Part shown: one piece after another, positions 1 to 64,000 of the stretch
Position numbering within the stretch: position 1 is the stretch's first letter
Layout: the number at the start of each line of letters is the position of its first letter
Assembly: GCA_948144175.1 (NCBI GenBank)
Contig: CANXME010000043.1
Location: forward strand, 930,001 to 994,000
DNA from: Closterium sp. NIES-65
Taxonomy: Eukaryota; Streptophyta; Zygnematophyceae; Desmidiales; Closteriaceae
Direction of reading: 5' to 3'
Length of the DNA: 64,000 bases
Program-made: the position numbers and the translations under genes
The notes under the pieces: generated by a model
The model's database searches: none
Told to the model about the DNA's origin: nothing
The model's input: the letters and a program-made list of their open reading frames with translations, nothing else

Positions 1-399
1 CGTAATGAGGTCAGCGACAGTGGGAAAGGCAGAGAGGTCAGGAAAGAGGTAGGGAAGCATGAGACGGCTCAGTGCAGCAGTGGCAGGGGAGGAGTAGCGC
101 GCAACTACAGCGTCGTACAAGGTCTGAGCACTCTTGTACTGACTAAAGTGCGCGCGCTCAGAGGTAGGGAGGTGGCGACGCACAGCAAGACGTGCAGCAG
201 CATCGCGGGTGGCCCACTGAGAGCGCACAGTGGGATCAGCATCAGCAGCAGGGGCAGGAGAGGCGCCAGAAGTGAGGTCAAAGAGAGAGAGGCCGTCTGC
301 CCTATCGCACTGTAAAAACAACTGCAGGTTGTCTACCCAGACCTCAAAGTCAATGGCGCGACCCTCAGCGTCAAAAGCTAGGACACTAGGGGTAGCCAT
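1..399 (-). CDS. copia-type gag, N-terminal part (runs off the window)
   Basis: The frame is open from an ATG at 399 to the left edge, 133 codons without a stop. It begins MATPSVLAFDAEGRAIDFEV and continues with WVDNLQLFLQCD, a short acidic stretch, then SQWATRDAAARLAVRRHLP and YKSAQTLYDAVVARYSSP. This matches the N-terminal layout of gag (UBN2-like) in Ty1/copia elements: a W-rich start and an alpha-helical capsid region. The gene follows a long GC-rich leader (400-1466), a primer-binding site and an LTR, so it is the first gene of a minus-strand retroelement. No frameshift is seen. The C-terminus, protease, integrase and RT are outside the window. Confidence 0.75.
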   Translation of the reverse strand, partial: MATPSVLAFDAEGRAIDFEVWVDNLQLFLQCDRADGLSLFDLTSGASPAPAADADPTVRSQWATRDAAARLAVRRHLPTSERAHFSQYKSAQTLYDAVVARYSSPATAALSRLMLPYLFPDLSAFPTVADLIT

Positions 400-785
400 G
401 ACGACGACAGCGAAGCAGTGTAAGCGGTAGGGGAAGAGCACGCAGTGACAACGGTACTGTGCTCACCGGGCAGGGCAGGTCGGGCAGCTCTGCAGAGGGG
501 CGGCTCGGCGACTCAGCGACTCGGCTACTGGGCGGCTCGGCTCCCGGGCGGCTCGGAGACAGGGCGGCTCGGGTGCACTGTTGCTCAGTGGTCCGGCGGC
601 TCGGCTGCTGCAGGTGGGCGGCTCTGCTGCTGCAGGTGGGCGGCTCGGCTGCTGCAGTTGGGCGGCGCGAGAGGAAGGGGCGGCGGGGCCGGGTTGCAGG
701 GACGGCGAAGGGCCGCAGTAGCGGCGGCCGTAGGGCCGCAGGTAGGAGGCGGCGGGGCCGCGCAAGGGCGGGGTAGCCGCGTCTG

Positions 786-1365
786 AGTGGGCGGCGGGGC
801 CGCGGCTGAGGAGGCGGCGGGGCCGCGTCGGAGCGAGCAGCAGGGCCGCTGCTGAGCAGGCGGCGGGGCCGCGTCTGAGCAGGCGGCGGGGCCGCGTCGT
901 AGCGGGCGGTGGGGCCGTGGCTGAGCAGGCGGCGGGGCCGCGTCTGAGTGGGCGGCGGGGCCGCGGCTGAGCAGGCGGCGGGGCCGCGTCGTAGTGGGCG
1001 GCGGGGCCGCGGCTGAGCAGGCGGCGGGGCCGCGTCGTAGTGGGCGGCGGGGCCGCGGCTAAGCAGGCGGCGGGGCCGCGTCTGAGTGGGCGGCGGGGCC
1101 GCGTCTGAGCAGGCGGCGGGGCCGCGTCGGAGCGAGCAGCGGGGCCGCGGCTGAGCAGGCGGCGGGGCCGCGTCTGAGCGGGCGGCGGGGCCGCGTCTGA
1201 GCAGGCGGCGGGGCCGCGTCGGAGCGGGCGGCGGGGCCGCGTCTGAAGGGGCGGGCGGGGCCGCGTCCGAAGTGGGCGGCGGGGCCGCGTCTGAAATGGC
1301 GGCGGGGCCGCGTTCGAAAGGGGGCGGCGGGGCCGCGTCCGAAAGGGCGGCGGGGCCGCGAGGGA
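786..1365. repeat. GC-rich minisatellite in the retroelement leader
   Basis: About 25 imperfect copies of a 22-23-bp unit built on GGCGGCGGGGCCGCGTCTGA, alternating with variants GTCGGAGCG and GTCGTAGTG. A looser repeat (GGCGGCTCGGCTGCTGCAGG) extends it to about 480. It lies between the primer-binding site and gag. Long open frames here (for example a minus-strand Pro/Ala/Arg-rich one) are by-products of the repeat. Confidence 0.85.
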
Positions 1366-1466
1366 AGGGCGACACGGAGGGTCGCTCGAGAGAGAGAGAA
1401 AAAAAAGGTTAGCGCGCCTCGGGGCGCGCTTCGGTGGGCCCTAGGCGAAGTTCCCACAGGGAACCC

Positions 1467-1477
1467 GCTCTATACCA
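1467..1477 (-). other. primer-binding site
   Basis: On the minus strand, directly inside the LTR, the sequence reads TGGTATAGAGC. This is close to the initiator-Met tRNA 3'-end complement TGGTATCAGAGC used by most plant copia and gypsy elements. Confidence 0.6.
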
Positions 1478-1606
1478 TGTGAGAATAGTAGAACAGGAAT
1501 GAAATGACTAAGTGAACGTTTGGTACAAATACAAACCCTAGAGAGCTGTACCCCATATGTGCTACCCCACTATAGCCTACAACAGCTATGTCATATATAT
1601 CTGACA
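1478..1606 (-). repeat. 5' LTR of the copia-type element
   Basis: A 129-bp segment bounded by TG and CA (TGTGAGAATAG at the plus-strand left end, ATATCTGACA at the right). It shares short blocks (ACAAACCCTA, GTAC, CACTATAGCCT-like) with the 124-bp LTRs at 3391 and 4688. It cuts the gypsy RT frame just after the residues GVEYTWGEK. Confidence 0.7.
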
Positions 1607-2900
1607 CTTTCTCCCCCCACGTGTACTCAACCCCCTTCCTCAGCAGGTCGGTCAGCGGGGCAGTCAGCTTCGCCATGTCGGGGACGAACCGGCGCACGTA
1701 GTTGACGAACCCCCAAAACTCTACAACTCGGTCAAGTTGGTCGGCGCGTGCCATGCTTGAATCGTCGCAATTTTCTTCGGGTCTATTTCCACTCCTGCAG
1801 TTGAAATAATGTGTCCCAAAAACTCCAGGCGGTCCTGTAAAAACTCATACTTAGACGCTTTTGTCAGTAGGCGGTTCTCACTCAGTATTTTAAAAACTGC
1901 TTTGATGTCCTCTAAGTGATGTGCTCTGTCGGGGCAGTAAATCAGTATGTCGTCCAAGTATACTATGACGCACTTATCTAAGAGCGGGCGGAAAGCTTCG
2001 TTCATGGTCATTTGAAAAGTGGCGGGGGCGTTGGTCAGTCCGAAGGGCATGACGATACATTCGAAGGATCCGTAGCGTGTGCGAAATGTGGTCTTAGGGT
2101 AGTCGGGCGGATTGACGCGAATCTGGTGGTGACCCCCTCGGAGGTCCATTTTCAAGAAAACCCGGGCTGTGCGTAGTTGATCGATCAGTTCGTCGGCTCG
2201 CGGGATGGGGTAACGGGATTTGATGGTAACCCTGTTCAGTGCTCTGTAATCTGTGCACATGCGAAATCCCCCGTCTTTTTTCGGTGTGAACAGTATCGGT
2301 GTTGCGAAGGGCGACGAACTAGGGCGAATGAACTCCTTCTCGAGCAGGTAATCGAGCTGCTTCCTCAGTTCGTCCAGTTCGGGTTGGGTCAGACAAAATT
2401 GTTGTTGTACTGTCGGCTATGCCCCCGGTTCTAGTTCTATTCTATGGTCGTGCGGTCGCTGAGGTGGCAGTCCCGTCGGTAAGTCGTCCGGGAAGATGTC
2501 ACTGTACTGCTTCAACAGTGCTGCCAGATCACTCGGTACGTCGGTCAGCAATTCCTGTAAATCCCCTCCTTTGTCTGCTGCCTCGGCTTCCCGAATGTCG
2601 ACCGCGTACACGTCAGCTCCTGCTGCTATGGCGCGTTTTATCGTGATCGCGCACGCACCGACGAAGACTCAGGCGAGCCCCAACGAGGTAAGGCGATGTT
2701 GTTACCGTTCACTCGCACAGTGCAGTCAACCGTCGTCCAGTCGATTCGCGGATTGTGTCGTCGCAGCCAATCACGCCCGAGTAAAGTATCGGTTCCGTCG
2801 AGGGTCGTTGCAAGCATTTCTTGGCTAAACATGAAGTTACCCCCGTATCGAATCCGAACCGGGCCTACGCGTTCCCGTATCGCCAGCGGCATGCTGTCTA
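1607..2900 (-). pseudogene. Ty3/gypsy pol: protease and reverse transcriptase, broken
   Basis: The protease tail reads TLDGTDTLLGRDWLRRHNPR (from about 2800). A change of frame separates it from RT, which starts around 2611 with YSDIFPDDLPTGLPPQRPHD. RT landmarks follow: FIRPSSSPFATPILFTPKKD, CTDYRALNRVT, MDLRGGHHQIRV, MPFGLTNAPATFQ, and the catalytic VIVYLDDILIY (YLDD box), then FLGHIISTAGVEID and the RNase H entry VEFWGFVNYVRRFVPD. One in-frame TAG at 2417-2419 lies between the RT entry and RT proper. The frame ends where the copia LTR is inserted (1606). The family is certain; the gene is not functional. Confidence 0.85.
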
Positions 2901-3390
2901 CCAGTCTTGCGTCGATCGCAGATAAACATCTGTCCAGTGGCAGTCGCAGTTTTTGTGCTGTGGCAGTGTTGATAAGGCTGTGGCTGGCCCCCTCCGTCTA
3001 CGAATAATTTGACTAAATCAGTCCCGATTTTCCCACTAAGCAGTACGGGGTTGTCTACCTAGTACCCTCCTTATTCGGCCGGGTGTGGTCGATTGCGTGA
3101 ACCGGCACAATCACTCGGTGAGGGTCGGTTGGGTCGGGTGAGCGGCGTGACCTATCAGTAGAGGGCCCGTCTGCTACTGACTCCCAGCGTTTCCCTGCTG
3201 CTTGGTCTGTTTCTGCTGCTCAGCTTCCCCCTTTCCCTTAGCTTTTTCCGGGCATTCGCGCTTACGATGTCCCGGCCAATTGCACGCAAAGCAGCGCCCT
3301 TTGAATGATACGGCAGCGGCATTTGCGGCGACGGCAAGTATCGTGGCACCCTCGTTTGTCCCACGAGACCGATGTCCCCAATGGCTGCTT

Positions 3391-3514
3391 TGTAAAAGTT
3401 TAGAAGAAAGAAGAGGGTTGCACTAGCAAGAATGAGGATACAAATAGCAAACCCTAAAAGGGTTGTACTCGCTATAGAGCACCCCACTACAGGCTAGAGC
3501 ATAATATTCTGACA
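3391..3514 (-). repeat. LTR (left) of the TRIM-like element
   Basis: 124 bp, plus-strand TGTAAAAGTTTAG to ATAATATTCTGACA. It is preceded by target duplication TGCTT. Confidence 0.85.
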
Positions 3515-4249
3515 CACCCCCATAGCCAAAGTGGGGTGTAATCAGCAGCGCAAGCAAAGCAGTACAAGCTCAGGGTGGATCACAATGTCACCACACATTC
3601 TGAGCACAAGTTCAAGAAGCAATAGTTTAAGTTCACAATTATGAGCAAAGCTAGGGGCTATCGCATAGGGCAAGTGAGGAGGAGGAGAGAGAGTGAGAGG
3701 AGAGGAGATAGGAGGCGACGGCTGAAGCTGCAGACACACGGGCAACAGGAGGCACACTGGCACAATGGCTACCGGAACAACGCTCCGGAATACTGGGGTA
3801 ACTGGCCCCGCGGCTAAAGTAGCGGCAGATGAGCAACGGACCCACGGGCGACTGGCACAGCTGGCTACGACTGGGCTACCGGAGCAACTCCCCGGAATAC
3901 AGGTGCTGCTGGCGACATGACAACAACCTCCATTCAGCTTCCCCAAACTATCCCACTCCCCCTGACACATACCCGCTGCGACACGCCTAGCTCCACTCCC
4001 CCTTCACCCCCCCTTAGTACCACTCCACCGGCTCCAACAAGTCCACCCCCCCTCAGCGGCAGCTGCAGCACAAGGAGACGGAGGAGGAGGAGGAGCAGGG
4101 AACGGCACACAGTTGGGTCACCCCCATACCCCTCACCCCCAAACCCTAATGCAAGAGAATGGGGAGTAGGAGGGGTGGGGCGCTTGTAGAAGCATGGGAG
4201 ACAGCGGGGAGGGCAGGGGCAGCAAGGAACGGGCCCACTACGGGCCTGG

Positions 4250-4580
4250 TACGGTCACCCGAGCCGCCCGAACCGCCCGAGCCGCGCGCGGGCCTGGCGC
4301 AGCCCGGACGGGCCGCGCGCGGGCCTGGCGGAGTGCGTACGGGCTGCGCGCGGGCCTGGCGCATCCCGTACGGGCCGCGCGCTGCCTAGACGAGCCGCGC
4401 GCAGGCCACGATGGGCGACGGGGGGCGACGCGCGGGTCCCCGTCGCCCGTCGCCCCAGCCCGCCACGCGCCTCGGGGCGCACAGCGGGCAGAGAATCGCC
4501 GCGCGCCTCGGGGCGCACGGCGGGCAGAAAACCGCCGCGCGCCTCGGGGCGCACGGCGGAAAGAAAAACTGCCACACGCC
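4250..4580. repeat. GC-rich tandem repeats inside the TRIM-like element
   Basis: Two imperfect families: units with CGGGCCTGGCG (about 4285-4395) and units with CGCGCCTCGGGGCGCACGGC (about 4465-4560). They occupy the leader position, as in the other two copia-type elements here. Confidence 0.7.
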
Positions 4581-4687
4581 ACCGGGCGTGCGGCACAGAG
4601 TGCAGTGGTAGCAGTTGCAGCGGAAGTAAGGAGGTGGTAAGCCCACCCACAGGATCGATCCAAGGGGATCGACCTGTTCTGATAGCA

Positions 4688-4811
4688 TGTAAAAGTTTAG
4701 AAGAAAGAAGAGGGTTGCACTAGCAAGAATGAGGATACAAATAGCAAACCCTAGAAGGGTTGTACTCGCTATAGAGCACCCCACTAAAGGCTAGAGCATA
4801 ATATTCTGACA
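4688..4811 (-). repeat. LTR (right, 5') of the TRIM-like element
   Basis: 124 bp, two substitutions relative to the left LTR. It is followed by target duplication TGCTT at 4812-4816. Confidence 0.85.
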
Positions 4812-5932
4812 TGCTTCCGTAGGACCCCGATCTCGGTCGGCGGAAGAAATCAAGTTTCTCCGCCATAGCGAGAATTTCTTGAAAGTCGGTGACGCCGCGA
4901 AGCTGGATTTCCTGAGCGATGTCCTGCTTCAGGCCGCCGATGTAGTGGTCGATGCGCTCGCTCTCGTGCATATATCCCACCTGCTCGCATAGCGCCAGAA
5001 ATCCGCTCGTGTAATCTTGGACGGAACCGAGTTGGCGCCAAGTGCGGAGCTTCTGTCGCGCCACGATCGAAGCCGCGATTGGCTCGAAACGAGCGCGCAG
5101 ACCTGCGCACCACGCATCCCACGTGTGATATTGGGGCGACGAAATACGACGGCGCCCAGGGTCCGGTTTGTCCTTCCCGTGTCGGTAGAGTCGTGTAGTC
5201 TAACGGCTTCGTGACGATGACGCGCCACCAATCCATGGCGGGTCCTCGCAGCAGTGACACGGCGTAGCGAATTTTCGCCGTATCCTCCGAGACGTAGTTG
5301 GCGTAAAAAAATACGTTGATCATGAACAAACACGCCTGAACGGTAGGACCACCACGTTGGCTGGGATCGAAGCATGGCAGACGTTGCGGCTTCAGCGGCA
5401 TCGGTGACGGCAGTGCCGAACCGTCGGTTGGTGCCGAAATTGTGACGCGTGGCTGGCTTCGGGCCGCATTCGTCGCTTCGGGGTGTGTCGTGCCGTGGTC
5501 GTCGTCTCCGTCGGGGCGAACGACACCATCACTGGCCGCGCTCGCGGGTTGCCCCACGCTTCCGTGTTGTGATGCTTGTGGTGCGAGCTGTTCCAGAGTG
5601 CCAGGTACTTGAGATTGTGCTTGTTGTGCTCGTGTGAGGTCGTTTTGCAGGGACGAGCGTTCTGCCGTCAGCGTCGCGATTTCCTTGGCGCTCTCACGGA
5701 TTTGCCGCAGTAGGTCGTTCAAGTGCTCCCGCGTGAGAGTCGTGATATCGACATGCTCAGCCATTTCGAAGGGTGTCGGCTCGTCTTAGTCTAGGCGCAG
5801 TCGTGGCTGCACGCGTTTATGAGAGAACGCGAGGACAGTGGCTCCTAGGTGCTAAGGTGCGTGAGTCCCTTCGAGTGAAAAATCAAAAGTTGATTTCCTG
5901 GGGTGCGGAGAAGCGCGGTCCGAAAGAAAGAG

Positions 5933-5944
5933 GCTCAGATACCA
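5933..5944 (-). other. primer-binding site of the gypsy element
   Basis: The minus strand reads TGGTATCTGAGC, one base from the initiator-Met tRNA complement TGGTATCAGAGC, just inside the LTR. Confidence 0.75.
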
Positions 5945-5946
5945 AG

Positions 5947-6275
5947 TGTTAAGGGTCCAATGAATCGAAGTAGCGAGAATTGCAGTAAGGTGTCAAAACG
6001 AATACAAAGATGTGAGCGAATGCATGAGCGAACATTTATACGCGAAACATGCAAACGGTAACGCGGTGCGTGCGAGCTAGCTAGTGCTACCCTGGCAGCG
6101 AGGCTTGGGCTAGTCCCGACGCATAGGCCGACACGGCCGGGGCAGCAGTGCGAGGTTTGGCAAAACAGTGCGCGCGAAGTCGGCGAAGCCCCGTTAGTAG
6201 TAACGGGCGAACAATGGCTGTTGCTGTACGCGATGTAGTCGGGCTCCGTAAGGAATGCCTAGAAAATTCCTTACA
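5947..6275 (-). repeat. 5' LTR of the gypsy element
   Basis: A 329-bp segment with plus-strand ends TGTTAAGG and CCTTACA (short inverted ends, TG...CA). On the minus strand it is followed within 2 bp by a primer-binding site. Its right edge at 6275 is the outer border of the element, where host sequence begins. Confidence 0.75.
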
Positions 6276-6468
6276 TCAACCCTCTCATTTCAGATGAGGG
6301 TCCATTCAATTTATCGTTTATAATGTTCAATATGATAGCAGAGGCTGTTACAACTCAATCAAACAAACTACAAACCAAAATTCCAATCAAAATGGTACAT
6401 TACAAATGCACATGAGCATGCACGACTAGCACATCTACAAAGGACTGGATTGAGAACACTACTCCGGC
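6276..6468. other. no gene seen
   Basis: Host sequence right of the gypsy LTR. It is AT-richer, has no long frame, and probably represents 3' flanking sequence of the DOMON cluster. Confidence 0.4.
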
Positions 6469-6823
6469 TTAATCATCATCGTCCTCCTCATGCTCCTCAC
6501 CCTCATCCCCCCCCTCGTGATGGTCTTCCCCTTCGTCGTGTTCTCCCCCCTCGTGATGGTCTTCCCCTTCGTCGTGTTCCCCTCCCCCTTCTTTCCTCTC
6601 CCCACCACCTCCACCCTCCTTCTCCCCACCCTCTCCCCCCTTGTTTCCCCCACCCTCTCCCCCCTTGTTTCCCCCACCCTCACCTCCCTGGTTCCCCCCA
6701 CCCTCACCCCCCTCACTACCACCCTCTCCCCCCTCCCCCTCCTCCCCCTCCTCCCCCTCCTCGCCCCCACCGCCCCCCCCAGCAGGGGCGGACTGACATG
6801 AGAAGTCAACAGTGAGGCTTCCG
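6469..6823 (-). CDS. Gly/Glu-rich acidic terminal exon of a DOMON-cluster paralog (partial)
   Basis: An open exon of 118 codons on the minus strand begins after an acceptor (CCCCCTATTCCAG at about 6824-6836) and stops at 6469. It starts GSLTVDFSCQSAPAGGGG, parallel in sequence and phase to the GAGEIDFSC start of the long exon of the neighbouring DOMON gene, then becomes a Gly/Glu/Asn/His-rich acidic tail ending in Asp residues. No DOMON exon follows it. It may be a truncated paralog or an alternative last exon. The low-complexity tail has internal repeats (HDEGEDHHEGG twice). A promoter and first exon were not found. Confidence 0.4.
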
Positions 6824-6904
6824 CTGGAATAGGGGGAAACGAAACAGGGGCGGGCGCAAGAAAGGGGACGGGTGAAGGGGTTGAGCGGACCAGGGGGAAA
6901 CGGT

Positions 6905-7352
6905 AAAGAGACTGTCGAGAAGGCCCATACGAGCTTATTCGGCCCTCTCAGATTGGTTGGTGTGTGCGTGCATGTGCGCGTGCATGAGCGCAGACGAAAG
7001 AGGGAGAGAGAGTACCGAGCCCCAGAAAAAGCCTTACAAGTTGTCGCCATGGTAGCCGAGAGACTTATGCGTGTGTTTCTTGTGCTTATGCGTTTGTACG
7101 TGAACGGAAAAGAGAGACTGAGAGCACGGGAAAAACCTTACAAGTCGCCGTCGTGATAGCCCTTGGAACCCGTCGAGTAGGCCCACACGAGCTTATTCTT
7201 CCCGCTCAGATTGGTTGGTGTGTGTGTGTGCGTGTGCATGAGCGCAAAAGGAAGAGGGAGAGAGAGAACTACCAAGTCCCAAAAAAAGCCTTACAGTTGT
7301 CGCCATGGTAGCCTACTGACTTGGACCCCATGGAGTACGCCCACACGAGCTT
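6905..7352 (-). repeat. tandem copies of the C-terminal end of the DOMON exon
   Basis: At least three truncated copies of the last 20-25 codons of the DOMON exon (residues like NKLVWAYSTGSK...GYHGGNL, then stop) lie head-to-tail 70-500 bp beyond the intact gene end at 7422. They sit at about 6908-7060, 7133-7190 and 7290-7350. They alternate with GTGTGTGCGTGCATGAGCGC-type and GGAAGAGGGAGAGAGAG-type sequence, a unit of roughly 150-250 bp. Confidence 0.7.
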
Positions 7353-7421
7353 ATGTGTGTTTTCTGTGCTTATGGGCTAGTGCGTGAAGGGAAAGGAGAG
7401 ACAGAGAGCACGGGAAAAGGC

Positions 7422-9225
7422 TTACAAGTTGCCGCCGTGATAGCCGAGAGACTTGGACCCCGTGGAGTAGGCCCACACGAGCTTATTCTTCCCGCCGAGA
7501 TTAATCTTCACCTCCCCTCCGTCATTCTCGCGCCGCAGGAACTTCACAACGGTCGACCCGCCTTCGTTGCTCGTCCCGGCATCCCCGCCAATATCCATCC
7601 CGTTCTCCTTCACGGTGCTCATGCTGTAACCGGTAATGTGGTAACCAGCAACGTTTCCGCCGTCCATGTTGCCGATGACGGCGGTGCTCTCCGCCATGCC
7701 TCCGTTGGCGGACCATGCGACGGACATCCATCCCTTCGCCGCGCCGCTGCCCGATTTCGCCTCCATGGCCATATCCAGCTGCCCGTTGATTGGCGCAGCC
7801 CAGTGCAGGACAAAACTGGCAAAAAAAACAAACAAAAATAGAACAGGAACGAAAAGGACGTGTTAAGAACGTGGGGACTGAATCAGCTTGCGTGAGGGGA
7901 TAGACCAAGTATGAACCAGGCCTAGAACAGGATTCAACCGCATTGAACCAATGTAAAGCGAGAAGAGCTACTAGAATCCAGGCGAGAATAGGCTACGGAG
8001 TGCTTACTCTGAGCCCCTGAGTGGCGTGGAGTAGGTATATCCGGCCAGGCTGGACCCGGGGCAGGCAGAACCGGAGGAGGCAGCAGTAGAGGAGGAAAAC
8101 GAGGGCGAGGAGGAAGTGGATTTATCGGAGCTGCTACCGCCGCTGCTGCTGCCGCTGTCACTGCCGCTGCTGCTGCCGCTGTCACTGCCGCTGCTGCTGC
8201 CGCTGTCACTGCCGCTGCTGCTGCCGCTGTCACTGCCGCTGCTGCTGCCGCTGTCACTGCCGCTGCTGCTGCCGCTGTCACTGCCGCTGCTGCTGCCGCT
8301 GTCACTGCCGCTGTCACTGCCGCTGCTGCTGCCGCTGTCACTGCCGCTGTCACTGCCGCTGCTGCTGCCGCTGTCACTGCCGCTGTCACCCCCGGAGCTT
8401 CCGCCTCCGTTGCCACTGTTGCTGTCCGTGCTGCTGATGCTGCTGCTGCTGTCGGCGCTGCTGCTGCTGTCGGCGCTGCTGCTGCTGTCGGTGCTCTTAG
8501 TTGATGCAATAGAATCTGACGATTTGCCCGAAGAGGAATCAGGGGAAGAGGGCGAGGAGGAGGAGGAGGAGGAGGAGGGGGGAGGGGAGGGTTTGGCATA
8601 AGCTGTCCACCAGGGGGGGGAGGATTGATAGTCGTTGTAGGAGGGGGAAGAGGAGGAAGAGGGAGAAGAGGAAGAAGAGGAGTCGGAGGACGAGGAGGAG
8701 GAAGAGGAGGAAGACGAGGAGGAGTGAGAGGATGAAGAGGAGTCAGAGGGGGAGGAGGAGGAGTCAGAGGGGGAGGAGGAAGAACCTGAAGGGGAAGAGG
8801 AGGAACCGGAGGGGGAAGAGGAGGAACCGGAGGGGGAAGAGGAGGACGAAGAGGTGTAGGCGTCCCACCAGTTAGATGAGGAGTCGGAAGAAGAGGAAGA
8901 AGAGGAAGAGGAGGACGAGGAGGAGGATGACGAGGAGGAGGGGGAGGAGGGGGAGGAGGGGGACGAAGAGGCGGGAGGATTGTCACGAGGCGGGCTAGAA
9001 GGGGGGGATTTGGCGGGTGGGGGGCTGGCTGGGGGAGACTTTGGCGGGCTGGAAGAACCGCTGCTTCCGCCGCTTCCGCCGCTTCCGCCGCTTCCGCCGC
9101 TTCCGCCGCTTCCACTTTCGCTGCTTCCGCTTCCACTTCCGCTTCCGCTTCCGCTTCCGCTGCCAGAGCCGCTGCTTCCGCCTCCGCCGCCGCCGTTGCA
9201 GGAGAAATCGATTTCGCCGGCGCCA
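7422..9225 (-). CDS. DOMON-domain protein with a long Ser/Gly-rich extracellular linker
   Basis: Two exons are supported: 9225-8008 (405 codons, no stop, no Met) and 7815-7422, joined by a 192-bp GT-AG intron with matching phase (GA|T = Asp). The first begins after acceptor CTCTCAACCAG as GAGEIDFSC and becomes a Gly/Ser, Ser/Pro/Asp and (GSDSGSSS)n linker ending CPGSSLAGYTYSTPLRGS. The second encodes a DOMON fold: VLHWAAPINGQLDMAMEA, KGWMSVAWSANGGMAEST, AVIGNMDGG, YHITGYSM, GGKNKLVWAYSTGSKSLGYH. DOMON domains bind heme or sugar in plant AIR12- and cytochrome b561-linked proteins; here there is no b561 part, so a secreted or wall-anchored protein is likely. The first exon (signal peptide, ATG) was not found; the upstream intron may hold the 22-bp minisatellite. 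It could also splice from the gene at 9752-10417. Confidence 0.65.
8115..8395 (-). repeat. coding repeat (GSDSGSSS)n
   Basis: A 24-bp unit, plus strand CTGCCGCTGTCACTGCCGCT with its CTGCTGCTG variant, is repeated about eleven times. The frame that is open across the whole 1.2-kb exon reads Gly-Ser-Asp-Ser-Gly-Ser-Ser-Ser, which fits a flexible extracellular linker. The Ala/Val/Thr reading of the same DNA is a shadow frame. Confidence 0.7.
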
Positions 9226-9295
9226 CTGGTTGAGAGAGATAGGGAATATGTGGAAGAGTGATTAATAAGAGCAGCAGGAAAATGGAGCTGGGTCT

Positions 9296-9655
9296 TTCCG
9301 TGATTAATCAGAGTTCGTTCCGTGATTAATAAGAGTTCGTTCCGTGATTAATAAGAGTTCGTTCCGTGATTAATAAGAGTTCGTTCCGTGATTAATAAGT
9401 GTTCGTTCCGTGACTAATAAGAGCTCGTTCCGTGATTAATAAGAGTTCGTTCCGTGATTAATAAGAGTTCGTTCTGTGATTAATCAGAGTTCGTTCCGTG
9501 ATTAATAAGAGTTCGTTCCGTGATTAATAAGAGTTCGTTCCGTGATTAATCAGAGTTCGTTCCGTGATTAATAAGAGTTCGTTCCGTGATTAATAAGAGT
9601 TCGTTCCGTGATTAATAAGAGTTCGTTCCGTGATTAATAAGAGTTCGTTCCGTGA
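9296..9655. repeat. 22-bp minisatellite
   Basis: About 16 near-perfect copies of a 22-bp unit (GTTCGTTCCGTGATTAATAA plus GA), with scattered A/C changes. It lies between two DOMON genes, probably in the first intron or upstream region of the 7422-9225 gene. Confidence 0.95.
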
Positions 9656-9751
9656 ATACAGGGCCAAACACTTCCCAAATTATCTTTCATTAATCTTTCG
9701 GGATTTGGTTAGTTATGCATGAAAATCATATGCACCGCTTGGGTAAGGAGC

Positions 9752-10417
9752 TTACAGGTTGCTGCCGTGATAGCCGAGTGTCGTAGAGCCGCCAGACGAC
9801 GTCGCCCAGATGAGCTTATTTTTCCCGGACTTGAATGCGACAGATCCGCCGTCGCCCTCCGATCGCGAGAATTGCATAATGATCTTGTCGCCGGATTTCG
9901 TCAGCCCAGCGCTGCCCAGCGACGGTTTGCCGCTCGGCTTGACGGAGCCCATATCGTAGCCGGTGATACTGTACGCCTGGACGGCTGCGCCGCCGTCAGC
10001 ATTGCCGATCACCGCATCTGACGGAGCCATGGTTCCGCTTGACGAAAATGCGACGGAAATCCATCCGGCGCTCGCGGGTGCTTCGACGGCCATGCTGACG
10101 GAACCGCCGGAGGCCGCGGGCGTCCAGTGAAGAACGAGGCCGTGCGACAGGGTGGCAGCGGATGCAAAGTCCGGCAGAGTTGACGGCTGGCATTCAGCTG
10201 CGCTGGCAGCGCGAATGGCGGGTCTTGTGTCGATTTTGATCATGGTGCTGAATTGCTCCAGGAATAGCTTGTTGTCGCCGAAGTCCAAGACGCGCGCATG
10301 CGACGTCGTCGCAAACGCTGAGACAAAGGCTGCGACGGTCAGCGACAGGAGCGCCCACTTGGCGCTCCCTAGATAGAGTCGCCGCATGGCTGCTTGCTTG
10401 GTGACAGAACGTTTCAA
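9752..10417 (-). CDS. secreted DOMON-domain protein, intronless
   Basis: Complete 221-residue frame. The N-terminus has basic residues followed by a hydrophobic core (about 20-36, WALLSLTVAAFVSAFA) and a plausible signal-peptidase site after TTSHA (residue 41), so it is likely secreted. Residues about 85-210 form a DOMON domain: GLVLHWTPAASGGSVSMAVE, GWISVAFSSSGTMAPSDAVI, NADGGAAVQAYSITGYDM, SGKNKLIWATSS, ending TTLGYHGSNL, the same ending as the neighbouring DOMON gene, so the two are tandem paralogs. Met-11 is an alternative start with a more typical signal-peptide length. A role in the extracellular matrix or plasma-membrane redox chemistry is inferred from the AIR12 family only. Confidence 0.85.
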   Translation of the reverse strand: MKRSVTKQAAMRRLYLGSAKWALLSLTVAAFVSAFATTSHARVLDFGDNKLFLEQFSTMIKIDTRPAIRAASAAECQPSTLPDFASAATLSHGLVLHWTPAASGGSVSMAVEAPASAGWISVAFSSSGTMAPSDAVIGNADGGAAVQAYSITGYDMGSVKPSGKPSLGSAGLTKSGDKIIMQFSRSEGDGGSVAFKSGKNKLIWATSSGGSTTLGYHGSNL

Positions 10418-10514
10418 TGGTCCTCACAAGCTTCGAGTACAATGCGTAGTAAGCTTATGTTGAGTGGAGCTCCCAATTCGAATCTGGAAAATTGTGATGC
10501 TGACTGAATTCAGC

Positions 10515-10530
10515 AGCTGATATATATGTC
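10515..10530 (-). promoter_or_regulatory. candidate TATA box
   Basis: ACATATATATCAGC on the minus strand, about 105 bp upstream of the ATG at 10417. This is a reasonable distance for a TATA element with a short 5' UTR. Confidence 0.4.
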
Positions 10531-11214
10531 GCAAGACGAAAATTGGGCTCAGCAATGTGTGACAGATGGAGTTTCGAGTTGATCTGACTGACATCGAAGC
10601 GCACGCGACCCGAAATGGGATGGCACAGATCGCGTTCTGCGGAAACGCCAACAGAACTGATCGTGTCATGCGAGTGCCTCTCTGATAGCTGACTGGCACG
10701 CGAAGAGGAGTCAGTCCCAGACCGAATTTGCAGGTCTGCGACTCAGAGTCGGCGAGCTGGGTCGTCGTCAGTTCTCAGTCGCGTGGGCGACCTCTCTGGC
10801 AATCGCAGCTGCCTGCGCGCACCAATTACAAGCAGCGCCTCCAAGCGTCCCCTCCCCCCCGCCCACACGGGGCCTACGCAGCTGTACCAGCGATAGGATC
10901 AGAGAGAAGCACGGAAGAAGGTTCGTATGGTCTGTACTCGACACAAGTGTCCTTATGATATTTCTGGTTAGTTTTACAAAAAAAATTATTCCAATGTATA
11001 GGCATAATAAAATCATGACAGGCCTGACTTTGTGCGACACCAAACTCCGATCCCCACAGAAGCCACAATGATGACAGGCCTGACTCTTCATATGTATTCG
11101 TATGTAATCAATACATTTATTGCAAGCATGGCAAGGCAATAATACATTATTTGCACTCTGAACAGTGAGTCGTGTGCACGAGGAGCATCGCATTTCCTAC
11201 TGTTTCAACATTGT
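10531..11214. other. intergenic, no gene seen
   Basis: A C-rich tract (10850-10870) and an AT-rich part with a short duplicated segment containing GACAGGCCTGACT (about 11019 and 11076). It separates the DOMON cluster from the debris beyond the 3' end of CLT-a. Confidence 0.4.
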
Positions 11215-11449
11215 AGCTTCAGTGTTTCCCCTCAGAGCGGCTCCATCCAATCACTTTCCTTTTGCTAACAAGGCCATGCTCGTGACACAGTTGTGAAACC
11301 TCAAAGGCTAGCAGCATCGCAAGCAGCACCGAACCACCCATTGTCTTATCCTCCTCTACCGTCATGCCTGTGGGGTTATCAATGATGCAAGCGAGCGGAA
11401 CACCCAGCTCCAACGCCACCCCACCTCAGTCCCCTCCCATCAATCTAAT

Positions 11450-11932
11450 CTACTTTCCCGGCAACTTCAATCCCCCTCCCTCTCCCCGTTCCCCTTCCTC
11501 CTTACGTGCTTCCAGGCTTGGGAAGGTTGTAAGCAGTGTGAGCCCCAGCAGCAGTGTGAGCCCCAGCAGCAGTGTGAGCCCCAGCAGCAGTGTGAGCCCC
11601 AGCAGCAGTGTGAGCCCCAGCAGCAGTGTGAGCCCCAGCAGCAGTGTGAGCCCCAGCAGCAGTGTGAGCCCCAGCAGCAGTGTGAGCCCCAGCAGCAGTG
11701 TGAGCCCCAGCAGCAGTGTGAGCCCCAGCAGCAGTGTGAGCCCCAGCAGCAGTGTGAGCCCCAGCAGCAGTGTGAGCCCCAGCAGCAGTGTGAGCCCCAG
11801 CAGCAGTGTGAGCCCCAGCAGCAGTGTGAGCCCCAGCAGCAGTGTGAGCCCCAGCAGCAGTGTGAGCCCCAGCAGCAGTGTGAGCCCCAGCAGCAGTGTG
11901 AGCCCCAGCAGCAGCACGAGGGTTCCGACCAC
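11450..11932 (-). repeat. 18-bp minisatellite grown from a copy of CLT exon 11
   Basis: About 21 nearly perfect 18-bp units (AGCCCCAGCAGCAGTGTG) at 11537-11915. On the minus strand the frame reads VGTLVLLLGL, then (TLLLGL)n, then LTTFPSLEARKEE...GGGLKLPGK and a stop. The start equals the exon 11 segment GTLVLLLGLA of CLT-a and the end resembles its C-terminus, so this is a duplicated last exon whose Leu-rich codons expanded in frame. It could only be translated by splicing past the normal last exon. Confidence 0.8.
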
Positions 11933-12281
11933 GACTCCTCCCTCTAGTACAAGCCAGAAGGCTTCTCAGCAGCTGAGGCTACGGCTCCCCTTCCTTCAAC
12001 CACCTAGTCTTCCTTCCCTGCTGCCAACTTCAATCCCCCTCCTGTTCCCCTAACCCCTCCTTCCCCAGGCTTGGCAAGGCTGCAAGCCCCTCAGCAGCTG
12101 AAGCTGCACCCCCCCTTCTCTCAACCACCTAGTCTTCCTTCCCTGCTGCTAACTTCAACCCCCCTCCCCCTGGCTTGGCAAGGTTGTAAGCAGCCAGCCC
12201 CAGTAACAGCACGAGGGTTCAGCCCCCTCAGCGGCTGGGTATGAGCCTTCTGCTTCCTGCTTCCTACCCCTCCCATCCCAG

Positions 12282-15200
12282 CTAGTCTTCCTTCCCTGCT
12301 GCCAGCTTCAACCCCCCTTCCCCTCCTGCACCCATGCTTCCAGGCGTGGCAAGGTTGTAAGCAGCCAGCCCCAGCAGCAGCACGAGGGTCCCAAGAATAA
12401 CTCCCCCCCTCAGGGGCTGGGGCGGGCCCAGTAGAGGTAGGGGGAGGGTGAATGCTAGCACTGTCAGGGGCACTGGGGGAGTGGGAGGGGGGAGAAAGGG
12501 GAAGAGGGGTTTAAAGGGTCAGCAAGCCCCAGCAGCAGCACGAGGGTCCCAAGAATAACGCCCCCCCTCAGGGGCTGGGGCGGGCCCAGTAGAGGTAGGG
12601 GGAGGGTGAATGCGAGCACTGTCAGGGGTACTGGGGGGGGAAGGGGTGGGGAGGGAGGAGAGATCGCAAGGGTTTTAGCAGCTACCCCAGCAGGAGTGGC
12701 GTTCATGTGTGTATGTGCGCATGTGTGCATGTGCATGTGTGTATACGTGCATGTGTGCATGTGTGCATGTGTATGTGTGCATGTGCATGTGTGCATGTGT
12801 GCAGGTGCGTGTGCATGTGCACATGTGTGCATGAGTGCATAAATGCATGTAGCTCGCTTCAACACCTGCTAGGGTCATGGAGAGGGATGCAATCACTGCA
12901 GACGACTTCTTGAGTAGAGCTGGCTGTGAGACGTAAGCGAGGATGTGCATGTATGTAAGTGCGAGTGTGCCTGTGGGCATGTGTGCGTGTGTGATTTTGT
13001 GCATGAGTGCATGCAGCTGGCTTCAATTCGTGTGAGGGTCATGCAGAGAGATGCAACCACTGCAGACAGCTTTTTGAGCAGAGCGAGCAGAGAGATATGA
13101 GCAAGTGCGCATGTGCATGTATGCAGGTGCGTGTGTATGTGTGCATGAGTGCATGTATCCAGATATGTGTGCATGTATGTAGATATGTATGCATGTATGT
13201 AGATATGTATGCATGTATGTAGATATGTATGCATGTATGTAGATATGTATGCATGTATGTAGATATGTATGCATGTATGTAGATATGTGTGCACGTGCAC
13301 AGCATGCCCTCTCACTCAAGAGTTACCAGTGAGGGACATAAAGAGAGATGCCACCACTGCGGACGACTTCCTGAGCGCATGCTTGCATGCATCCCTTATT
13401 GAGATGCATGTCATCTCACTCAACTCAAATCTTACCTGTGAGGGTCATGGAGAGAGACGCAATCACAGCAGACGACTTCTTGAGAAGAGCCAGCAGCGAG
13501 ATGTTGAACGCTAGGTTGGCTGCCACGTAGAGCAGCGGGAGGAGTGGCGCTCCCTGACAGCCTGGAAAGATAGGGTGGAGGAGAGCGTGGAACCGGGGGG
13601 AGTGGAAGAGGAAGGAGCGCATTCAAGTTTTACTGAGAATACTCAATAAGCAGAGTGCATTCAAGCAGAGCGAGCAAAGAGATGTTGAACGCAAGGTTAA
13701 CTGCCACGTAAAGCAGCGGGAGCAGGGGCGCTCCCTGACAGCCTGGAAAGATGGGGTGGGGAGCGGTGAGAAGGAAAACAGGAGGACAGATGATTGCGAG
13801 CAGAGCCAGCAGGGAGATGTTGAAAGCTACTTTTGAGAATTCTCAAAAGCAGACTCGTTCTTTTGAGAATTCTCAATAGTCGCACCAATATGATTGCGAG
13901 CAGAGCCAGCAGGGAGATGCTGAAAGCTAGGTCCGTTCCAATGTAGAGTTTCGGGAGGAGTGGTGGGGACGGAAACATTGGGGCAGAGAAATGTCGGCAG
14001 ACCTTTATTGAGTCCACTTTTGAGAATTCTCAAAAGTCGCACCAACATTGGGGCAGAGAAATGTCGGCAGACCTTTATTGAGTCGACTCAAAACAAGGCC
14101 TGTAAGGCAAGATGCAATTGCAGCAGAATAACACATGCGATCCGTGCAGCTTTAACCAGGCCTGTAAGGCAAGATGCAATAACAATAGCAGCAGGAATGT
14201 CCTTGTTGAATTGAAGTTGACAAGGCACGCGGATATGTAAGGCAAGATGCGATAACAGTAGCATAACCTTCAGGTCCATTAAAGCAGGCAAGATGCTACT
14301 GTTATCATAAGTGAGTGGTTACCACTTATGATCCATTCAGCTGTAACCAAGCAAGATGCTACAGCACTTATGATCCGTTCAGCTGTAACCAGGCAAGATG
14401 CTACAGCACTTATGATCCGTTTAGCTGCAACTGACGACGCACCTGGAATGTTCTGGTTGAAGTTGAAAAGGCACGCGGCACCTTCCCGGAAGTAGCCTGG
14501 AAGCTGCGCAGGAGGGACTCTGTACCCCAGAGAGGAGATGAGCGGCAGCAGGATGAGGACGAAAAGCGCCTGTGGTGGTGGGAAGGGCGGCAGGATGAGG
14601 ATGAAAAGCGCCTGTGGTGGTGGGAAGGGCGGCAGGATGAGGATGAAAAGCGCCTGTGGTGGTGGGAAGGGCGGCAGGATGAGGATGAAAAGCGCCTGTG
14701 GTGGTGGGAAGGGCGGCAGGATGAGGATGAAAAGCGCCTGTGGTGGTGGGAAGGGCAGCAGGATGAGGATGAAAAGCGACTGTGGTGGTGGGAAGGGCGG
14801 CAGGATGAGGGAAGAGTGGGTCAGCTGATTGTGAGAGGGAAGAGTGGTGGTGGGAGGAGTGGTGGTGGGAGGAGTGGTGGTGGGAGGAGTGGTGGTGGGA
14901 GGAGTGGTGGTGGGAGGAGTGGTGGTGGGAGGAGTGGTGGTGAGAGGAGTGGTGGTGGGAGGAGTGGTGGTGGGAGGAGTGGTGGTGGGAAGGGCGGCAG
15001 AAAAAAAGAACAAGGAGGAAAGAATTGGGTCTGATTGTGCGTTGACTCATAAGTTACGTCGTTATAATGGTGCATACCAGTGAGGAGATGAGTAGCGAGT
15101 CGACTCAAAAACAGAAAGGTGACTGTTGAGGGTAGACTTGAAAATCACCCGACGTGCCAATCATATCCATAGATGAGTGGCAAAATGACTTGAGAGTCAC

Positions 15201-18200
15201 CGCGTGCCATCAAAGGGGAAAGGGTACTGGGTGATAGAATTGGAACAGAACTGATTGATTAAGAAAGAAGGCACTAGGCCTTAAGTACAAACGAGGTTGG
15301 GATGGGCAAGGCTAGGGAAAGGATGGGATGGGAATCCTAGCAACTCTCCAATTGGTGAGTTGGCAGATATGCAGGATTACGAGGGAATTCCAACCAGATA
15401 GGGTTGGGATCACAAACTACACCCAACCCACAAATAGCCTACGCGATATAGAATATAGTCCACAAAGTGTTGACAGCCTAATTCTAACACACCCCCTAGG
15501 CTGCAACACATCAGCCACAAGGAGGCCCAACACCCATGGCCGAGAGGAGGCGGTAATGATCCTCGCGAACAAGCGACTTGGTAAACAAGTCAGCAAGGTT
15601 GCAGTCGGAGGCAATGTGTTCAGCCTTCAGCTGCTCGCGCTACACCAGCTCCCGAAGAAAGTAGTGACGGACTTCAATGTGCTTGGTGCGGCCATGGAAA
15701 ACGGGGTCTTTGGTGAGATGAATGGTGCTCTCGTTGTCACACCAAAGCGTTGGGGTTGGTTGGGGATACCCCAGTTCTGTCAGCAGGAAGGAGAGCCAAC
15801 GAGCCTCCTGTGCAGCCATGGTCCCGGCATACAGCTCTGCCTCACAGGTCGACAATGAGACGGAGGACGACCGAGTGGAGCGCCAACTTACAACCCCACT
15901 GCCAAGGGTAAAGCAATACCCTTGGGACGAGCGCCGATCACTCTGGTCATCAGCATAGGATGAGTCACTGTACCCCTCAAGGCGAGCCGGGGAAGTGCCG
16001 CCAAGTGTGAGCACATAATCCAGTGTGCCTTTGAGATAGCGAAGAACCCGCTTGGCGGCAGACCAGTGGTGGCGAGTGAAGCGACCAGGTGCAACGTAGC
16101 GGGACAGTGTACTGACTGGATAGGCTAAGTCTGGTCGAATTCACATCATCGCGAACATGAGGGATCCCACAAGCTCGGGGTAAGGCTCGTCACAGGGCTC
16201 AGGTGAGGGAACGGAGGGTGCAGTGAGTTGGTGTTGCAGAGAGAGTGGGGTGGGCATTGATGCTGCTTCCTGCATCTGGAACCTCGTCAGAACGTTGTTG
16301 ATGTAAAACTTCTGCGAAAGGGTGATGGTGCGGGCTGTGCGATCACGTGTGATTTCCATTCCCAAATAGTTCGTCAGCTTCCCAAGGTCCTTCATGGCCA
16401 GCTTCTCACCAAGTGCGGTTTTGACTGCTGCCAGCTCAGTCTGATCCTTGGTGACAGGGATCATGTCATCGGCATAAACGAGGATGAAGAACCGGGAGGG
16501 TGTTGCTCGGATGAAGAGGCTGGGGTCAGAGGTGGATGGGTGAAACTCGAGGGACCCTAAGGTGCTCTTTAGCTTGTTGTGCCATTCCCGGGGAGCTTGC
16601 TTGAGGCCATACACTGGCCGATTCAGCTTCCATACAGTGCCTGGTGGAAAAGGAGCTGGAAATCCTTCGGGCCGCTCCATAAAGATTTCTTCTCGAAGGA
16701 TCCCTTGCAGGAACGCAGAAGACACATCCATGCAGTCAACCTCCATGTCATCTCGAGCAGCGACATCGAGAAGGGTGCGCAGTGTGGGAGGTTTGGCTGT
16801 GGGAGAGAATGTCTCAAAGAAGTCTAGTCCACGCTTTTAGGTAAATCCCTTGGCACAGTACCGGGCTTTGAAGACAAGAAATTCGCCTGGAAGTTGTTTC
16901 ACCCGAAAGACCCATTTTCCCTTCACAATGTTAACGCCGGAGGGAGGAGAGACGTCTGTGAAAGTTCCTGTGTGAATGAAGGCCTCACATTCTGCGACAA
17001 TGGCCCCCAACCACTGAGCGGCGTGAGGACCAGAGACTGCTTCAGCATAGGTGAGAGGTGTGGGGATGGAAAGGTTGTCGGAGAAATTGAGGGTGGGAGA
17101 GTCTGCGATGTCTGGAAAGAGAGAGCAGAGTGCGTGGATGGCTGAGTCGATATCAATCAACTCCTCATGTCTGTCTTCAAGGAGGGATGGCATGAAAGAA
17201 TAATCACCCCCGACAGGAGGAGGATTGAGAGAGACGCGAACGGAAAGGGAGAACGGTTGTGGAGGTGTGCGAGAGCGGGTGCGAGAAGCGATGGGTGAGG
17301 GAGGCGAGGCCGGAGTAGGCGTAGCGGAAGGGGAGGTGGGAGTGGGAGGGAGAGTGGAGACATGATCGTGATCAGGGGTGGGAGCAGGAGGAGGAGGAGC
17401 TGGGTGACGGCGTTGGTAGGTTTTGAGAGGAACGGGCTCGATAAGAGGAGATGCGAGAGGAGATGGAGGAGGGGTAGCGGAGGAGGGAGGGAGCGAGGGA
17501 GACTGTGTGGTACTGGAGGGGGAAGCGGGTGATGGGGGATCAGAAATGGTGGAGGGAGCGGGAAGAGGAGGAGATGGAGTGTCGGGAAGAGGGAGACTGT
17601 CAAAGTCAGCCCAAGTAAGAGAGGGAGGCGGAGGAGAGGGGGAAGCCTTGGAGGAGGGGTAGAATGGGTGGGACTCATCAAAGTAAACGTCCCGGCTGCG
17701 ATAGAGCTTGTTGGTGGAAGGATGGAGGAAGAGATAGTCTGGCGAGTCTACGTTGTGCCCGAGGTATACGCACGTGATCGTTCTGGGAGCAAGTTTGCCG
17801 CCAGCCGCACGACGGGCTTGGGAGTTGAGGAGGACATAAGAAGTGCACCCCCATAGACGAAGAGGGCGGACAAATGGTTTTTGACCCGTCCATAGCTCAG
17901 CGGGGGTGGTGTGGGTGTGATGAGGATGGGGATGGAGATTGTGGAGGGCGGCAGCATGAAGCATGGCGTACCCCCAGAGAGAGGGAGGGGCGGAGGCGTG
18001 CGTGAGGAGGCAGAGAGCAATTTGCACCAATGTACGGTTCCAGCTTTCGGCAATACCGTTCTGTTGGGGACTGTGCGGGAGAGTGAAGGTCTGACGGATA
18101 CCCTCAGTGGAGCAGTAAGCTTTGAGAGTGTTGTTGCGGAATTCACCGCCGCCGTCAGAGTGAAGGACCTTGATGGTGGTTTTGAAGTGTTTATGAGCCT

Positions 18201-21200
18201 GCTTCGCCCATTCAATGATTACGCCTGGGGCTTTGGATTTGGAGGAGAGAAGGTGGACAGACACATAGCGAGAGTAGTCATCAATAATGACAAGGAAGTA
18301 AAAGTGTCCACCGCGAGAGCGAACAGGAGCTGGGCCCCAAAGGTCCATGTGCACGCGATCGAGAGGTGCAACGGAGATGGACTCAATGAGGGGATGGGGC
18401 TGTTCACGAAGCTTGCTCTGTACACAGTCAAGGCAAGGCGACCCTAGGGTGGAGGTAGGAGAGGGAAGTGAGGTTGGAAGCCCGTGGAGGAGTTGTTTTG
18501 TGGCAAGGTCTGAAAGCGCGTGAAAGTTGATGTGGCCAAGGCAGTGATGAAAGAGCATAGTTTTGTCGGAAAGGAGGCGGCAGTGATAGGTGGAGGAGTC
18601 AAGGGAAGGTGACGGGAGGTTTGTGAGGGAGCACGTTTGAATGGGAGGTACTACGAGCGTGTATAGGTTGTTGGAGTTGAGAGTGAAGCGGGCTAGATGA
18701 ATGCCGGTTTTGGCGTCAAAGAGGTCACAGTAGTCGACATCATTGGGAAAGATGGTGATCACTTCTGCTTGTTGGATTTCACTTTGTGCAAGAAGGTTGT
18801 GGCGGAGGGTGGGGGCACAGATGCCAATGACTGTGCCCGATGGAAATGCTGGACAAGGAACTCTGGAGGACCCATGGCATTGGATGGAGAAGCTAGAGTC
18901 GGCTCCGAGGAGTGGGATGGGAGCCTGGTAAGGAACGAACGTGGTTTGGTCTTTGAGCACTGTGTGGGTGGCACCACTGTCTAGTATGAACTCGATCCCT
19001 TGTGTGTTTGAAACCTCGATGTACTGTGACCCCTTCTCATTAATAAGACCAGCACCTGAGAACAACAGGTTGAGGCGAATATCAGATAGGGTGCTATCAA
19101 CTGAGGGACTAGGCACCTCCTCTGCATCGACATAGTTCACGCGACGGGGTGGGGCCCAGTTGGGAGGGCGCTTGTTGGTGGAGACACCATGGACGTCGTA
19201 CCACTCATCATCTCGCTTCTTGAAGCAAGTTGCCTCAGGGTGGTTGGTGCCTCCGCATTTCTGCCCCGCACGTGGGCCTTTCCTAATGATGTAGGGGCAT
19301 GGGGGAAAGGAGTTGCGCCTTGGTCCTTGTTGGGAGCGGAATGGGATTCCAGGGGTGTTGCGCACAGCATTGACGGATGCTTGGGCTGCAAGGTCCTTTT
19401 CGGCGGAAAGGAGAGCTGATGCGACTTTTTCGAAGGTGAGTTCCTTGGTGGGAAGTTGCTTGAGCATGGAGCTGGTGACATTGTAGGCCGGGGTCAGTCC
19501 TACAAGTAGGCCAGCTGCAGGTGCCTGTTCGGGGAAAATGATCCAAATGTCCTCCTCATGAATGTTGCGGATTTCAGAGATGTAATCTGCCATGCCAGGG
19601 CATTCCTCAAGGCGGACCTGGAACATTCGAGGGATGAGGATGACAACACCCACTGCTGTCTTGTCATGGAAACGGTCCTGGAGGTACTACCAAATCGCAT
19701 GAGCGGAGCGAAAGGTGCTGTAGGATTTGACGAGCTCAACCGGAGTGGTGGTGATGAAAACCCTAATAACTGCTGCATCTGCCTGCTCCCACACACTGAA
19801 ATCAGTCTCGTACTTGGTGGTCTAAGCGTCAAAAGCGGCATTCTCTGCGGCAGTGGCGCCTTCGCCAAGGGGATCGGGAGGGAGAGGCATCTTTCCCTTG
19901 CCGCAGTTGAGGAGGATGTCCTTAAGGCAAATCCCTTTCAGTTTCGTGCTAAGGAGGTGCTTCTCCACCCCATAGCACCATTCTCCAAAGTTGGTGCTCG
20001 TGCCGTTGGGAGCGAGGTTGAGAATGATGAGGTTTCCGACGAGGGTAGAAGTTGAAGTCGCCATTCGCGCGGAGCGCAGCGCAGAAGTCAACGATACGAA
20101 GCGGAGCGGCGATTTTGAAAATTGATGAAGTCTGAAATGCGGAAATGTGCGATTTTGCCAATAAGATTGCGATTCCTGTTCTGCTTCTCTGCTTCGCCGA
20201 TGACCCCTTTTCTGCTGCGCCGATGACCTGTTCCGCTGCGCCGCTGACCTGTGCTGCTGTGCCGCTGAACCTGCTCTGCTGCGCCGCTGAATCTGCTCTG
20301 CTGCGCCGCTGAACCTGCTTTGCTGCGCCGCTGAACCTGTTTTGCTGCGCCGCTGAACCTGTTCCGCTGCGTTGCTGAACCTGTTCCGCTGCACCGCTGA
20401 ACCTGTTCTGCTGCGCCGCTGAACCTGTTCCGCTGCGCCGCTGAACCTGCTCTGCTGCGCCGCTGACCTGCTCTGCTGCGCCGCTGAACCTGCTCTGCTG
20501 CGCCGCTGAACCTGCTCTGCTGCACCGATGAAAACCTGCTGGAAGTTTCGAATGTGAGAAAATTGCAACGGAAATTTGAAATTTCAGAGCTCACGATGAA
20601 GGAAATTGACGGAGAAATGTGCCGCCGTGGAAATCGGAAATGCACGTAGACGGAGCGGGAAAGCACTTTTGACCAGTGCGACGATGTGAAGATGAAAAAC
20701 GCTAAGCGAAGAAGGCGTGAACCGAGAACGCCATAGCCGAGAGGAAGAGAATGATCGCGACGCCAAGGATCGGAGTCCGCGTGAGCGGAATTTGCTAGCT
20801 CGATACTATGATAGAATTGGATCTGAACTGATTGATTAAGAAAGAAGGCACTAGGTCTTAAGTACAAACAAGGTTGGGATGGGCAAGGCTAGGGAAAGGA
20901 TGGGATGGGAATCCTAGCAAATCTCCAATTGGTGAGTTGGCAGATTTGCAGGATTACGAGGGAATCCCAACCAGATAGGGTTGGGATCACAAACTACACC
21001 CAACCCACAAATAACCTACGCGATATAGAATATAGTACACAAAGTGTTGACAGCCTAATTCTAACACTGGGGGTTCATGAAAGGGTACTGGGGGTTCATG
21101 AAAGGGTACTGGGGGTTCATGAAAGGGTACTGGGGGTTCATGAAAGGGTACTGGGGGTTCATAAAAGGGTACTGGGGGTTCATGAAAGGGTACTGGGGGT

Positions 21201-24200
21201 TCATGAAAGGGTACTGGGGGTTCATAAAAGGGCGAAATCGCAGAACGAAGGGCAGAGGAGGGAGCACCTGGAAGGCTGATCCGAAGGTGTTGACAACAAA
21301 TATGTCCAACGAGCGACCCTGCGGTGTAGTGTGGTGCAGTGTGGTGTGGTGTGGTGTGGTTGGGTTGTGGTGTGGTGTTGTTCAGTGGAGCAGGTCAGGA
21401 TGCGAAGGCTTGGTATGGAACAAGCGAGTTTTGGAGGCTTGGTATGGAACAAGCGAGTTTTGACATGTGCGCACTCCAATGTGCGAATGGGAGTGCGCAT
21501 GCATATGCGATACGCATCTGAGATATGCATATGTGATATGTGACACTGTACACAAATGGTTCACAACTACAAAAGTGGATGGCTTGGATGACATTCCGGC
21601 AAGAAGACCAGTCCAATGAGAGCTTATTTTCCAAGCGCCTACATAGAAGAGCGCTTTAACTAGGGAGGGTGGTGGTGTGTGTGGCTTACGTTGAGCTTCT
21701 TGGCTGAATTTCGAAACACAGACTCCTGCCAAGGAACACATTGGCAAAGGTGAGCATTGGCTAAGGCAAAAGGAAGAAAACACAGGATTTGCTGCATCAA
21801 TAGCTCTTTAGTTGACTCAAGTGCTGTCATGAAGCATAAAATTTTGCACATGATTATGCTATGGAGGATACTGTTGGGAATAATATAGCTGAGGGAACAA
21901 CGAGAACTGTTGTTCCTTGGAACAAGACTAGCAGTGGGACAACAGTTGCTGCTGTGGGAAAAGACTCTCACCTTAATAATAGAGGATGCTGCTGGAAACA
22001 CAGTGGATACTATGAAGAGGAGGGGCCACTGGATCGCTGTTGCTGCTAGCAGAGAAGCTAATAGCGTGGATACATGATGCAATGGCGGTCCACTGCGGTG
22101 CAGTGCGGTGGAATGGGATTGGAGTGGGTGAGAGGAAGGGAGGGGCAAGGGAGAGAGAGAGAGAGAGTTGGGTTGAGTGGGGTTGGAGTGGATTGGGGAG
22201 GAGGGAAAATGGAGGGACGGTGAGGTGAGGACAGAGGGTTCGAATGCAGTGAAGAGCGATGATTGGAAAAGGTAATAGTGGAAAAAAAAAGAGCAAGGAG
22301 GTGAGAGACGCGCTGGCAACTTGTGGCATGACCGACAGTCCTGACATGGATGATGTGACGTGGCATGGTATAATGTAGCATCGGATGATGTGGCAGGGAA
22401 TGACGTGGCATGGCATGACGCCATGACATGACATGGCATCACATGACGTGGCATCACACGACGTGGCATCAAACAGCGTGGCATCATATGACTTGGCATC
22501 ACATGATGTGGCATCACATGGCTTGGCATCACATGGCGTGGCATCACATGACGTGGCATCACATGACGTGGCATCACATGACGTGGCATCACATGACGTG
22601 GCATCACATGCGCCGGCAGTACCTGGTCACCACCACCACCGCAACTCCCACAATCACGAGGAAGCATCCCAGAAGCTGCTGTGGCGAGTAGCGGCGGCCG
22701 AGGAAGACATAAGAGAGGGTGAGCTGCCACACGAGAAAGATCTGAAGGGGTTGTGTGCGGTGAAGAACGGCAGAAAGGATGGAAGATAAGAGAGGATGAA
22801 CCGCCACACCAGGAAGACCTGAACGGGAGAGAGGAGGGTGGAACAATGGCAAGGTTGTGTGCAGAGGAAAAAGGGAGGGAGGGTTGAAGAAAGAAGTGAG
22901 AGGGAGATAAGAGAGGACGAGCTGCCACACCAGGAATACCTGAAGAGATCTAGAGGGGGGAGAAGCGGCGGAAAGAGGTGGGGCGGGCCAAGGTTGTGTG
23001 CGGTGCTGGATGGCTGAGAGGATGAAAGAGATAAGAGAGGCAGAGCTGCTAGTGCGGGTGTAGTGAGGTTGTTTTTGAGACGTCTCAAAAACAACCCCTT
23101 GTGGCAAAAACAACCTCACTACACGAGAGGATGAAAGAGATAAGAGAGGCAGAGCTGCTAGGGCGGGACAACCCCTTGTGGGACCTGAAGAGAAGAAAGG
23201 GGGGGCACAGAGTAGAGTGCGATGCACAGGGTAGAGCAGAGGCAGGCACAACAGGGGAAGGCACATGTGGGAAGGCGCATGTGGGAAGGGGCGAGGAGGA
23301 AGGGCATACCTGTGAGAGCACTGGGATGAGGACTCCAGGCATATGCGCTGCAGCAAGGAGGAGGATAGGGGAGCAGAAAGGGGGGGGTGACATGGTGATG
23401 AGAAGAGATTTGGCTTGACATGGTGAGGAGAGGAGATTTGTGTTGACATGGTGAGGAGAGGAGATTGGGGTTAACATGGTGAGGAGAGGAGATTTGGCTT
23501 GACATGGTGAGGAGAGGAGATTGGGGTTAACATGGTGAGGAGAGGAGATTTGGCTTGACATGGTGAGGAGAGGAGATTGGGGTTAACATGGTGAGGAGAG
23601 GAGATCTGGCTTGACATGGTGAGGAGAGGAGATTGGGGTTAACATGGTGAGGAGAGGAGATTTGGCTTGACATGGTGAGGAGAGGAGATTGGGGTTAACA
23701 TGGTGATGAGAAGAGATTTGGGTTGACATGGTGAGGAGAGGAGATTGGGGTTAACATGGTGATGAGAAGAGATTTGGCTTGACATGGTGAGGAGAGGAGA
23801 TTTGGCTTGACATGGTGAGGAGAGGAGATTGGGGTTAACATGGTGAGGAGAGGAGATTTGGGTTGGCATGGTGAGGAGAGGAGATTGGGGTTAACATGGT
23901 GAGGAGAGGAGATTTGGGTTGGCATGGTGAGGAGAGGAGATTGGGGTTAACATGGTGAGGAGAGGAGATTTGGCTTGACATGGTGAGGAGAGGAGATTGG
24001 GGTTAACATGGTGAGGAGAGGAGATTTGGGTTGGCATGGTGAGGAGAGGAGATTGGGGTTAACATGGTGAGGAGAGGAGATTTGGCTTGACATGGTGAGG
24101 AGAGGAGATTGGGGTTAACATGGTGAGGAGAGGAGATTTGGGTTGGCATGGTGAGGAGAGGAGATTGGGGTTAACATGGTGAGGAGAGGAGATTTGGCTT

Positions 24201-27200
24201 GACATGGTGAGGAGAGGAGATTGGGGTTAACATGGTGAGGAGAGGAGATTTGGGTTGACATGGTGAGGAGAGGAGATTTGGGTTGACATGGTGAGGAGAG
24301 GAGATTGGGGGTGCAAGTAGGACTGGGATGAGGCCTTTAGGCTCCAATATTTGTGCAGCAGAGGGGGAAATAGGGTGCGATTTTGAGCGACTTGAAGGGG
24401 TTAAGGCCTAGGGTTTCGGGTTTAAAGTAAGGGTGAGGGGTGGGGTGGGGTGGACTCCCAGCCAACTGACTTGCAGCCATCATGCCTGTCGCGAGCCCTG
24501 CTGCCTCTAAAAGCCCCGTTAGCATGAAGGGGCGCTTGGGCAGAGTGAGCATGTCGGGTAGGGGATAGGGGTTAGGGGCTAGGGGGGTAAGGGATAAGGG
24601 TGGAGCAAGGGATGCTTAGTGTCATTCACACACCTGCAGCCATCATGCCTGTCGCGAGTCCCGCTGCTTCCAGCAGCCCCATGAGCAGCAAGGGACGCTT
24701 GGGTAGCGAGAGCATGTCGGGTCAGGGGCTAGGGGTTGGGGTTAAGGGCTAGGTTCAGGGGTTTAGGGATTCAAGACGAGACCACCAGCACCCAACTCAC
24801 CAGCGGCCACCATCCCTGTCGCGAGTCCCACTGCTTCTAACAACCCCATGAGCATGAAGGGGCGCTTGGGTAGAGTGAGCATGTTGGGCTAGGGGTTCGG
24901 GGTTAAGCTCTAGGGGCTAGGGGCAAGGGAAGTTCACTGCCATTCAACTCACCAGCAGCCATCATGCCTATTGCGAGTCCCGCTGCTTCTAACAGACCCA
25001 TGAGCATGAAGGGGCGCTTGGGCAGAGTGAGCATGTCGGGTGTGACTATATTGAGGGAGGTGCGGATGAGGAGGATAATTGAATAGACTGCCACGTAGCT
25101 GTTTGGGAGGAAATAGAGTGGGGAGGAGGGGGGAGGGAGGGGGGAGAGGAGATGAGGGAAAAGAAAGGGGGGGGGGGGTTGGGAACACGGCATGGGAGGA
25201 ACGAGGAGGATAAGGGTGAAGAAGAGGGGGGACAGGGAAGGCGGGGACGGCAGGGGCGGCAGGGGAATAGCGAGGTAGAGGTAGCCTCTTGCAGTAAGGA
25301 AGGATTCGAACCGCAGCAAGCCAACCGGCAGGGGAATAGCGAGGTAGTAGGGCAATAGCTAGGGTGATGGAAAAGAATAGGGCCCCGTGGTTGATTGGGG
25401 TGCTTGCTTCAGTGCGGTGGGCTGGAAAGGCAAAGAAATGTGGGGAGCTGAGGCAAAAGAAGGAGTGGTTCAAATGGAATTTACCCGAATGTGGTGAGCT
25501 GGGCGAGGAGGAAAGGGTAGCGGTGCAAAGGGTGCGTCAATGAAGTGAGCTACGGAAAGTGCTTAAAGCGGTTAGGTTTACCCGAATGTGGTGAGCTGGG
25601 CGAGGAAGAAGGGGAAGCAGCGCAAGGGTGCTCCAATTCAATGCAGGATGCTTCAAATATGTGAGAGAGCAAACAGAATACACTAACAAGGTTAGCAGTT
25701 AACTTTACCCGAATGTGGTGAGCTGGGCGAGGAAGAAGGGGAAGCAGCGCAAGGGTGCTCCAATTCAATGCAGGATGCTTCAAATATGTGAGAGAGCAAA
25801 CAGAATACACTAACAAGGTTAGCAGTTAACTTTACCCGAATGTGGTGAGCTGGGCGAGGAAGAAGGGGAAGCAGCGCAAGGGTGCTCCAATTCAATGCAG
25901 GATGCTTCAAATATGTGAGAGAGCAAACAGAATACACTAACAAGGTTAGCAGTTAACTTTACCCGAATGTGGTGAGCTGGGCGAGGAAGAAGGGGTAGCG
26001 GCACAAGGGTGCTCCAATTCAATGCAGGATGCTTCAAATATGTGAGAGAGCAAACAGAATACACTAACAAGGTTAGCAGTTAACTTTACCCGAATGTGGT
26101 GAGCTGGGCGAGGAAGAAGGGGTAGCGGCACAAGGGTGCTCCAATTCAATGCAGGATGCTTCAAATATGTGAGAGAGCAAACAGAATACACTAACAAGGT
26201 TAGCAGTTAACTTTACCCGAATGTGGTGAGCTGGGCGAGGAAGAAGGGGTAGCGGCACAAGGGTGCTCCAATTCAATGCAGGATGCTTCAAATATGTGAG
26301 AGAGCAAACAGAATACACTAACAAGGTTAGCAGTTAACTTTACCCGAATGTGGTGAGCTGGGCGAGGAAGAAAGGGTAGCGGTGCAAAGGAATGAGCGCC
26401 AGCTTGTAGAGCACTCGGTTGGCCACTCCCAGAGACACTGTTAGCAGTGCTAGCAGTAGGAGCTGATGGGAATACAGTGGGCAAGAACAGGAGACGAGAG
26501 AGGATGGGTGGGGCGGGTTGAAGGAATGACCGCCAGCTTGTAGAGCACTCGGTTGGCCACTCCCAGGGATTCTGTTAGCAGTGCCAGTTAGCAGTGCCAG
26601 TAGCAGCAGCTGAGAAAATGGGAAAGAGAAAGGGAGGTTGTGAGGTAGGTGAAAGAAAACGAAAAAGAGAGGGAGGGTGGGCGAGAGAGCAGGGGTTTGC
26701 GGAGGGACAAACGGACCTCTAGTCGATGCTGTGGGCGAGCGAGAACAGCTGCTTTGAGATTTGAAGCGCCTCAAAGGGAGGAAACGAGAGGAAGAAGTGT
26801 GCAGAGGGACAAGCATACCTCTGGTCTGAAGAAGGCATTTTAGCCGAAACCGGTTACCACCGTGATTTTTATACAAGCATTTTTTACAAAGTACTACTGA
26901 CATTTCACAGGTGTTGAACCCAAGTTGCTGCCACGTATTAAAGCAATGGCACCTAACTGGTGTCCACTTCTTGTAGAGCACTCGGTTGGCCACTCCCAGG
27001 GATACTGTTAGCAGTGCCAGTTAGCAGTGCCAGTAGCAGCAGCTGAGAAAATGGGAAAGAGAAAGGGAGGTTGTGAGGTAGGTGAAAGAAAACGAAAAAG
27101 AGAGGGAGGGTGGGCGAGAGAGCAGGGGTTTGCGGAGGGACAAACGGACCTCTAGTCGATGCTGTGGGCGAGCGAGAACAGCTGCTTTGAGATTTGAAGC

Positions 27201-27764
27201 GCCTCAAAGGGAGGAAACGAGAGGAAGAAGTGTGCAGAGGGACAAGCATACCTCTAGTCGACGCTGTGGGCGAGCGAGAACAGCTGCTTTGAGATTTGAA
27301 GCGCCTCAAAGGGAGGAAACGAGAGGAAGAAGTGTGCAGAGGGACAAGCATACCTCTAGTCGACGCTGTGGGCGAGCGAGAACAGCTGCTTCGTCCCCAG
27401 TTGCGGTCGTCGGCCCTCCTAGCTTCACCTCCCCTCCATCTATCTCCTCCCCTACCCCATCTCCTGCTTCCTCTCCTCCTCCTCCATCTCCTCCTTCTCC
27501 TCCTCCCCCTTCCACCCTTCCTACGGCTGATGCTCTTGCTGATACGGCTTCGGCGCTTCTACCATGCCTCTTTGCCAATGGGGCGCGTGCTTGTCTGAGT
27601 GACACGTGGCGGTGTTGGTACGGCATGTGACTGAATCGAGAGTCTAGTCTGATTGCGGCTCTGGTTACGCCAGCTGGACTTGGATTGGAAGCTGGCCTAG
27701 AAATTGCCGTGAAAACTGGAATGCCACGACAGCGGATGGCAGCGGCAGCTGCGGCATGCGCCAT
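12282..27764 (-). CDS. CRT-like (CLT) plastid drug/metabolite transporter, copy a
   Basis: Plant CLT proteins are DMT-superfamily carriers of the plastid envelope linked to thiol (glutathione precursor) export. Exons assembled 5'-3': 27764-27354, 26462-26344, 25098-24953, 23347-23310, 22741-22623, 22092-21972, 21725-21690, 21318-21268, 14569-14443, 13561-13436, 12472-12282. All are GT-AG and phases agree, giving 494 residues with TAG stop. Exon 1 (137 codons, MAHAAAAAAIRCRGIPVF...) is Ala/Arg/Ser-rich, like a transit peptide. Family landmarks in order: LGVANRVLYKLALIP, YPFFLAQLTTFGYVAVYS, MLTLPKRPFMLMGLLEAAG, PGVLIPVLSQIFLVWQLTLS, FLGRRYSPQQLLGC, DIFVVNTFGSAFQALF, GCQGAPLLPLLYVAANLAFN, LPLPLLGPPQPLRGG. 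Introns are crowded with partial copies of neighbouring exons, minisatellites and a copia element (intron 8). Alternative exon use is possible; a second acceptor for exon 11 lies at 12630. Confidence 0.85.
12534..12630 (-). repeat. partial duplicate of CLT-a exon 11
   Basis: Begins at a good acceptor (CCCCCCCCAG, exon base 12630) and repeats the first ~100 bp of exon 11 (PLTVLAFTLPLPLLGPPQPL...). It then runs into DPLNPSSPFSPLPLP and lacks the true C-terminus. Splicing to it instead of 12472 would change the end of the protein. Confidence 0.75.
12700..12842. repeat. TG/CA-rich microsatellite in CLT-a intron 10
   Basis: Irregular GTGCATGTGTGCATGTG array. The homologous intron of CLT-b (32405-32760) carries a comparable array. 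Confidence 0.85.
12855..13375 (-). repeat. partial copies of CLT-a exon 10 with a 20-bp minisatellite
   Basis: Fragments of exon 10 (end of coding plus donor side: AGGGTCATG...GACGACTTCTTGAG) at about 12865-12925, 13025-13095 and 13330-13375. Between them, 13150-13290 is about seven copies of a 20-bp unit (ATGTATGTAGATATGTATGC). Confidence 0.75.
13665..13965 (-). repeat. further partial copies of CLT-a exon 10
   Basis: An acceptor-side copy (about 13668-13743; reads CQGAPAPAALR-type in a shifted frame, LLPLLYVAV-type in the true one) and shorter pieces at 13797-13825 and 13893-13960. Two TTTTGAGAATTCTCAA palindromes lie between them. Confidence 0.7.
13830..13849. repeat. palindrome, AATT centre
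   Basis: CTTTTGAGAATTCTCAAAAG, a perfect 20-bp palindrome. An imperfect second one follows at 13861-13878. Confidence 0.95.
14016..14037. repeat. palindrome, AATT centre, flanked by a direct repeat
   Basis: Perfect 22-bp palindrome around TTTTGAGAATTCTCAAAA. About 40 bp on its left (ACATTGGGGCAGAGAAATGT...) recurs on its right up to 14077, where a second palindrome, TTGAGTCGACTCAA (14078-14091), follows. Confidence 0.95.
14540..14815 (-). repeat. 42-bp tandem array of the exon 9 acceptor (CLT-a)
   Basis: Six copies of a 42-bp unit. On the minus strand each has CCTTCCCACCACCACAG (polypyrimidine tract and acceptor AG) followed by the first 24 coding bases of exon 9 (ALFILIL). Because 42 is a multiple of 3, use of a more distal acceptor would add 14 residues per unit in frame. 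Confidence 0.9.
14830..14995. repeat. 15-bp minisatellite
   Basis: About eleven copies of GGTGGTGGGAGGAGT, derived from the pyrimidine-tract part of the adjacent 42-bp unit. Confidence 0.9.
15232..15489 (-). repeat. 3' LTR of the copia element
   Basis: 258 bp, TGATAGAATTGG to CTAATTCTAACA. Confidence 0.9.
15511..20064 (-). pseudogene. copia gag-pol polyprotein with five in-frame stops
   Basis: One uninterrupted reading frame of 1518 codons from ATG 20064 (MATSTSTLVGNL) to TGA 15511, with no frameshift but five nonsense codons: TAG 19822, TAG 19687, TAA 16837, TGA 16141, TAG 15640. Order: gag (YSTFRSAHAIW, EECPGMADYISEIRN), protease (FILDSGATHTVLKD), integrase (HHCLGHINFHALSDL, LDRVHMDLWGPAPV, FLVIIDDYSRYVSVHLL, VLHSDGGGEFRNN, HSPQQNGIAESWNRTL), a Pro/Ser-rich linker, RT (DVSSAFLQGI, VYGLKQAPREWHNKL, VYADDMI), RNase H (LEGYSDSSYADD, STCEAELYAG). 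The stops fit mainly C-to-T or G-to-A changes of Gln or Trp codons. The copy is not functional as it stands. Confidence 0.9.
20195..20545. repeat. 22-bp minisatellite in the copia leader
   Basis: About 15 copies of a 22-bp unit containing CTGCTGCGCCGCTGAACCTG, between the primer-binding site and gag. This is the third LTR element in the window with a GC-rich minisatellite in this position. Confidence 0.9.
20809..21066 (-). repeat. 5' LTR of the copia element
   Basis: 258 bp, same ends as the copy at 15232, about 4% different by eye. Confidence 0.9.
21066..21240. repeat. 21-bp minisatellite
   Basis: Eight copies of CTGGGGGTTCATGAAAGGGT plus A. It is the target of the copia insertion, directly beside CLT-a exon 8. 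Confidence 0.95.
22370..22612. repeat. CATGACGTGGCAT repeats in CLT-a intron 5
   Basis: About 15 copies of a ~15-bp unit (GACGTGGCATCACAT) end at the donor of exon 5. The matching intron of CLT-b has the same motif at 39540-39680. Confidence 0.9.
22795..23060 (-). repeat. partial copies of CLT-a exon 5
   Basis: Acceptor-side fragments with CAG then TCTTCCTGGTGTGGC... (FLVWRFILSYL, FLVWQLVLSYLPL) at about 22797-22830 and 22903-22945, and a weaker one near 23030. Each is followed by pieces containing TTGTGTGC, as beside the true exon. Confidence 0.75.
23068..23095. repeat. palindrome, ACGT centre, with long arms
   Basis: Perfect 28-bp palindrome (GTTG + TTTTTGAGACGTCTCAAAAA + CAAC). The left flank GAGAGGATGAAAGAGATAAG...GCTGCTAG (about 23015) recurs on the right (about 23126). 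A wider inverted repeat GTGTAGTGAGGTTG / CAACCTCACTACAC surrounds it. Confidence 0.95.
23390..24310. repeat. 28-bp minisatellite in CLT-a intron 3
   Basis: About 33 copies of a 28-bp unit (TGGTGAGGAGAGGAGATTTG plus GCTTGACA or GGGTTAACA), alternating two variants in a higher-order pattern. Confidence 0.95.
24470..24885 (-). repeat. three partial copies of CLT-a exon 3
   Basis: Copies near 24473-24554, 24640-24722 and 24803-24885 repeat the 3' half of exon 3 (MLTLPKRPFMLTGLLEAAGL...GMMAA). Each is followed by a CTG|GT(G/A)-like donor and by TTAGGGGCTAGGGGT-type spacer. Confidence 0.8.
25480..26341 (-). repeat. tandem 127-bp copies of the CLT-a exon 2 / donor junction
   Basis: Six units with exact 127-bp spacing (CCCGAATGTGGTGAGCTGGG starts near 25580, 25707, 25834, 25961, 26088, 26215) lead up to the complete exon at 26344; another partial copy is near 25487. 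Each has the last ~48 bp of exon 2 (CRYPFFLAQLTTFG), its GTAAAG donor and ~78 bp of intron. Confidence 0.95.
26520..27290 (-). repeat. copies of CLT-a exon 2 start and exon 1 end
   Basis: Two exon 2 acceptor-side fragments (about 26535-26620, 26965-27045) alternate with three copies of the exon 1 end and donor (AGCAGCTGTTCTCGCTCGCC...CTAGAG|GTA) near 26725, 27157 and 27262. A stretch of about 430 bp (26580-26815) is repeated almost exactly at 27010-27250. Confidence 0.8.
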
Positions 27765-29060
27765 TTGAAGGCGTAACCGCGGGAGATTAGCGAATCAGTG
27801 CGGGAGATTAGCGAATCAGACCTAATGCCTGAAAAAATCGCGAATGTTGGAAATGGCTGAAAATCTCGCGAACGTTGAGCGATTCTCGTCGAGATAACTT
27901 GTTGCCTACGCGGGTGGCGCGACGTTTCGTCGAAAAACGATGCCACGCCAGGATGACGTCGACACTCAGACTTTCAGTCACTCACAGCGTACTCAACAAG
28001 TCGACAGGTTTCTAGATGATTCACTCGGAAGTATTGATGATTACACATGGTGTCATCACGAAGACATCCGCTGCTCCACGGAATACGGTGCTAAGGGCGC
28101 TTCACCTGTCGGTTCGAACAACACACTCGTTCGAACAGGCGAAACGTTACTCGTTTCGCCTATGTTCGTAGTGGTTTTCGTGACGTCGCGAAGCACAATT
28201 TCGCCAATTTGAACAGAGCTGTCACCTCAAGCACGATTTTCATCATCCCGCACGTTCGAACACGTTTGTTCGAACAGGTTGGGATAGGTGACACACAATT
28301 CCGCACAAACGACTGATATGATTGGTCCACAGTCTTCCGGGTCGCCCATGAACGAATGCGACCCGGCCAGACGTCGCCAATGTTTGGGACCCAATGTTTG
28401 GCGACGTCGCTCTTTTGTGGGCGACGTCGCTGTGTTCGAACAGACCGCGTGTGCGAATAGCGATGGCGTCACCTGTGATGGCCTGTGTCACATTCGCTCA
28501 TTGTACGTATTTGTGTTCGAACTCATTTGGGATACTGTTCGTACAGTCAAACTGATACGTCGGTTCGGATTTTGGCCTTCCGCCCCTCAGGTGAAGCGCC
28601 CTAAAATAGGTCGATTCTGATCCGCATATAAAATATCGGACGACATGAAAGATTCTAGCCACCATATGCAAACACGACCCACGGTATGCGATATTAGCTG
28701 GCCGTTCTATCACCTGGTATTAAGTTATTGCCAGATCTTGAGTAGGTATAATTTGCAGCATTACACTAATTCCACATACCGTAATGAAAGACAGCTTATA
28801 TGTGCAAGGGTTGCAGGGATTCGGCTAGCTATAAAAGTACAGGAATTTTTACGGACAGCCCTCCATCAACCTACTGTTTGAAGTAGTGCATGCAACGGTA
28901 ATATTGCAGTGCCATCCAGAATTGGTAATGCGGCATGCTTGTAGTATGGTATTTGAAGTGCGTAATTGGTTGCATACTGTTGGGCTGAGCAATCCTCAAC
29001 ACTCAACACATGCAAATAATCACACTGATATAGGCTTGAACCATGCACTTGGCTCTACTG
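27765..29060. other. intergenic / promoter region of CLT-a
   Basis: No recognisable gene. The part next to the ATG (27765-27950) has a tandem GGGAGATTAGCGAATCAG. Between 28110 and 28520 the palindromic motif TTCGAAC occurs at least six times. A TATA-like GCATATAAAATAT is at 28623. Open frames here (up to 110 aa) have no recognisable features. Confidence 0.4.
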
Positions 29061-29074
29061 CTTGAAGTGGTAAC

Positions 29075-30170
29075 TAATTGCATGTGACTGCAGATGCGCC
29101 GTGACATTCAGGCTCTCCACCATGGGCTCGCCTCAATTGTTCACCATCACCACACACATGCCCCCATTGTTGATGTCCATTGCTCTGAACCTGGCATGGT
29201 ATGAAAAAACGATGGGGAATGAGAAAGAGGATAGCAGAATGGTGGGGTCCAAGAACAGGGAACTGCTGACCATCACCACACATATGCCCCCATTGTTGAC
29301 ATCCATAGCTCTGAACCTGATATGGGAACAGGGGAAGTTAAGAGGGAAATGAGGGCGGGGAAAAAGAAAGCAGGGGAATGGAAATGGCGGGCAAAGGGAA
29401 CAAGTAAACTGAAATGACAGGACATGAGAAGGGGTTGAAATGGAGGGGAATGAGTTCAAGGAAGAGATCTGGCAGGGAAATAGGGGCGAGAACTAGAAAT
29501 GGAGGGGCGTGAGAAAGGAAAATACAATCTTATGGGACATGTCCACAGAACGGTCTGGGACAATTCTTGAGGCACCTCAAAAGACACGTAAAGAGATCGA
29601 TCTAGGATGCACCATGCTGAAAGGAGAAACCTTCTGCGGTCTGGCAGGGTTGACTTTTGAGTCTACTCAAAAGTCAACATGCTCAGAAGAGAAACCTTCT
29701 GCGGTCTGGCAGGGAAAGAGGAGGCACCCAAACTCAACACACTCACCAGCCCTCCTGGGATCACCCAAAAGTCCCACCTCTCCTTTTCGAACAACAAGAC
29801 ATTAAAGGCACAAAACAGGCTCCTGCAAATACTGATGTCACCTATCCCTCCTGAGCGTGATTCTAAAGACTCTTACTTGTCAGGGCCCATTGCCAAGGGC
29901 AGTGCAGAGCAGCGCTCGCAGCAGGGACTTGTGCGTGACGACCACGATTTGAGAGCGCTGCATGGGAGGGCGGGGAGCAGCAGTGACAGTGGCAGGACCC
30001 TGAGAGTCACGAGTTTGCACGAGTGCAGAGTAGCGCTCTCAGCAGGGACTTGTGCGTGACGACCAGGATTTGAGAGCCCTGCCTGGGCGGAGGGCGGGGG
30101 GAGTTGGCAGCAGGCAGGAAGCAATGGCAGCAGGCAGGAAGCAATGGCAGTAGGCGCTTGAGCACACACA
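29075..30170 (-). pseudogene. duplicated 3' end of a histidine-phosphatase (CA1Pase-like) gene
   Basis: Two copies each of the last two exons of the gene at 44221-48722. The penultimate-exon copies (about 29878-29970, 30010-30090) carry VVVTHKSLLRALLCTALG in the true frame. The last-exon copies (about 29260-29325 and 29075-29195) carry FRAMDINNGGMCVVMVN; the second has a TGA where the intact gene has Arg. Upstream exons are missing. It lies between CLT-a and CLT-b and marks the segmental duplication. Confidence 0.8.
29649..29678. repeat. near-palindrome (TCTA centre) between direct repeats
   Basis: 30 bp, GTTGACTTTTGAG/TCTA/CTCAAAAGTCAAC. The ~30 bp on the left (AGAAACCTTCTGCGGTCTGG) recurs on the right. 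Confidence 0.9.
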
Positions 30171-30219
30171 CATACTAATTAGAGGGCGTGAATGGCACAG
30201 CAGAACAGAGCAGGACTAG

Positions 30220-30297
30220 GAGGGCAGTGGCAGTGGCAGTGGCAGTGGCAGTGGCAGTGGCAGTGGCAGTGGCAGTGGCAGTGGCAGTGGCAGTCTC
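30220..30297. repeat. hexanucleotide array
   Basis: (GGCAGT)n, about 13 units. A shorter related tract occurs at the equivalent place near 45070-45120, close to the segmental-duplication border. Confidence 0.9.
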
Positions 30298-30552
30298 ATG
30301 AGCCCTCTGTTGGTAAAGCTCGCAGCAGGGCAGGGCTCACTCTCTCTTATCGTTATCGTACTTTTAACCGTAAGTTGCATGTTCAAAAGAGGAACATAGA
30401 TATTGTTGACTTGGTCTTTGTCTGCTCCCGGATTAGATTTCCTCGCTGGCGTCAACTCCAATCTTGAATGTGACACAAATCTCCCGTCCCCTTGCAATAA
30501 AGCCATGCTCATGACACATTTGTGAGTCGTGACGTGACGCCTCAAAAGCTGG

Positions 30553-30574
30553 TGTTTTGAGTCGACTCAAAACA
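30553..30574. repeat. palindrome, TCGA centre, between direct repeats
   Basis: Perfect 22 bp (TGTTTTGAGTCGACTCAAAACA without further arms). Flanks both contain TAAAGCCATGCTC and AAAGCTGG. Confidence 0.95.
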
Positions 30575-30619
30575 TGCAGTAAAGCCATGCTCGTGACAAC
30601 ACATTTCCGATCCCTCTAA

Positions 30620-31110
30620 AGCTGGCGTGGCAACACTGCAATCAACACTAAAGACCCCACTATCTTATCCTCCTCTTCCCCCTCCGCCTTCCATGCCTGT
30701 AAGACTATCAATGATGCAAGCACGCAGACAACCCAACTCCTCACCATCCCACCCCTCCCCACGCCTCCCCACCCCTCCCCGCCCCCCTAAAGTGACCTCT
30801 TGGCAACACTGCAAGCAACACACCAAAGACCCCACTATCTTATCCTCCTCTTCCTCCTCCGTCTTTCATGCCTGTAAGCCTATCAATGATGCAAGCACGC
30901 AGACAACTCAACTCCTCACCATCCCACCCCTCCCCACGCCTCCCCACCCCTCCCTGCCCCCCTAAAGTGACCTCTTGGCAACACTGCAAGCAACACACCA
31001 AAGACCCCACTATCTTATCCTCCTCTTCCTCCTCCGTCTTTCATGCCTGTAAGCCTATCAATGATGCAAGCACGCAGACAACCCAGCTACAACTTCACCA
31101 TCCCACCTAA
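30620..31110. repeat. 175-bp tandem repeat, about three copies
   Basis: The segment with CCTGTAAGCCTATCAATGAT is repeated at 30693, 30868 and 31043 (spacing 175). A single related copy lies beyond CLT-a near 11360. Open frames through it are repeat shadows. Confidence 0.85.
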
Positions 31111-31119
31111 GCAGCCAGC

Positions 31120-31700
31120 CCCGGCAGCAGCACGAGAGTCTTCTTGCCTAGTCCTCCTTCTCACCTGCCAATTTCAACCCCCCTCCCGTTCACCTGTCAA
31201 TTCAAACCCCCCTCCCGTTCACCTGTCTATTGCAGCCCCAGCAGCAGCGCGAGGTTTCCAACCACAACGTCCCCCCTCAGGGGCAGAGCTGAGCCTTCCT
31301 CCCACAGCCAACTTCCTTCCCTGCTGCCAACTAGGTTGTGGAAGTTGGCAGCCTCCCATCCAACCTAGCCCTCCTTCCCTGCTGCCCACTTCAACATCCC
31401 TCCTTCTCCCCCTCCTTCTCCCCCTCCTGCTCCCCCTCCTGCTCCTCCTCCTGCTCCCCCTCCTACTCCCCTTCTTGCTCCCCCAGGCTTGGCAAGGTTG
31501 TAAGCAGCCAGCCCCAGGAGCAGCACTAGGGTTCCGACCACAACACCCCTGCTCTCAGGGGATGAGGTTGAGCCTCCCCCCCTCTTCCCTTAACCACCTA
31601 GTCTTCCTTCCCTGCTGCCAACTTCAACCCCCCTCCTGCTCCCCCAGGCGTGGCAAGGTTGTAAGCAGCAAGCCCCAGCAGCAGCACGAAGGTTCCGACC
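31120..31700 (-). repeat. partial copies of CLT-b exon 11 beyond the gene end
   Basis: At least three fragments with the exon 11 core (GTGGTCGGAACCCT...CTGCTGGGGCT, LLLGLAAYNLA) near 31225-31300, 31495-31560 and 31650-31705, separated by C/T-rich sequence. Confidence 0.7.
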
Positions 31701-31709
31701 ACAACACAC

Positions 31710-34700
31710 CTATTCTTCCTTCCCGCCTCCTGCCAACTTCACTCCCCCTCCCCCTCCCCCGCCTGTGCTTCCAGGATTGGCAAGGCTGTAAGCAGCCAGC
31801 CCCAGCAGCAGCACGAGGGTTCCGACCACAACGCCCCCCCTCAGGGGCTGGGGCGGGCCTCGCAGGGGCAGGGGGAAGGTGAAGGCGAGAACTGTCAGGG
31901 GCACTGGGGGGGGAGAGAGGGGGGAGATATGGGAGGAGAGATTTGAACGATACCCACAGAAGCAGCACGAGGGTACCCACCACAACGCCCCCCCTCAGTA
32001 AACAGAAGTGTTTTGAGACGTCTCAAAACACTTCTGTTAACACGTGGGTCCCCACCACAACGCCCCCCCTCAGAGGCTGGGGCGGGCCTCGCAAGGGCAG
32101 GGGGAAGGTGAATGCGAGCGAGCACTGTCAAGGGCACTGGGGAGGGGTGGTGAGGGGGGAGGGGGAGAATAGGGAGGAATGGGAAGAGAGGTTTGGAGGG
32201 TCAGCAAGACAATACTTGCAACCGCAGCACATGGGCTCCGACCAACAACACCCCCCCTCAGGGCTGGGGCGGGCCCAGTAGGGGCAGGGGGGATGTGAAT
32301 GCCCGCACTGTCAGGGGCACTGGGGAGGGCGGGAGGGGGGGAGAAGGGGAACGGAACGGAGGAGAGATCGCAAGGGTGTTAGCAGCTATCCCACCAACAG
32401 AGGTGTGCATGTGTACATGTGCATGTGTACATGTGCATGTGTACATGTGCATGTGTACATGTGCATGTGTACATGTGCATGTGTACATGTGCATGTGTAC
32501 ATGTGCATGTGTACATGTGCATGTGTACATGTGCATGTGTACATGTGCATGTGCATCCATGCATGTAGCTCACTGCACTACCTGCGAGGGTCATGGAAAG
32601 AGATGGCACCACTGCAGACGAATTTTTGAGCAGAATAAGCAGCGAGATATGAGCATGTGTGCATGTGTGTGCATGTGTGTGCATGTGTGTGCATGTGTGT
32701 GCATGTGTGTGCATGTGTGTGCATGTGTGTGCATGTGTGTGCATGTGTGTGCATGTGTGCATGTCCATATGTACATCTGGACATGCATACATGCACACAC
32801 ATGCACACATGCATACTTTCAGTGTATGTAGCTCACACATAAGTACCTGCGAGGGTCACGGAAAGAGATGCCACCACTGCAGACGACGTCTTGAGCAGAA
32901 TAAGCAGCGAGATATGAGCAAGCGCGCACGTGTGACTTTTGAGAATTCTCAAAAGTCACTCCAATATTCACGTGTGACTGTGTGCATCTCTTGCAAGTGT
33001 TCGTGTATGCACGTGTGAATGTGTGCATCTCTTGCGTAGCATGCCCTGCCCTCTCACTCACTACTCACCCACGAGGGTCATGGAGAGAGATGCCGCCACT
33101 GCAGACGACTTCTTGAGCAGAGCCAGGAGGGAGACGTTGAACGCTACGTTCGCTGCCACGTAAAGCAGCGGGAGGAGTGGGGCTCCCTGACAGCCTGGAG
33201 GCGAGGGGGAAAGGGCGGCAGAATGAAGAAGTGAGGGGGAACGGGGGGAGTGGAGACAGGAAGAGCCAGCAGCGAGATGTTGAAGGCTGGGTTGACGGAG
33301 GCGGAGGTGGAGGAACAAGAAGAGTAGTTGCATCAGAGGGATGTTGACTTCTGAGGCGCCTCAAAAGGAATGGGAAGGAGCGGATTCAAGCAGAGAGAGC
33401 AGCCAGCAGCCAGCAGCCAGCAGCCAGCAGCCAACAGCCAGCAGCCAGCAGCCAGCAGCCAGCAGCCAGCAGCCAGCAGGCGGAGGAGGAGGAACAAGAA
33501 GAGCAGCTGCATCAGAGGGATATTGAAGGCTCGAGTGGGAAAACAATAGTAGTTGACGATGTGGATAATAGCTGCGATCCATTCACATCTAACTGCCGAC
33601 GCACCTGGTACGGCCTGGTTGAAGTTGAGAAGGCACGTGGCACCTTCCCGGAAGTAGCCTGGAAGCTGCGCAGGAGGGACTCTGTACCCCAGAGAGGAGA
33701 TGAGCGGCAGCAGGATGAGGACGAAAAGCGCCTGTGGTGGTGGGAAGGGCGGCAGGATGAGGATGAAAAGCGCCTGTGGTGGTGGGAAGGGCGGCAGGAT
33801 GAGGATGAAAAGCGCCTGTGGTGGTGGGAAGGGCGGCAGGATGAGGATGAAAAGCGCCTGTGGTGGTGGGAAGGGCGGCAGGATGAGGATGAAAAGCGCC
33901 TGTGGTGGTGGGAAGGGCGGCAGGATGAGGATGAAAAGCGCCTGTGGTGGTGGGAAGGGCAGCAGGATGAGGATGAAAAGCGCCTGTGGTGGTGGGAAGG
34001 GCGGCAGGATGAGGATGAAAAGCGCCTGTGGTGGTGGGAAGGGCGGCAGGATGAGGATGAAAAGCGCCTGTGGTGGTGGGAAGGGCGGCAGGATGAGGAT
34101 GAAAAGCGCCTGTGGTGGTGGGAAGGGCGGCAGGATGAGGATGAAAAGCGCCTGTGGTGGTGGGAAGGGCGGCAGGATGAGGATGAAAAGCGCCTGTGGT
34201 GGTGGGAAGGGCGGCAGGATGAGGATGAAAAGCGCCTGTGGTGGTGGGAAGGGCGGCAGGATGAGGATGAAAAGCGCCTGTGGTGGTGGGAAGGGCGGCA
34301 GGATGAGGATGAAAAGCGCCTGTGGTGGTGGGAAGCTAAGTGGCAAAATACGCTTTTGCCTTTAAGCGTTTAGCGTTATCCGCTTGCGTATACACGCAAA
34401 ACGCTATACGCTAACGAATACGCAATACGCTCGGGGGTTTTTTTCAGGGCAGCCCAAAAACGAAAAAAAAATTGTATATCTGAAAAGTTTCGTCTTGTCA
34501 CGGCGAAGAAGATGCCGTGCTCGAAATGCACGTCCGAGATCTACCCTGGCCTGGACGTGGCTTCAATGTATGGAGGTGAGTTGGTTTCCGTGCTTTCAAT
34601 TCGCGGCCCCGCGACTGTGAGTTGGGTTACGTGGCTCCAATGTTTGGAGTCGCGATGTCCTTGACATTCCACATTGGAGTTCCACCAATTTGTACCGCTC

Positions 34701-37700
34701 TCGACCTACAAACTCCCTCCAATTCAACTTCTCCCCACCACTCCATCCCACGCTACTTCACAATCAGGTATTGTTCTCTCTCGTCAATGCATCCTCCCAT
34801 GTACCTTCACAGACCTTTTTAGAATGTCTTCTGCAGATGTTAGCCCGACCCCGTCCACTCCCCCTCCTAATACCAGCACGGACAGTCCTGTTCAGTCGGC
34901 GCGAGTTTACCTTCCCGATGTCGACCACGAGGTGTTCAAGCATTTCCGCCGCATAAAGGTGGACGAGGGGAAATCGCAGCAATACGAATGCAGGTACTGC
35001 TGCAATGTCTTTTCTGGCGCCGCCACCCGCTGCGCGCAGCACTTGGCGAGTTGGAGGAAGATGAGGCGCCGCGAAGTGGCGCTATGCAAGGAAGCCCCCT
35101 CTGAAGTACGGGCTGCCATCCGGAAGAAGTATGAGGCTAAGGCTGCAGCGGCGGATCAGCGCCGCCAGGCGACATCGGATGCCATTGCGTCGGTCACCAG
35201 TGGCGGAAAGAGGAGCCGCATTACTGACTACTTGGAGACGGATGCGGCAGCTGCGAAGCGCGATGCACACGAGGCGTTGGCGCTGATGTTCGCGGCGTGT
35301 CGAATCCTGGAGCGCGTGGCGGCACACCCTCTCTTCATCAACGCCGTTTGTGCCATTAGGGACTCCGGCACAGGATACGTCCCCCCGACGAGGACGTTCA
35401 TCGGCGGGGCGGGCTTGCGACTCTGTTGCGAGAACATCGACAGAGGGCTTTCTGGAGTGAAGGCGAGCTGGAAGCGGACCGGCGTGACAATTTCTTCTGA
35501 TATGATGACTGATAAGAACGGTCGCCCCCGGGCGAACGTGTTTCTCGTCAACGAGAGCGGTGCGGTGTTCAAGGACAGCGTGGACTGTCGCATGTAGACC
35601 AAAACCGGCGGTTATGTCGCCAGCATCCTCAGGCCCGTGGTGGAGGAGGTCGGTCCCGATAACGTGGTGGCGTTCTGCACGGACGGTGGGTCCAACTACG
35701 CGGTGGCGTGCAACGAGCTGATCGCGGAATGGCCGCACATTCAACACGTGCCATGCGCCACCCACGTGTTGGACCTCTTCATGGAGGACGTCGGCAAGAT
35801 GACGTGGGCCAAGAAGGTGGTGGACACTGCGGGCGAGATCAGCTCCTTCGTCCGCAACCACCACTGGACAAGGGGATACTTGAGGACCCCCGGACTGGTG
35901 GGTGAAAAGATGCTGCAGGCGCTGAAACCGGCTGGAACCAGATTCGGGACACAGTACATTGTTGTGTCCCGTCTCTGTGAGCTGCGGCAGTCGCTTGCAC
36001 AGATGGTGGTGTCTGATGTGTGGAAGGGTTGGGCAGTTGGGGATAGGAAGAAGTCTGCGGATAAGTTTGCGTCACAAGTTCTTGATGACGCGTGGTGGCG
36101 GACGGCGGAGTTTTTCTCCAAGCTGATGAAGCTCCCGTTCATGGCAATGCGTAAGACCGATGGGGATGCCAAGGGGATGATGGGCCGGATGTATGATGTG
36201 ATGCTGCAGTTGACCGAGGATGTGGGGACAGTGGTGGAGGAGGATGAGGAGCAGCTGAGCTACTCCGACAAAGTGAACATCCGCCGCCTGCTGAAGAACA
36301 GGTGGGACGACAGCCTGGCCTGCCCCATGCACGTTGCGGGCAGAATTCTCAACCCGGCGAACCAGGATGAAGACATCTTCGGCTCAGACGCGGAGTGCAC
36401 TAGGGTATTCAAAACGTACATCACTCAGCACGCCGAGCACCTGTGCAATTACGGGAAGGAGGGGGATGATGGGGATGACATTGGCGAGGTTTTGATGGAA
36501 CTGCAGGACGGGGTGAGGGCATTTCTGGATATGAAGGGAAGCTTCGGGATGGGGGATGCAATTGCTCAGAGGAACTTGGTCAAGCAAGGCAAGTATGACA
36601 TGGTAAAGTGGTGGCAGTGGCACGGCACTGACGCACCAAAGCTGGCGGCCCTAGCCATCAGGACTCTCTCTCAGCCCGTGTCGGCTTCACCATGTGAGAG
36701 GGGATGGTCAACGTGGGATGGGGTGCACACGGCCCGCCGGAACCGGCTTGGCTCTGCCAAGTGCCGGGATTTGGTTTTTGTTGCGCACAACTGGAGCGTT
36801 GTGCGCAACTGGCATTCCCGTGCAGATGTCATGCCGGGTGTGGTGCTCGGGAACATCCCGGAGCCTCCCGTGCCCGAGGGCTACAATGTGATGGAGGGGG
36901 ATGAGGAGGAGGAGGAGGGGGAAGACGACATTTTGGAGGATGAGTATGCGTAGGTGGGTTAATTGATCTGGACTAGCGTGAGTAGTAGTATGTGAAGTAG
37001 TAGTAGTAGTATGGGATGAGTAGTTGTCATTGTAATGTTGGTGAAAAAAAAAAAACGGGAAAAAAAACCGGGAAATCCTACCCCCGTGGAAACTTACCCC
37101 AGTAGTATTGCAGGGGGGTCTTATTTTAGCTGCCCGATGTTTTTTTAACCTGCCCGAAATAGCGTATCTAGGGTCTCGGGACCTTTGCGTATAGCGTATA
37201 AACGCGTGCGTATATACGACACGCGTATATACGCAATACGCGTATTTTCCCACTTAGGTGGGAAGGGCGGCAGGATGAGGATGAAAAGCGCCTGTGGTGG
37301 TGGGAAGGGCGGCAGGATGAGGATGAAAAGCGCCTGTGGTGGTGGGAAGGGCGGCAGGAGAGGGAAGAGTGGGTCAGCTGTTGAGTCGACTCAAATGACA
37401 ACGGGGTTAGCTCCTCTCTAGGCCACAATGGTGTATACCCAGAGAGGAGTTGAGCGGCAGTAGGATGAGGATGAATGGCGCCTGTGGTGGTGGGAAGGGC
37501 GGCAGGAGAGGGAAGAGTGGGTCAGCTGTTGAGTTGACTCAAAAGACAACGGGGTTAGCTCCTCTCTAGGCCACAATGGTGTATACCCAGACAGGAGTTG
37601 AGCGGCAGGGGGATGAGGATGAATGGCGCCTGTGGTGGTGGGAAGGGCGGCAGGGGAGGAGAGGAAGTAGATCCGGTATTGAGTCAACTCAAATGTCACT

Positions 37701-40700
37701 TAGTTGCAATGGTGTGTACCCAGGGAGGAGAGGAGCGGCAGGGGGATGAGGATGAAAAGCGCCTGTACTTAGAATGAGGATGAAAAGCGCCTGTACTTAG
37801 AATGAGGATGTGGGGGATTCAGATTCTAAGAAGTCATATATATACTAATGAATAGAGAGAGGGGTGAATTTGGAGTCGACTCAGGAGTTGCCTTGTAAAA
37901 GATCAAAGTGGTGTTGCCAAGCGAGGAACTTTTGGGAATTCTCAAAAGGAACTTTTGCCACTTTTAAGAATTCTCAAAAGCGATAGAAGAAAACAAAAGC
38001 AGTTTACACTTTTGCCGGTCGAGCAGGACACAAAAGAGACAGTAGAATGATGAGGCGCCTCAAGAATCACCCCGAATGAGGAGATCCGTGGATCAGTAGG
38101 AGAAGATGAGGGGAAGGAGATGGGGACAAGGGCATGAGAGTGACCTTTGAGTCGACTCAAAAGACGCCTCCAGAATCGCCCCAAATGAGGAGATCCGTGG
38201 ATCAGTAGGAGAAGATGAGGGGAAGGAGGTGGGGAAACGGGTATGAGAGCTGGAAGAGGTATTTCTGTTGGAACATCTTAGTGTACTAAGAGAGGAGGGT
38301 AGGGAGAAAGAAGATGGAAGGAAAAGGAGGGAAATGAAAGGAAAAGTGAGAATGGGGGGAAATGAACGGGAGAATCTGCGAATAGAGGGTCGAAAGGGGG
38401 AGCACCTGGAAGGCTGATCCGAAGGTGTTGACAACAAATATGTCCAACGAGCGACCCTGTGGTGTGGTATGGTGTGGTGGGGCAGGATGAGAAGGCTTGG
38501 CATGGAACATTGCATATGCGTGCACATGCGGACGTGAAATGTGATATGTGATATGGAACACGATGGTTCACATTTACAGAGGTCGGCTGCTTGTGTGACA
38601 TATGAGCATAGAGACCAAGTCCTGTGACCACTCACTGTCCAACCCCCTGGCTTGATCTTTTCCACGCCTCACAAATAAGCTGGGCTTTTTACTAGGGATG
38701 TGGGATGTGGGATGTGGTAGTAAGGCTTACGTTGAGCTTCTTGGCCGAATCTCGGAAGACACGCTCCTGTTGATCAGAGCAGAGCAAGCAGTTTCGAAGA
38801 AGAAATAAGGAATCAAAGGGCGAAGGTGAGTGAGCACAAGCGTGGAGAGAGAACACCCGAGTTGTGACTTCGTGAATGACTTTGCGGTTGACTTGACTCA
38901 AGGGTTGCCCTGAAACGGGGTGACTTTTGAGTCGGCTCAAAAGTCACCTAAACACCAAGTTGTGTTGTGTGAATGACTTTGCGGTTGACTCAACTGTTGC
39001 CCTAAAACATAAAATTCTGCAAAAGAACTAGTTGGGGGGCCGATGGAAAAGGCCTTTTCTCAGATAGAATGGTTGAGATAGAAACAAAAGGCTTGAGTAA
39101 TAGAGGAAAGGCGCAATGGACTCGCAGCGGGGAAAGAATCTCACCTTAAGAACAGAGGATGCTGCTGGAAGCACAGTGGACAATAGGAAGAGGAGGGGCC
39201 ACTGGATCGGTGTTGCTGCTAGCAGAGAAGCTAATAACGTGGACACAATATGCAATGGCGGTCCACTGCGGTGCAGTGCGGTGGGATTGGAGCGGGACGG
39301 GAAGCGGGGTAAGGCAAGGGAGAGGGAAGGGTCGGAAGAAGTTGGGTTGGGGGGAGGAAGGAAGAATGGGAGGAGGTTTGAGTATCCATTCCCACAGGTG
39401 AAATGCCATTGTAATAGTCGTATACTGGTGGTGGTCGTACAAGTAAGGACTATTACTACGGGAATGAAGCAACAGCGGCAGAGGGTACCGTACCATGACT
39501 ATTACCACTGGACATGGTAGTCATGCAATGGCATGAACATCGAGGCATGATGTGGCACGACAGGACGAGGGATGTGCCATGCATACCGTGGCATGATGTG
39601 GCATGACGTAAGACGACGTGGCATGACATGGCATGGCATGATGTGGCATGACGTGGCATGACGTGGCATGACGTGTCACCACATGCGTCTGCAGTACCTT
39701 GTGATCACCACCACGGCAACCCCCATGATCACGAGGAAGCATCCCAGAAGCTGCTGTAGCGAGTACCGGCAGCCGAGGAAGACATAAGAGAAGGTGACCT
39801 GCCACACCAGGAAGACCTGAAGGGGTTGTGTGCGGTGCAGAGCGGGAGAGATGGTTGAAGAAAGAAGTGAGAGAGATAAGCGAGGGTGACCTGCCACACC
39901 AGGAAGACCTGCAGGGCGAAGAGTGGGGAACAGAGGTTGTGTGCGGTGCAGTGCGACAGCAAAGAGGGAAGGGAAGGGCATACCTGTGAGAGCACTGGGA
40001 TGAGGACTCCTGGCATGTGCGCTGCAGAGGGGGGGCATTGGGGGGGCAGCAGGGGCGGGCAGCAGGGGAGGGCAGCAGGGGAGGGCAGCAGGGGAGGGCA
40101 GCAGGGGAGGGCAGCAGGGGAAGGCAGCAGGGGAGGGCACGGGAGCAGAGGGGATGACGTTCGTGCAAACGACATATGTGTTGGCACCTCGTGCAAAGGG
40201 AGCAGCAGCAGGGGTGAGAAGATGAGGAGATTGAGGGCTTGGGTTAAGGGCTAGGGGTTTGGGTTTACGGGTGCTTGTGACGAGTCACGAGATTTGATAA
40301 GGGTTTTCCTCAGCACTTGCAGCCACCCTGCTGCTTCTAACAGCCCCATGAGCAGCAAGGGGCGCTTGGGTACAGACAGTGAGCATGTCGGGTTGGGGGC
40401 GAGGGTTTGGGGGCGAGGGTTTGGGGTCTAAGGGCTAGATGTACTGCCTTTCAAGTCACCAGCAGCCTTCATGCTTGTCGCGAGTCCTGCTGCTTCTAGC
40501 AGCCCCATGAGCAGCAAGGGGCGCTTGGGCAGAGTGAGCATGTCGGGATAGGAATTAGGGGTTCGGGGTTAGGGGCTAGGGGTAAGGGGTAAGGGGTGGA
40601 GCAAAAGTTGTCCACTGCCGATCAACTCACCAGCAGCCATCATGCCTAATGCGAGTCCTGCTCCTTCCAGCAGACCCATGAGCAGCAAGGGGCCCTTGGG

Positions 40701-42930
40701 CAGAGTGAGCATGTCGGGTTCAGGGCCAGGGTTTAGGGGCTAGGGTTTAGGGGCTAGGCCTAGGGTTAATCAGGCATCATCAGCAGCACACATACCAGCA
40801 GCAATTATGCCTAATGCGAGTCCTGCTCCTTCCAGCAACCCCATGAGTATTTGAGACATCTCAAATATTCACTTCTTTCACGTGGCTAATCAGGCATCAT
40901 CAGCAGCACACATACCAGCAGCCATCATGCCTAGTGCGAGTCCTGCTCCTTCCAGCAACCCTGTGAGTATGAAGGGACGCTTGGGCAGCGAGAGCATGTC
41001 GGGTGCGGGGCTTGGGCTTTGGGTGTAGGGGTTAGGGGCAAAAGGTTTGGGGTGGAAGCAGTGTCATTTGAACTCACCAGCAGCAATCATGCCTAATGCG
41101 AGTCCTGCTCCTTCCAGCAGCCCCATGAGCATGAAGGGAAGCTTGGGCAGAGAGAGCATGTCGGGTGTGACTATATTGAGGGAGGTGCGGGCGAGGAGGG
41201 TGAGTGAATAGACTGCCACGTAGCTGGGAGAGGGAATGGGGGGAGATTGAGGGGAGTGGAGAGAGAGCGGGGAGAGGGGGGAGGGCGGGGAGAGGGGGGA
41301 GAGCAGGGAGAGGGGGGAGAGGAGAGTGGGCAGAGGCGGCTTCTTGACAAATGCTGCTGCCAAGGGGCGGATGCGGAAACGGTAAAGGGAAATGAGAAAA
41401 GGGACAAGGGAGGTACGAACGAGGAGGAAAAGGGGCAAGGGAGGTATGGACGAGAAGGAAAGGGGGGGAGCAGGGCACAGGACGGGCTGCGAGACGAGGG
41501 AGCATGTCGGGTGTGACCATATCGAGGGAGCAGCAGACGAGGAGGAGGATGAGACTCACCCGAATGTGGTGAGCTGGGAGAGGAAAAAGGGGTAGCTGCA
41601 CAGAGGGTGTTTAGGAGTGATGGGTTATGGAAAGCGCTTAGAAGCGGTTAAATTTACCTGAATGTGGTGAGCTGCGAGAGGAAAAAGGGGTAGCGACACA
41701 TCGGAATGAGCGCGAGATTGTAGAGCACTCGGTTGGCCACTCCCAGAGATACTGTCAGCAGTGCTAGTAGAAGGAGCTGATGAGGTAGAGGTAGGGCAAG
41801 AGAAGGAGATACGAGAGAGGATGGGCGGGGCGGGATGAGGGAATGAGGGCGAGATTGTAGAGCAATCAGTTGGCCACACCCAGATATACTGTCAGCAGCG
41901 CTAGTTCTAGGAGCTGATGGGGTAGAGATGAGATTTCGGGTTTGGGGTTTTTGGGTGGAATGAGCGCCAGCTTGTAGAGCACTCGGTTGGCCACTCCCAG
42001 AGACACTGTCAGCAGCGCTGCTAGCAGCATCTGGTGGATGGAAGAGGGGAAACGTATGGGAAAGAGGGCATGAGAAAGAGGGCATGAGAAAGAGGGCATG
42101 AGAAAGAGGGTCTCGGATTGTATGGCACTCGGTTGGCCACTCCCAGGGATACTGTCAGCAGCGCTGGTAGCAGCAGAGCAGCCGGTGGAGGGGAAGGGAA
42201 AGGGGGGCTGTGGAGGATTCAACGGTAGGGAAAAGGGAGAGTGGCAGGGCGAGCTTTTGAGGCGGCTCACAATGCGAGCGAGTCAGAGCATATTTTGTCG
42301 ACCTTTGAGGCGCTTTTAATGGGTGGGAGCGAGAGGAAGGGGTATTTAGAGAATGGGGCAGACCTCTAATCGACGTTGCCGGTGAGCGAGAGCAGCTGCT
42401 TCAACATCACTCTCCCCCACCCCATCTGCCGCTCCCTCGCTTCCTCCTTCTCCTCCGCCTTCCACCCTTCCTCCAGCTGCTGCTCTTGCTGACACGCCTG
42501 CCCCAATGTTACTGCGCTGTCCCGTTGTTAATGAGATCCTTCCACGTGGCAGCCCTGATTCGCTACCGTAAGCGCGAGTTGGAAGCTGACTTGGTTTGAA
42601 GCGTAGTGCAGCGTCTGGGCGGACAATGGACAAGGAGGCTCGAATCGCGGCGGAAAAAGATGCTTCTGCGCTGCTATTGGCGGACGGAAGCGCGATTACT
42701 GGGTCAGTACGCGAAAAATCAGCAGCCGGCAAGAGAGCTGCTTCGCGGCTACTAATGGCGGACGAGGCGCGCTCCTGTCGGGGTGACACGTGGCGAATTT
42801 GGTACGGCATGTGACTGCATCGAGAGTCGAGTCGGATTGTGGCGCTGGTTATCCCAGCTGGCCTTGCAATTCCCGTGAAAACAGGAATGCCAGGACTGCG
42901 AATAGCAGAAGCAGCGACCGCATGCGCCAT
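31710..42930 (-). CDS. CRT-like (CLT) plastid drug/metabolite transporter, copy b
   Basis: Paralog of CLT-a with the same 11-exon plan. Exons 5'-3': 42930-42364, 41776-41658, 41223-41078, 40021-39984, 39816-39698, 39265-39145, 38766-38731, 38456-38406, 33731-33605, 33194-33069, 31903-31710. Exons 2-10 have exactly the lengths of CLT-a (119, 146, 38, 119, 121, 36, 51, 127, 126). Total 547 residues, TAG stop. Exon 1 is longer (189 codons, MAHAVAASAIRSPGIPVFTG) with an inserted Ser/Ala-rich part, still transit-peptide-like. Motifs: LGVANRVLYNLALIP, YPFFLSQLTTF, MLSLPKLPFMLMGLLEGAGL, FLVWQVTFSYVFLGCRYS, ERVFRDSAKKLN, DIFVVNTFGSAFQ, GCQGAPLLPLLYVAANVAFN. Intron 8 holds a hAT transposon. Whether both copies are expressed is unknown. 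Confidence 0.85.
32001..32038. repeat. 38-bp perfect palindrome, ACGT centre
   Basis: Core TTTTGAGACGTCTCAAAA with extra arms AACAGAAGTG / CACTTCTGTT. Flanked by direct copies of CCACCACAACGCCCCCCCTC. Lies in CLT-b intron 10 among exon 11 copies. Confidence 0.95.
32040..32330 (-). repeat. partial copies of CLT-b exon 11 in intron 10
   Basis: Two acceptor-side copies (about 32050-32142 and 32235-32325) of the start of exon 11 (PLTVLA..., GPPQPL), each with a CCAG acceptor context. Confidence 0.75.
32405..32555. repeat. 14-bp microsatellite
   Basis: About eleven copies of GTGCATGTGTACAT in CLT-b intron 10. Confidence 0.95.
32570..32925 (-). repeat. partial copies of CLT-b exon 10 and a 10-bp repeat
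   Basis: Exon 10 donor-side copies (ISLLILLK..SSAVV.SLS.TLAG) at about 32576-32655 and 32845-32920. Between them, 32655-32760 is (GCATGTGTGT)n. Confidence 0.8.
32932..32959. repeat. palindrome, AATT centre
   Basis: Perfect 28 bp (GTGAC + TTTTGAGAATTCTCAAAA + GTCAC). CACGTGTGACT on the left recurs on the right. Confidence 0.95.
33395..33480. repeat. 7-bp microsatellite
   Basis: (CAGCAGC)n, about twelve units, in CLT-b intron 9. Confidence 0.95.
33712..34335 (-). repeat. 42-bp tandem array of the exon 9 acceptor (CLT-b)
   Basis: About 15 nearly identical 42-bp units with pyrimidine tract, acceptor CACCACCACAG and the first 24 coding bases of exon 9. The array continues for about two units beyond the hAT insertion (37258-37355). 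CLT-a has six units in the same place. Confidence 0.95.
34336..37257 (+). mobile_element. hAT DNA transposon in CLT-b intron 8
   Basis: 2922 bp with an 8-bp target duplication GTGGGAAG (34328-34335 and 37258-37265) and terminal inverted repeats CTAAGTGGSAAAATACGC (18 bp, one mismatch). Both subterminal regions are dense in ATACGC/GCGTAT motifs, likely transposase-binding sites. It encodes one transposase on the plus strand. The insertion lies inside the 42-bp acceptor array. Confidence 0.97.
34824..36953 (+). pseudogene. hAT transposase with one in-frame TAG
   Basis: A single frame from ATG 34824 (MSSADVSPTPSTPP) to TAG/stop at 36953, broken only by TAG at 35595-35597. Order: BED-type zinc finger (QYECRYCCNVFSGAATRCAQ HL..), a basic linker, DUF659-like region (GVTISSDMMTDKNGRPRANV, ESGAVFKDSVDC), RNase H-like catalytic core (VVAFCTDGGSNYAVACNEL, HVPCATHVLDLFMEDVGK), then the hAT C-terminal dimerisation region (LAIRTLSQPVSASPCERGWS, ARRNRLGSAKCRDLVFVAHN) and an acidic tail. 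About 709 codons. The TAG sits between DUF659 and the core and fits a CAG-to-TAG change. Without readthrough it is inactive. Confidence 0.9.
37360..37760 (-). repeat. partial copies of CLT-b exon 9 with embedded palindromes
   Basis: Three copies of the exon 9 start (ACCCAGAGAGGAG...GGATGAGG...GCCTGTGGTGGTGGG, minus-strand acceptor) near 37435-37490, 37585-37640 and 37715-37765. TTGAGTCGACTCAA (37381-37394) and variants near 37530 and 37680 lie at the junctions. Confidence 0.8.
38052..38245. repeat. direct repeat split by a palindrome
   Basis: About 75 bp (GAGGAGATCCGTGGATCAGT...) occurs at about 38075-38145 and again at 38185-38245. TTTGAGTCGACTCAAA sits between them and GAGGCGCCTC precedes the first. 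Confidence 0.9.
38919..38948. repeat. near-palindrome, TCGG centre, between direct repeats
   Basis: 30 bp, GGTGACTTTTGAG/TCGG/CTCAAAAGTCACC. Flanks share GTGAATGACTTTGCGGTTGA. Confidence 0.9.
39540..39680. repeat. GCATGACGTG repeats in CLT-b intron 5
   Basis: Irregular array of GTGGCATGACGTG-type units, ending near the exon 5 donor as in CLT-a. Confidence 0.85.
40040..40142. repeat. 13-bp minisatellite
   Basis: About seven copies of GGGCAGCAGGGGA, directly upstream of exon 4 of CLT-b; it includes the pyrimidine-rich side of the acceptor. Confidence 0.9.
40320..41000 (-). repeat. five partial copies of CLT-b exon 3
   Basis: Copies of the exon 3 3' half (PFMLMGLLEGAGLALGM-type, ending at a GCTG|GT(G/A) donor) near 40320-40390, 40455-40545, 40628-40712, 40795-40852 and 40913-41000. 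A palindrome-like TATTTGAGACATCTCAAATA (40848-40867) splits the last two. Confidence 0.8.
41560..42190 (-). repeat. partial copies of CLT-b exon 2
   Basis: One donor-side copy (about 41565-41610) and three acceptor-side copies (about 41848-41925, 41955-42040, 42118-42175; VSLGVANRVLYKLALIP-type) surround the complete exon at 41776-41658. Confidence 0.8.
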
Positions 42931-44220
42931 GGGAAAATAAAGTAACTACGATGATCGAGAGGGCCTCTGGTTGACGTTTGAAGATCTCTCGATTGTCTGT
43001 TGGAATAAAATTCAAATTTGCAGGCAGCAGTTTCAGAGGGTTCAAATTTCCTGATGGAGGAGACATGAATGGCATTGTTTCACATTGAGTGACTGGTTAT
43101 AAGCATTCTGTAGTGGGTTGTGCAGTTACGTAATGTTTCTGCCGCGGTTTGCCTAGTCGCCGGCGCGAAAGCGCACGTGGTAGCCGACACCCACACCGAA
43201 ATGGACCTGTGGAAATGAGCACCGAATGCCCGCAGTCATCTGCCCGCGGGCACAAAACTCTCCTCTTCCATATGATAATTGACTCGAATAGGTTAAACCC
43301 GCCTGGTCCCCGCATTCTAGTTGATGTATCCATAACCAGTCACCCCACTTTTACATCCCTGATCATGTTTTTTCGCCACTCCGATTTGTTCGTAACGCGT
43401 CCTTATCAGAAGTGTTTCGTGGGAAGGAATGAAAAACTTTGGTTCGGAACAATAGGATGCCTAGCCACCCTAGTCATGGTCACGGCTCGTAATAAAACCA
43501 GGTTGCTCGAGGGACCGCGTGTCTCCGAGCGATGCTTTACAGTAGTTTTTTCCCAACGCTAGCGGACATTGGATCGTTGGGTGCAGATAATTTTCACGAG
43601 AATATTATAAGCTAGAACAGCAAGCTGGACGCGACAGAAGCTGATATCGAAGATATATGACGAGATGAAATGCGTCTCAAATGGCAAACGCCCGTAACAC
43701 AACGTGACAGGGGACTAGGCTCTTGGGATTGGTTTGAGCAGGTTGAGCGTTTGCGCTGAGTGTCGTAACGATTGTCGTTGCTGCCCGAGCAAACCTCGCA
43801 ATACTTGTTCCATCTGTTACAGATTGTTGACGATAACGCTGTTACCCAGGAATGACGTGTTCAGGCATCCTTTTGTCCGACCCCACATCAGAAGCAAATT
43901 CATTCGCGAAAGACGCTCAGTGGCAGCCATAAGTCGCGTATTGTCCTGCCCTCCTTATAATCGAACATGTATATATGACTCAGGTGACAACACCTCATAC
44001 AAACATCCCGCTGTTACTAGTTATCTTCCATTTATGATACATGTGTTAGTACCGTATGTTTTAAAGCACTGCAGAATCCACAGCCAGTACGGCAAAACAT
44101 GCACGATGTACATGTATAACCGTTAGCAGGCCATTATGAGGATATGAGTTTGTAGATGAACAATGTGTGGGCCCACATTGCCATCTCACCATATCTCCTG
44201 TTGCAGCCAGGGGCTCGCCT
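42931..44220. other. intergenic, no gene seen
   Basis: Region between the CLT-b start and the end of the histidine-phosphatase gene. A few open frames (up to about 137 codons at 43149-43562) lack recognisable motifs. Confidence 0.4.
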
Positions 44221-47200
44221 CTACGGTTTGAAGTGGTAACTAATTGCATGTGACTGTAGATGCGCCGTGACATTGAGACTCTCCACCATGGGCTCGCCTC
44301 TACTGTTCACCATCACCACACACATGCCCCCATTGTTGACGTCCATTGCCCTGAACCTGGTATGGGGGCAGTGAAACAAGTGCGGGGTAACAGAAAGCGA
44401 GGGAAGGGAAATGTTGTGGAAAAAAGGGGCCTGATAGAGAAAGACAAGGGGAATACTGAGAAATGTGAGAGAGAAAGGGGAAGACAGTCTGAAGCGTACT
44501 ATATCAGACACCTATGCGTAATGGTCTGGGATCACTAGGCTCAGAAGTGGAAACTTGTATAGCGAGGGTGTTTTTGAGACGTCTCAAAATCACCAGGCTC
44601 AGAAGTGGAAACTTGTTGTGACATCCTCTTCCCCAAGGTATTTGACTGTGTTTTGAGTCGACTCAAAACACACTTGTTGTGACATCCTCTTCCCCAAGGT
44701 ATTTCACCCCGTTTAACCCTCCTGGGATCACTCAAAAGCCCCCCCTCTCGTCCCCATAACAGAAGGCACAGAACATTTCCTGCAAAAATCAAAATCTAAC
44801 CCTCCTGGGCGCATTTAAAATCTCTTACTTGTCAGGGCCCATGCCAAGAGCAGTGCAGAGCAGCGCTCTCAACAGGGACTTGTGTGTGACGACCAAAATC
44901 TGAGAGCCCTGCATGGGATGAGGGCAGGGCGCAATGGCAGCATGTCCTTGAGATTGTCATACGAAAGGGATGACGTGAATGGAAGAGCAGAGCAGTGCAA
45001 TGCCGAGCAGAGCAGCTCTCTCAGCAGGGACTGGCAGCTCCCTGCATGGGAGGACGGGCAGGAACACAAGTGGCAGTGGTAGTAGCAGTGGCAGGAGCAA
45101 GGGCAGTGGCAATCGCAGGGCTTCACAACAGAACAAAGATCTCAGCAGGGCAATGCAAAGCTCCCAGCAGGGCCATGCAAAGCTCCCAGCAGGGCAATGC
45201 AAAGCTCTCAGCAGGGCAATGCAAAGCTCTCCGCAGGGCAATGCAAAGCTCTCAGCAGGGCAATGCAAAGCTCTCAGCAGGGCAATGCAAAGCTCACAGC
45301 AGGGCAATGCAAAGCTCTCAGTAGGGCAATGCAAAGCTCTCAGCAGGGCAATGCAAAGCTCTCAGCAGGGCAATGCAAAGCTCTCAGCAGGGCAATGCAA
45401 AGCTCTCAGCAGGGCAATGCAAAGCTCTCCGCAGGGCAATGCAAAGCTCTCCGCAGGGCAGTGCAGAGCTCTCAGCAGGGCAATGCAAAGCTCTCAGCAG
45501 GGCAATGCAAAGCTAACAGCAGGGCAATGCAAAGCTCTCAGCCGAGACTTGTGTGTTTCGAGGACTTATGTGTGTCAGAGCCCTGCATGGATGGACTCCT
45601 GTGGTAGTACAGCTCGTTACTGTCACACTCACTGGGCTCTAAGCAGCTCTCGCCACGTATCTCTAGCCTGGTCTTACAGCTGGTACACTGGAAACATCCC
45701 ATCCACATTACAGCAGAAAGCTTTTGAGACGTCTCAAAACACTTCTGTTTTCCCACAGCTGGTACACTGGAAACATCCCATCCACATTACAGCAGAAAAC
45801 TACTCTGTGTAATACCACTCGCCATAGTACCACTCACAGGGCTTTCTAGCAGTTCTCGCCACGTGTCTCTAGGCTGGTCCCACAGCTGGTGCACCAGAAG
45901 CACCCCATTCACACTAAATCAGGAAAATACTCAGTATAATACCATTTGGTACAGTAACCTTCGTTACTGTCACACTCACAGGGCTTTCAAGCAGTTCTCG
46001 CCACGTGTCCCTAGCCTGGTCCCACAGCTGGTGCACCAGAAGCACCCCATTCACACTAAATCAGGAAAATACTCAGTATGATACCATTTGGTACAGTAAC
46101 CTTCGTTACTGTCACACTCACAGGGCTTTCAAGCAGTTCTCGCCACGTGTCCCTAGCCTGGTCCCACAGCTGGTGCACCAGAAACACCCCATCCACCTTA
46201 GAACAGAAACATGCATGTTATAGTACCAGGAACCTTCGTTACAGTCACACTCACTGGGCTTTCTAGCAGCTCTCGCCACGTGTCTCTGGCCTGATCCCAC
46301 AGCTGGTGCACCGGAAACACCCCATCCACACAGAAGTTCGCCGGATCTTCTCGCCAGGCTCGGAACAGGTCCGGATACAGCCGCTTAGCTTCGGCTGGAG
46401 GTTCGGCAAGAGCAGTGAAGAGGAAGCAGGGGCAGCGGGTGAGAAGCAAAGGGAATAAGAGTGTTGGAAAAGATGACAAGAATAAAGCAGGAGAGCCACA
46501 CAGGAAGCGCAGGTAGGCCTCACTCACAAAGCTAGCTCGTTACAGTCACAATATATATCCCCCTTATAACAAGCCCTGCCCTGCCACTCACAGTTGAGCA
46601 TGCCTTCAAGAAAGTGCAGGTGGGCCTCGCTAAGGGAGTCCAGGAACACCAGAGGCTCCTTGCGCCCCTCCCAAATGATCTCCGCGCTGCTCTGATGGCA
46701 ACAAAGCGCAAGTGGGGGTTTGGGGGGGGAGAAGGGGTCGAATATGAGAGGGCTCCTTGCGCCCCTCCCAAATGATCTCTGCGCTGCTCTGATGGGGGGT
46801 GAGTACGCGAGGGGAAGCGGATAAGAGGGGAGTGGGGGGTTGGGTGGTTGGGTGGTTGGGGAGATATTAGACGCAACCTCCAGAAACACGAGAGGCTCCC
46901 TTGCGCCCCTCCCAGGTGATGCACTGCTCTGATGGGGGGGGAGAACGTGGGGGGAAAGGGGGATAGCGGGGAGTGTGAGGGTGGGGAGATTTGAAATGCA
47001 AACTCCAGAACTACGAGAGGCTCCTTGCGCCCCTCCCAGGTAATGCACTGCTTTGATGGGGGTGACGCACTCGCCCCACTCTGCCCTCCTCCTCCCCTGC
47101 GTCAATCTGACTCATCTGCATCTTATTTTGGCTCGCGGGGCTGGATTAGCAGCAGTCGAAATGCCTTTGAGTCGACTCAAACGTCATCCCGGCTTTGTAC

Positions 47201-48722
47201 TCGCCCCACTCTGTCCTGCGTCCATCTGACTCACCTGCACATCTGCATGTCTTACCTTCCTCCCCTCCCTCATCCATAAAACCCAGCACGCCTCACCTTG
47301 CACATCTGCACGTCTCACCTTAGCCCGCGATATGGAACTAGAGTAGCAGCAGTCGAAGTGCGTATTCCTTAAAGCCTCTCTGCATCGCAGCGCCTAGATC
47401 TCCCCAGTCGCCGACAGAACAGACTCATGAACCCAGCCCTGAATTTGTCCCTCTTTTATCCATACCCCAGCATGCCTTACCTTGGCTTGTGATATGGGGC
47501 TGGAGTAGCAGCAGTCAAACTGAGTATCCCTCAGCGCCTCTCTGCACCGCAGCGCCTGGATCTAGCCAGTCTCCAACAGAACAGACTCGTCAGCCCAGCC
47601 CTGAGTCTCCGCCTCCTTCATCCATACCACAACAGCGTGCCTTGCCTTGCACGTCTGCATGTCTCACCTTAGCTCGAGAAATCGGACTGGAGTAGCAGCA
47701 GTCGAAGTGGGTATCCCTCAGCGCCTCTCTGCACCTCAGCGCCTGAATCTCGCCAGTCTCCGACAAAACAGACTCATCCGACCGGCCCTGGACTCTCCCC
47801 TCCGCATTCCACGAGCTCAGCCCGTGCCTGATAAGCACAATGCGCTTCTCTCCCCTCCTCCTCTCCTTCATCCCTCCCACACCATACCCGTCCTTTGCCT
47901 CACCTTTGCTCGCGAAATCGGGCTGGAGTAGCAGCAGTCGAAGTGCGTATCCCTTAAAGCCTCTCTGCATCGCAGCGCCTGGATCTCGCCAGTCTCCGAC
48001 AGAACAGACTCGTCCGACCGGCCCTGAACGCGCCCCTCTGCGTTCCACGAGCTCAGCCCGTGCCTGATCAGCACGATCCGCTTCTGCTGCCGAGCCTGCT
48101 TCGCCTGGCCCGGGCCTGCCGGGACAAGGGGCGACGTTGCTCCGGCGAACCCCAGGGATCCTCCTGTGAGTTGCAGCGTAGTGGCGATTGATGCGGCTGA
48201 AAAATGGTCTTCCCCTGCGACGGTGCGGTTGCCAGTGCTGCTGCTGCTGGTGGTGGTGCTGCTGCTTCTGCTGTTCCTGTTGCTGATGCTGCTACTCGTG
48301 TTGTTCCTTCGTACTTGAGCCTCTTCCTCAGCTGCTGGTGGCGAAGCTGCTGCTGACGCGGACGCAGCAGTGACGGGAGCTGCAAGCAGAGAGGGGGCAC
48401 GAGCATGAGAACACAGGGAATGCCTGTGTTAAAACTGCCTTATAGCATTCAGCAAAAGCATGAGTCAAGCACGAGGCAGGTCAAGCGGATTGATTTAGTA
48501 CATGACTCCGTAAGATTGTTGATTGTGCTTGTTACCTGACTGGGACTGCGGAGAGGCTTCGGCCCGCACAGATGGACGGACGGATTTGACTGAACAGAAT
48601 CGGGATCGAGAGGTTTTGAGAAAAGCCCTGCGGGGAGGCGCCGACGAGGTGTTTCCCTGCAAATAGACCGAATATGTGTTAAGGACCATCAGTATGGCGG
48701 GATAACGGAGTAATACACGCAT
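44221..48722 (-). CDS. histidine phosphatase, 2-carboxy-D-arabinitol-1-phosphatase-like (plastid)
   Basis: Phosphoglycerate-mutase-fold enzyme. Plant relatives remove the phosphate of Rubisco-inhibitory sugar phosphates in the chloroplast. Exons 5'-3': 48722(or 48656)-48536, 48379-47904, 46691-46592, 46394-46255, 44908-44829, 44356-44221; phases agree, about 372 residues. Start: the frame runs open from ATG 48722, but an acceptor (TTTGCAG) at 48657 could mean an unseen upstream first exon. The N-terminal ~200 residues are Ser/Ala/Gln-rich, transit-peptide-like. Catalytic signature KRIVLIRHGLSSWN (RHG, 48057-48065), then SDESVLSETGEIQALRCREA, CCYSSPISRAKSSAEIIWEG, LVFLDSLSEAHLHFLEG, YPDLFRAWREDPANFCVDG, second His in QILVVTHKSLLRALLCTALG, then FRAMDVNNGGMC and SLNVTAHLQSH. 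Introns hold many partial exon copies. Confidence 0.85.
44572..44672. repeat. two palindromes, each between direct repeats
   Basis: TTTTGAGACGTCTCAAAA (44572-44589) lies between copies of GGCTCAGAAGTGGAAACTTG. TTTTGAGTCGACTCAAAA with TGTG/CACA arms (44647-44672) lies between copies of ACTTGTTGTGACATCCTCTT. The right copy of the first pair overlaps the left copy of the second, so the events were successive. Confidence 0.95.
45140..45545. repeat. 22-bp minisatellite derived from a coding exon
   Basis: About 19 copies of a 22-bp unit containing GGGCAATGCAAAGCTCTCAG. It closely matches the coding exon at 44829-44908 (GCAGTGCAGAGCAGCGCTCT). Diverged copies of that exon lie at both ends (about 44993-45045, 45540-45600). 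Confidence 0.9.
45625..46210 (-). repeat. tandem partial copies of the fourth exon of the phosphatase gene
   Basis: Five donor-side copies (HQLWDQARDTWRELLES-type, reading CAGCTGGTGCACC...CTCGCCACGTGTC on plus) near 45625-45715, 45742-45795, 45838-45920, 45980-46065 and 46122-46205. The last three have a spacing of about 142 bp. TTTTGAGACGTCTCAAAA (45722-45739) separates the first two. Confidence 0.9.
46740..47060 (-). repeat. partial copies of the third exon of the phosphatase gene
   Basis: Three acceptor-side copies (AGGCTCCTTGCGCCCCTCCC, coding WEGRKEPL) near 46748-46795, 46888-46935 and 47018-47062, each with a GATGGGGG...-type intron end. Confidence 0.85.
47110..47860 (-). repeat. partial copies of the RHG exon
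   Basis: Copies of the second-exon end (TGCTGCTACTCCAG..., CSSPISRAK) and of the RHG part at about 47670-47852, 47480-47600, 47330-47425 and 47120-47165; the first repeats the RHG region almost completely. Palindrome TTTGAGTCGACTCAAA at 47166-47181. Confidence 0.8.
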
Positions 48723-50371
48723 GACGAAGTTACATGAACTACGAAGCGCTTGTAACGTTTGAACGCGTCACTAGACGAGTTGACTTTTAGTTGATCTCAA
48801 ACTTCACATGAATCACGAACATTCCGTAGAGGTTGACTAGATGGACTAGTTGAAGGTAGAGTGAGAAGTTGGTGGGACGCGAGTCCAGCCATGAGTGGAA
48901 CAAAGTGACCTTTGAGTCGACTTAAAAGTCGCCTCAAAATTTACATGAAACACGCACCTTCCATAGTGGTTAAAAAGCTTGACTTGTTGAACGGAGTGAG
49001 GGTTGGTGGATTTTAAGTCGACTCTAGAGTCGGTCTCAAAAGTAACCTTGACACGAACCACGCACCTTCCATAGTGGTTGAAGGGCTTGACTGGATGACG
49101 GTAGAGTGAAGAGTCCAGTCATAGCTGGATGATTTCTTCGGGATACTAGCTGTGACAACTAAAATAGCAGAATATGTCTCAAGGTTGATAACTCCTGAAC
49201 AAGGAATTCGTATATTAACTGTGAGTATCGGCGAAGTGATGATAAAAATTGTTGACTTTTTGTGTCCCTGAAACGAATCGCGGCAAAAAAAAGTGCTGAG
49301 CACTTCAAGCAAAATACCGCGAAGAAAACTGGACACAACCAGTAAATGGACGTTACGGAATAATTGTTGCTCAATCACTGCGGGGATCCCGGTAGGAAAC
49401 CCGCCGAGCTGATCTCAGTGCGATCGCGAATGAGCGATCGCAACGTGGTGACAGACAGTATACTATTCAGGCATCATCTGCTGTTAGGCTGCTCAGTGCG
49501 AAAAAAATACTAATAGACTCACAGCGCAACAGATTCACGCACGAGCTTGTTTTGGAACTGCGACCCTCTCGTAGTTGACTTGAAAAACTCGAGCCCTAAA
49601 GTCAGAGTGGTTCGCCTAGGTTCTGAAAGTTTTCGTACGGTATGGTAGGTCCTTTCCGTTGTACATCAATTTCGCAGGTGATTCAAGGCAGCATGCAGAC
49701 TCACTTCACTCACTCGTGTGAGATCACTCTAATACGGTTCAATTAGGTCAGGTAGGGTTGGACTCACAAACGGAGCTCTCCCGACGCGCTGAATGCCCTT
49801 ATTCCCGCGATTTTCACGCCGACATTGGTCCTCAAATATTCCGGCCACGTCGGCTTCACATTGTGGCCAATCGGATTCTTTCTGCGCACGAAGGCTCCAG
49901 AGATACAGAAAGTGGAAGCATTTCGTTTTACGTTGTACAGCAGAAACTGTAATTTTGGTGCTTCAGTGAGAGGAGGTGAGCTTAAATGGAGTATAGTTCA
50001 GCACCAAAGGAAAGATGCCACTTGATCAGGAAGAGACGGTTTGATCAGGCTGGAACCTTCGGCTTTGTCTTCCGTTGTTGTACGTGATCATAGCAGCTTC
50101 CGTGTTTCACGGAATTCTGTCCTCCTAATATGGACCCGCCCTGCTCGTGTCACCATCTGGTTGTCTTCGCGTAGCAAAACTACTTCAGGCAGCTCTAGAC
50201 GAAGTTTCAAGCTGATCGTCGGGTCAGCTCACAGTCTATCTGACCTTCTAGACTCTCAACTCTTCTCGCATCTCGATCGCATAGCGCCAGTAGCTACAGT
50301 CCCTTAGGACGTAGTGTGCATGTGACTTTAGGTCTCAAATATGTAGTGTACACCTCACTATTCAACTCACC
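48723..50371. other. divergent intergenic region
   Basis: Between the minus-strand phosphatase gene and the plus-strand ABC1K gene, so it should contain both promoters. 48785-49110 holds three diverged ~70-bp copies (ACACGCACCTTCCATAGTGG) separated by degenerate TTTGAGTCGACTTAAAA and TTAAGTCGACTCTAGAG palindromes. No gene was recognised in 49120-50371. Confidence 0.5.
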
Positions 50372-53300
50372 ATGTTAACCACTTTAAGACGAGGCACGTT
50401 AGCTCTTGCTAAGAGGCCAGCCGGGATCGTCGGAGCTCTCGTGCTGGGAAGCCTGGGTGCCGGCGGAGCCGCCATAGCAGCGACAGACGGCGGTTTGAAG
50501 ACTGACAGCCGGCATGTTAAGCGGCTGATGCTTAGCGCAGATGGGATCGTGAGATCGTCAAGAGCCGTGGGAACGGTGAGTGAGGGGAGACTGGATGAGA
50601 AAATGGACGATCCGTGACTGCATATTCCAATAAAACGTTATTCCCTGATTAACGTGAGAGAGGGGAGACTGGAGAAGGGAAATGGCGATCCATGATTGCT
50701 TTCCACAATCGTTATTCCCTACGAGCGCAATTCTTTGATTGTGATGCCTGGAAGAAGGACACATATCCTTTTGCAGCTTGGCGTGTCAAGAATTAGTGAC
50801 ATTTTAAAGCCATATTGTTAATGTACGAATTGATAGCTGAACGTTTGTGATAGATAGTAAACGAAGAGCTGAAAGTGGTTTTATTGGCCACGTGGTTCGC
50901 TCCTCTGTTCCGTTCCTCCGTCATGCATTCCTCCCCTCATTTGCAGTTCGCTATTAACAGCATCGACTACAAGGTGTCGGCATTGACCAATTCATTGGAT
51001 AAGCTCAAGAAAGAAGCGCCAGCAGAATATGCACGGATCCGGTCAGAGGTGGGTCTTAGACCGACTGAGAGATTATGGCTTTGATTCGACTCCAAAAGAG
51101 TAGCGCCAGCAGAATGTGTACGAATCTGGTCCCAGGTGGGCCTGAGACAGAATAAAATGTCATGTGAGGGCTTTTAGTGAGGGCTTCAAGTGAAGGTTTC
51201 CTTTCTTGCCCCCTTCCTTGCTTGATAGCTTGCTGGCTTCCATTCTTTTCTCCTTCCTTCCTTCCTCCACCCAACCCCTCTCACTCTATCCCTCACTCCA
51301 CACCGTCAGATCCACCAGCGATCAGCGGACAGGATTCTGCGGCTGTGCGAGGCGAATCGTGGAATCTACATCAAAGCAGGGCAGTTCATTGCCACTCTGC
51401 AGCAGCTGCCTCGGGAGTACCGCACCACCCTCACTGTGCTGCAGGATCAGGTGGAGTGAAAAAAAAAACCCTGAACCTTGAAGATTTTGCCACAAACGCC
51501 CAATCTGTGGTTTCGAGCCAAATTCCGGCATTGACATCAAAGCAGGTCAATTCATTGCCGCTCTGCAGCAGCTGCCTTGGGATTACCGCACGACCCTCAC
51601 TGTGCTGCAGGACCAGGTGTGCTGAAGAAACCTAAACCCTGAACCTTGAACCTTATGCCACAAACGCTCAATCTGGGGTGAGGGATACTGGGAAATCTCA
51701 AGGCTATTCGTGGCATCTACATCAAGGCGGGGCAGCTCATTGCCACTCGGCAGCAGCTGCCTCAGGAATACCGCACGACCCTCACAGTGCTGCAGGATCA
51801 GGTGCTGGGAAAAGTTCTAAATTTTGAACTTTGAACCCTTTGTCATAAACCCTCAAGCTGGGGCAACTGGGAAATCTCGAGGCAAATCATGGCGTTGGCG
51901 TTTACATCAAAAGGGGGCAGTTTTTTGCGACCCCTCGAAAACATGCATCACTGTGCTGCAGGATCAGGTACACTGAAGAAACCTGAACCCCACGCTTTTA
52001 GCCCGTTGTCAGAAATCCCCAAGGTGGGGTTAGAAGGATCGGGGGATTTCAAGCGCATGGGACATTCACATCAACGCACGGCAGTTCAAGGCTGGGGTGG
52101 GGGTCGTGTGCTCAGCTCAGTGTGATTGGCCGCGTGTGGAAGGACTTTTGAGGCGCCTCAAAAGTCAGTTCAAGGCTGGGGGTCGTGTGCTCAGCTCAGT
52201 GTGATTGGCCGCGTGTGGAAGGACTTTTGAGGCGCCTCAAAAGTCAGTTCAAGGCTGGGGGTCGTGTGCTCAGCTCAGTGTGATTGGCCGCGTGTGGAAG
52301 GACTTTTGAGGCGCCTCAAAAGTCAGTTCAAGGCTGGGGGTCGTGTGCTCAGCTCAGTGTGATTGGCCGCGTGTGGAAGGACTTTTGAGGCGCCTCAAAA
52401 GTCAGTTCAAGGCTGGGGGTCGTGTGCTCAGCTCAGTGTGATTGGCCGTGTGTGGAAGAAAGGATTATGGGAAACTTGCCTTGTTCACTGCTCTGCCCTG
52501 GCTGGTTCTTCTTGCAGGCTCGGGGCCGTCCGTTTTATGTGATTGACCGCGTGTTCAAGGAGGAATTCGGCAAGAGTTCCAAGGAGATGTGAGTGTGGTG
52601 AGGGAGGTGTGCGTGTGGTGAAGGAGGTGTGCGTGTGGTGAAGGAGGTGTGCGTGTGGTGAAGGAGGTGTGCGTGTGGTGAGGGAGGTGTGCGTGTGGTG
52701 AAGGAGGTGTGCGTGTGGTGAGGGAGGTGTGCGTGTGGTGAGGGAGGTGTGCGTGTGGTGAGGGAGGTGTGCGTGTGGTGAAGGAGGTGTGCGTGTGATG
52801 AGGGAGGTGTGCGTGTGGTGAGGGAGGTGTGCGTGTGGTGAAGGAGGTGTGCGTGTGGTGAGGGAGGTGTGCGTGTGGTGAAGGAGGTGTGCGTGTGGTG
52901 AGGGAGGTGTGCGTGTGGTGAGGGAGATGTGCGTGTGGTGAAGGAGGTGTGCGTGTGGTGAGGGAGTTGTGTGTGGTGAAGGAGGTGTGCGTGTGGTGAG
53001 GGAGGTGTGCGTGTGGTGAAGGAGGTGTGCGTGTGGTGAGGGAGGTGTGCGTGTGGTGAAGGAGGTGTGCGTGTGGTGAGGGAGGTGTGCGTGTGGTGAC
53101 GGAGGTGTGCGTGTGGTGAGGGAGGTGTGCGTGTGGTGAAGGGTGCGTGTGGTGAGGGAGGTGTGCGTGTGGTGAAGGAGGTGTGCGTGTGGTGACGGAT
53201 GTGTGCGTGTGGTGAAGGAGGTGTGCATGTGGTGAGGGAGGTGTGCGTGTGGTGAAGGAGGTGTGCGTGTGGTGAGGGAGGTGTGTGTGTGGTGAAGGAG

Positions 53301-56300
53301 GTGTGCGTGTGGTGAGGGAGGTGTGCGTGTGGTGAGGGAGGTGTGCGTGTGGTGAAGGAGGTGTGCGTGTGGTGAGGGAGGTGTGCGTGTGGTGAAGGAG
53401 GTGTGCGTGTGGTGAGGGAGGTGTGCGTGTGGTGAAGGCGGTGTGCGTGTGGTGAGGGAGGTGTGCGTGTGGTGAAGGAGGTGTGCGTGTGGTGAGGGAG
53501 GTGTGCGTGTGGTGAGGGAGGTGTGCGTGTGGTGAGGGAGGTGTGCGTGTGGTGAGGGAGGTGTGCGTGTGGTGAGGGAGGTGTGCGTGTGGTGGAGGTG
53601 TGCGTGTGGTGAGGGAGGTGTGCGTGTGGTGAAGGAGGTGTGTGTGTGGTGAGGGAGGTGTGCGTGTGGTGAAGGAGGTGTGCGTGTGGTGAGGGAGGTG
53701 TGCGTGTGGTGAGGGAGGTGTGCGTGTAGTGAGGGAGGTGTGCGTGTGGTGAAGGAGGTGTGCGTGTGGTGAGGGAGGTGTGCGTGTGGTGAAGGAGGTG
53801 TGCGTGTGGTGAGGGAGGTGTGCGTGTGGTGAAGGAGGTGTGCGTGTGGTGAGGGAGGTGTGCGTGTGGTGAAGGAACCATGTGGTTGCGTCATCACTCA
53901 GAGTATTGCTCTGCACTCAATGCGCGTTCAAGGAGGAATTCGGCAAGAGTGCCAAGGAGATGTGGGTGTGGTGAAGGAGGTGTGCTGTGCAGTGGGGGTG
54001 TGTCAGTGCGAATCATGACAGTGCATGACCGGCTCAAAACGTTGCTGTAATAGGTTATCGTGCATTCATCATCGCTTCTGTTTTGTGCTGCTTTGTGGCC
54101 CTACGGTGTCACTGTTGACCGTAGTGCCTTCTCAGCTTTGTACACTATAAGGAGGTTTGCGTTTCTTCAGTGATGCGACTCAAAAAAGACCTTTGTGTGC
54201 GTTACTTTGTGACTCTGTTGTGTTGCTGTTGTTGACCGTGCTGCCCTCTCAGTTTTGAGCATTTTGAGGAGGAGGCGATAGCAGCGGCATCACTAGCGCA
54301 GGTGCACCGAGCAACGCTGCCATCAGGGCAGCAAGTAGCAGTGAAGGTATGTGGCTGTGTTGTATCACGTTGTGCATGTGTGTTTGTGTAAACGGGTGCG
54401 AGTGTTTGCATGCTGCCTCACGAGCACTGAGCGACACTGCCGTCAGGGCAGGGCAGCAAGCGGCTGTGAAGGTGGGTGCTGCATGTGTGGCTGAACGGTG
54501 TGTAACTGTATAGATGCATGGCTGTACGTAGCAACGGACATCTATGCCATGGGCTTCCTTACTCTTCCCAGCCCTTTGCTTTTTATCCCCCGCAACCCAT
54601 TCTCACCCCATTCCGCTTCCCTCTCTCTCACACGTTCAGGTGCAGTCCCCACGTCTGGAGGAGCAGGTAGCAACGGACATCTACACCATGGGCTTTCTCT
54701 CATCCCCTGCACCTCCCTCTCTCATCCCCTTAAGCTCGCCTGGAGGAGCAGGTAGCAACGGACATCTACACCATGGGCTTTCTCTGATCCCCTGCACCTC
54801 CCTCTCTCATCCCCTTATGCTTTTCGTCTTCAGGTGCAGTACCCTCGCCTGGAGGAGCAGGTAGCAACGGACATCTACACCATGGGCTGGGTTAGTCTCC
54901 TTCCTGTCGGTTCGTTATTCGCTCCCAGACCACTCTTTCCCCACCTGCCTCCCTCCCCTCTCTCGTTCTCTCAGGTGCAATATCCACGGCTGGAGGAGCA
55001 GGTAGCAACGGACATCTACACCATGGGCTTTCTCTCGCGGGCTGTCAAATGGGTGAGTCTTGACGCTGTTCAGACGTTTTACTCGTTTTGAGTCAAGCAT
55101 ATGGCAAGCGGTTAAGAGACTTGCCCGCCAATCATTTCCCTGTTTCCCACTGTTTCTGCTTGAATGTACCACGGGTCACTGGTCATGAAGAAGAGCTGCA
55201 GTGACTATCGTTCTTTGCTAAGGCGATCCTTCACGCTGCAGCTCTTCTTCATGACCAGTGACCCGTATTTCCCACTGTTTCTGCTTGAATGTACCCATCA
55301 TGGCACTAAGGTCAGGAAACTAACGTCGAATCTACCTATGCTGTATAGGCGCACCCAATGCACTAAGAGGCGCACGTATTAGGTCCACCCAAGCCAATGC
55401 ATGCTTTCCTCTTTCCTTCCTCGCTTGCTGTTATGCCTTCCTGTTGCCTCTTCCCCCGCGCTTCCTTTCTCCTCTGCTGATATATTGTCTGCTGCATGTT
55501 ATGCCTTCCTATTGCCTCGCGTCCTTGTGTATCGTGCAGATATTTCCAAACTACCAATTCAGCTGGATCGTGCCTCAGTTTCAGGAGAACCTTCAGCAGC
55601 AACTTGGTGCGTGCAAGTGTCCATCCTTCGCCTACCTCACCACACGCACACCTCCCTCACCACACGCACACCTCCTTCACCACACGCACACCTCCTTCAC
55701 CACCCTTGTGTTTTCTGACTCGACTCGAAAGAAGCGTGGCTATCGCTGTATGTAAATCAGGCAATGGGTACATACTTCTGGAACGTGCCTTGGTCCTCAC
55801 AGACAACCTGCAGCAGCAACTCAGTTCTCCATGCTCCTGGATCGTGCGTGTGTCCGTTCTTGCCACACCCTTGTGTTTACTTATTCAACTCTGGAGCCAA
55901 ATTCGGGCCTGCAGAGTTTTCTTTTTTTGAATCCCCTCTGAAGTTGTAGCTTCTTCTCTTATCCCATCCGTCCCTCTTGTTTGTCCTCGTGATTGCTAAC
56001 TTTCAGACTTTGAGAAGGAGGGGCGCAACGCAGAGCTGACAGCAGAGAACTTTGCGCACAAGGAGGAGGTCAAAGTGCCCAAGATCCTGTGGGTGAGAGC
56101 TGGGAGGTCGTTCCTGTGTGTTTGACGGGTATTTATGAGGATATCCAGGGTTCCTGTGCACAAGGAGGAGGTCAAAGTGCCCAAGATACTGTGGGTGAGA
56201 GCTGGACATGAGTTGCTGTGGTCTGCGTTGTGCCGGTGTTTGTGTCAGCTCTGCGTCATGGTTGAATCGTGAGAGTTTCGAGGAGCCGCAAAAGGTTTGG

Positions 56301-59300
56301 GGTCTGGCTGTGTGTTCTGGCGCCGTGTGTGTCTGTCTCTGTGCTAGCTCTGCTTCATGATTTGTTCTTGCTGTGTGTCCTGAAAGTCAATCGTCATAAT
56401 CTCCCCTGTGTCTCCCCCTTCTCGTTCTTTTTTGAGTCGACTCAAAAATCAACTCGCTACAATGTCACACAGTCAATCGTCATAATCTCCCCTTTGTCTC
56501 CCCCTTCTCGTTCTTTCCCATCACCAGGACTTCACCACCAAGAGAGTCCTGACAATGGAGTTTATGAACGGGTGCAAGGTGTGTTTTATGTATGCACTGT
56601 GTATCACGTGCTGACTTTTGAGACGTCTCAAAAGTCGTTTTATGTATGCACTGTGTATCACGTGCTGCTGCTCCTCGTCTCGAGTCCCCAACCCTGGCAG
56701 TTTTAGAATACGCTAATAAAATACCCCACACTGGAGAGCATTGCAAAGCTCTCAGCCCTAATTCCATTGGCCCTCCTTATTTGCAGATTATTCCTTCCTT
56801 TTCCTCTTCGCCCACCTTATTCTTCCCTTTCTCCTCAGATTGACGATTTGGAGGGGATCAAGAAGCAGGGCCTGAACCCCCTAGAGGTACGTGAATTCGT
56901 GCTCCAATCATTAGGCAATTCATGAGGTAAGTAGATGCATGCTGGTGAGTTTTGAGTCAATTCAAAACGCTCTCAGCTCAGATTGACGATTTGGAGGGGA
57001 TCAAGAAGAAGCAGGGCCTGAAGCCTCTAGGGGTACGTGCATTCGTGCACCAGGTAGTTAGGCAAATTCCGATGCACATACATTTGGTGTGCCGGAGTGT
57101 TTCGAGTCGACTGAAATCCCTCTCTTGTTGACGGCTCTGGAGGGGCATAAAGAATGTTGTCGCTCTAACCCTCTAGAGGTATTGAACACTGGTCAGCACG
57201 GGTCAGCCATGCACACAACTCGATTATTGAAAGCAATGCATTGGGCATGATCTTGCAGAGCCTCCTTCCCCCTGTTACCTCTTCTCTTCCCATAGTGCCT
57301 TCTTTTGGTCGTCTCTCCCCACTCCCCTCCCTTCCCCTCGTCAGGCGGCGGCAAGAGACGGTCTTTTGCCATGACCAACCCCACCCCTCCCCTCCCCTCC
57401 CTCCTTTCCCCTTATGCGCAGGTGGCGGCGCTGCTGGTGGAGGTGTTTGCAGAGATGGTGTTCTGCCACGGCCACCTGCACGGGGACCACCACCTTATTG
57501 TGCTCCCCTCTCCCCATGCCCCTCCCCCTCTTTCTCCCCTCATTCCCCTGACTTTCCCCTTTGCGCAGGTGGCGGCACTGCTGGTGGAGGTGTTTGCGGA
57601 GATGGTGTTCTGTCACGGCCACCTGCATGGGGACATTTGCTCTTCCCATGGAACCCCCTCCAAACCCTGAAACTTAAACCCTGACTCCAAAACCCCATCA
57701 GGTGGCGGCGCTGCTGGTGGAGGTTTTTGCAGAGATGGTGTTCTGCCACGGCCACCTGCATGGCGACCCGCACCCGGGCAATGTGCTCATTCAGGCACAC
57801 GCACCCGGCACCACCAAGCCTGGGCAGCGGAAGTTCGATATTGGTGAGTGAGGGTGTGTGATAGGATATTGGGCACTGGTGGTTGTCGCGTCTTCTCACC
57901 CACCTGCATGGGGACCCCCACCCCACACGGGCAATGTGCTCATCCAGGCACAAGCCTGGACACATAAAGTTGAGTCGATTTTTTAGTCGACTCAAAAATC
58001 GACTGTGCTCATCCAGGCACAAGCCTGGACTCAGAAAGTTTGACATAGGTGAGCGCGTGTGGTAGTGTGTTGGGTATTGGTTATTATTGACGCTTCTTCA
58101 TGTCCCCCTGCCTGGGGAACTCACACCCACCCCCATTGGGGCAATGTGCTCTCCCCTCCCTCACATCACAATACCCATGCCTTCCATCCCCCTCCCCCTC
58201 TCATCTTCCCTCCTCCCCTTCCCCCCCCCGTCACAGTCCTGCTGGACCATGGGCTCTACAGGGAGATGGACGACGGCTTCAGAAGGGATTTCTGCCAGCT
58301 GTGGCGCCCACTCATTCTGTCGGTCCCCTTTACCTCTCTCTCGCTCTCGTTCCCCTTCCTCCTGTCACAGTCCTCCTGGACCATGGGCTCTACAGGGAGA
58401 TGGACGACGGCTTCAGAAGGGACTTCTGCCAGCTGTGGCGGTCGCTCATTCTGACGGACATGGGGGGGGTGCAGCGGTGGGGGGAGCGGCTGGGCGTGGG
58501 GGAATATTCAAGGTTCCTGCCTGCGCTCTTCACTGCAAGACCCTTCCAAAGGTGGGCGTCCAATGGAGCCCCACTTAGGGAGCGTCCAAAGTCAGCTGAA
58601 TATTCAAGGTTCCTGCCTGCGCTCTTCACTGCAAGGCCCTTCCAAAGGTGGGTATCTGGCGGGCATGGGAGGGCCGTGTTGAAAGGACAGTGACTGTAGA
58701 GAGGGGCTCTTATATGGAGGGCCCTTCTGTCAGCTGCGGTGCTCGCTCGTTACTGTCGGTTCAAGTTTCCTTTCTGTGCTCCTCATTGCAAGACCCTCCC
58801 AGAGGTGAGTGTTACAAGGGAGTAAAGCGATGTGGGTCTTGCTTGCCATCCTCCCCTGCTCTCATTCTTCCTCTTACAGATATGCACCCTGCTTCCGTTT
58901 TCCCCCAGCACCAACATGCGATGGGGGCAGCGCATGTCACCTCACCTGAAGTGGACAAGAGTTTGAGCTATCAGCCCTTGGTTTTCGACTGGTTCCCATC
59001 TTCTCCTGCTCTCACTCACTCCTCCCCGCTATCACACAGCATAACGCGGCGGGGGCAGCACATGTCACCCAAGGAGGAGAAGATTCTGATGAAGGAGATG
59101 AAGGCGATCAGCCCGCAGAACCTGACAGGTTCCCATGCTGTCTTCCCCTCTCCTCCTTCCATTGCTCCCCTTAACCATGCAGCAAGACGCAGTGGGGGCA
59201 GCGTATGTCACCGGAGGAGGAGAAGAGTCTGAGGAGGGAGATCAAGGCCATCAGCCCGCAGGACCTAATCGTTCCCCGTTGTTCTCCTCCTCTCGTTCCC

Positions 59301-61826
59301 AACATTCTGTTGTACCCAACCAGCAAAACGCGGTGGGGGCAGCGCATGTCACCAGAAGAGGAGAAGAGCCTGCGGAGGGAGATCAAGGCCATCAGCCCGC
59401 AGGACCTGACGGCGTTGGTGGAGGGGCTGCCTGAAGACATGTTCCTGGTCATGCGCACCGAGTGAGTGTTGGTTGGGGTAAGGGGTGGATTACCTTTCGT
59501 CCAATAAAGAGCAGACATTGCCTCTGCCCACAGGACCTGACGGCGGTGGTGGAGGGGCTGCCTGAAGACATGTTCCTCGTGATGCGCACCGAGTGAGTCG
59601 GGGAGAAGGCTGAAGTGGTTGTGGTAGTAAGGAAGGTGGTGGGAGGTCGTGGAGAATGGGCTGGTGGAGTGAGGCGGAGAGAGGGAGATACAGGTGGAGA
59701 GAATGGACGGGTATGGGGAGATCAAGGCGATCAGCCCGCAGGACCTGACGGCGGTTGTGGAGGGGCTGCCTGAAGACATGTTCCTGGTCATGCGCACCGA
59801 GTGAGTGTTGTGAGGGATGGAGAGACAGTTGTAGCTTGAAAGGTATCTTGAGCACTAGAGAGCAGTCATTGCATCAGCCCCCATTGCCTGACAGCCGTTG
59901 TGGAGGGGCTTCCCAAGGACATGTTCCTGGTGATGCGCACTAAGTGAGTGAGTGAGTGAGGGATGGAGAGACCGTTGTAGCTTGAAAGCTATCTTGTGCA
60001 CTAGAGAGAGCAGTCAGTCATCGCCTCCAGGACCTGACAGCCGTGGTGGAGGGGCTTCCCAAAGACATGTTGCTCGTGGTGCGCACCGAGTGAGTGGTAA
60101 CTGCTTGTATTGTATTGCGTGCATTAGCGAGCAGTTATTGCCGGTTTTTGAGAATTCTCAAAAACCTCTGAAGAAAGATGGACCTGATGGCCATGGTGGA
60201 GGGGCCGCCGAATGACATTCTCCTGGTGGTGTGCATGTAGTGAGTGGAGGGGAAAGGGTGTGAGGGAGGGTGTATGAGGAGCAGTGAGTGTGTGAGCGGC
60301 GTTGACGCTCTGAGTTTTTTAAGCCGAAAATGAATGTTTGCTCATTCACATCCCCCCATTCCGCCTGTTCCTCTCCTGCCATGCGACTCTCTCCCCTCCC
60401 AGCAACCTCGCCCATCACAGCGCTGGGAGCAACACCCAAGCTGAAGGCTTTGGAGGTATCGCAGCAACCTAATTCACCTTTCCTTGTGCCCTTGCCTCCC
60501 TTCCCCTGCCCCGTGTCTCCCCTCCCAGCAACCTCATCCGGCAGCACATCACAGCGCTGGGAGCGACGCCCAAGCTGATGCTCTCAATCAATAGCAACCT
60601 TCTCATTTCCCCTCCCTGTGCTGATCGTACCTGTCCTGCTCTCTGTCTCCCCTCCCAGCAACCTCATTCGGCAGCACATCACAGCGCTGGGAGCGACGCC
60701 CAAGCTGAGGCTGCAGATCAACGGACGGTTTGCTGTGGCAGGGCTGGCTGTACGGCACTCTGAAGAAGGTGAGGCTTGGTGGCGGGTAGTCGGAACAAGG
60801 TGGGTGGGTGTGTGTTGGCAGTGCAGTCGTTGCACATGCTTGCTCAAACAACTGTAGTAGAAGGGCATGCTGTCTGCTGGTCTTCTGTTGAAAGGTTTAT
60901 TTCTGAGTCCACTCAAAAATAGGCTCATCGCACACGGATTATATGTTGAGAGAATATTTGTTGCTTGGACCGGACCCGACTACCAATGATGACAACTGTA
61001 GCAGAAGGGCATGCTGTCTGCTGGTCTGCTGTTGAATGCTGAGGCTGCAGATCAATGGGCGGTTCGCTGTGGCTCAGTTGACCGCAGCTGGACTAAGTGA
61101 CTTTTGAGTCGACCCAAAAGTCACTTTGTTTTGAGTCGACTCAAAAGTCACTTTGTTTTGAGTCGACTCAAAGATCAATGGGCGGTTCGCTGTGGCTCAG
61201 TTGACCGCAACTGGACTGGCACGTTTGCACCTGGTCCTGGACCCCACTCTGTTTTGAGTCGACTGAAAACAAAGCACGGCTCCTTCTGAGTCGGCTCAAA
61301 ACAAACCACGGCTCCTTTTGCGTCGACTCAAAACACAGGCACGTTTGCACCTGGTCCTGGACCCCACTTTGTGTTCGCACCCATTGTCGCACCCCGTCTG
61401 TCTCCTTCAGGCCACCTGACATCCAACCTGGCAGCTTACCTGAGAGCACAGCTAGACTTGGCGCATTTGATGCTCAGAATTCGTAAGTCTTAATCTTCTC
61501 ACTTCACTCCTCACGTCCCTCTTCACTAACCTCATTTCCCTCTAGATTTCTCTCCATACTTACCCTCCTCACTGCAGACTGTTATGCATGTTTCTTTCTT
61601 CAAATCTTCTCACTTTTCTGCATGTTCTACTTCGCATATTCTACCTTGGCTTCTCTTTTTGTTGTTCAACTCAGGGGCATGGGAGGTTGCCCAGACAATA
61701 ATCGACTTAGTGGTTCGCTTGAAGCACTATTTGGATTTGGAGTACCTTAGGTGGCGGCAAGCTCTCATAAATGTGTTAGTCTCTTTGAACCTAGCAGATG
61801 ATAAGGCAAGAATGCTTCTGTATTAG
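50372..61826 (+). CDS. ABC1/UbiB-family atypical kinase, ADCK1-like
   Basis: Sixteen exons: 50372-50575, 50947-51048, 51310-51450, 52518-52588, 54253-54346, 54975-55052, 55540-55606, 56007-56092, 56528-56578, 56839-56886, 57702-57843, 58371-58551, 59324-59461, 60659-60768, 61411-61482, 61675-61826. All are GT-AG with consistent phases; 578 residues. The N-terminus (MLTTLRRGTLALAKRPAG) looks like a mitochondrial or plastid presequence followed by a Gly/Ala-rich membrane segment. ABC1 hallmarks in order: KxGQ (GIYIKAGQFIATLQQLP), AAAS loop (EEEAIAAASLAQVHRATLPS), VAVKVQYPRLEEQVATD (Lys and ExD), FCHGHLHGDPHPGN (catalytic loop), VLLDHGLYREMDDGF (DHG, DFG-equivalent). Members act in quinone or lipid metabolism of mitochondria and plastids; substrate here is unknown. 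Introns contain many truncated exon copies, so automatic models may mis-join. Confidence 0.88.
51530..51972 (+). repeat. three partial copies of ABC1K exon 3
   Basis: Copies of the KAGQF...LTVLQDQ segment with a GTG donor near 51532-51616 and 51712-51800, and a shorter one near 51888-51968. Unit about 175 bp, including CTGAACCTTGAACCTTATGC-type spacer. Confidence 0.9.
52075..52470. repeat. 79-bp tandem repeat with a GCGC-centred palindrome in every unit
   Basis: Palindromes GACTTTTGAGGCGCCTCAAA+AGTC (24 bp) start at 52143, 52222, 52301 and 52380, spaced exactly 79 bp. Between them lies a diverged copy of the exon 4 start (AGGCTGGGGGTCGTGTGCTC ... GTGATTGGCCGCGTGTGGAA compared with GTGATTGACCGCGTGTTCAA). 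Confidence 0.95.
52589..53877. repeat. 20-bp minisatellite, about 64 copies, growing from the exon 4 donor
   Basis: Unit GGAGGTGTGCGTGTGGTGAR, R being A or G. The first unit overlaps the exon 4 donor (AAGGAGAT|GTGAGTGTGGTGA), so the array appears to have expanded from the exon-intron junction. A second copy of the exon 4 end with GTGGGTGTGGTGAAGGAGGT follows near 53925-53990. Long minus-strand His/Thr/Pro frames are by-products. Confidence 0.97.
54420..54475 (+). repeat. partial copy of ABC1K exon 5
   Basis: Repeats the exon end (CGAGCACTGAGCGACACTGC ... GCTGTGAAG|GTGGGT). Confidence 0.8.
54528..54895 (+). repeat. four partial copies of ABC1K exon 6
   Basis: Copies near 54528-54565, 54640-54700, 54735-54790 and 54832-54893 carry GAGGAGCAGGTAGCAACGGA...ATGGGCTTTCT. 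The complete exon with donor is at 54975-55052. Units are about 95-140 bp. Confidence 0.9.
55141..55297. repeat. 30-bp-arm hairpin between direct repeats
   Basis: Arms 55172-55201 and 55236-55265 are perfectly complementary (CGGGTCACTGGTCATGAAGA.../...TCTTCATGACCAGTGACCCG), with a 34-nt loop. The ~28 bp on the left (TTTCCCACTGTTTCTGCTTG) is repeated on the right. Lies in ABC1K intron 6. Confidence 0.95.
55635..55710. repeat. inverted copy of the 20-bp minisatellite
   Basis: About four units CCTCACCACACGCACACCTC, the reverse complement of the array at 52589-53877, now in intron 7, three exons downstream. Confidence 0.9.
56155..56200 (+). repeat. partial copy of ABC1K exon 8
   Basis: CACAAGGAGGAGGTCAAAGT ... 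AAGATACTGTGG|GTGAGAG repeats the exon 8 end and donor. Confidence 0.85.
56429..56448. repeat. palindrome, TCGA centre, between direct repeats
   Basis: Perfect 20 bp. AATCGTCATAATCTCCCC and CCCCTTCTCGTTCTT occur on both sides (from about 56389 and 56475). Confidence 0.95.
56613..56636. repeat. palindrome, ACGT centre, between direct repeats
   Basis: Perfect 24 bp (GAC + TTTTGAGACGTCTCAAAA + GTC). TTTTATGTATGCACTGTGTA...GTGCTG occurs on both sides (56584 and 56637). Confidence 0.95.
56960..57185 (+). repeat. copies of ABC1K exon 10
   Basis: A near-complete copy with acceptor and donor at about 56982-57032 (IDDLEGIKKKQGLKPLG, one codon longer, in frame) and a decayed one near 57122-57180. Imperfect palindromes TTTGAGTCAATTCAAA and TTCGAGTCGACTGAA mark the junctions. 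The first could act as an alternative exon. Confidence 0.8.
57419..57645 (+). repeat. two partial copies of ABC1K exon 11
   Basis: Copies near 57419-57492 and 57567-57640 begin at an acceptor (GCGCAG) and repeat VAALLVEVFAEMVFCHGHLH. Both stop short of the PHPGN motif. Confidence 0.9.
57893..58155 (+). repeat. donor-side copies of ABC1K exon 11
   Basis: Fragments with GGCAATGTGCTCATCCAGGC and a GACATAG|GTGAG-type donor near 57897-57965, 58003-58048 and a decayed one near 58100-58150. A foldback (TCGATTTTTTAGTCGACTCA) lies between the first two. Confidence 0.85.
58240..58325 (+). repeat. partial copy of ABC1K exon 12
   Basis: Begins at acceptor CGTCACAG and repeats VLLDHGLYREMDDGF...CQLWR, but lacks a donor and the rest of the exon. 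Confidence 0.85.
58590..58812 (+). repeat. donor-side copies of ABC1K exon 12
   Basis: A near-exact copy of the exon end (YSRFLPALFTARPFQR, donor GTGGGT) at 58598-58648 and a decayed one near 58765-58805. Confidence 0.85.
58905..60245 (+). repeat. partial copies of ABC1K exon 13 on both sides of the real exon
   Basis: Acceptor-side copies near 58905-58960, 59042-59130 and 59180-59270 (MSPEEEK.LRREIKAISPQ-type). Donor-side copies near 59530-59594, 59725-59803, 59878-59945, 60025-60092 and 60175-60240 (LTAVVEGLPEDMFLVMRTE-type, mostly with GTGAG donors). The complete exon is 59324-59461. Confidence 0.85.
60143..60166. repeat. palindrome, AATT centre
   Basis: Perfect 24 bp (GGT + TTTTGAGAATTCTCAAAA + ACC), between two exon 13 donor-side copies. 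Confidence 0.95.
60400..60585 (+). repeat. acceptor-side copies of ABC1K exon 14
   Basis: Two copies (about 60400-60452 and 60527-60582) repeat CAGCAACCTC...CACAGCGCTGGGAGC before the complete exon at 60659. Spacing is about 130 bp. Confidence 0.85.
61095..61335. repeat. cluster of six palindromes in ABC1K intron 14
   Basis: TTTTGAGTCGACTCAAAA-type palindromes near 61102, 61135, 61156, 61252, 61288 and 61317, some with one mismatch. Repeated arms AGTGAC/GTCACT and direct copies of exon 14-derived GATCAATGGGCGGTTCGCTG and of GCACGTTTGCACCTGGTCCT surround them. Confidence 0.9.
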
Positions 61827-62115
61827 GCCTGATAGCCGCTATTGGAAAATGCTTAGATTTCCTTACACTGTACCTCAAATTTTAGTGAACGGCTGCAGGT
61901 ACTGTGAAAGTGTATTTGAGCGAAGCGAGACCATCATCCCTGTTATGCTTGTACCGAGGAATTCCGAACACTAATTTTCAAGCAGCAGCTCTGATTTTGG
62001 TGATGCACCTGTACAACCACGTAGACCTACGTTGCACGGAAGGCCATTCTGTAATTATTGCTGCCAGCCAGCCACGTCGCAAAGCGTCGCCACCACGGCA
62101 TTGAGCTACTAAATC
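61827..62115. other. short intergenic region
   Basis: Between the end of ABC1K and the first ATG of the next plus-strand gene. No clear TATA element was seen. Confidence 0.4.
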
Positions 62116-63918
62116 GTGGTTTCGCGTCGCGATTCGGCGACCTTAATGGCACTTCCTGCCGCCTCAGTCGCGGTATTAGGAGCATCCAAATACCGCCCTC
62201 CTACACTAACTTCAAGCACGCGTCGGACCGCTCCCGCTGGATATTTACGCAGGAACTCGCGGACCAGCTACCGCTCCACGTGCGCGAGGGTACCGGTCAG
62301 TCAATGTAGTCAACGCGGTCAAAACAGGCCGGTAGTGCACAGTGGAAGAGAACTGGAAACGCTAAGCATTGCTGAGGCGCCTAGGAAATCGTTCCACCTA
62401 TCGCAGCGTAATGATGACGGTACGACGGGAGAATTCTCGCGCCACAGCAGCGACAACCTAAGGACCTCCGCGGCTCGGGCTGCTGACGAAGACTCGCGGC
62501 GCTCCACACAGCTCGATCGAAATCTCTTCGATCTTTTACACCAATCGGACTCTTTTCCCACGTCGCAATCTCTCCTCGTAACGGCAGCGTCGTTGACAGC
62601 GGCGGCGGCGCTTGTCTTCTTGCACGTAGACAGCGCCGCAGCCGCCGCTGACGCTACCGCCGCCGCCTCAGCCGCCATTGCTGGTGGCGACGCGGCTGCC
62701 GCCGCCACCACGTGGACCAATCCCCTTCAACAGGTCGTGGCGGCGGTCGAGCAAGGCGGCGACGCGGCCGGACCGCTCGGCGGCGCCGTCTATTTCGCCG
62801 CCGCCTACGCTATCGCCGCCGTCCTTCTAGTCCCCGCTTCCATCCTAACCCTCGCGGCGGGCTACCTCTTTGGAGCCGCGCGCGGCACGGCGATCACTCT
62901 AATCGCCGCGACGCTCGGCGCGTCGGTGGCGTTCCTCGTCGCGCGGTACGCGGCGCGGCCGTTCGTGGCGCGGCAGCTCGCGGGGCGGCTCGGGGAAGGG
63001 CGGTTCGAGGCGCTGGATCGCGCAATCTCAGTGGGCGGGTGGCGTATCGTGCTGCTGTGCCGACTGTCGCCTATTTTCCCATTTTCCATCTCAAACTACG
63101 TGTTTGGTATCACAGGTAAGGTCTGATTGATGCTGCTGTGCTGAATATAACCTATTTGCCCGTTCTCACTTGGAATTGCAGGTTCCCTAGAAAAAAAAAA
63201 AAAAAAATCTGACCAGTTTTTAGTATTAATTGCTCTCATAGGTATGTTTGCTCTTTCATTTGACCACCTCCCCTCTACCCCCTTTCACCCACCCCTGGCT
63301 GGACCCTCTCTTATCATGCTCCCTGCCACTTTCGCCTATGTCTATTTGGGGGGAGCAGGCCGTGTGGCACTCAATGCGGTTACCCTGCGACGACTCAACC
63401 CCCACACCTTCCCCTCCAATGCTTCCTGCGTCCCACTTTCCCCCACCCTGACGCCAGGCATTGGGTTTTTTTTAGTACATGGCTGCTTCCTCTCTAGGCA
63501 TGCCCCCTGCCACCTTCGCCTATGCCACCTGGGTGGAGCAGGCCGGGTTGCGTTCAATGCGGTTACCGTGTGACAACTGTAAACCCCACACATTTCATTC
63601 CAATGCATCCCCCAACCCCAATCCTCATGCAGGCATCGGGTTTTTCGAGTACATGGCTGCTTCCTCCCTCGGCATGCTCCCAGCTACTTTTGCCTATGTC
63701 TACCTGGGTGGAGCAGGCCGTGTGGCTCTTGATGCGGTTACCGATGCAACCGTAACCACGACTGCTGCTGCTGGTGCTGGGTCTGGGTTGGATCCGGTGC
63801 AGGTGGGTTTGTATGTGGTGGGGGCGGTGGCAACGCTGCTGGTTACCAGAGAGGTTTCATCACGTGCGACCAAGGCACTGGAGGAAGCTGCTGCAGAAGC
63901 TTCTGCTGATGCTGCTGG

Positions 63919-63949
<31 letters not shown>

Positions 63950-63979
63950 ACTGATGGAAGGGTGGGTAAGGAGGAATAG
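62116..63979 (+). CDS. VTT-domain (TVP38/TMEM64/DedA-type) membrane protein, plastid-targeted
   Basis: Two exons, 62116-63115 and 63633-63979, phase-matched (G|GC = Gly), 448 residues, TAG stop. Met-11 (62146, MALPAASVAVLGASKYRPPT) is an alternative start. The first ~140 residues are Ser/Arg/Thr-rich without acidic clusters at the very start, as in plastid transit peptides. Membrane segments: SLLVTAASLTAAAALVFLHV, AVYFAAAYAIAAVLLVPASI-TLAAGYLFG and TAITLIAATLGASVAFLVAR. VTT/SNARE-assoc landmarks: PASILTLAAGYLFGAARG, ARYAARPFVARQL, GWRIVLLCRLSPIFPFSISN, YVFGIT, then GIGFFEYMAASSLGMLPATF, AYVYLGGAGR. The C-terminus has one more membrane segment and an Ala-rich stretch. The family includes lipid scramblases; the role here is not known. 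Confidence 0.85.
63285..63575 (+). repeat. two partial copies of exon 2 of the VTT gene
   Basis: Copies near 63295-63385 and 63460-63570 carry CTGCCACTTTCGCCTATG...GGAGCAGGCCG...AATGCGGTTACC. The second also has the acceptor-side GCATTGGGTTTTTTTTAGTA, where the frame hits a stop. Units about 165 bp. Confidence 0.85.
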
Positions 63980-64000
63980 ATCTGCTGCTGCCGCTGATGG

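Follow-up and report, generated by a model that had tools for sequence, protein, structure and literature searches.

Palindromic ends have been described in Penelope-like elements (PLEs). In those of Adineta vaga, the 5′ end of the terminal repeat carries a palindrome of 18 bp (Pen2) or a near-perfect one of 38 bp (Pen3a), the terminal repeats occur in both direct and inverted orientation, and the head-to-head junctions have been read as the result of self-priming on antisense RNA (PMC3846280, partial text). A GIY-YIG domain is canonical for PLEs and is absent from the known endonuclease-deficient PLEs. The protein of PAc, a PLE from Anolis, cleaves and extends both target strands, with reverse transcription beginning inside the RNA (PMC11167929, partial text). 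Here we describe a dispersed family of short palindromes in Closterium and relate it to these elements.

The window, a stretch of 64,000 nucleotides (contig C43:930001–994000) from a Closterium assembly of 874,075,685 bp (874 Mb), contains 29 copies of TTGAGNNNNCTCAA; the mean in 100 shuffles was 0.11, and none of the 100 reached 29. The full core, TTTTGAGNNNNCTCAAAA, is found exactly 19 times in the window and 30,327 times in the assembly, against 4 occurrences of the reversed pattern. A first-pass annotation of this DNA had reported the family and proposed both the whole-assembly search and the comparison with shuffled sequence, and these confirm that the palindromes are real. All 20 loop-less palindromes in the window with arms of at least 8 bp carry the TTGAG core, while ten simulations yielded a mean of 1.2 loop-less palindromes of that arm length, of any sequence, per simulated window. 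TTTTGAG is present 70 times on the two strands of the window, and 64 of these lie inside such palindromes when up to 4 mismatches are allowed. A perfect palindrome of 38 bp is present at 32001–32038, as had been annotated. By centre, the 29 window palindromes divide into TCGA (9), AATT (5), ACGT (5), GCGC (4) and others (6), so the four centres named in the annotation account for 23 of the 29 and leave out six. Among the 69 exact cores of a larger 264-kb sample, the corresponding numbers are TCGA 24, ACGT 18, GCGC 14, AATT 6 and other 7. A scan of viral contigs, which may leave out records of the window's own genome, returned no copy of the extended palindrome.

The 264-kb sample combines the window with twenty 10-kb stretches of its assembly (L005–L024), mostly picked around listed matches, and is not a random sample of the genome. 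Cores with one mismatch or none number 108 in it; they form 68 clusters, with 49 isolated. A tight, ungapped duplication of the flank was found at 32 of 48 testable isolated cores (67%), versus 431 of 2500 positions drawn at random from the sample (17%), which bears out the earlier statement that the flank is duplicated in most cases; the other 16 of the 48 show no tight duplication at that threshold. A gapped version of the test gave 28 of 49 isolated cores versus 618 of 4000 random positions. A looser first control (29 of 43 cores versus 28% of random positions at a score of at least 30) used too loose a distance and was replaced. Tandem repeats abound in the window DNA, a background that all of these controls have to reckon with.

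At the 32 isolated loci with a tight duplication, its length ranges from 16 to 159 bp with a median of 35.5, and the annotated span of 20–80 bp was a fair description. The duplicated target measures 16–115 bp at the 26 best-preserved loci, and the median insert at isolated cores with a duplication is 34 bp. The two flank copies match perfectly in 6 of 32 cases and reach an identity of 95% or more in 16, so some insertion events look young. An apparent base preference just 5′ of the left copy (C in 1 of 48 rows, array members included) was discounted, since a C is often the last base of an insert, which would shift the copy boundary. The window loci with this structure are as follows.

13974..14084 (+): 41-bp copy at 13974–14014, AATT-class insert at 14015–14043 and identical copy at 14044–14084; the end of the copy falls on the centre of an older palindrome, at 14076
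23016..23167 (+): 43-bp copies (1 difference) flanking a 66-bp ACGT-class insert whose outer arms are inverted and which has a small rearrangement inside
29613..29714 (+): 37-bp copies (3 differences) flanking TTGACTTTTGAGTCTACTCAAAAGTCAA at 29650–29677
31966..32073 (+): 33-bp copies (2 differences) flanking a 42-bp ACGT-class insert at 31999–32040; empty site in related window repeats
38056..38249 (+): 85-bp copies (7 differences) flanking a TCGA-class insert at 38141–38164
40767..40968 (+): 82-bp copies (5 differences) flanking a diverged ACGT-class insert at 40849–40886, with centre ACAT and tail ..CTTCTTTCACGTGGC
44532..44616 (+): 27-bp copies (1 difference) flanking an ACGT-class insert at 44559–44589
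44611..44704 (+): identical 33-bp copies flanking a TCGA-class insert at 44644–44671; 6-bp overlap with the 44532..44616 event
45676..45798 (+): identical 44-bp copies flanking an ACGT-class insert at 45720–45754; empty site in related repeats at 45831–46335
52082..52458 (+): array of the form copy-(palindrome-copy)x4, GCGC class, with five flank copies and four palindromes
56385..56515 (+): 45-bp copies (1 difference) flanking the insert 56430–56470, which matches the first 41 nt of a TCGA-class terminal repeat
56583..56667 (+): identical 31-bp copies flanking ACTTTTGAGACGTCTCAAAAGTC at 56614–56636
57935..58040 (+): 37-bp copies (2 differences) flanking a TCGA-class insert at 57972–58003
61049..61372 (+): two neighbouring loci, in each of which direct copies enclose a few TCGA-class palindromes in tandem

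Loci 32011 and 45722 each belong to a longer-repeat family within the window, and the related repeats have one flank copy and no palindrome, that is, an empty site. The two halves of 32011 align to overlapping stretches of these relatives (12433–12571 with 12539–12660; 31800–31844 with 31812–31926), as do the halves of 45722 (46103–46209 with 46162–46306). Both empty sites fit insertion with target duplication, not tandem duplication beside an old palindrome. In the array at 52082–52458, flank copies outnumber palindromes by one, the excess expected if insertion duplicates the target, and the array illustrates the growth of a scar into a minisatellite. At L009:6156/6215, one flank is present three times, and its copies enclose two different centre classes. 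On contig C1835, a near-identical stretch has the same core number as C43 at 19 of the 22 loci compared (two of the 19 having zero); at 56430 it carries one extra copy-palindrome unit (86 bp), and at 40849 it is without the palindrome and one copy (120 bp). Such differences may be recombination losses between copies, so we take from them no more than that units are gained and lost. The presence/absence difference at 32011 was discarded as evidence for insertion, since the 229-bp loss is bounded by a longer repeat and is uninformative.

The 41-nt insert at 56430 led to a parent element. It has at least 28 matching places besides the window and C1835, and three pairs among these (one on C1965, two on C1847) continue into a 399-bp direct repeat, its two copies lying 3527 bp apart; because they share the same flank, the three pairs may descend from one insertion. 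The element measures 3926 bp with its 399-bp direct repeats, both of which start with the 18-bp core. It lies inside a hAT transposon related to that of the window and is bounded by a target duplication of 24–26 bp, with AATGTTGTGCGCAAC(T/A)GGCACTCG on both sides. On another contig (L030), a 78%-identical relative likewise starts with the core. Three window features relate to such elements.

26537..27259 (+): 290-bp direct duplication (288/290 identical) flanking a 143-bp Penelope-like terminal-repeat piece at 26827–26969
26821..26860 (+): hammerhead-ribozyme-like motif in the 143-bp terminal-repeat piece, overlapping with its first bases the end of the flanking duplication
36780..36817 (+): position in the hAT transposon of the window that corresponds to the insertion point of the full-length Penelope-like element in related hAT copies (L035/L034)

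The near-identical copy of 26537..27259 on C1835 has a single copy and no insert. Rfam gave no match to the hammerhead-like motif at 26821..26860. For the transposase reading frame of the window's hAT, 120 of 120 relatives among the matches listed come from Closterium strains, and a NIES-64 protein is 100% identical over 67% of the frame.

Within the 3926-bp element, the first open frame has no known domains, and reverse-transcriptase motifs are found in broken pieces. The L034 pieces contain KPADK, GTAMG, FIDDG and FLDL, which we take to be Penelope-type reverse-transcriptase motifs. Pfam reported RVT_1 alone for these pieces, at E values of 0.04–0.09 that do not reach the cut-off, a search of the PDB returned no reverse-transcriptase match, and the predicted structure of one piece is a poor model (mean pLDDT 48). 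The terminal repeat contains a minimal hammerhead motif with stems I–III all present, and in the element at L047 stem III carries a compensatory change from CC/GG to CT/AG; the Rfam models gave no hammerhead match in the parent terminal repeat. Tandem reverse-transcriptase copies occur on C95 and C2081. A search of the assembly for GIY-YIG (PF01541) yielded no match at E ≤0.001, with the control found in 12 of 14 genomes; the search could miss divergent or intron-split domains, and about 484 bp of the one element read lies outside the sequence seen.

From these motifs, together with the direct terminal repeats, the hammerhead motif and the target duplication, the parent retroelement looks Penelope-like. 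The features of PLEs present are direct pseudo-LTRs, a hammerhead motif in the terminal repeat, a 5′-terminal palindrome on that repeat, as some families have, a target duplication of variable length, and copies that are truncated or in tandem. A MITE or other DNA transposon with terminal inverted repeats was rejected, as it needs a fixed, short target duplication, and the duplications here span 16–159 bp with a median of 35.5. Retrozymes, plant hammerhead elements resembling LTR elements, have no coding capacity and a 4-bp target duplication; this identity was also rejected, the parent having reverse-transcriptase motifs and a duplication of 24–26 bp.

The core is tied to the start of related elements elsewhere in the assembly. 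A 173-aa reverse-transcriptase query gave at least 150 scored matches at many levels of identity. For eight of 150, spread over these levels, we probed about 500 bp lying 2.83 kb upstream, the distance taken from the first element. Six of the eight had a core at the predicted place, versus about 0.15 expected from the mean density: TCGA at L040, L041 and L047, ACGT at L042 and L043, and GCGC with one arm mismatch at L044. The two others, a minisatellite (L045) and other sequence (L046), had no core at the predicted distance. The ACGT elements run on as CACTCCTTCTTTCACGTGGC, a tail that recurs, slightly changed, on the micro-insertions at 40849 in the window and at L021:4603. Genome-wide, the core stands at terminal-repeat spacing from a hammerhead core at 54 sites (chance estimate 4.0) and at a 220-bp longer spacing at four. 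Twelve same-strand pairs of such sites occur, 11 of them 3.3–3.8 kb apart, and a further pair is inverted; 32 of the 54 sites have a same-strand reverse-transcriptase match within 5 kb, counted with 51 of the at least 150 matches entered. The core with CTGANGA, GAAAC not being required, was dropped as evidence, with 365 found and about 460 estimated by chance.

The micro-inserts can be described in terms of the terminal repeat. Each comprises the reverse complement of the first k1 bases past the core, the 18-bp core and the first k2 bases. At 26 loci, k1 ranges from 0 to 25 and k2 from 0 to 41, and the two are within one base of each other at 10; the target duplication is present whether the arms are equal or unequal. 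At loci with two arms, 79 of 114 positions are complementary, and 29 of the 35 misfits come from 23073, L008:7040 and L023:5302, three loci whose arms are rearranged or uncertain. In the one full element with fixed ends (L035), k1 is 2–3 and the remainder of the element lies on the opposite side; at five of the other probed loci, where the insertion ends are unfixed, the palindrome extends 0–5 bases to the left of the core.

Compared with seven element starts, the arms of 35 of 107 cores (array members included) score at least 5, as do about 1.3% of random sites, and all 12 arms scoring at least 7 agree in centre class with the element that they match, one TCGG being counted as a changed TCGA. 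The annotation had called the arms locus-specific, a description that fails for those matching element families. At 72 of 107 cores the arms score below 5 against the seven known starts. These arms are either short or derived from families not seen; for the AATT class, searches of a general kind turned up no parent element. The centre class (TCGA, ACGT or GCGC) marks the element family. Since many arms are the next bases of the terminal repeat, the tiny insert is a head-to-head element tip. We consider it highly probable that the palindrome is the 5′-terminal palindrome of Penelope-like direct terminal repeats (pseudo-LTRs) and that the tiny loci are micro-insertions of this tip.

We infer that the micro-insertions were made by the element's reverse transcriptase. 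In the proposed series of steps, a staggered break or a pair of nicks would expose two target 3′ ends, offset by the length of the duplication. Each would prime reverse transcription on element RNA near its 5′ end, and synthesis would proceed to that end, so that both cDNAs finish in the same self-complementary 18 nt. Because the RNA 5′ end is self-complementary, the two cDNA ends could anneal like sticky ends, and filling in would duplicate the target and leave copy-palindrome-copy. A full-length element would arise when synthesis on one side begins at the opposite end of the RNA and only a few bases are added on the other. Components of this scheme have published support, in the cutting and extension of both strands by the PAc protein with a start inside its RNA (PMC11167929, partial text) and in the palindromic terminal-repeat ends and head-to-head junctions of Adineta elements (PMC3846280, partial text). 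Later unequal exchange or slippage would multiply the unit into minisatellites. If the lack of a GIY-YIG match is true and not a limit of sensitivity, the breaks would come from elsewhere, which would explain the broad range of duplication lengths. In its wider form, the proposal is that nuclease-less Penelope reverse transcriptases routinely patch staggered breaks throughout the genome, with the RNA 5′ palindrome acting as the sticky end; about 30,000 scars would then record break positions and overhang lengths and be a main seed of new minisatellites. We advance it tentatively, as a plausible account that stops short of a probable one.

The last step could also have run differently. The 3′ end of antisense element RNA, which finishes in the palindrome, might fold back and prime its own copying, and the head-to-head hairpin might then be captured at a staggered break. 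Such self-priming has been put forward in print for Adineta vaga, where terminal repeats meet head to head at palindromic junctions (PMC3846280, partial text), and it fits the near-equal mirrored arms, within one base at 10 of 26 loci; it needs extra steps for unequal arms and for duplications that occur regardless of arm equality, and we regard it as a serious possibility that is nonetheless on the unlikely side. The annotation's hairpin-primed or template-switch product comes close to this published route and stays a rival for the last step. Its first reading, of a minute palindrome that is mobile and makes very long target duplications, was essentially apt as a description and missed the larger retroelement behind the palindrome and many of its arm extensions. 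A palindrome that is an independent miniature element, or a hot spot for a hairpin nuclease, and that the retroelements merely acquired, would account for the excess of cores (30,327) over reverse-transcriptase matches (at least 150 scored) and for the two centre classes in one flank at L009:6156/6215, as if the junction were preferred. The core, however, starts both direct repeats, and 11 core-hammerhead pairs lie 3.3–3.8 kb apart, which makes the palindrome part of the element; the arms, moreover, continue into a family-specific terminal repeat with the matching centre. An independent origin is therefore improbable.

Two further readings dispense with an insertion mechanism. In a repeat-rich genome, ordinary tandem duplication could produce such loci, with the palindrome as a by-product or a pre-existing fragile site, and 17% of random positions are indeed also flanked by duplications. 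The 67% at isolated palindromes, the empty sites with one copy and no palindrome, and the array at 52082–52458 with its one copy more than palindromes all speak against this, and we give it very little weight. An artefact of library or assembly, which the annotation had listed, is the least credible of the readings. The loci are known from a single assembly, as an artefact would allow; yet the arms are class-specific, several reverse-transcriptase clades have the core where their elements are expected to begin, with centres matched to the clade, and the same loci recur on two separate, near-identical contigs, with equal core counts at 19 of 22.

The annotation knew of no named element with this structure. 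That judgement has to give way for the palindrome itself, as Penelope terminal palindromes of 18 and 38 bp are in print (PMC3846280, partial text), and stands for the free-standing micro-insertions, of which we found no description. In the literature searched, which covered few subscription papers, no account of free-standing Penelope-tip micro-insertions was found, and the word 'palindrome' is absent from the main text of the Closterium genome paper (PMC10407611). What is already known, then, is the Penelope terminal palindrome; what is apparently new is its free-standing tip micro-insertion, in tens of thousands of copies and with duplications of tens of bases. These micro-insertions are a natural record of how PLEs, a poorly understood class, join DNA, and they bear on PLE integration, on palindromic and head-to-head terminal repeats and on function without a nuclease. 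With about 30,000 cores, many with readable ends, arms and duplication, two-ended priming and self-priming can be tested against each other by counting. The loci also illustrate how minisatellites can be seeded by the tip of a retroelement.

Organelle genomes, too, have short dispersed palindromes that are regarded as mobile, among them the Volvox short palindromic repeats and a yeast mitochondrial family; to our knowledge, these are tied neither to a retroelement terminus nor to long target duplications. In mammalian interstitial telomeric repeats the template is telomerase RNA, and we know of no palindromic bridge in their formation. The resemblance of those made by telomerase to the Closterium scars lies in a related reverse transcriptase that patches double-strand breaks with a short RNA-templated insert (PMC2246262, partial text).

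Among PLEs, PAc is like the Closterium parent in having terminal repeats with a hammerhead motif and a tandem arrangement, and unlike it in carrying GIY-YIG and in that the available part of its description mentions no palindromic tip inserts and never uses the word 'palindrome' (PMC11167929). The endonuclease-deficient PLEs share with the Closterium element a reverse transcriptase with no nuclease detected, and they prime from exposed 3′ ends; they are, however, largely restricted to chromosome ends (PMC3846280, partial text), whereas the Closterium scars are found within contigs, between duplications. In Adineta the palindrome sits on long elements, with duplications of 8–10 bp or none (PMC3846280, partial text). 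The Closterium palindrome, in contrast, is mostly free-standing, in about 30,000 copies, with no GIY-YIG found and with duplications of tens of bases. Common to the PLEs of Adineta vaga and to Closterium are terminal repeats in direct and in inverted orientation, their 5′-terminal palindrome, the head-to-head junctions and the target duplications (PMC3846280, partial text).

At positions 6156 and 6215 of L009, a 10-kb stretch of the same assembly, one flank of about 41 bp is present in three copies separated by two gaps, the first occupied by a GCGC-class palindrome and the second by an ACGT-class palindrome, as if different families had struck one junction two times. At window 13974-14084, the end of one micro-insertion's target duplication falls precisely on the midpoint of an older palindrome, between TTTATTGAGTC and GACTCAAAA.

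The window also carries frames of other mobile elements:

16837-19653, minus strand, Copia-type integrase frame
34674-36953, plus strand, hAT/DUF659 transposase, split over two frames

P0121, a predicted protein of Closterium NIES-65, contains the same reverse transcriptase as the Penelope-like element and, after it, what we read as hAT sequence. This suggests that another strain shares the Penelope-in-hAT insertion.

Comparison with the near-identical copy on contig C1835 revealed local differences in length. A tandem array of 42-bp units, 15 of them in the window (33706-34335), spans about 4.1 kb in that copy, and the 506 bp at window 28095-28600, which have no counterpart there, may be a separate insertion. 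Several tandem copies of an exon-like stretch lie at window 59037-60250, near a reading frame that weakly matches ABC1-kinase.

Among the reverse-transcriptase matches listed, head-to-tail repeats occur on contigs C614, C714, C744, C1803, C671, C919, C927, C969 and C2347, with long open frames and a steady spacing of roughly 6 to 9 kb. The repeats on these nine contigs are possibly chromosome-end arrays.
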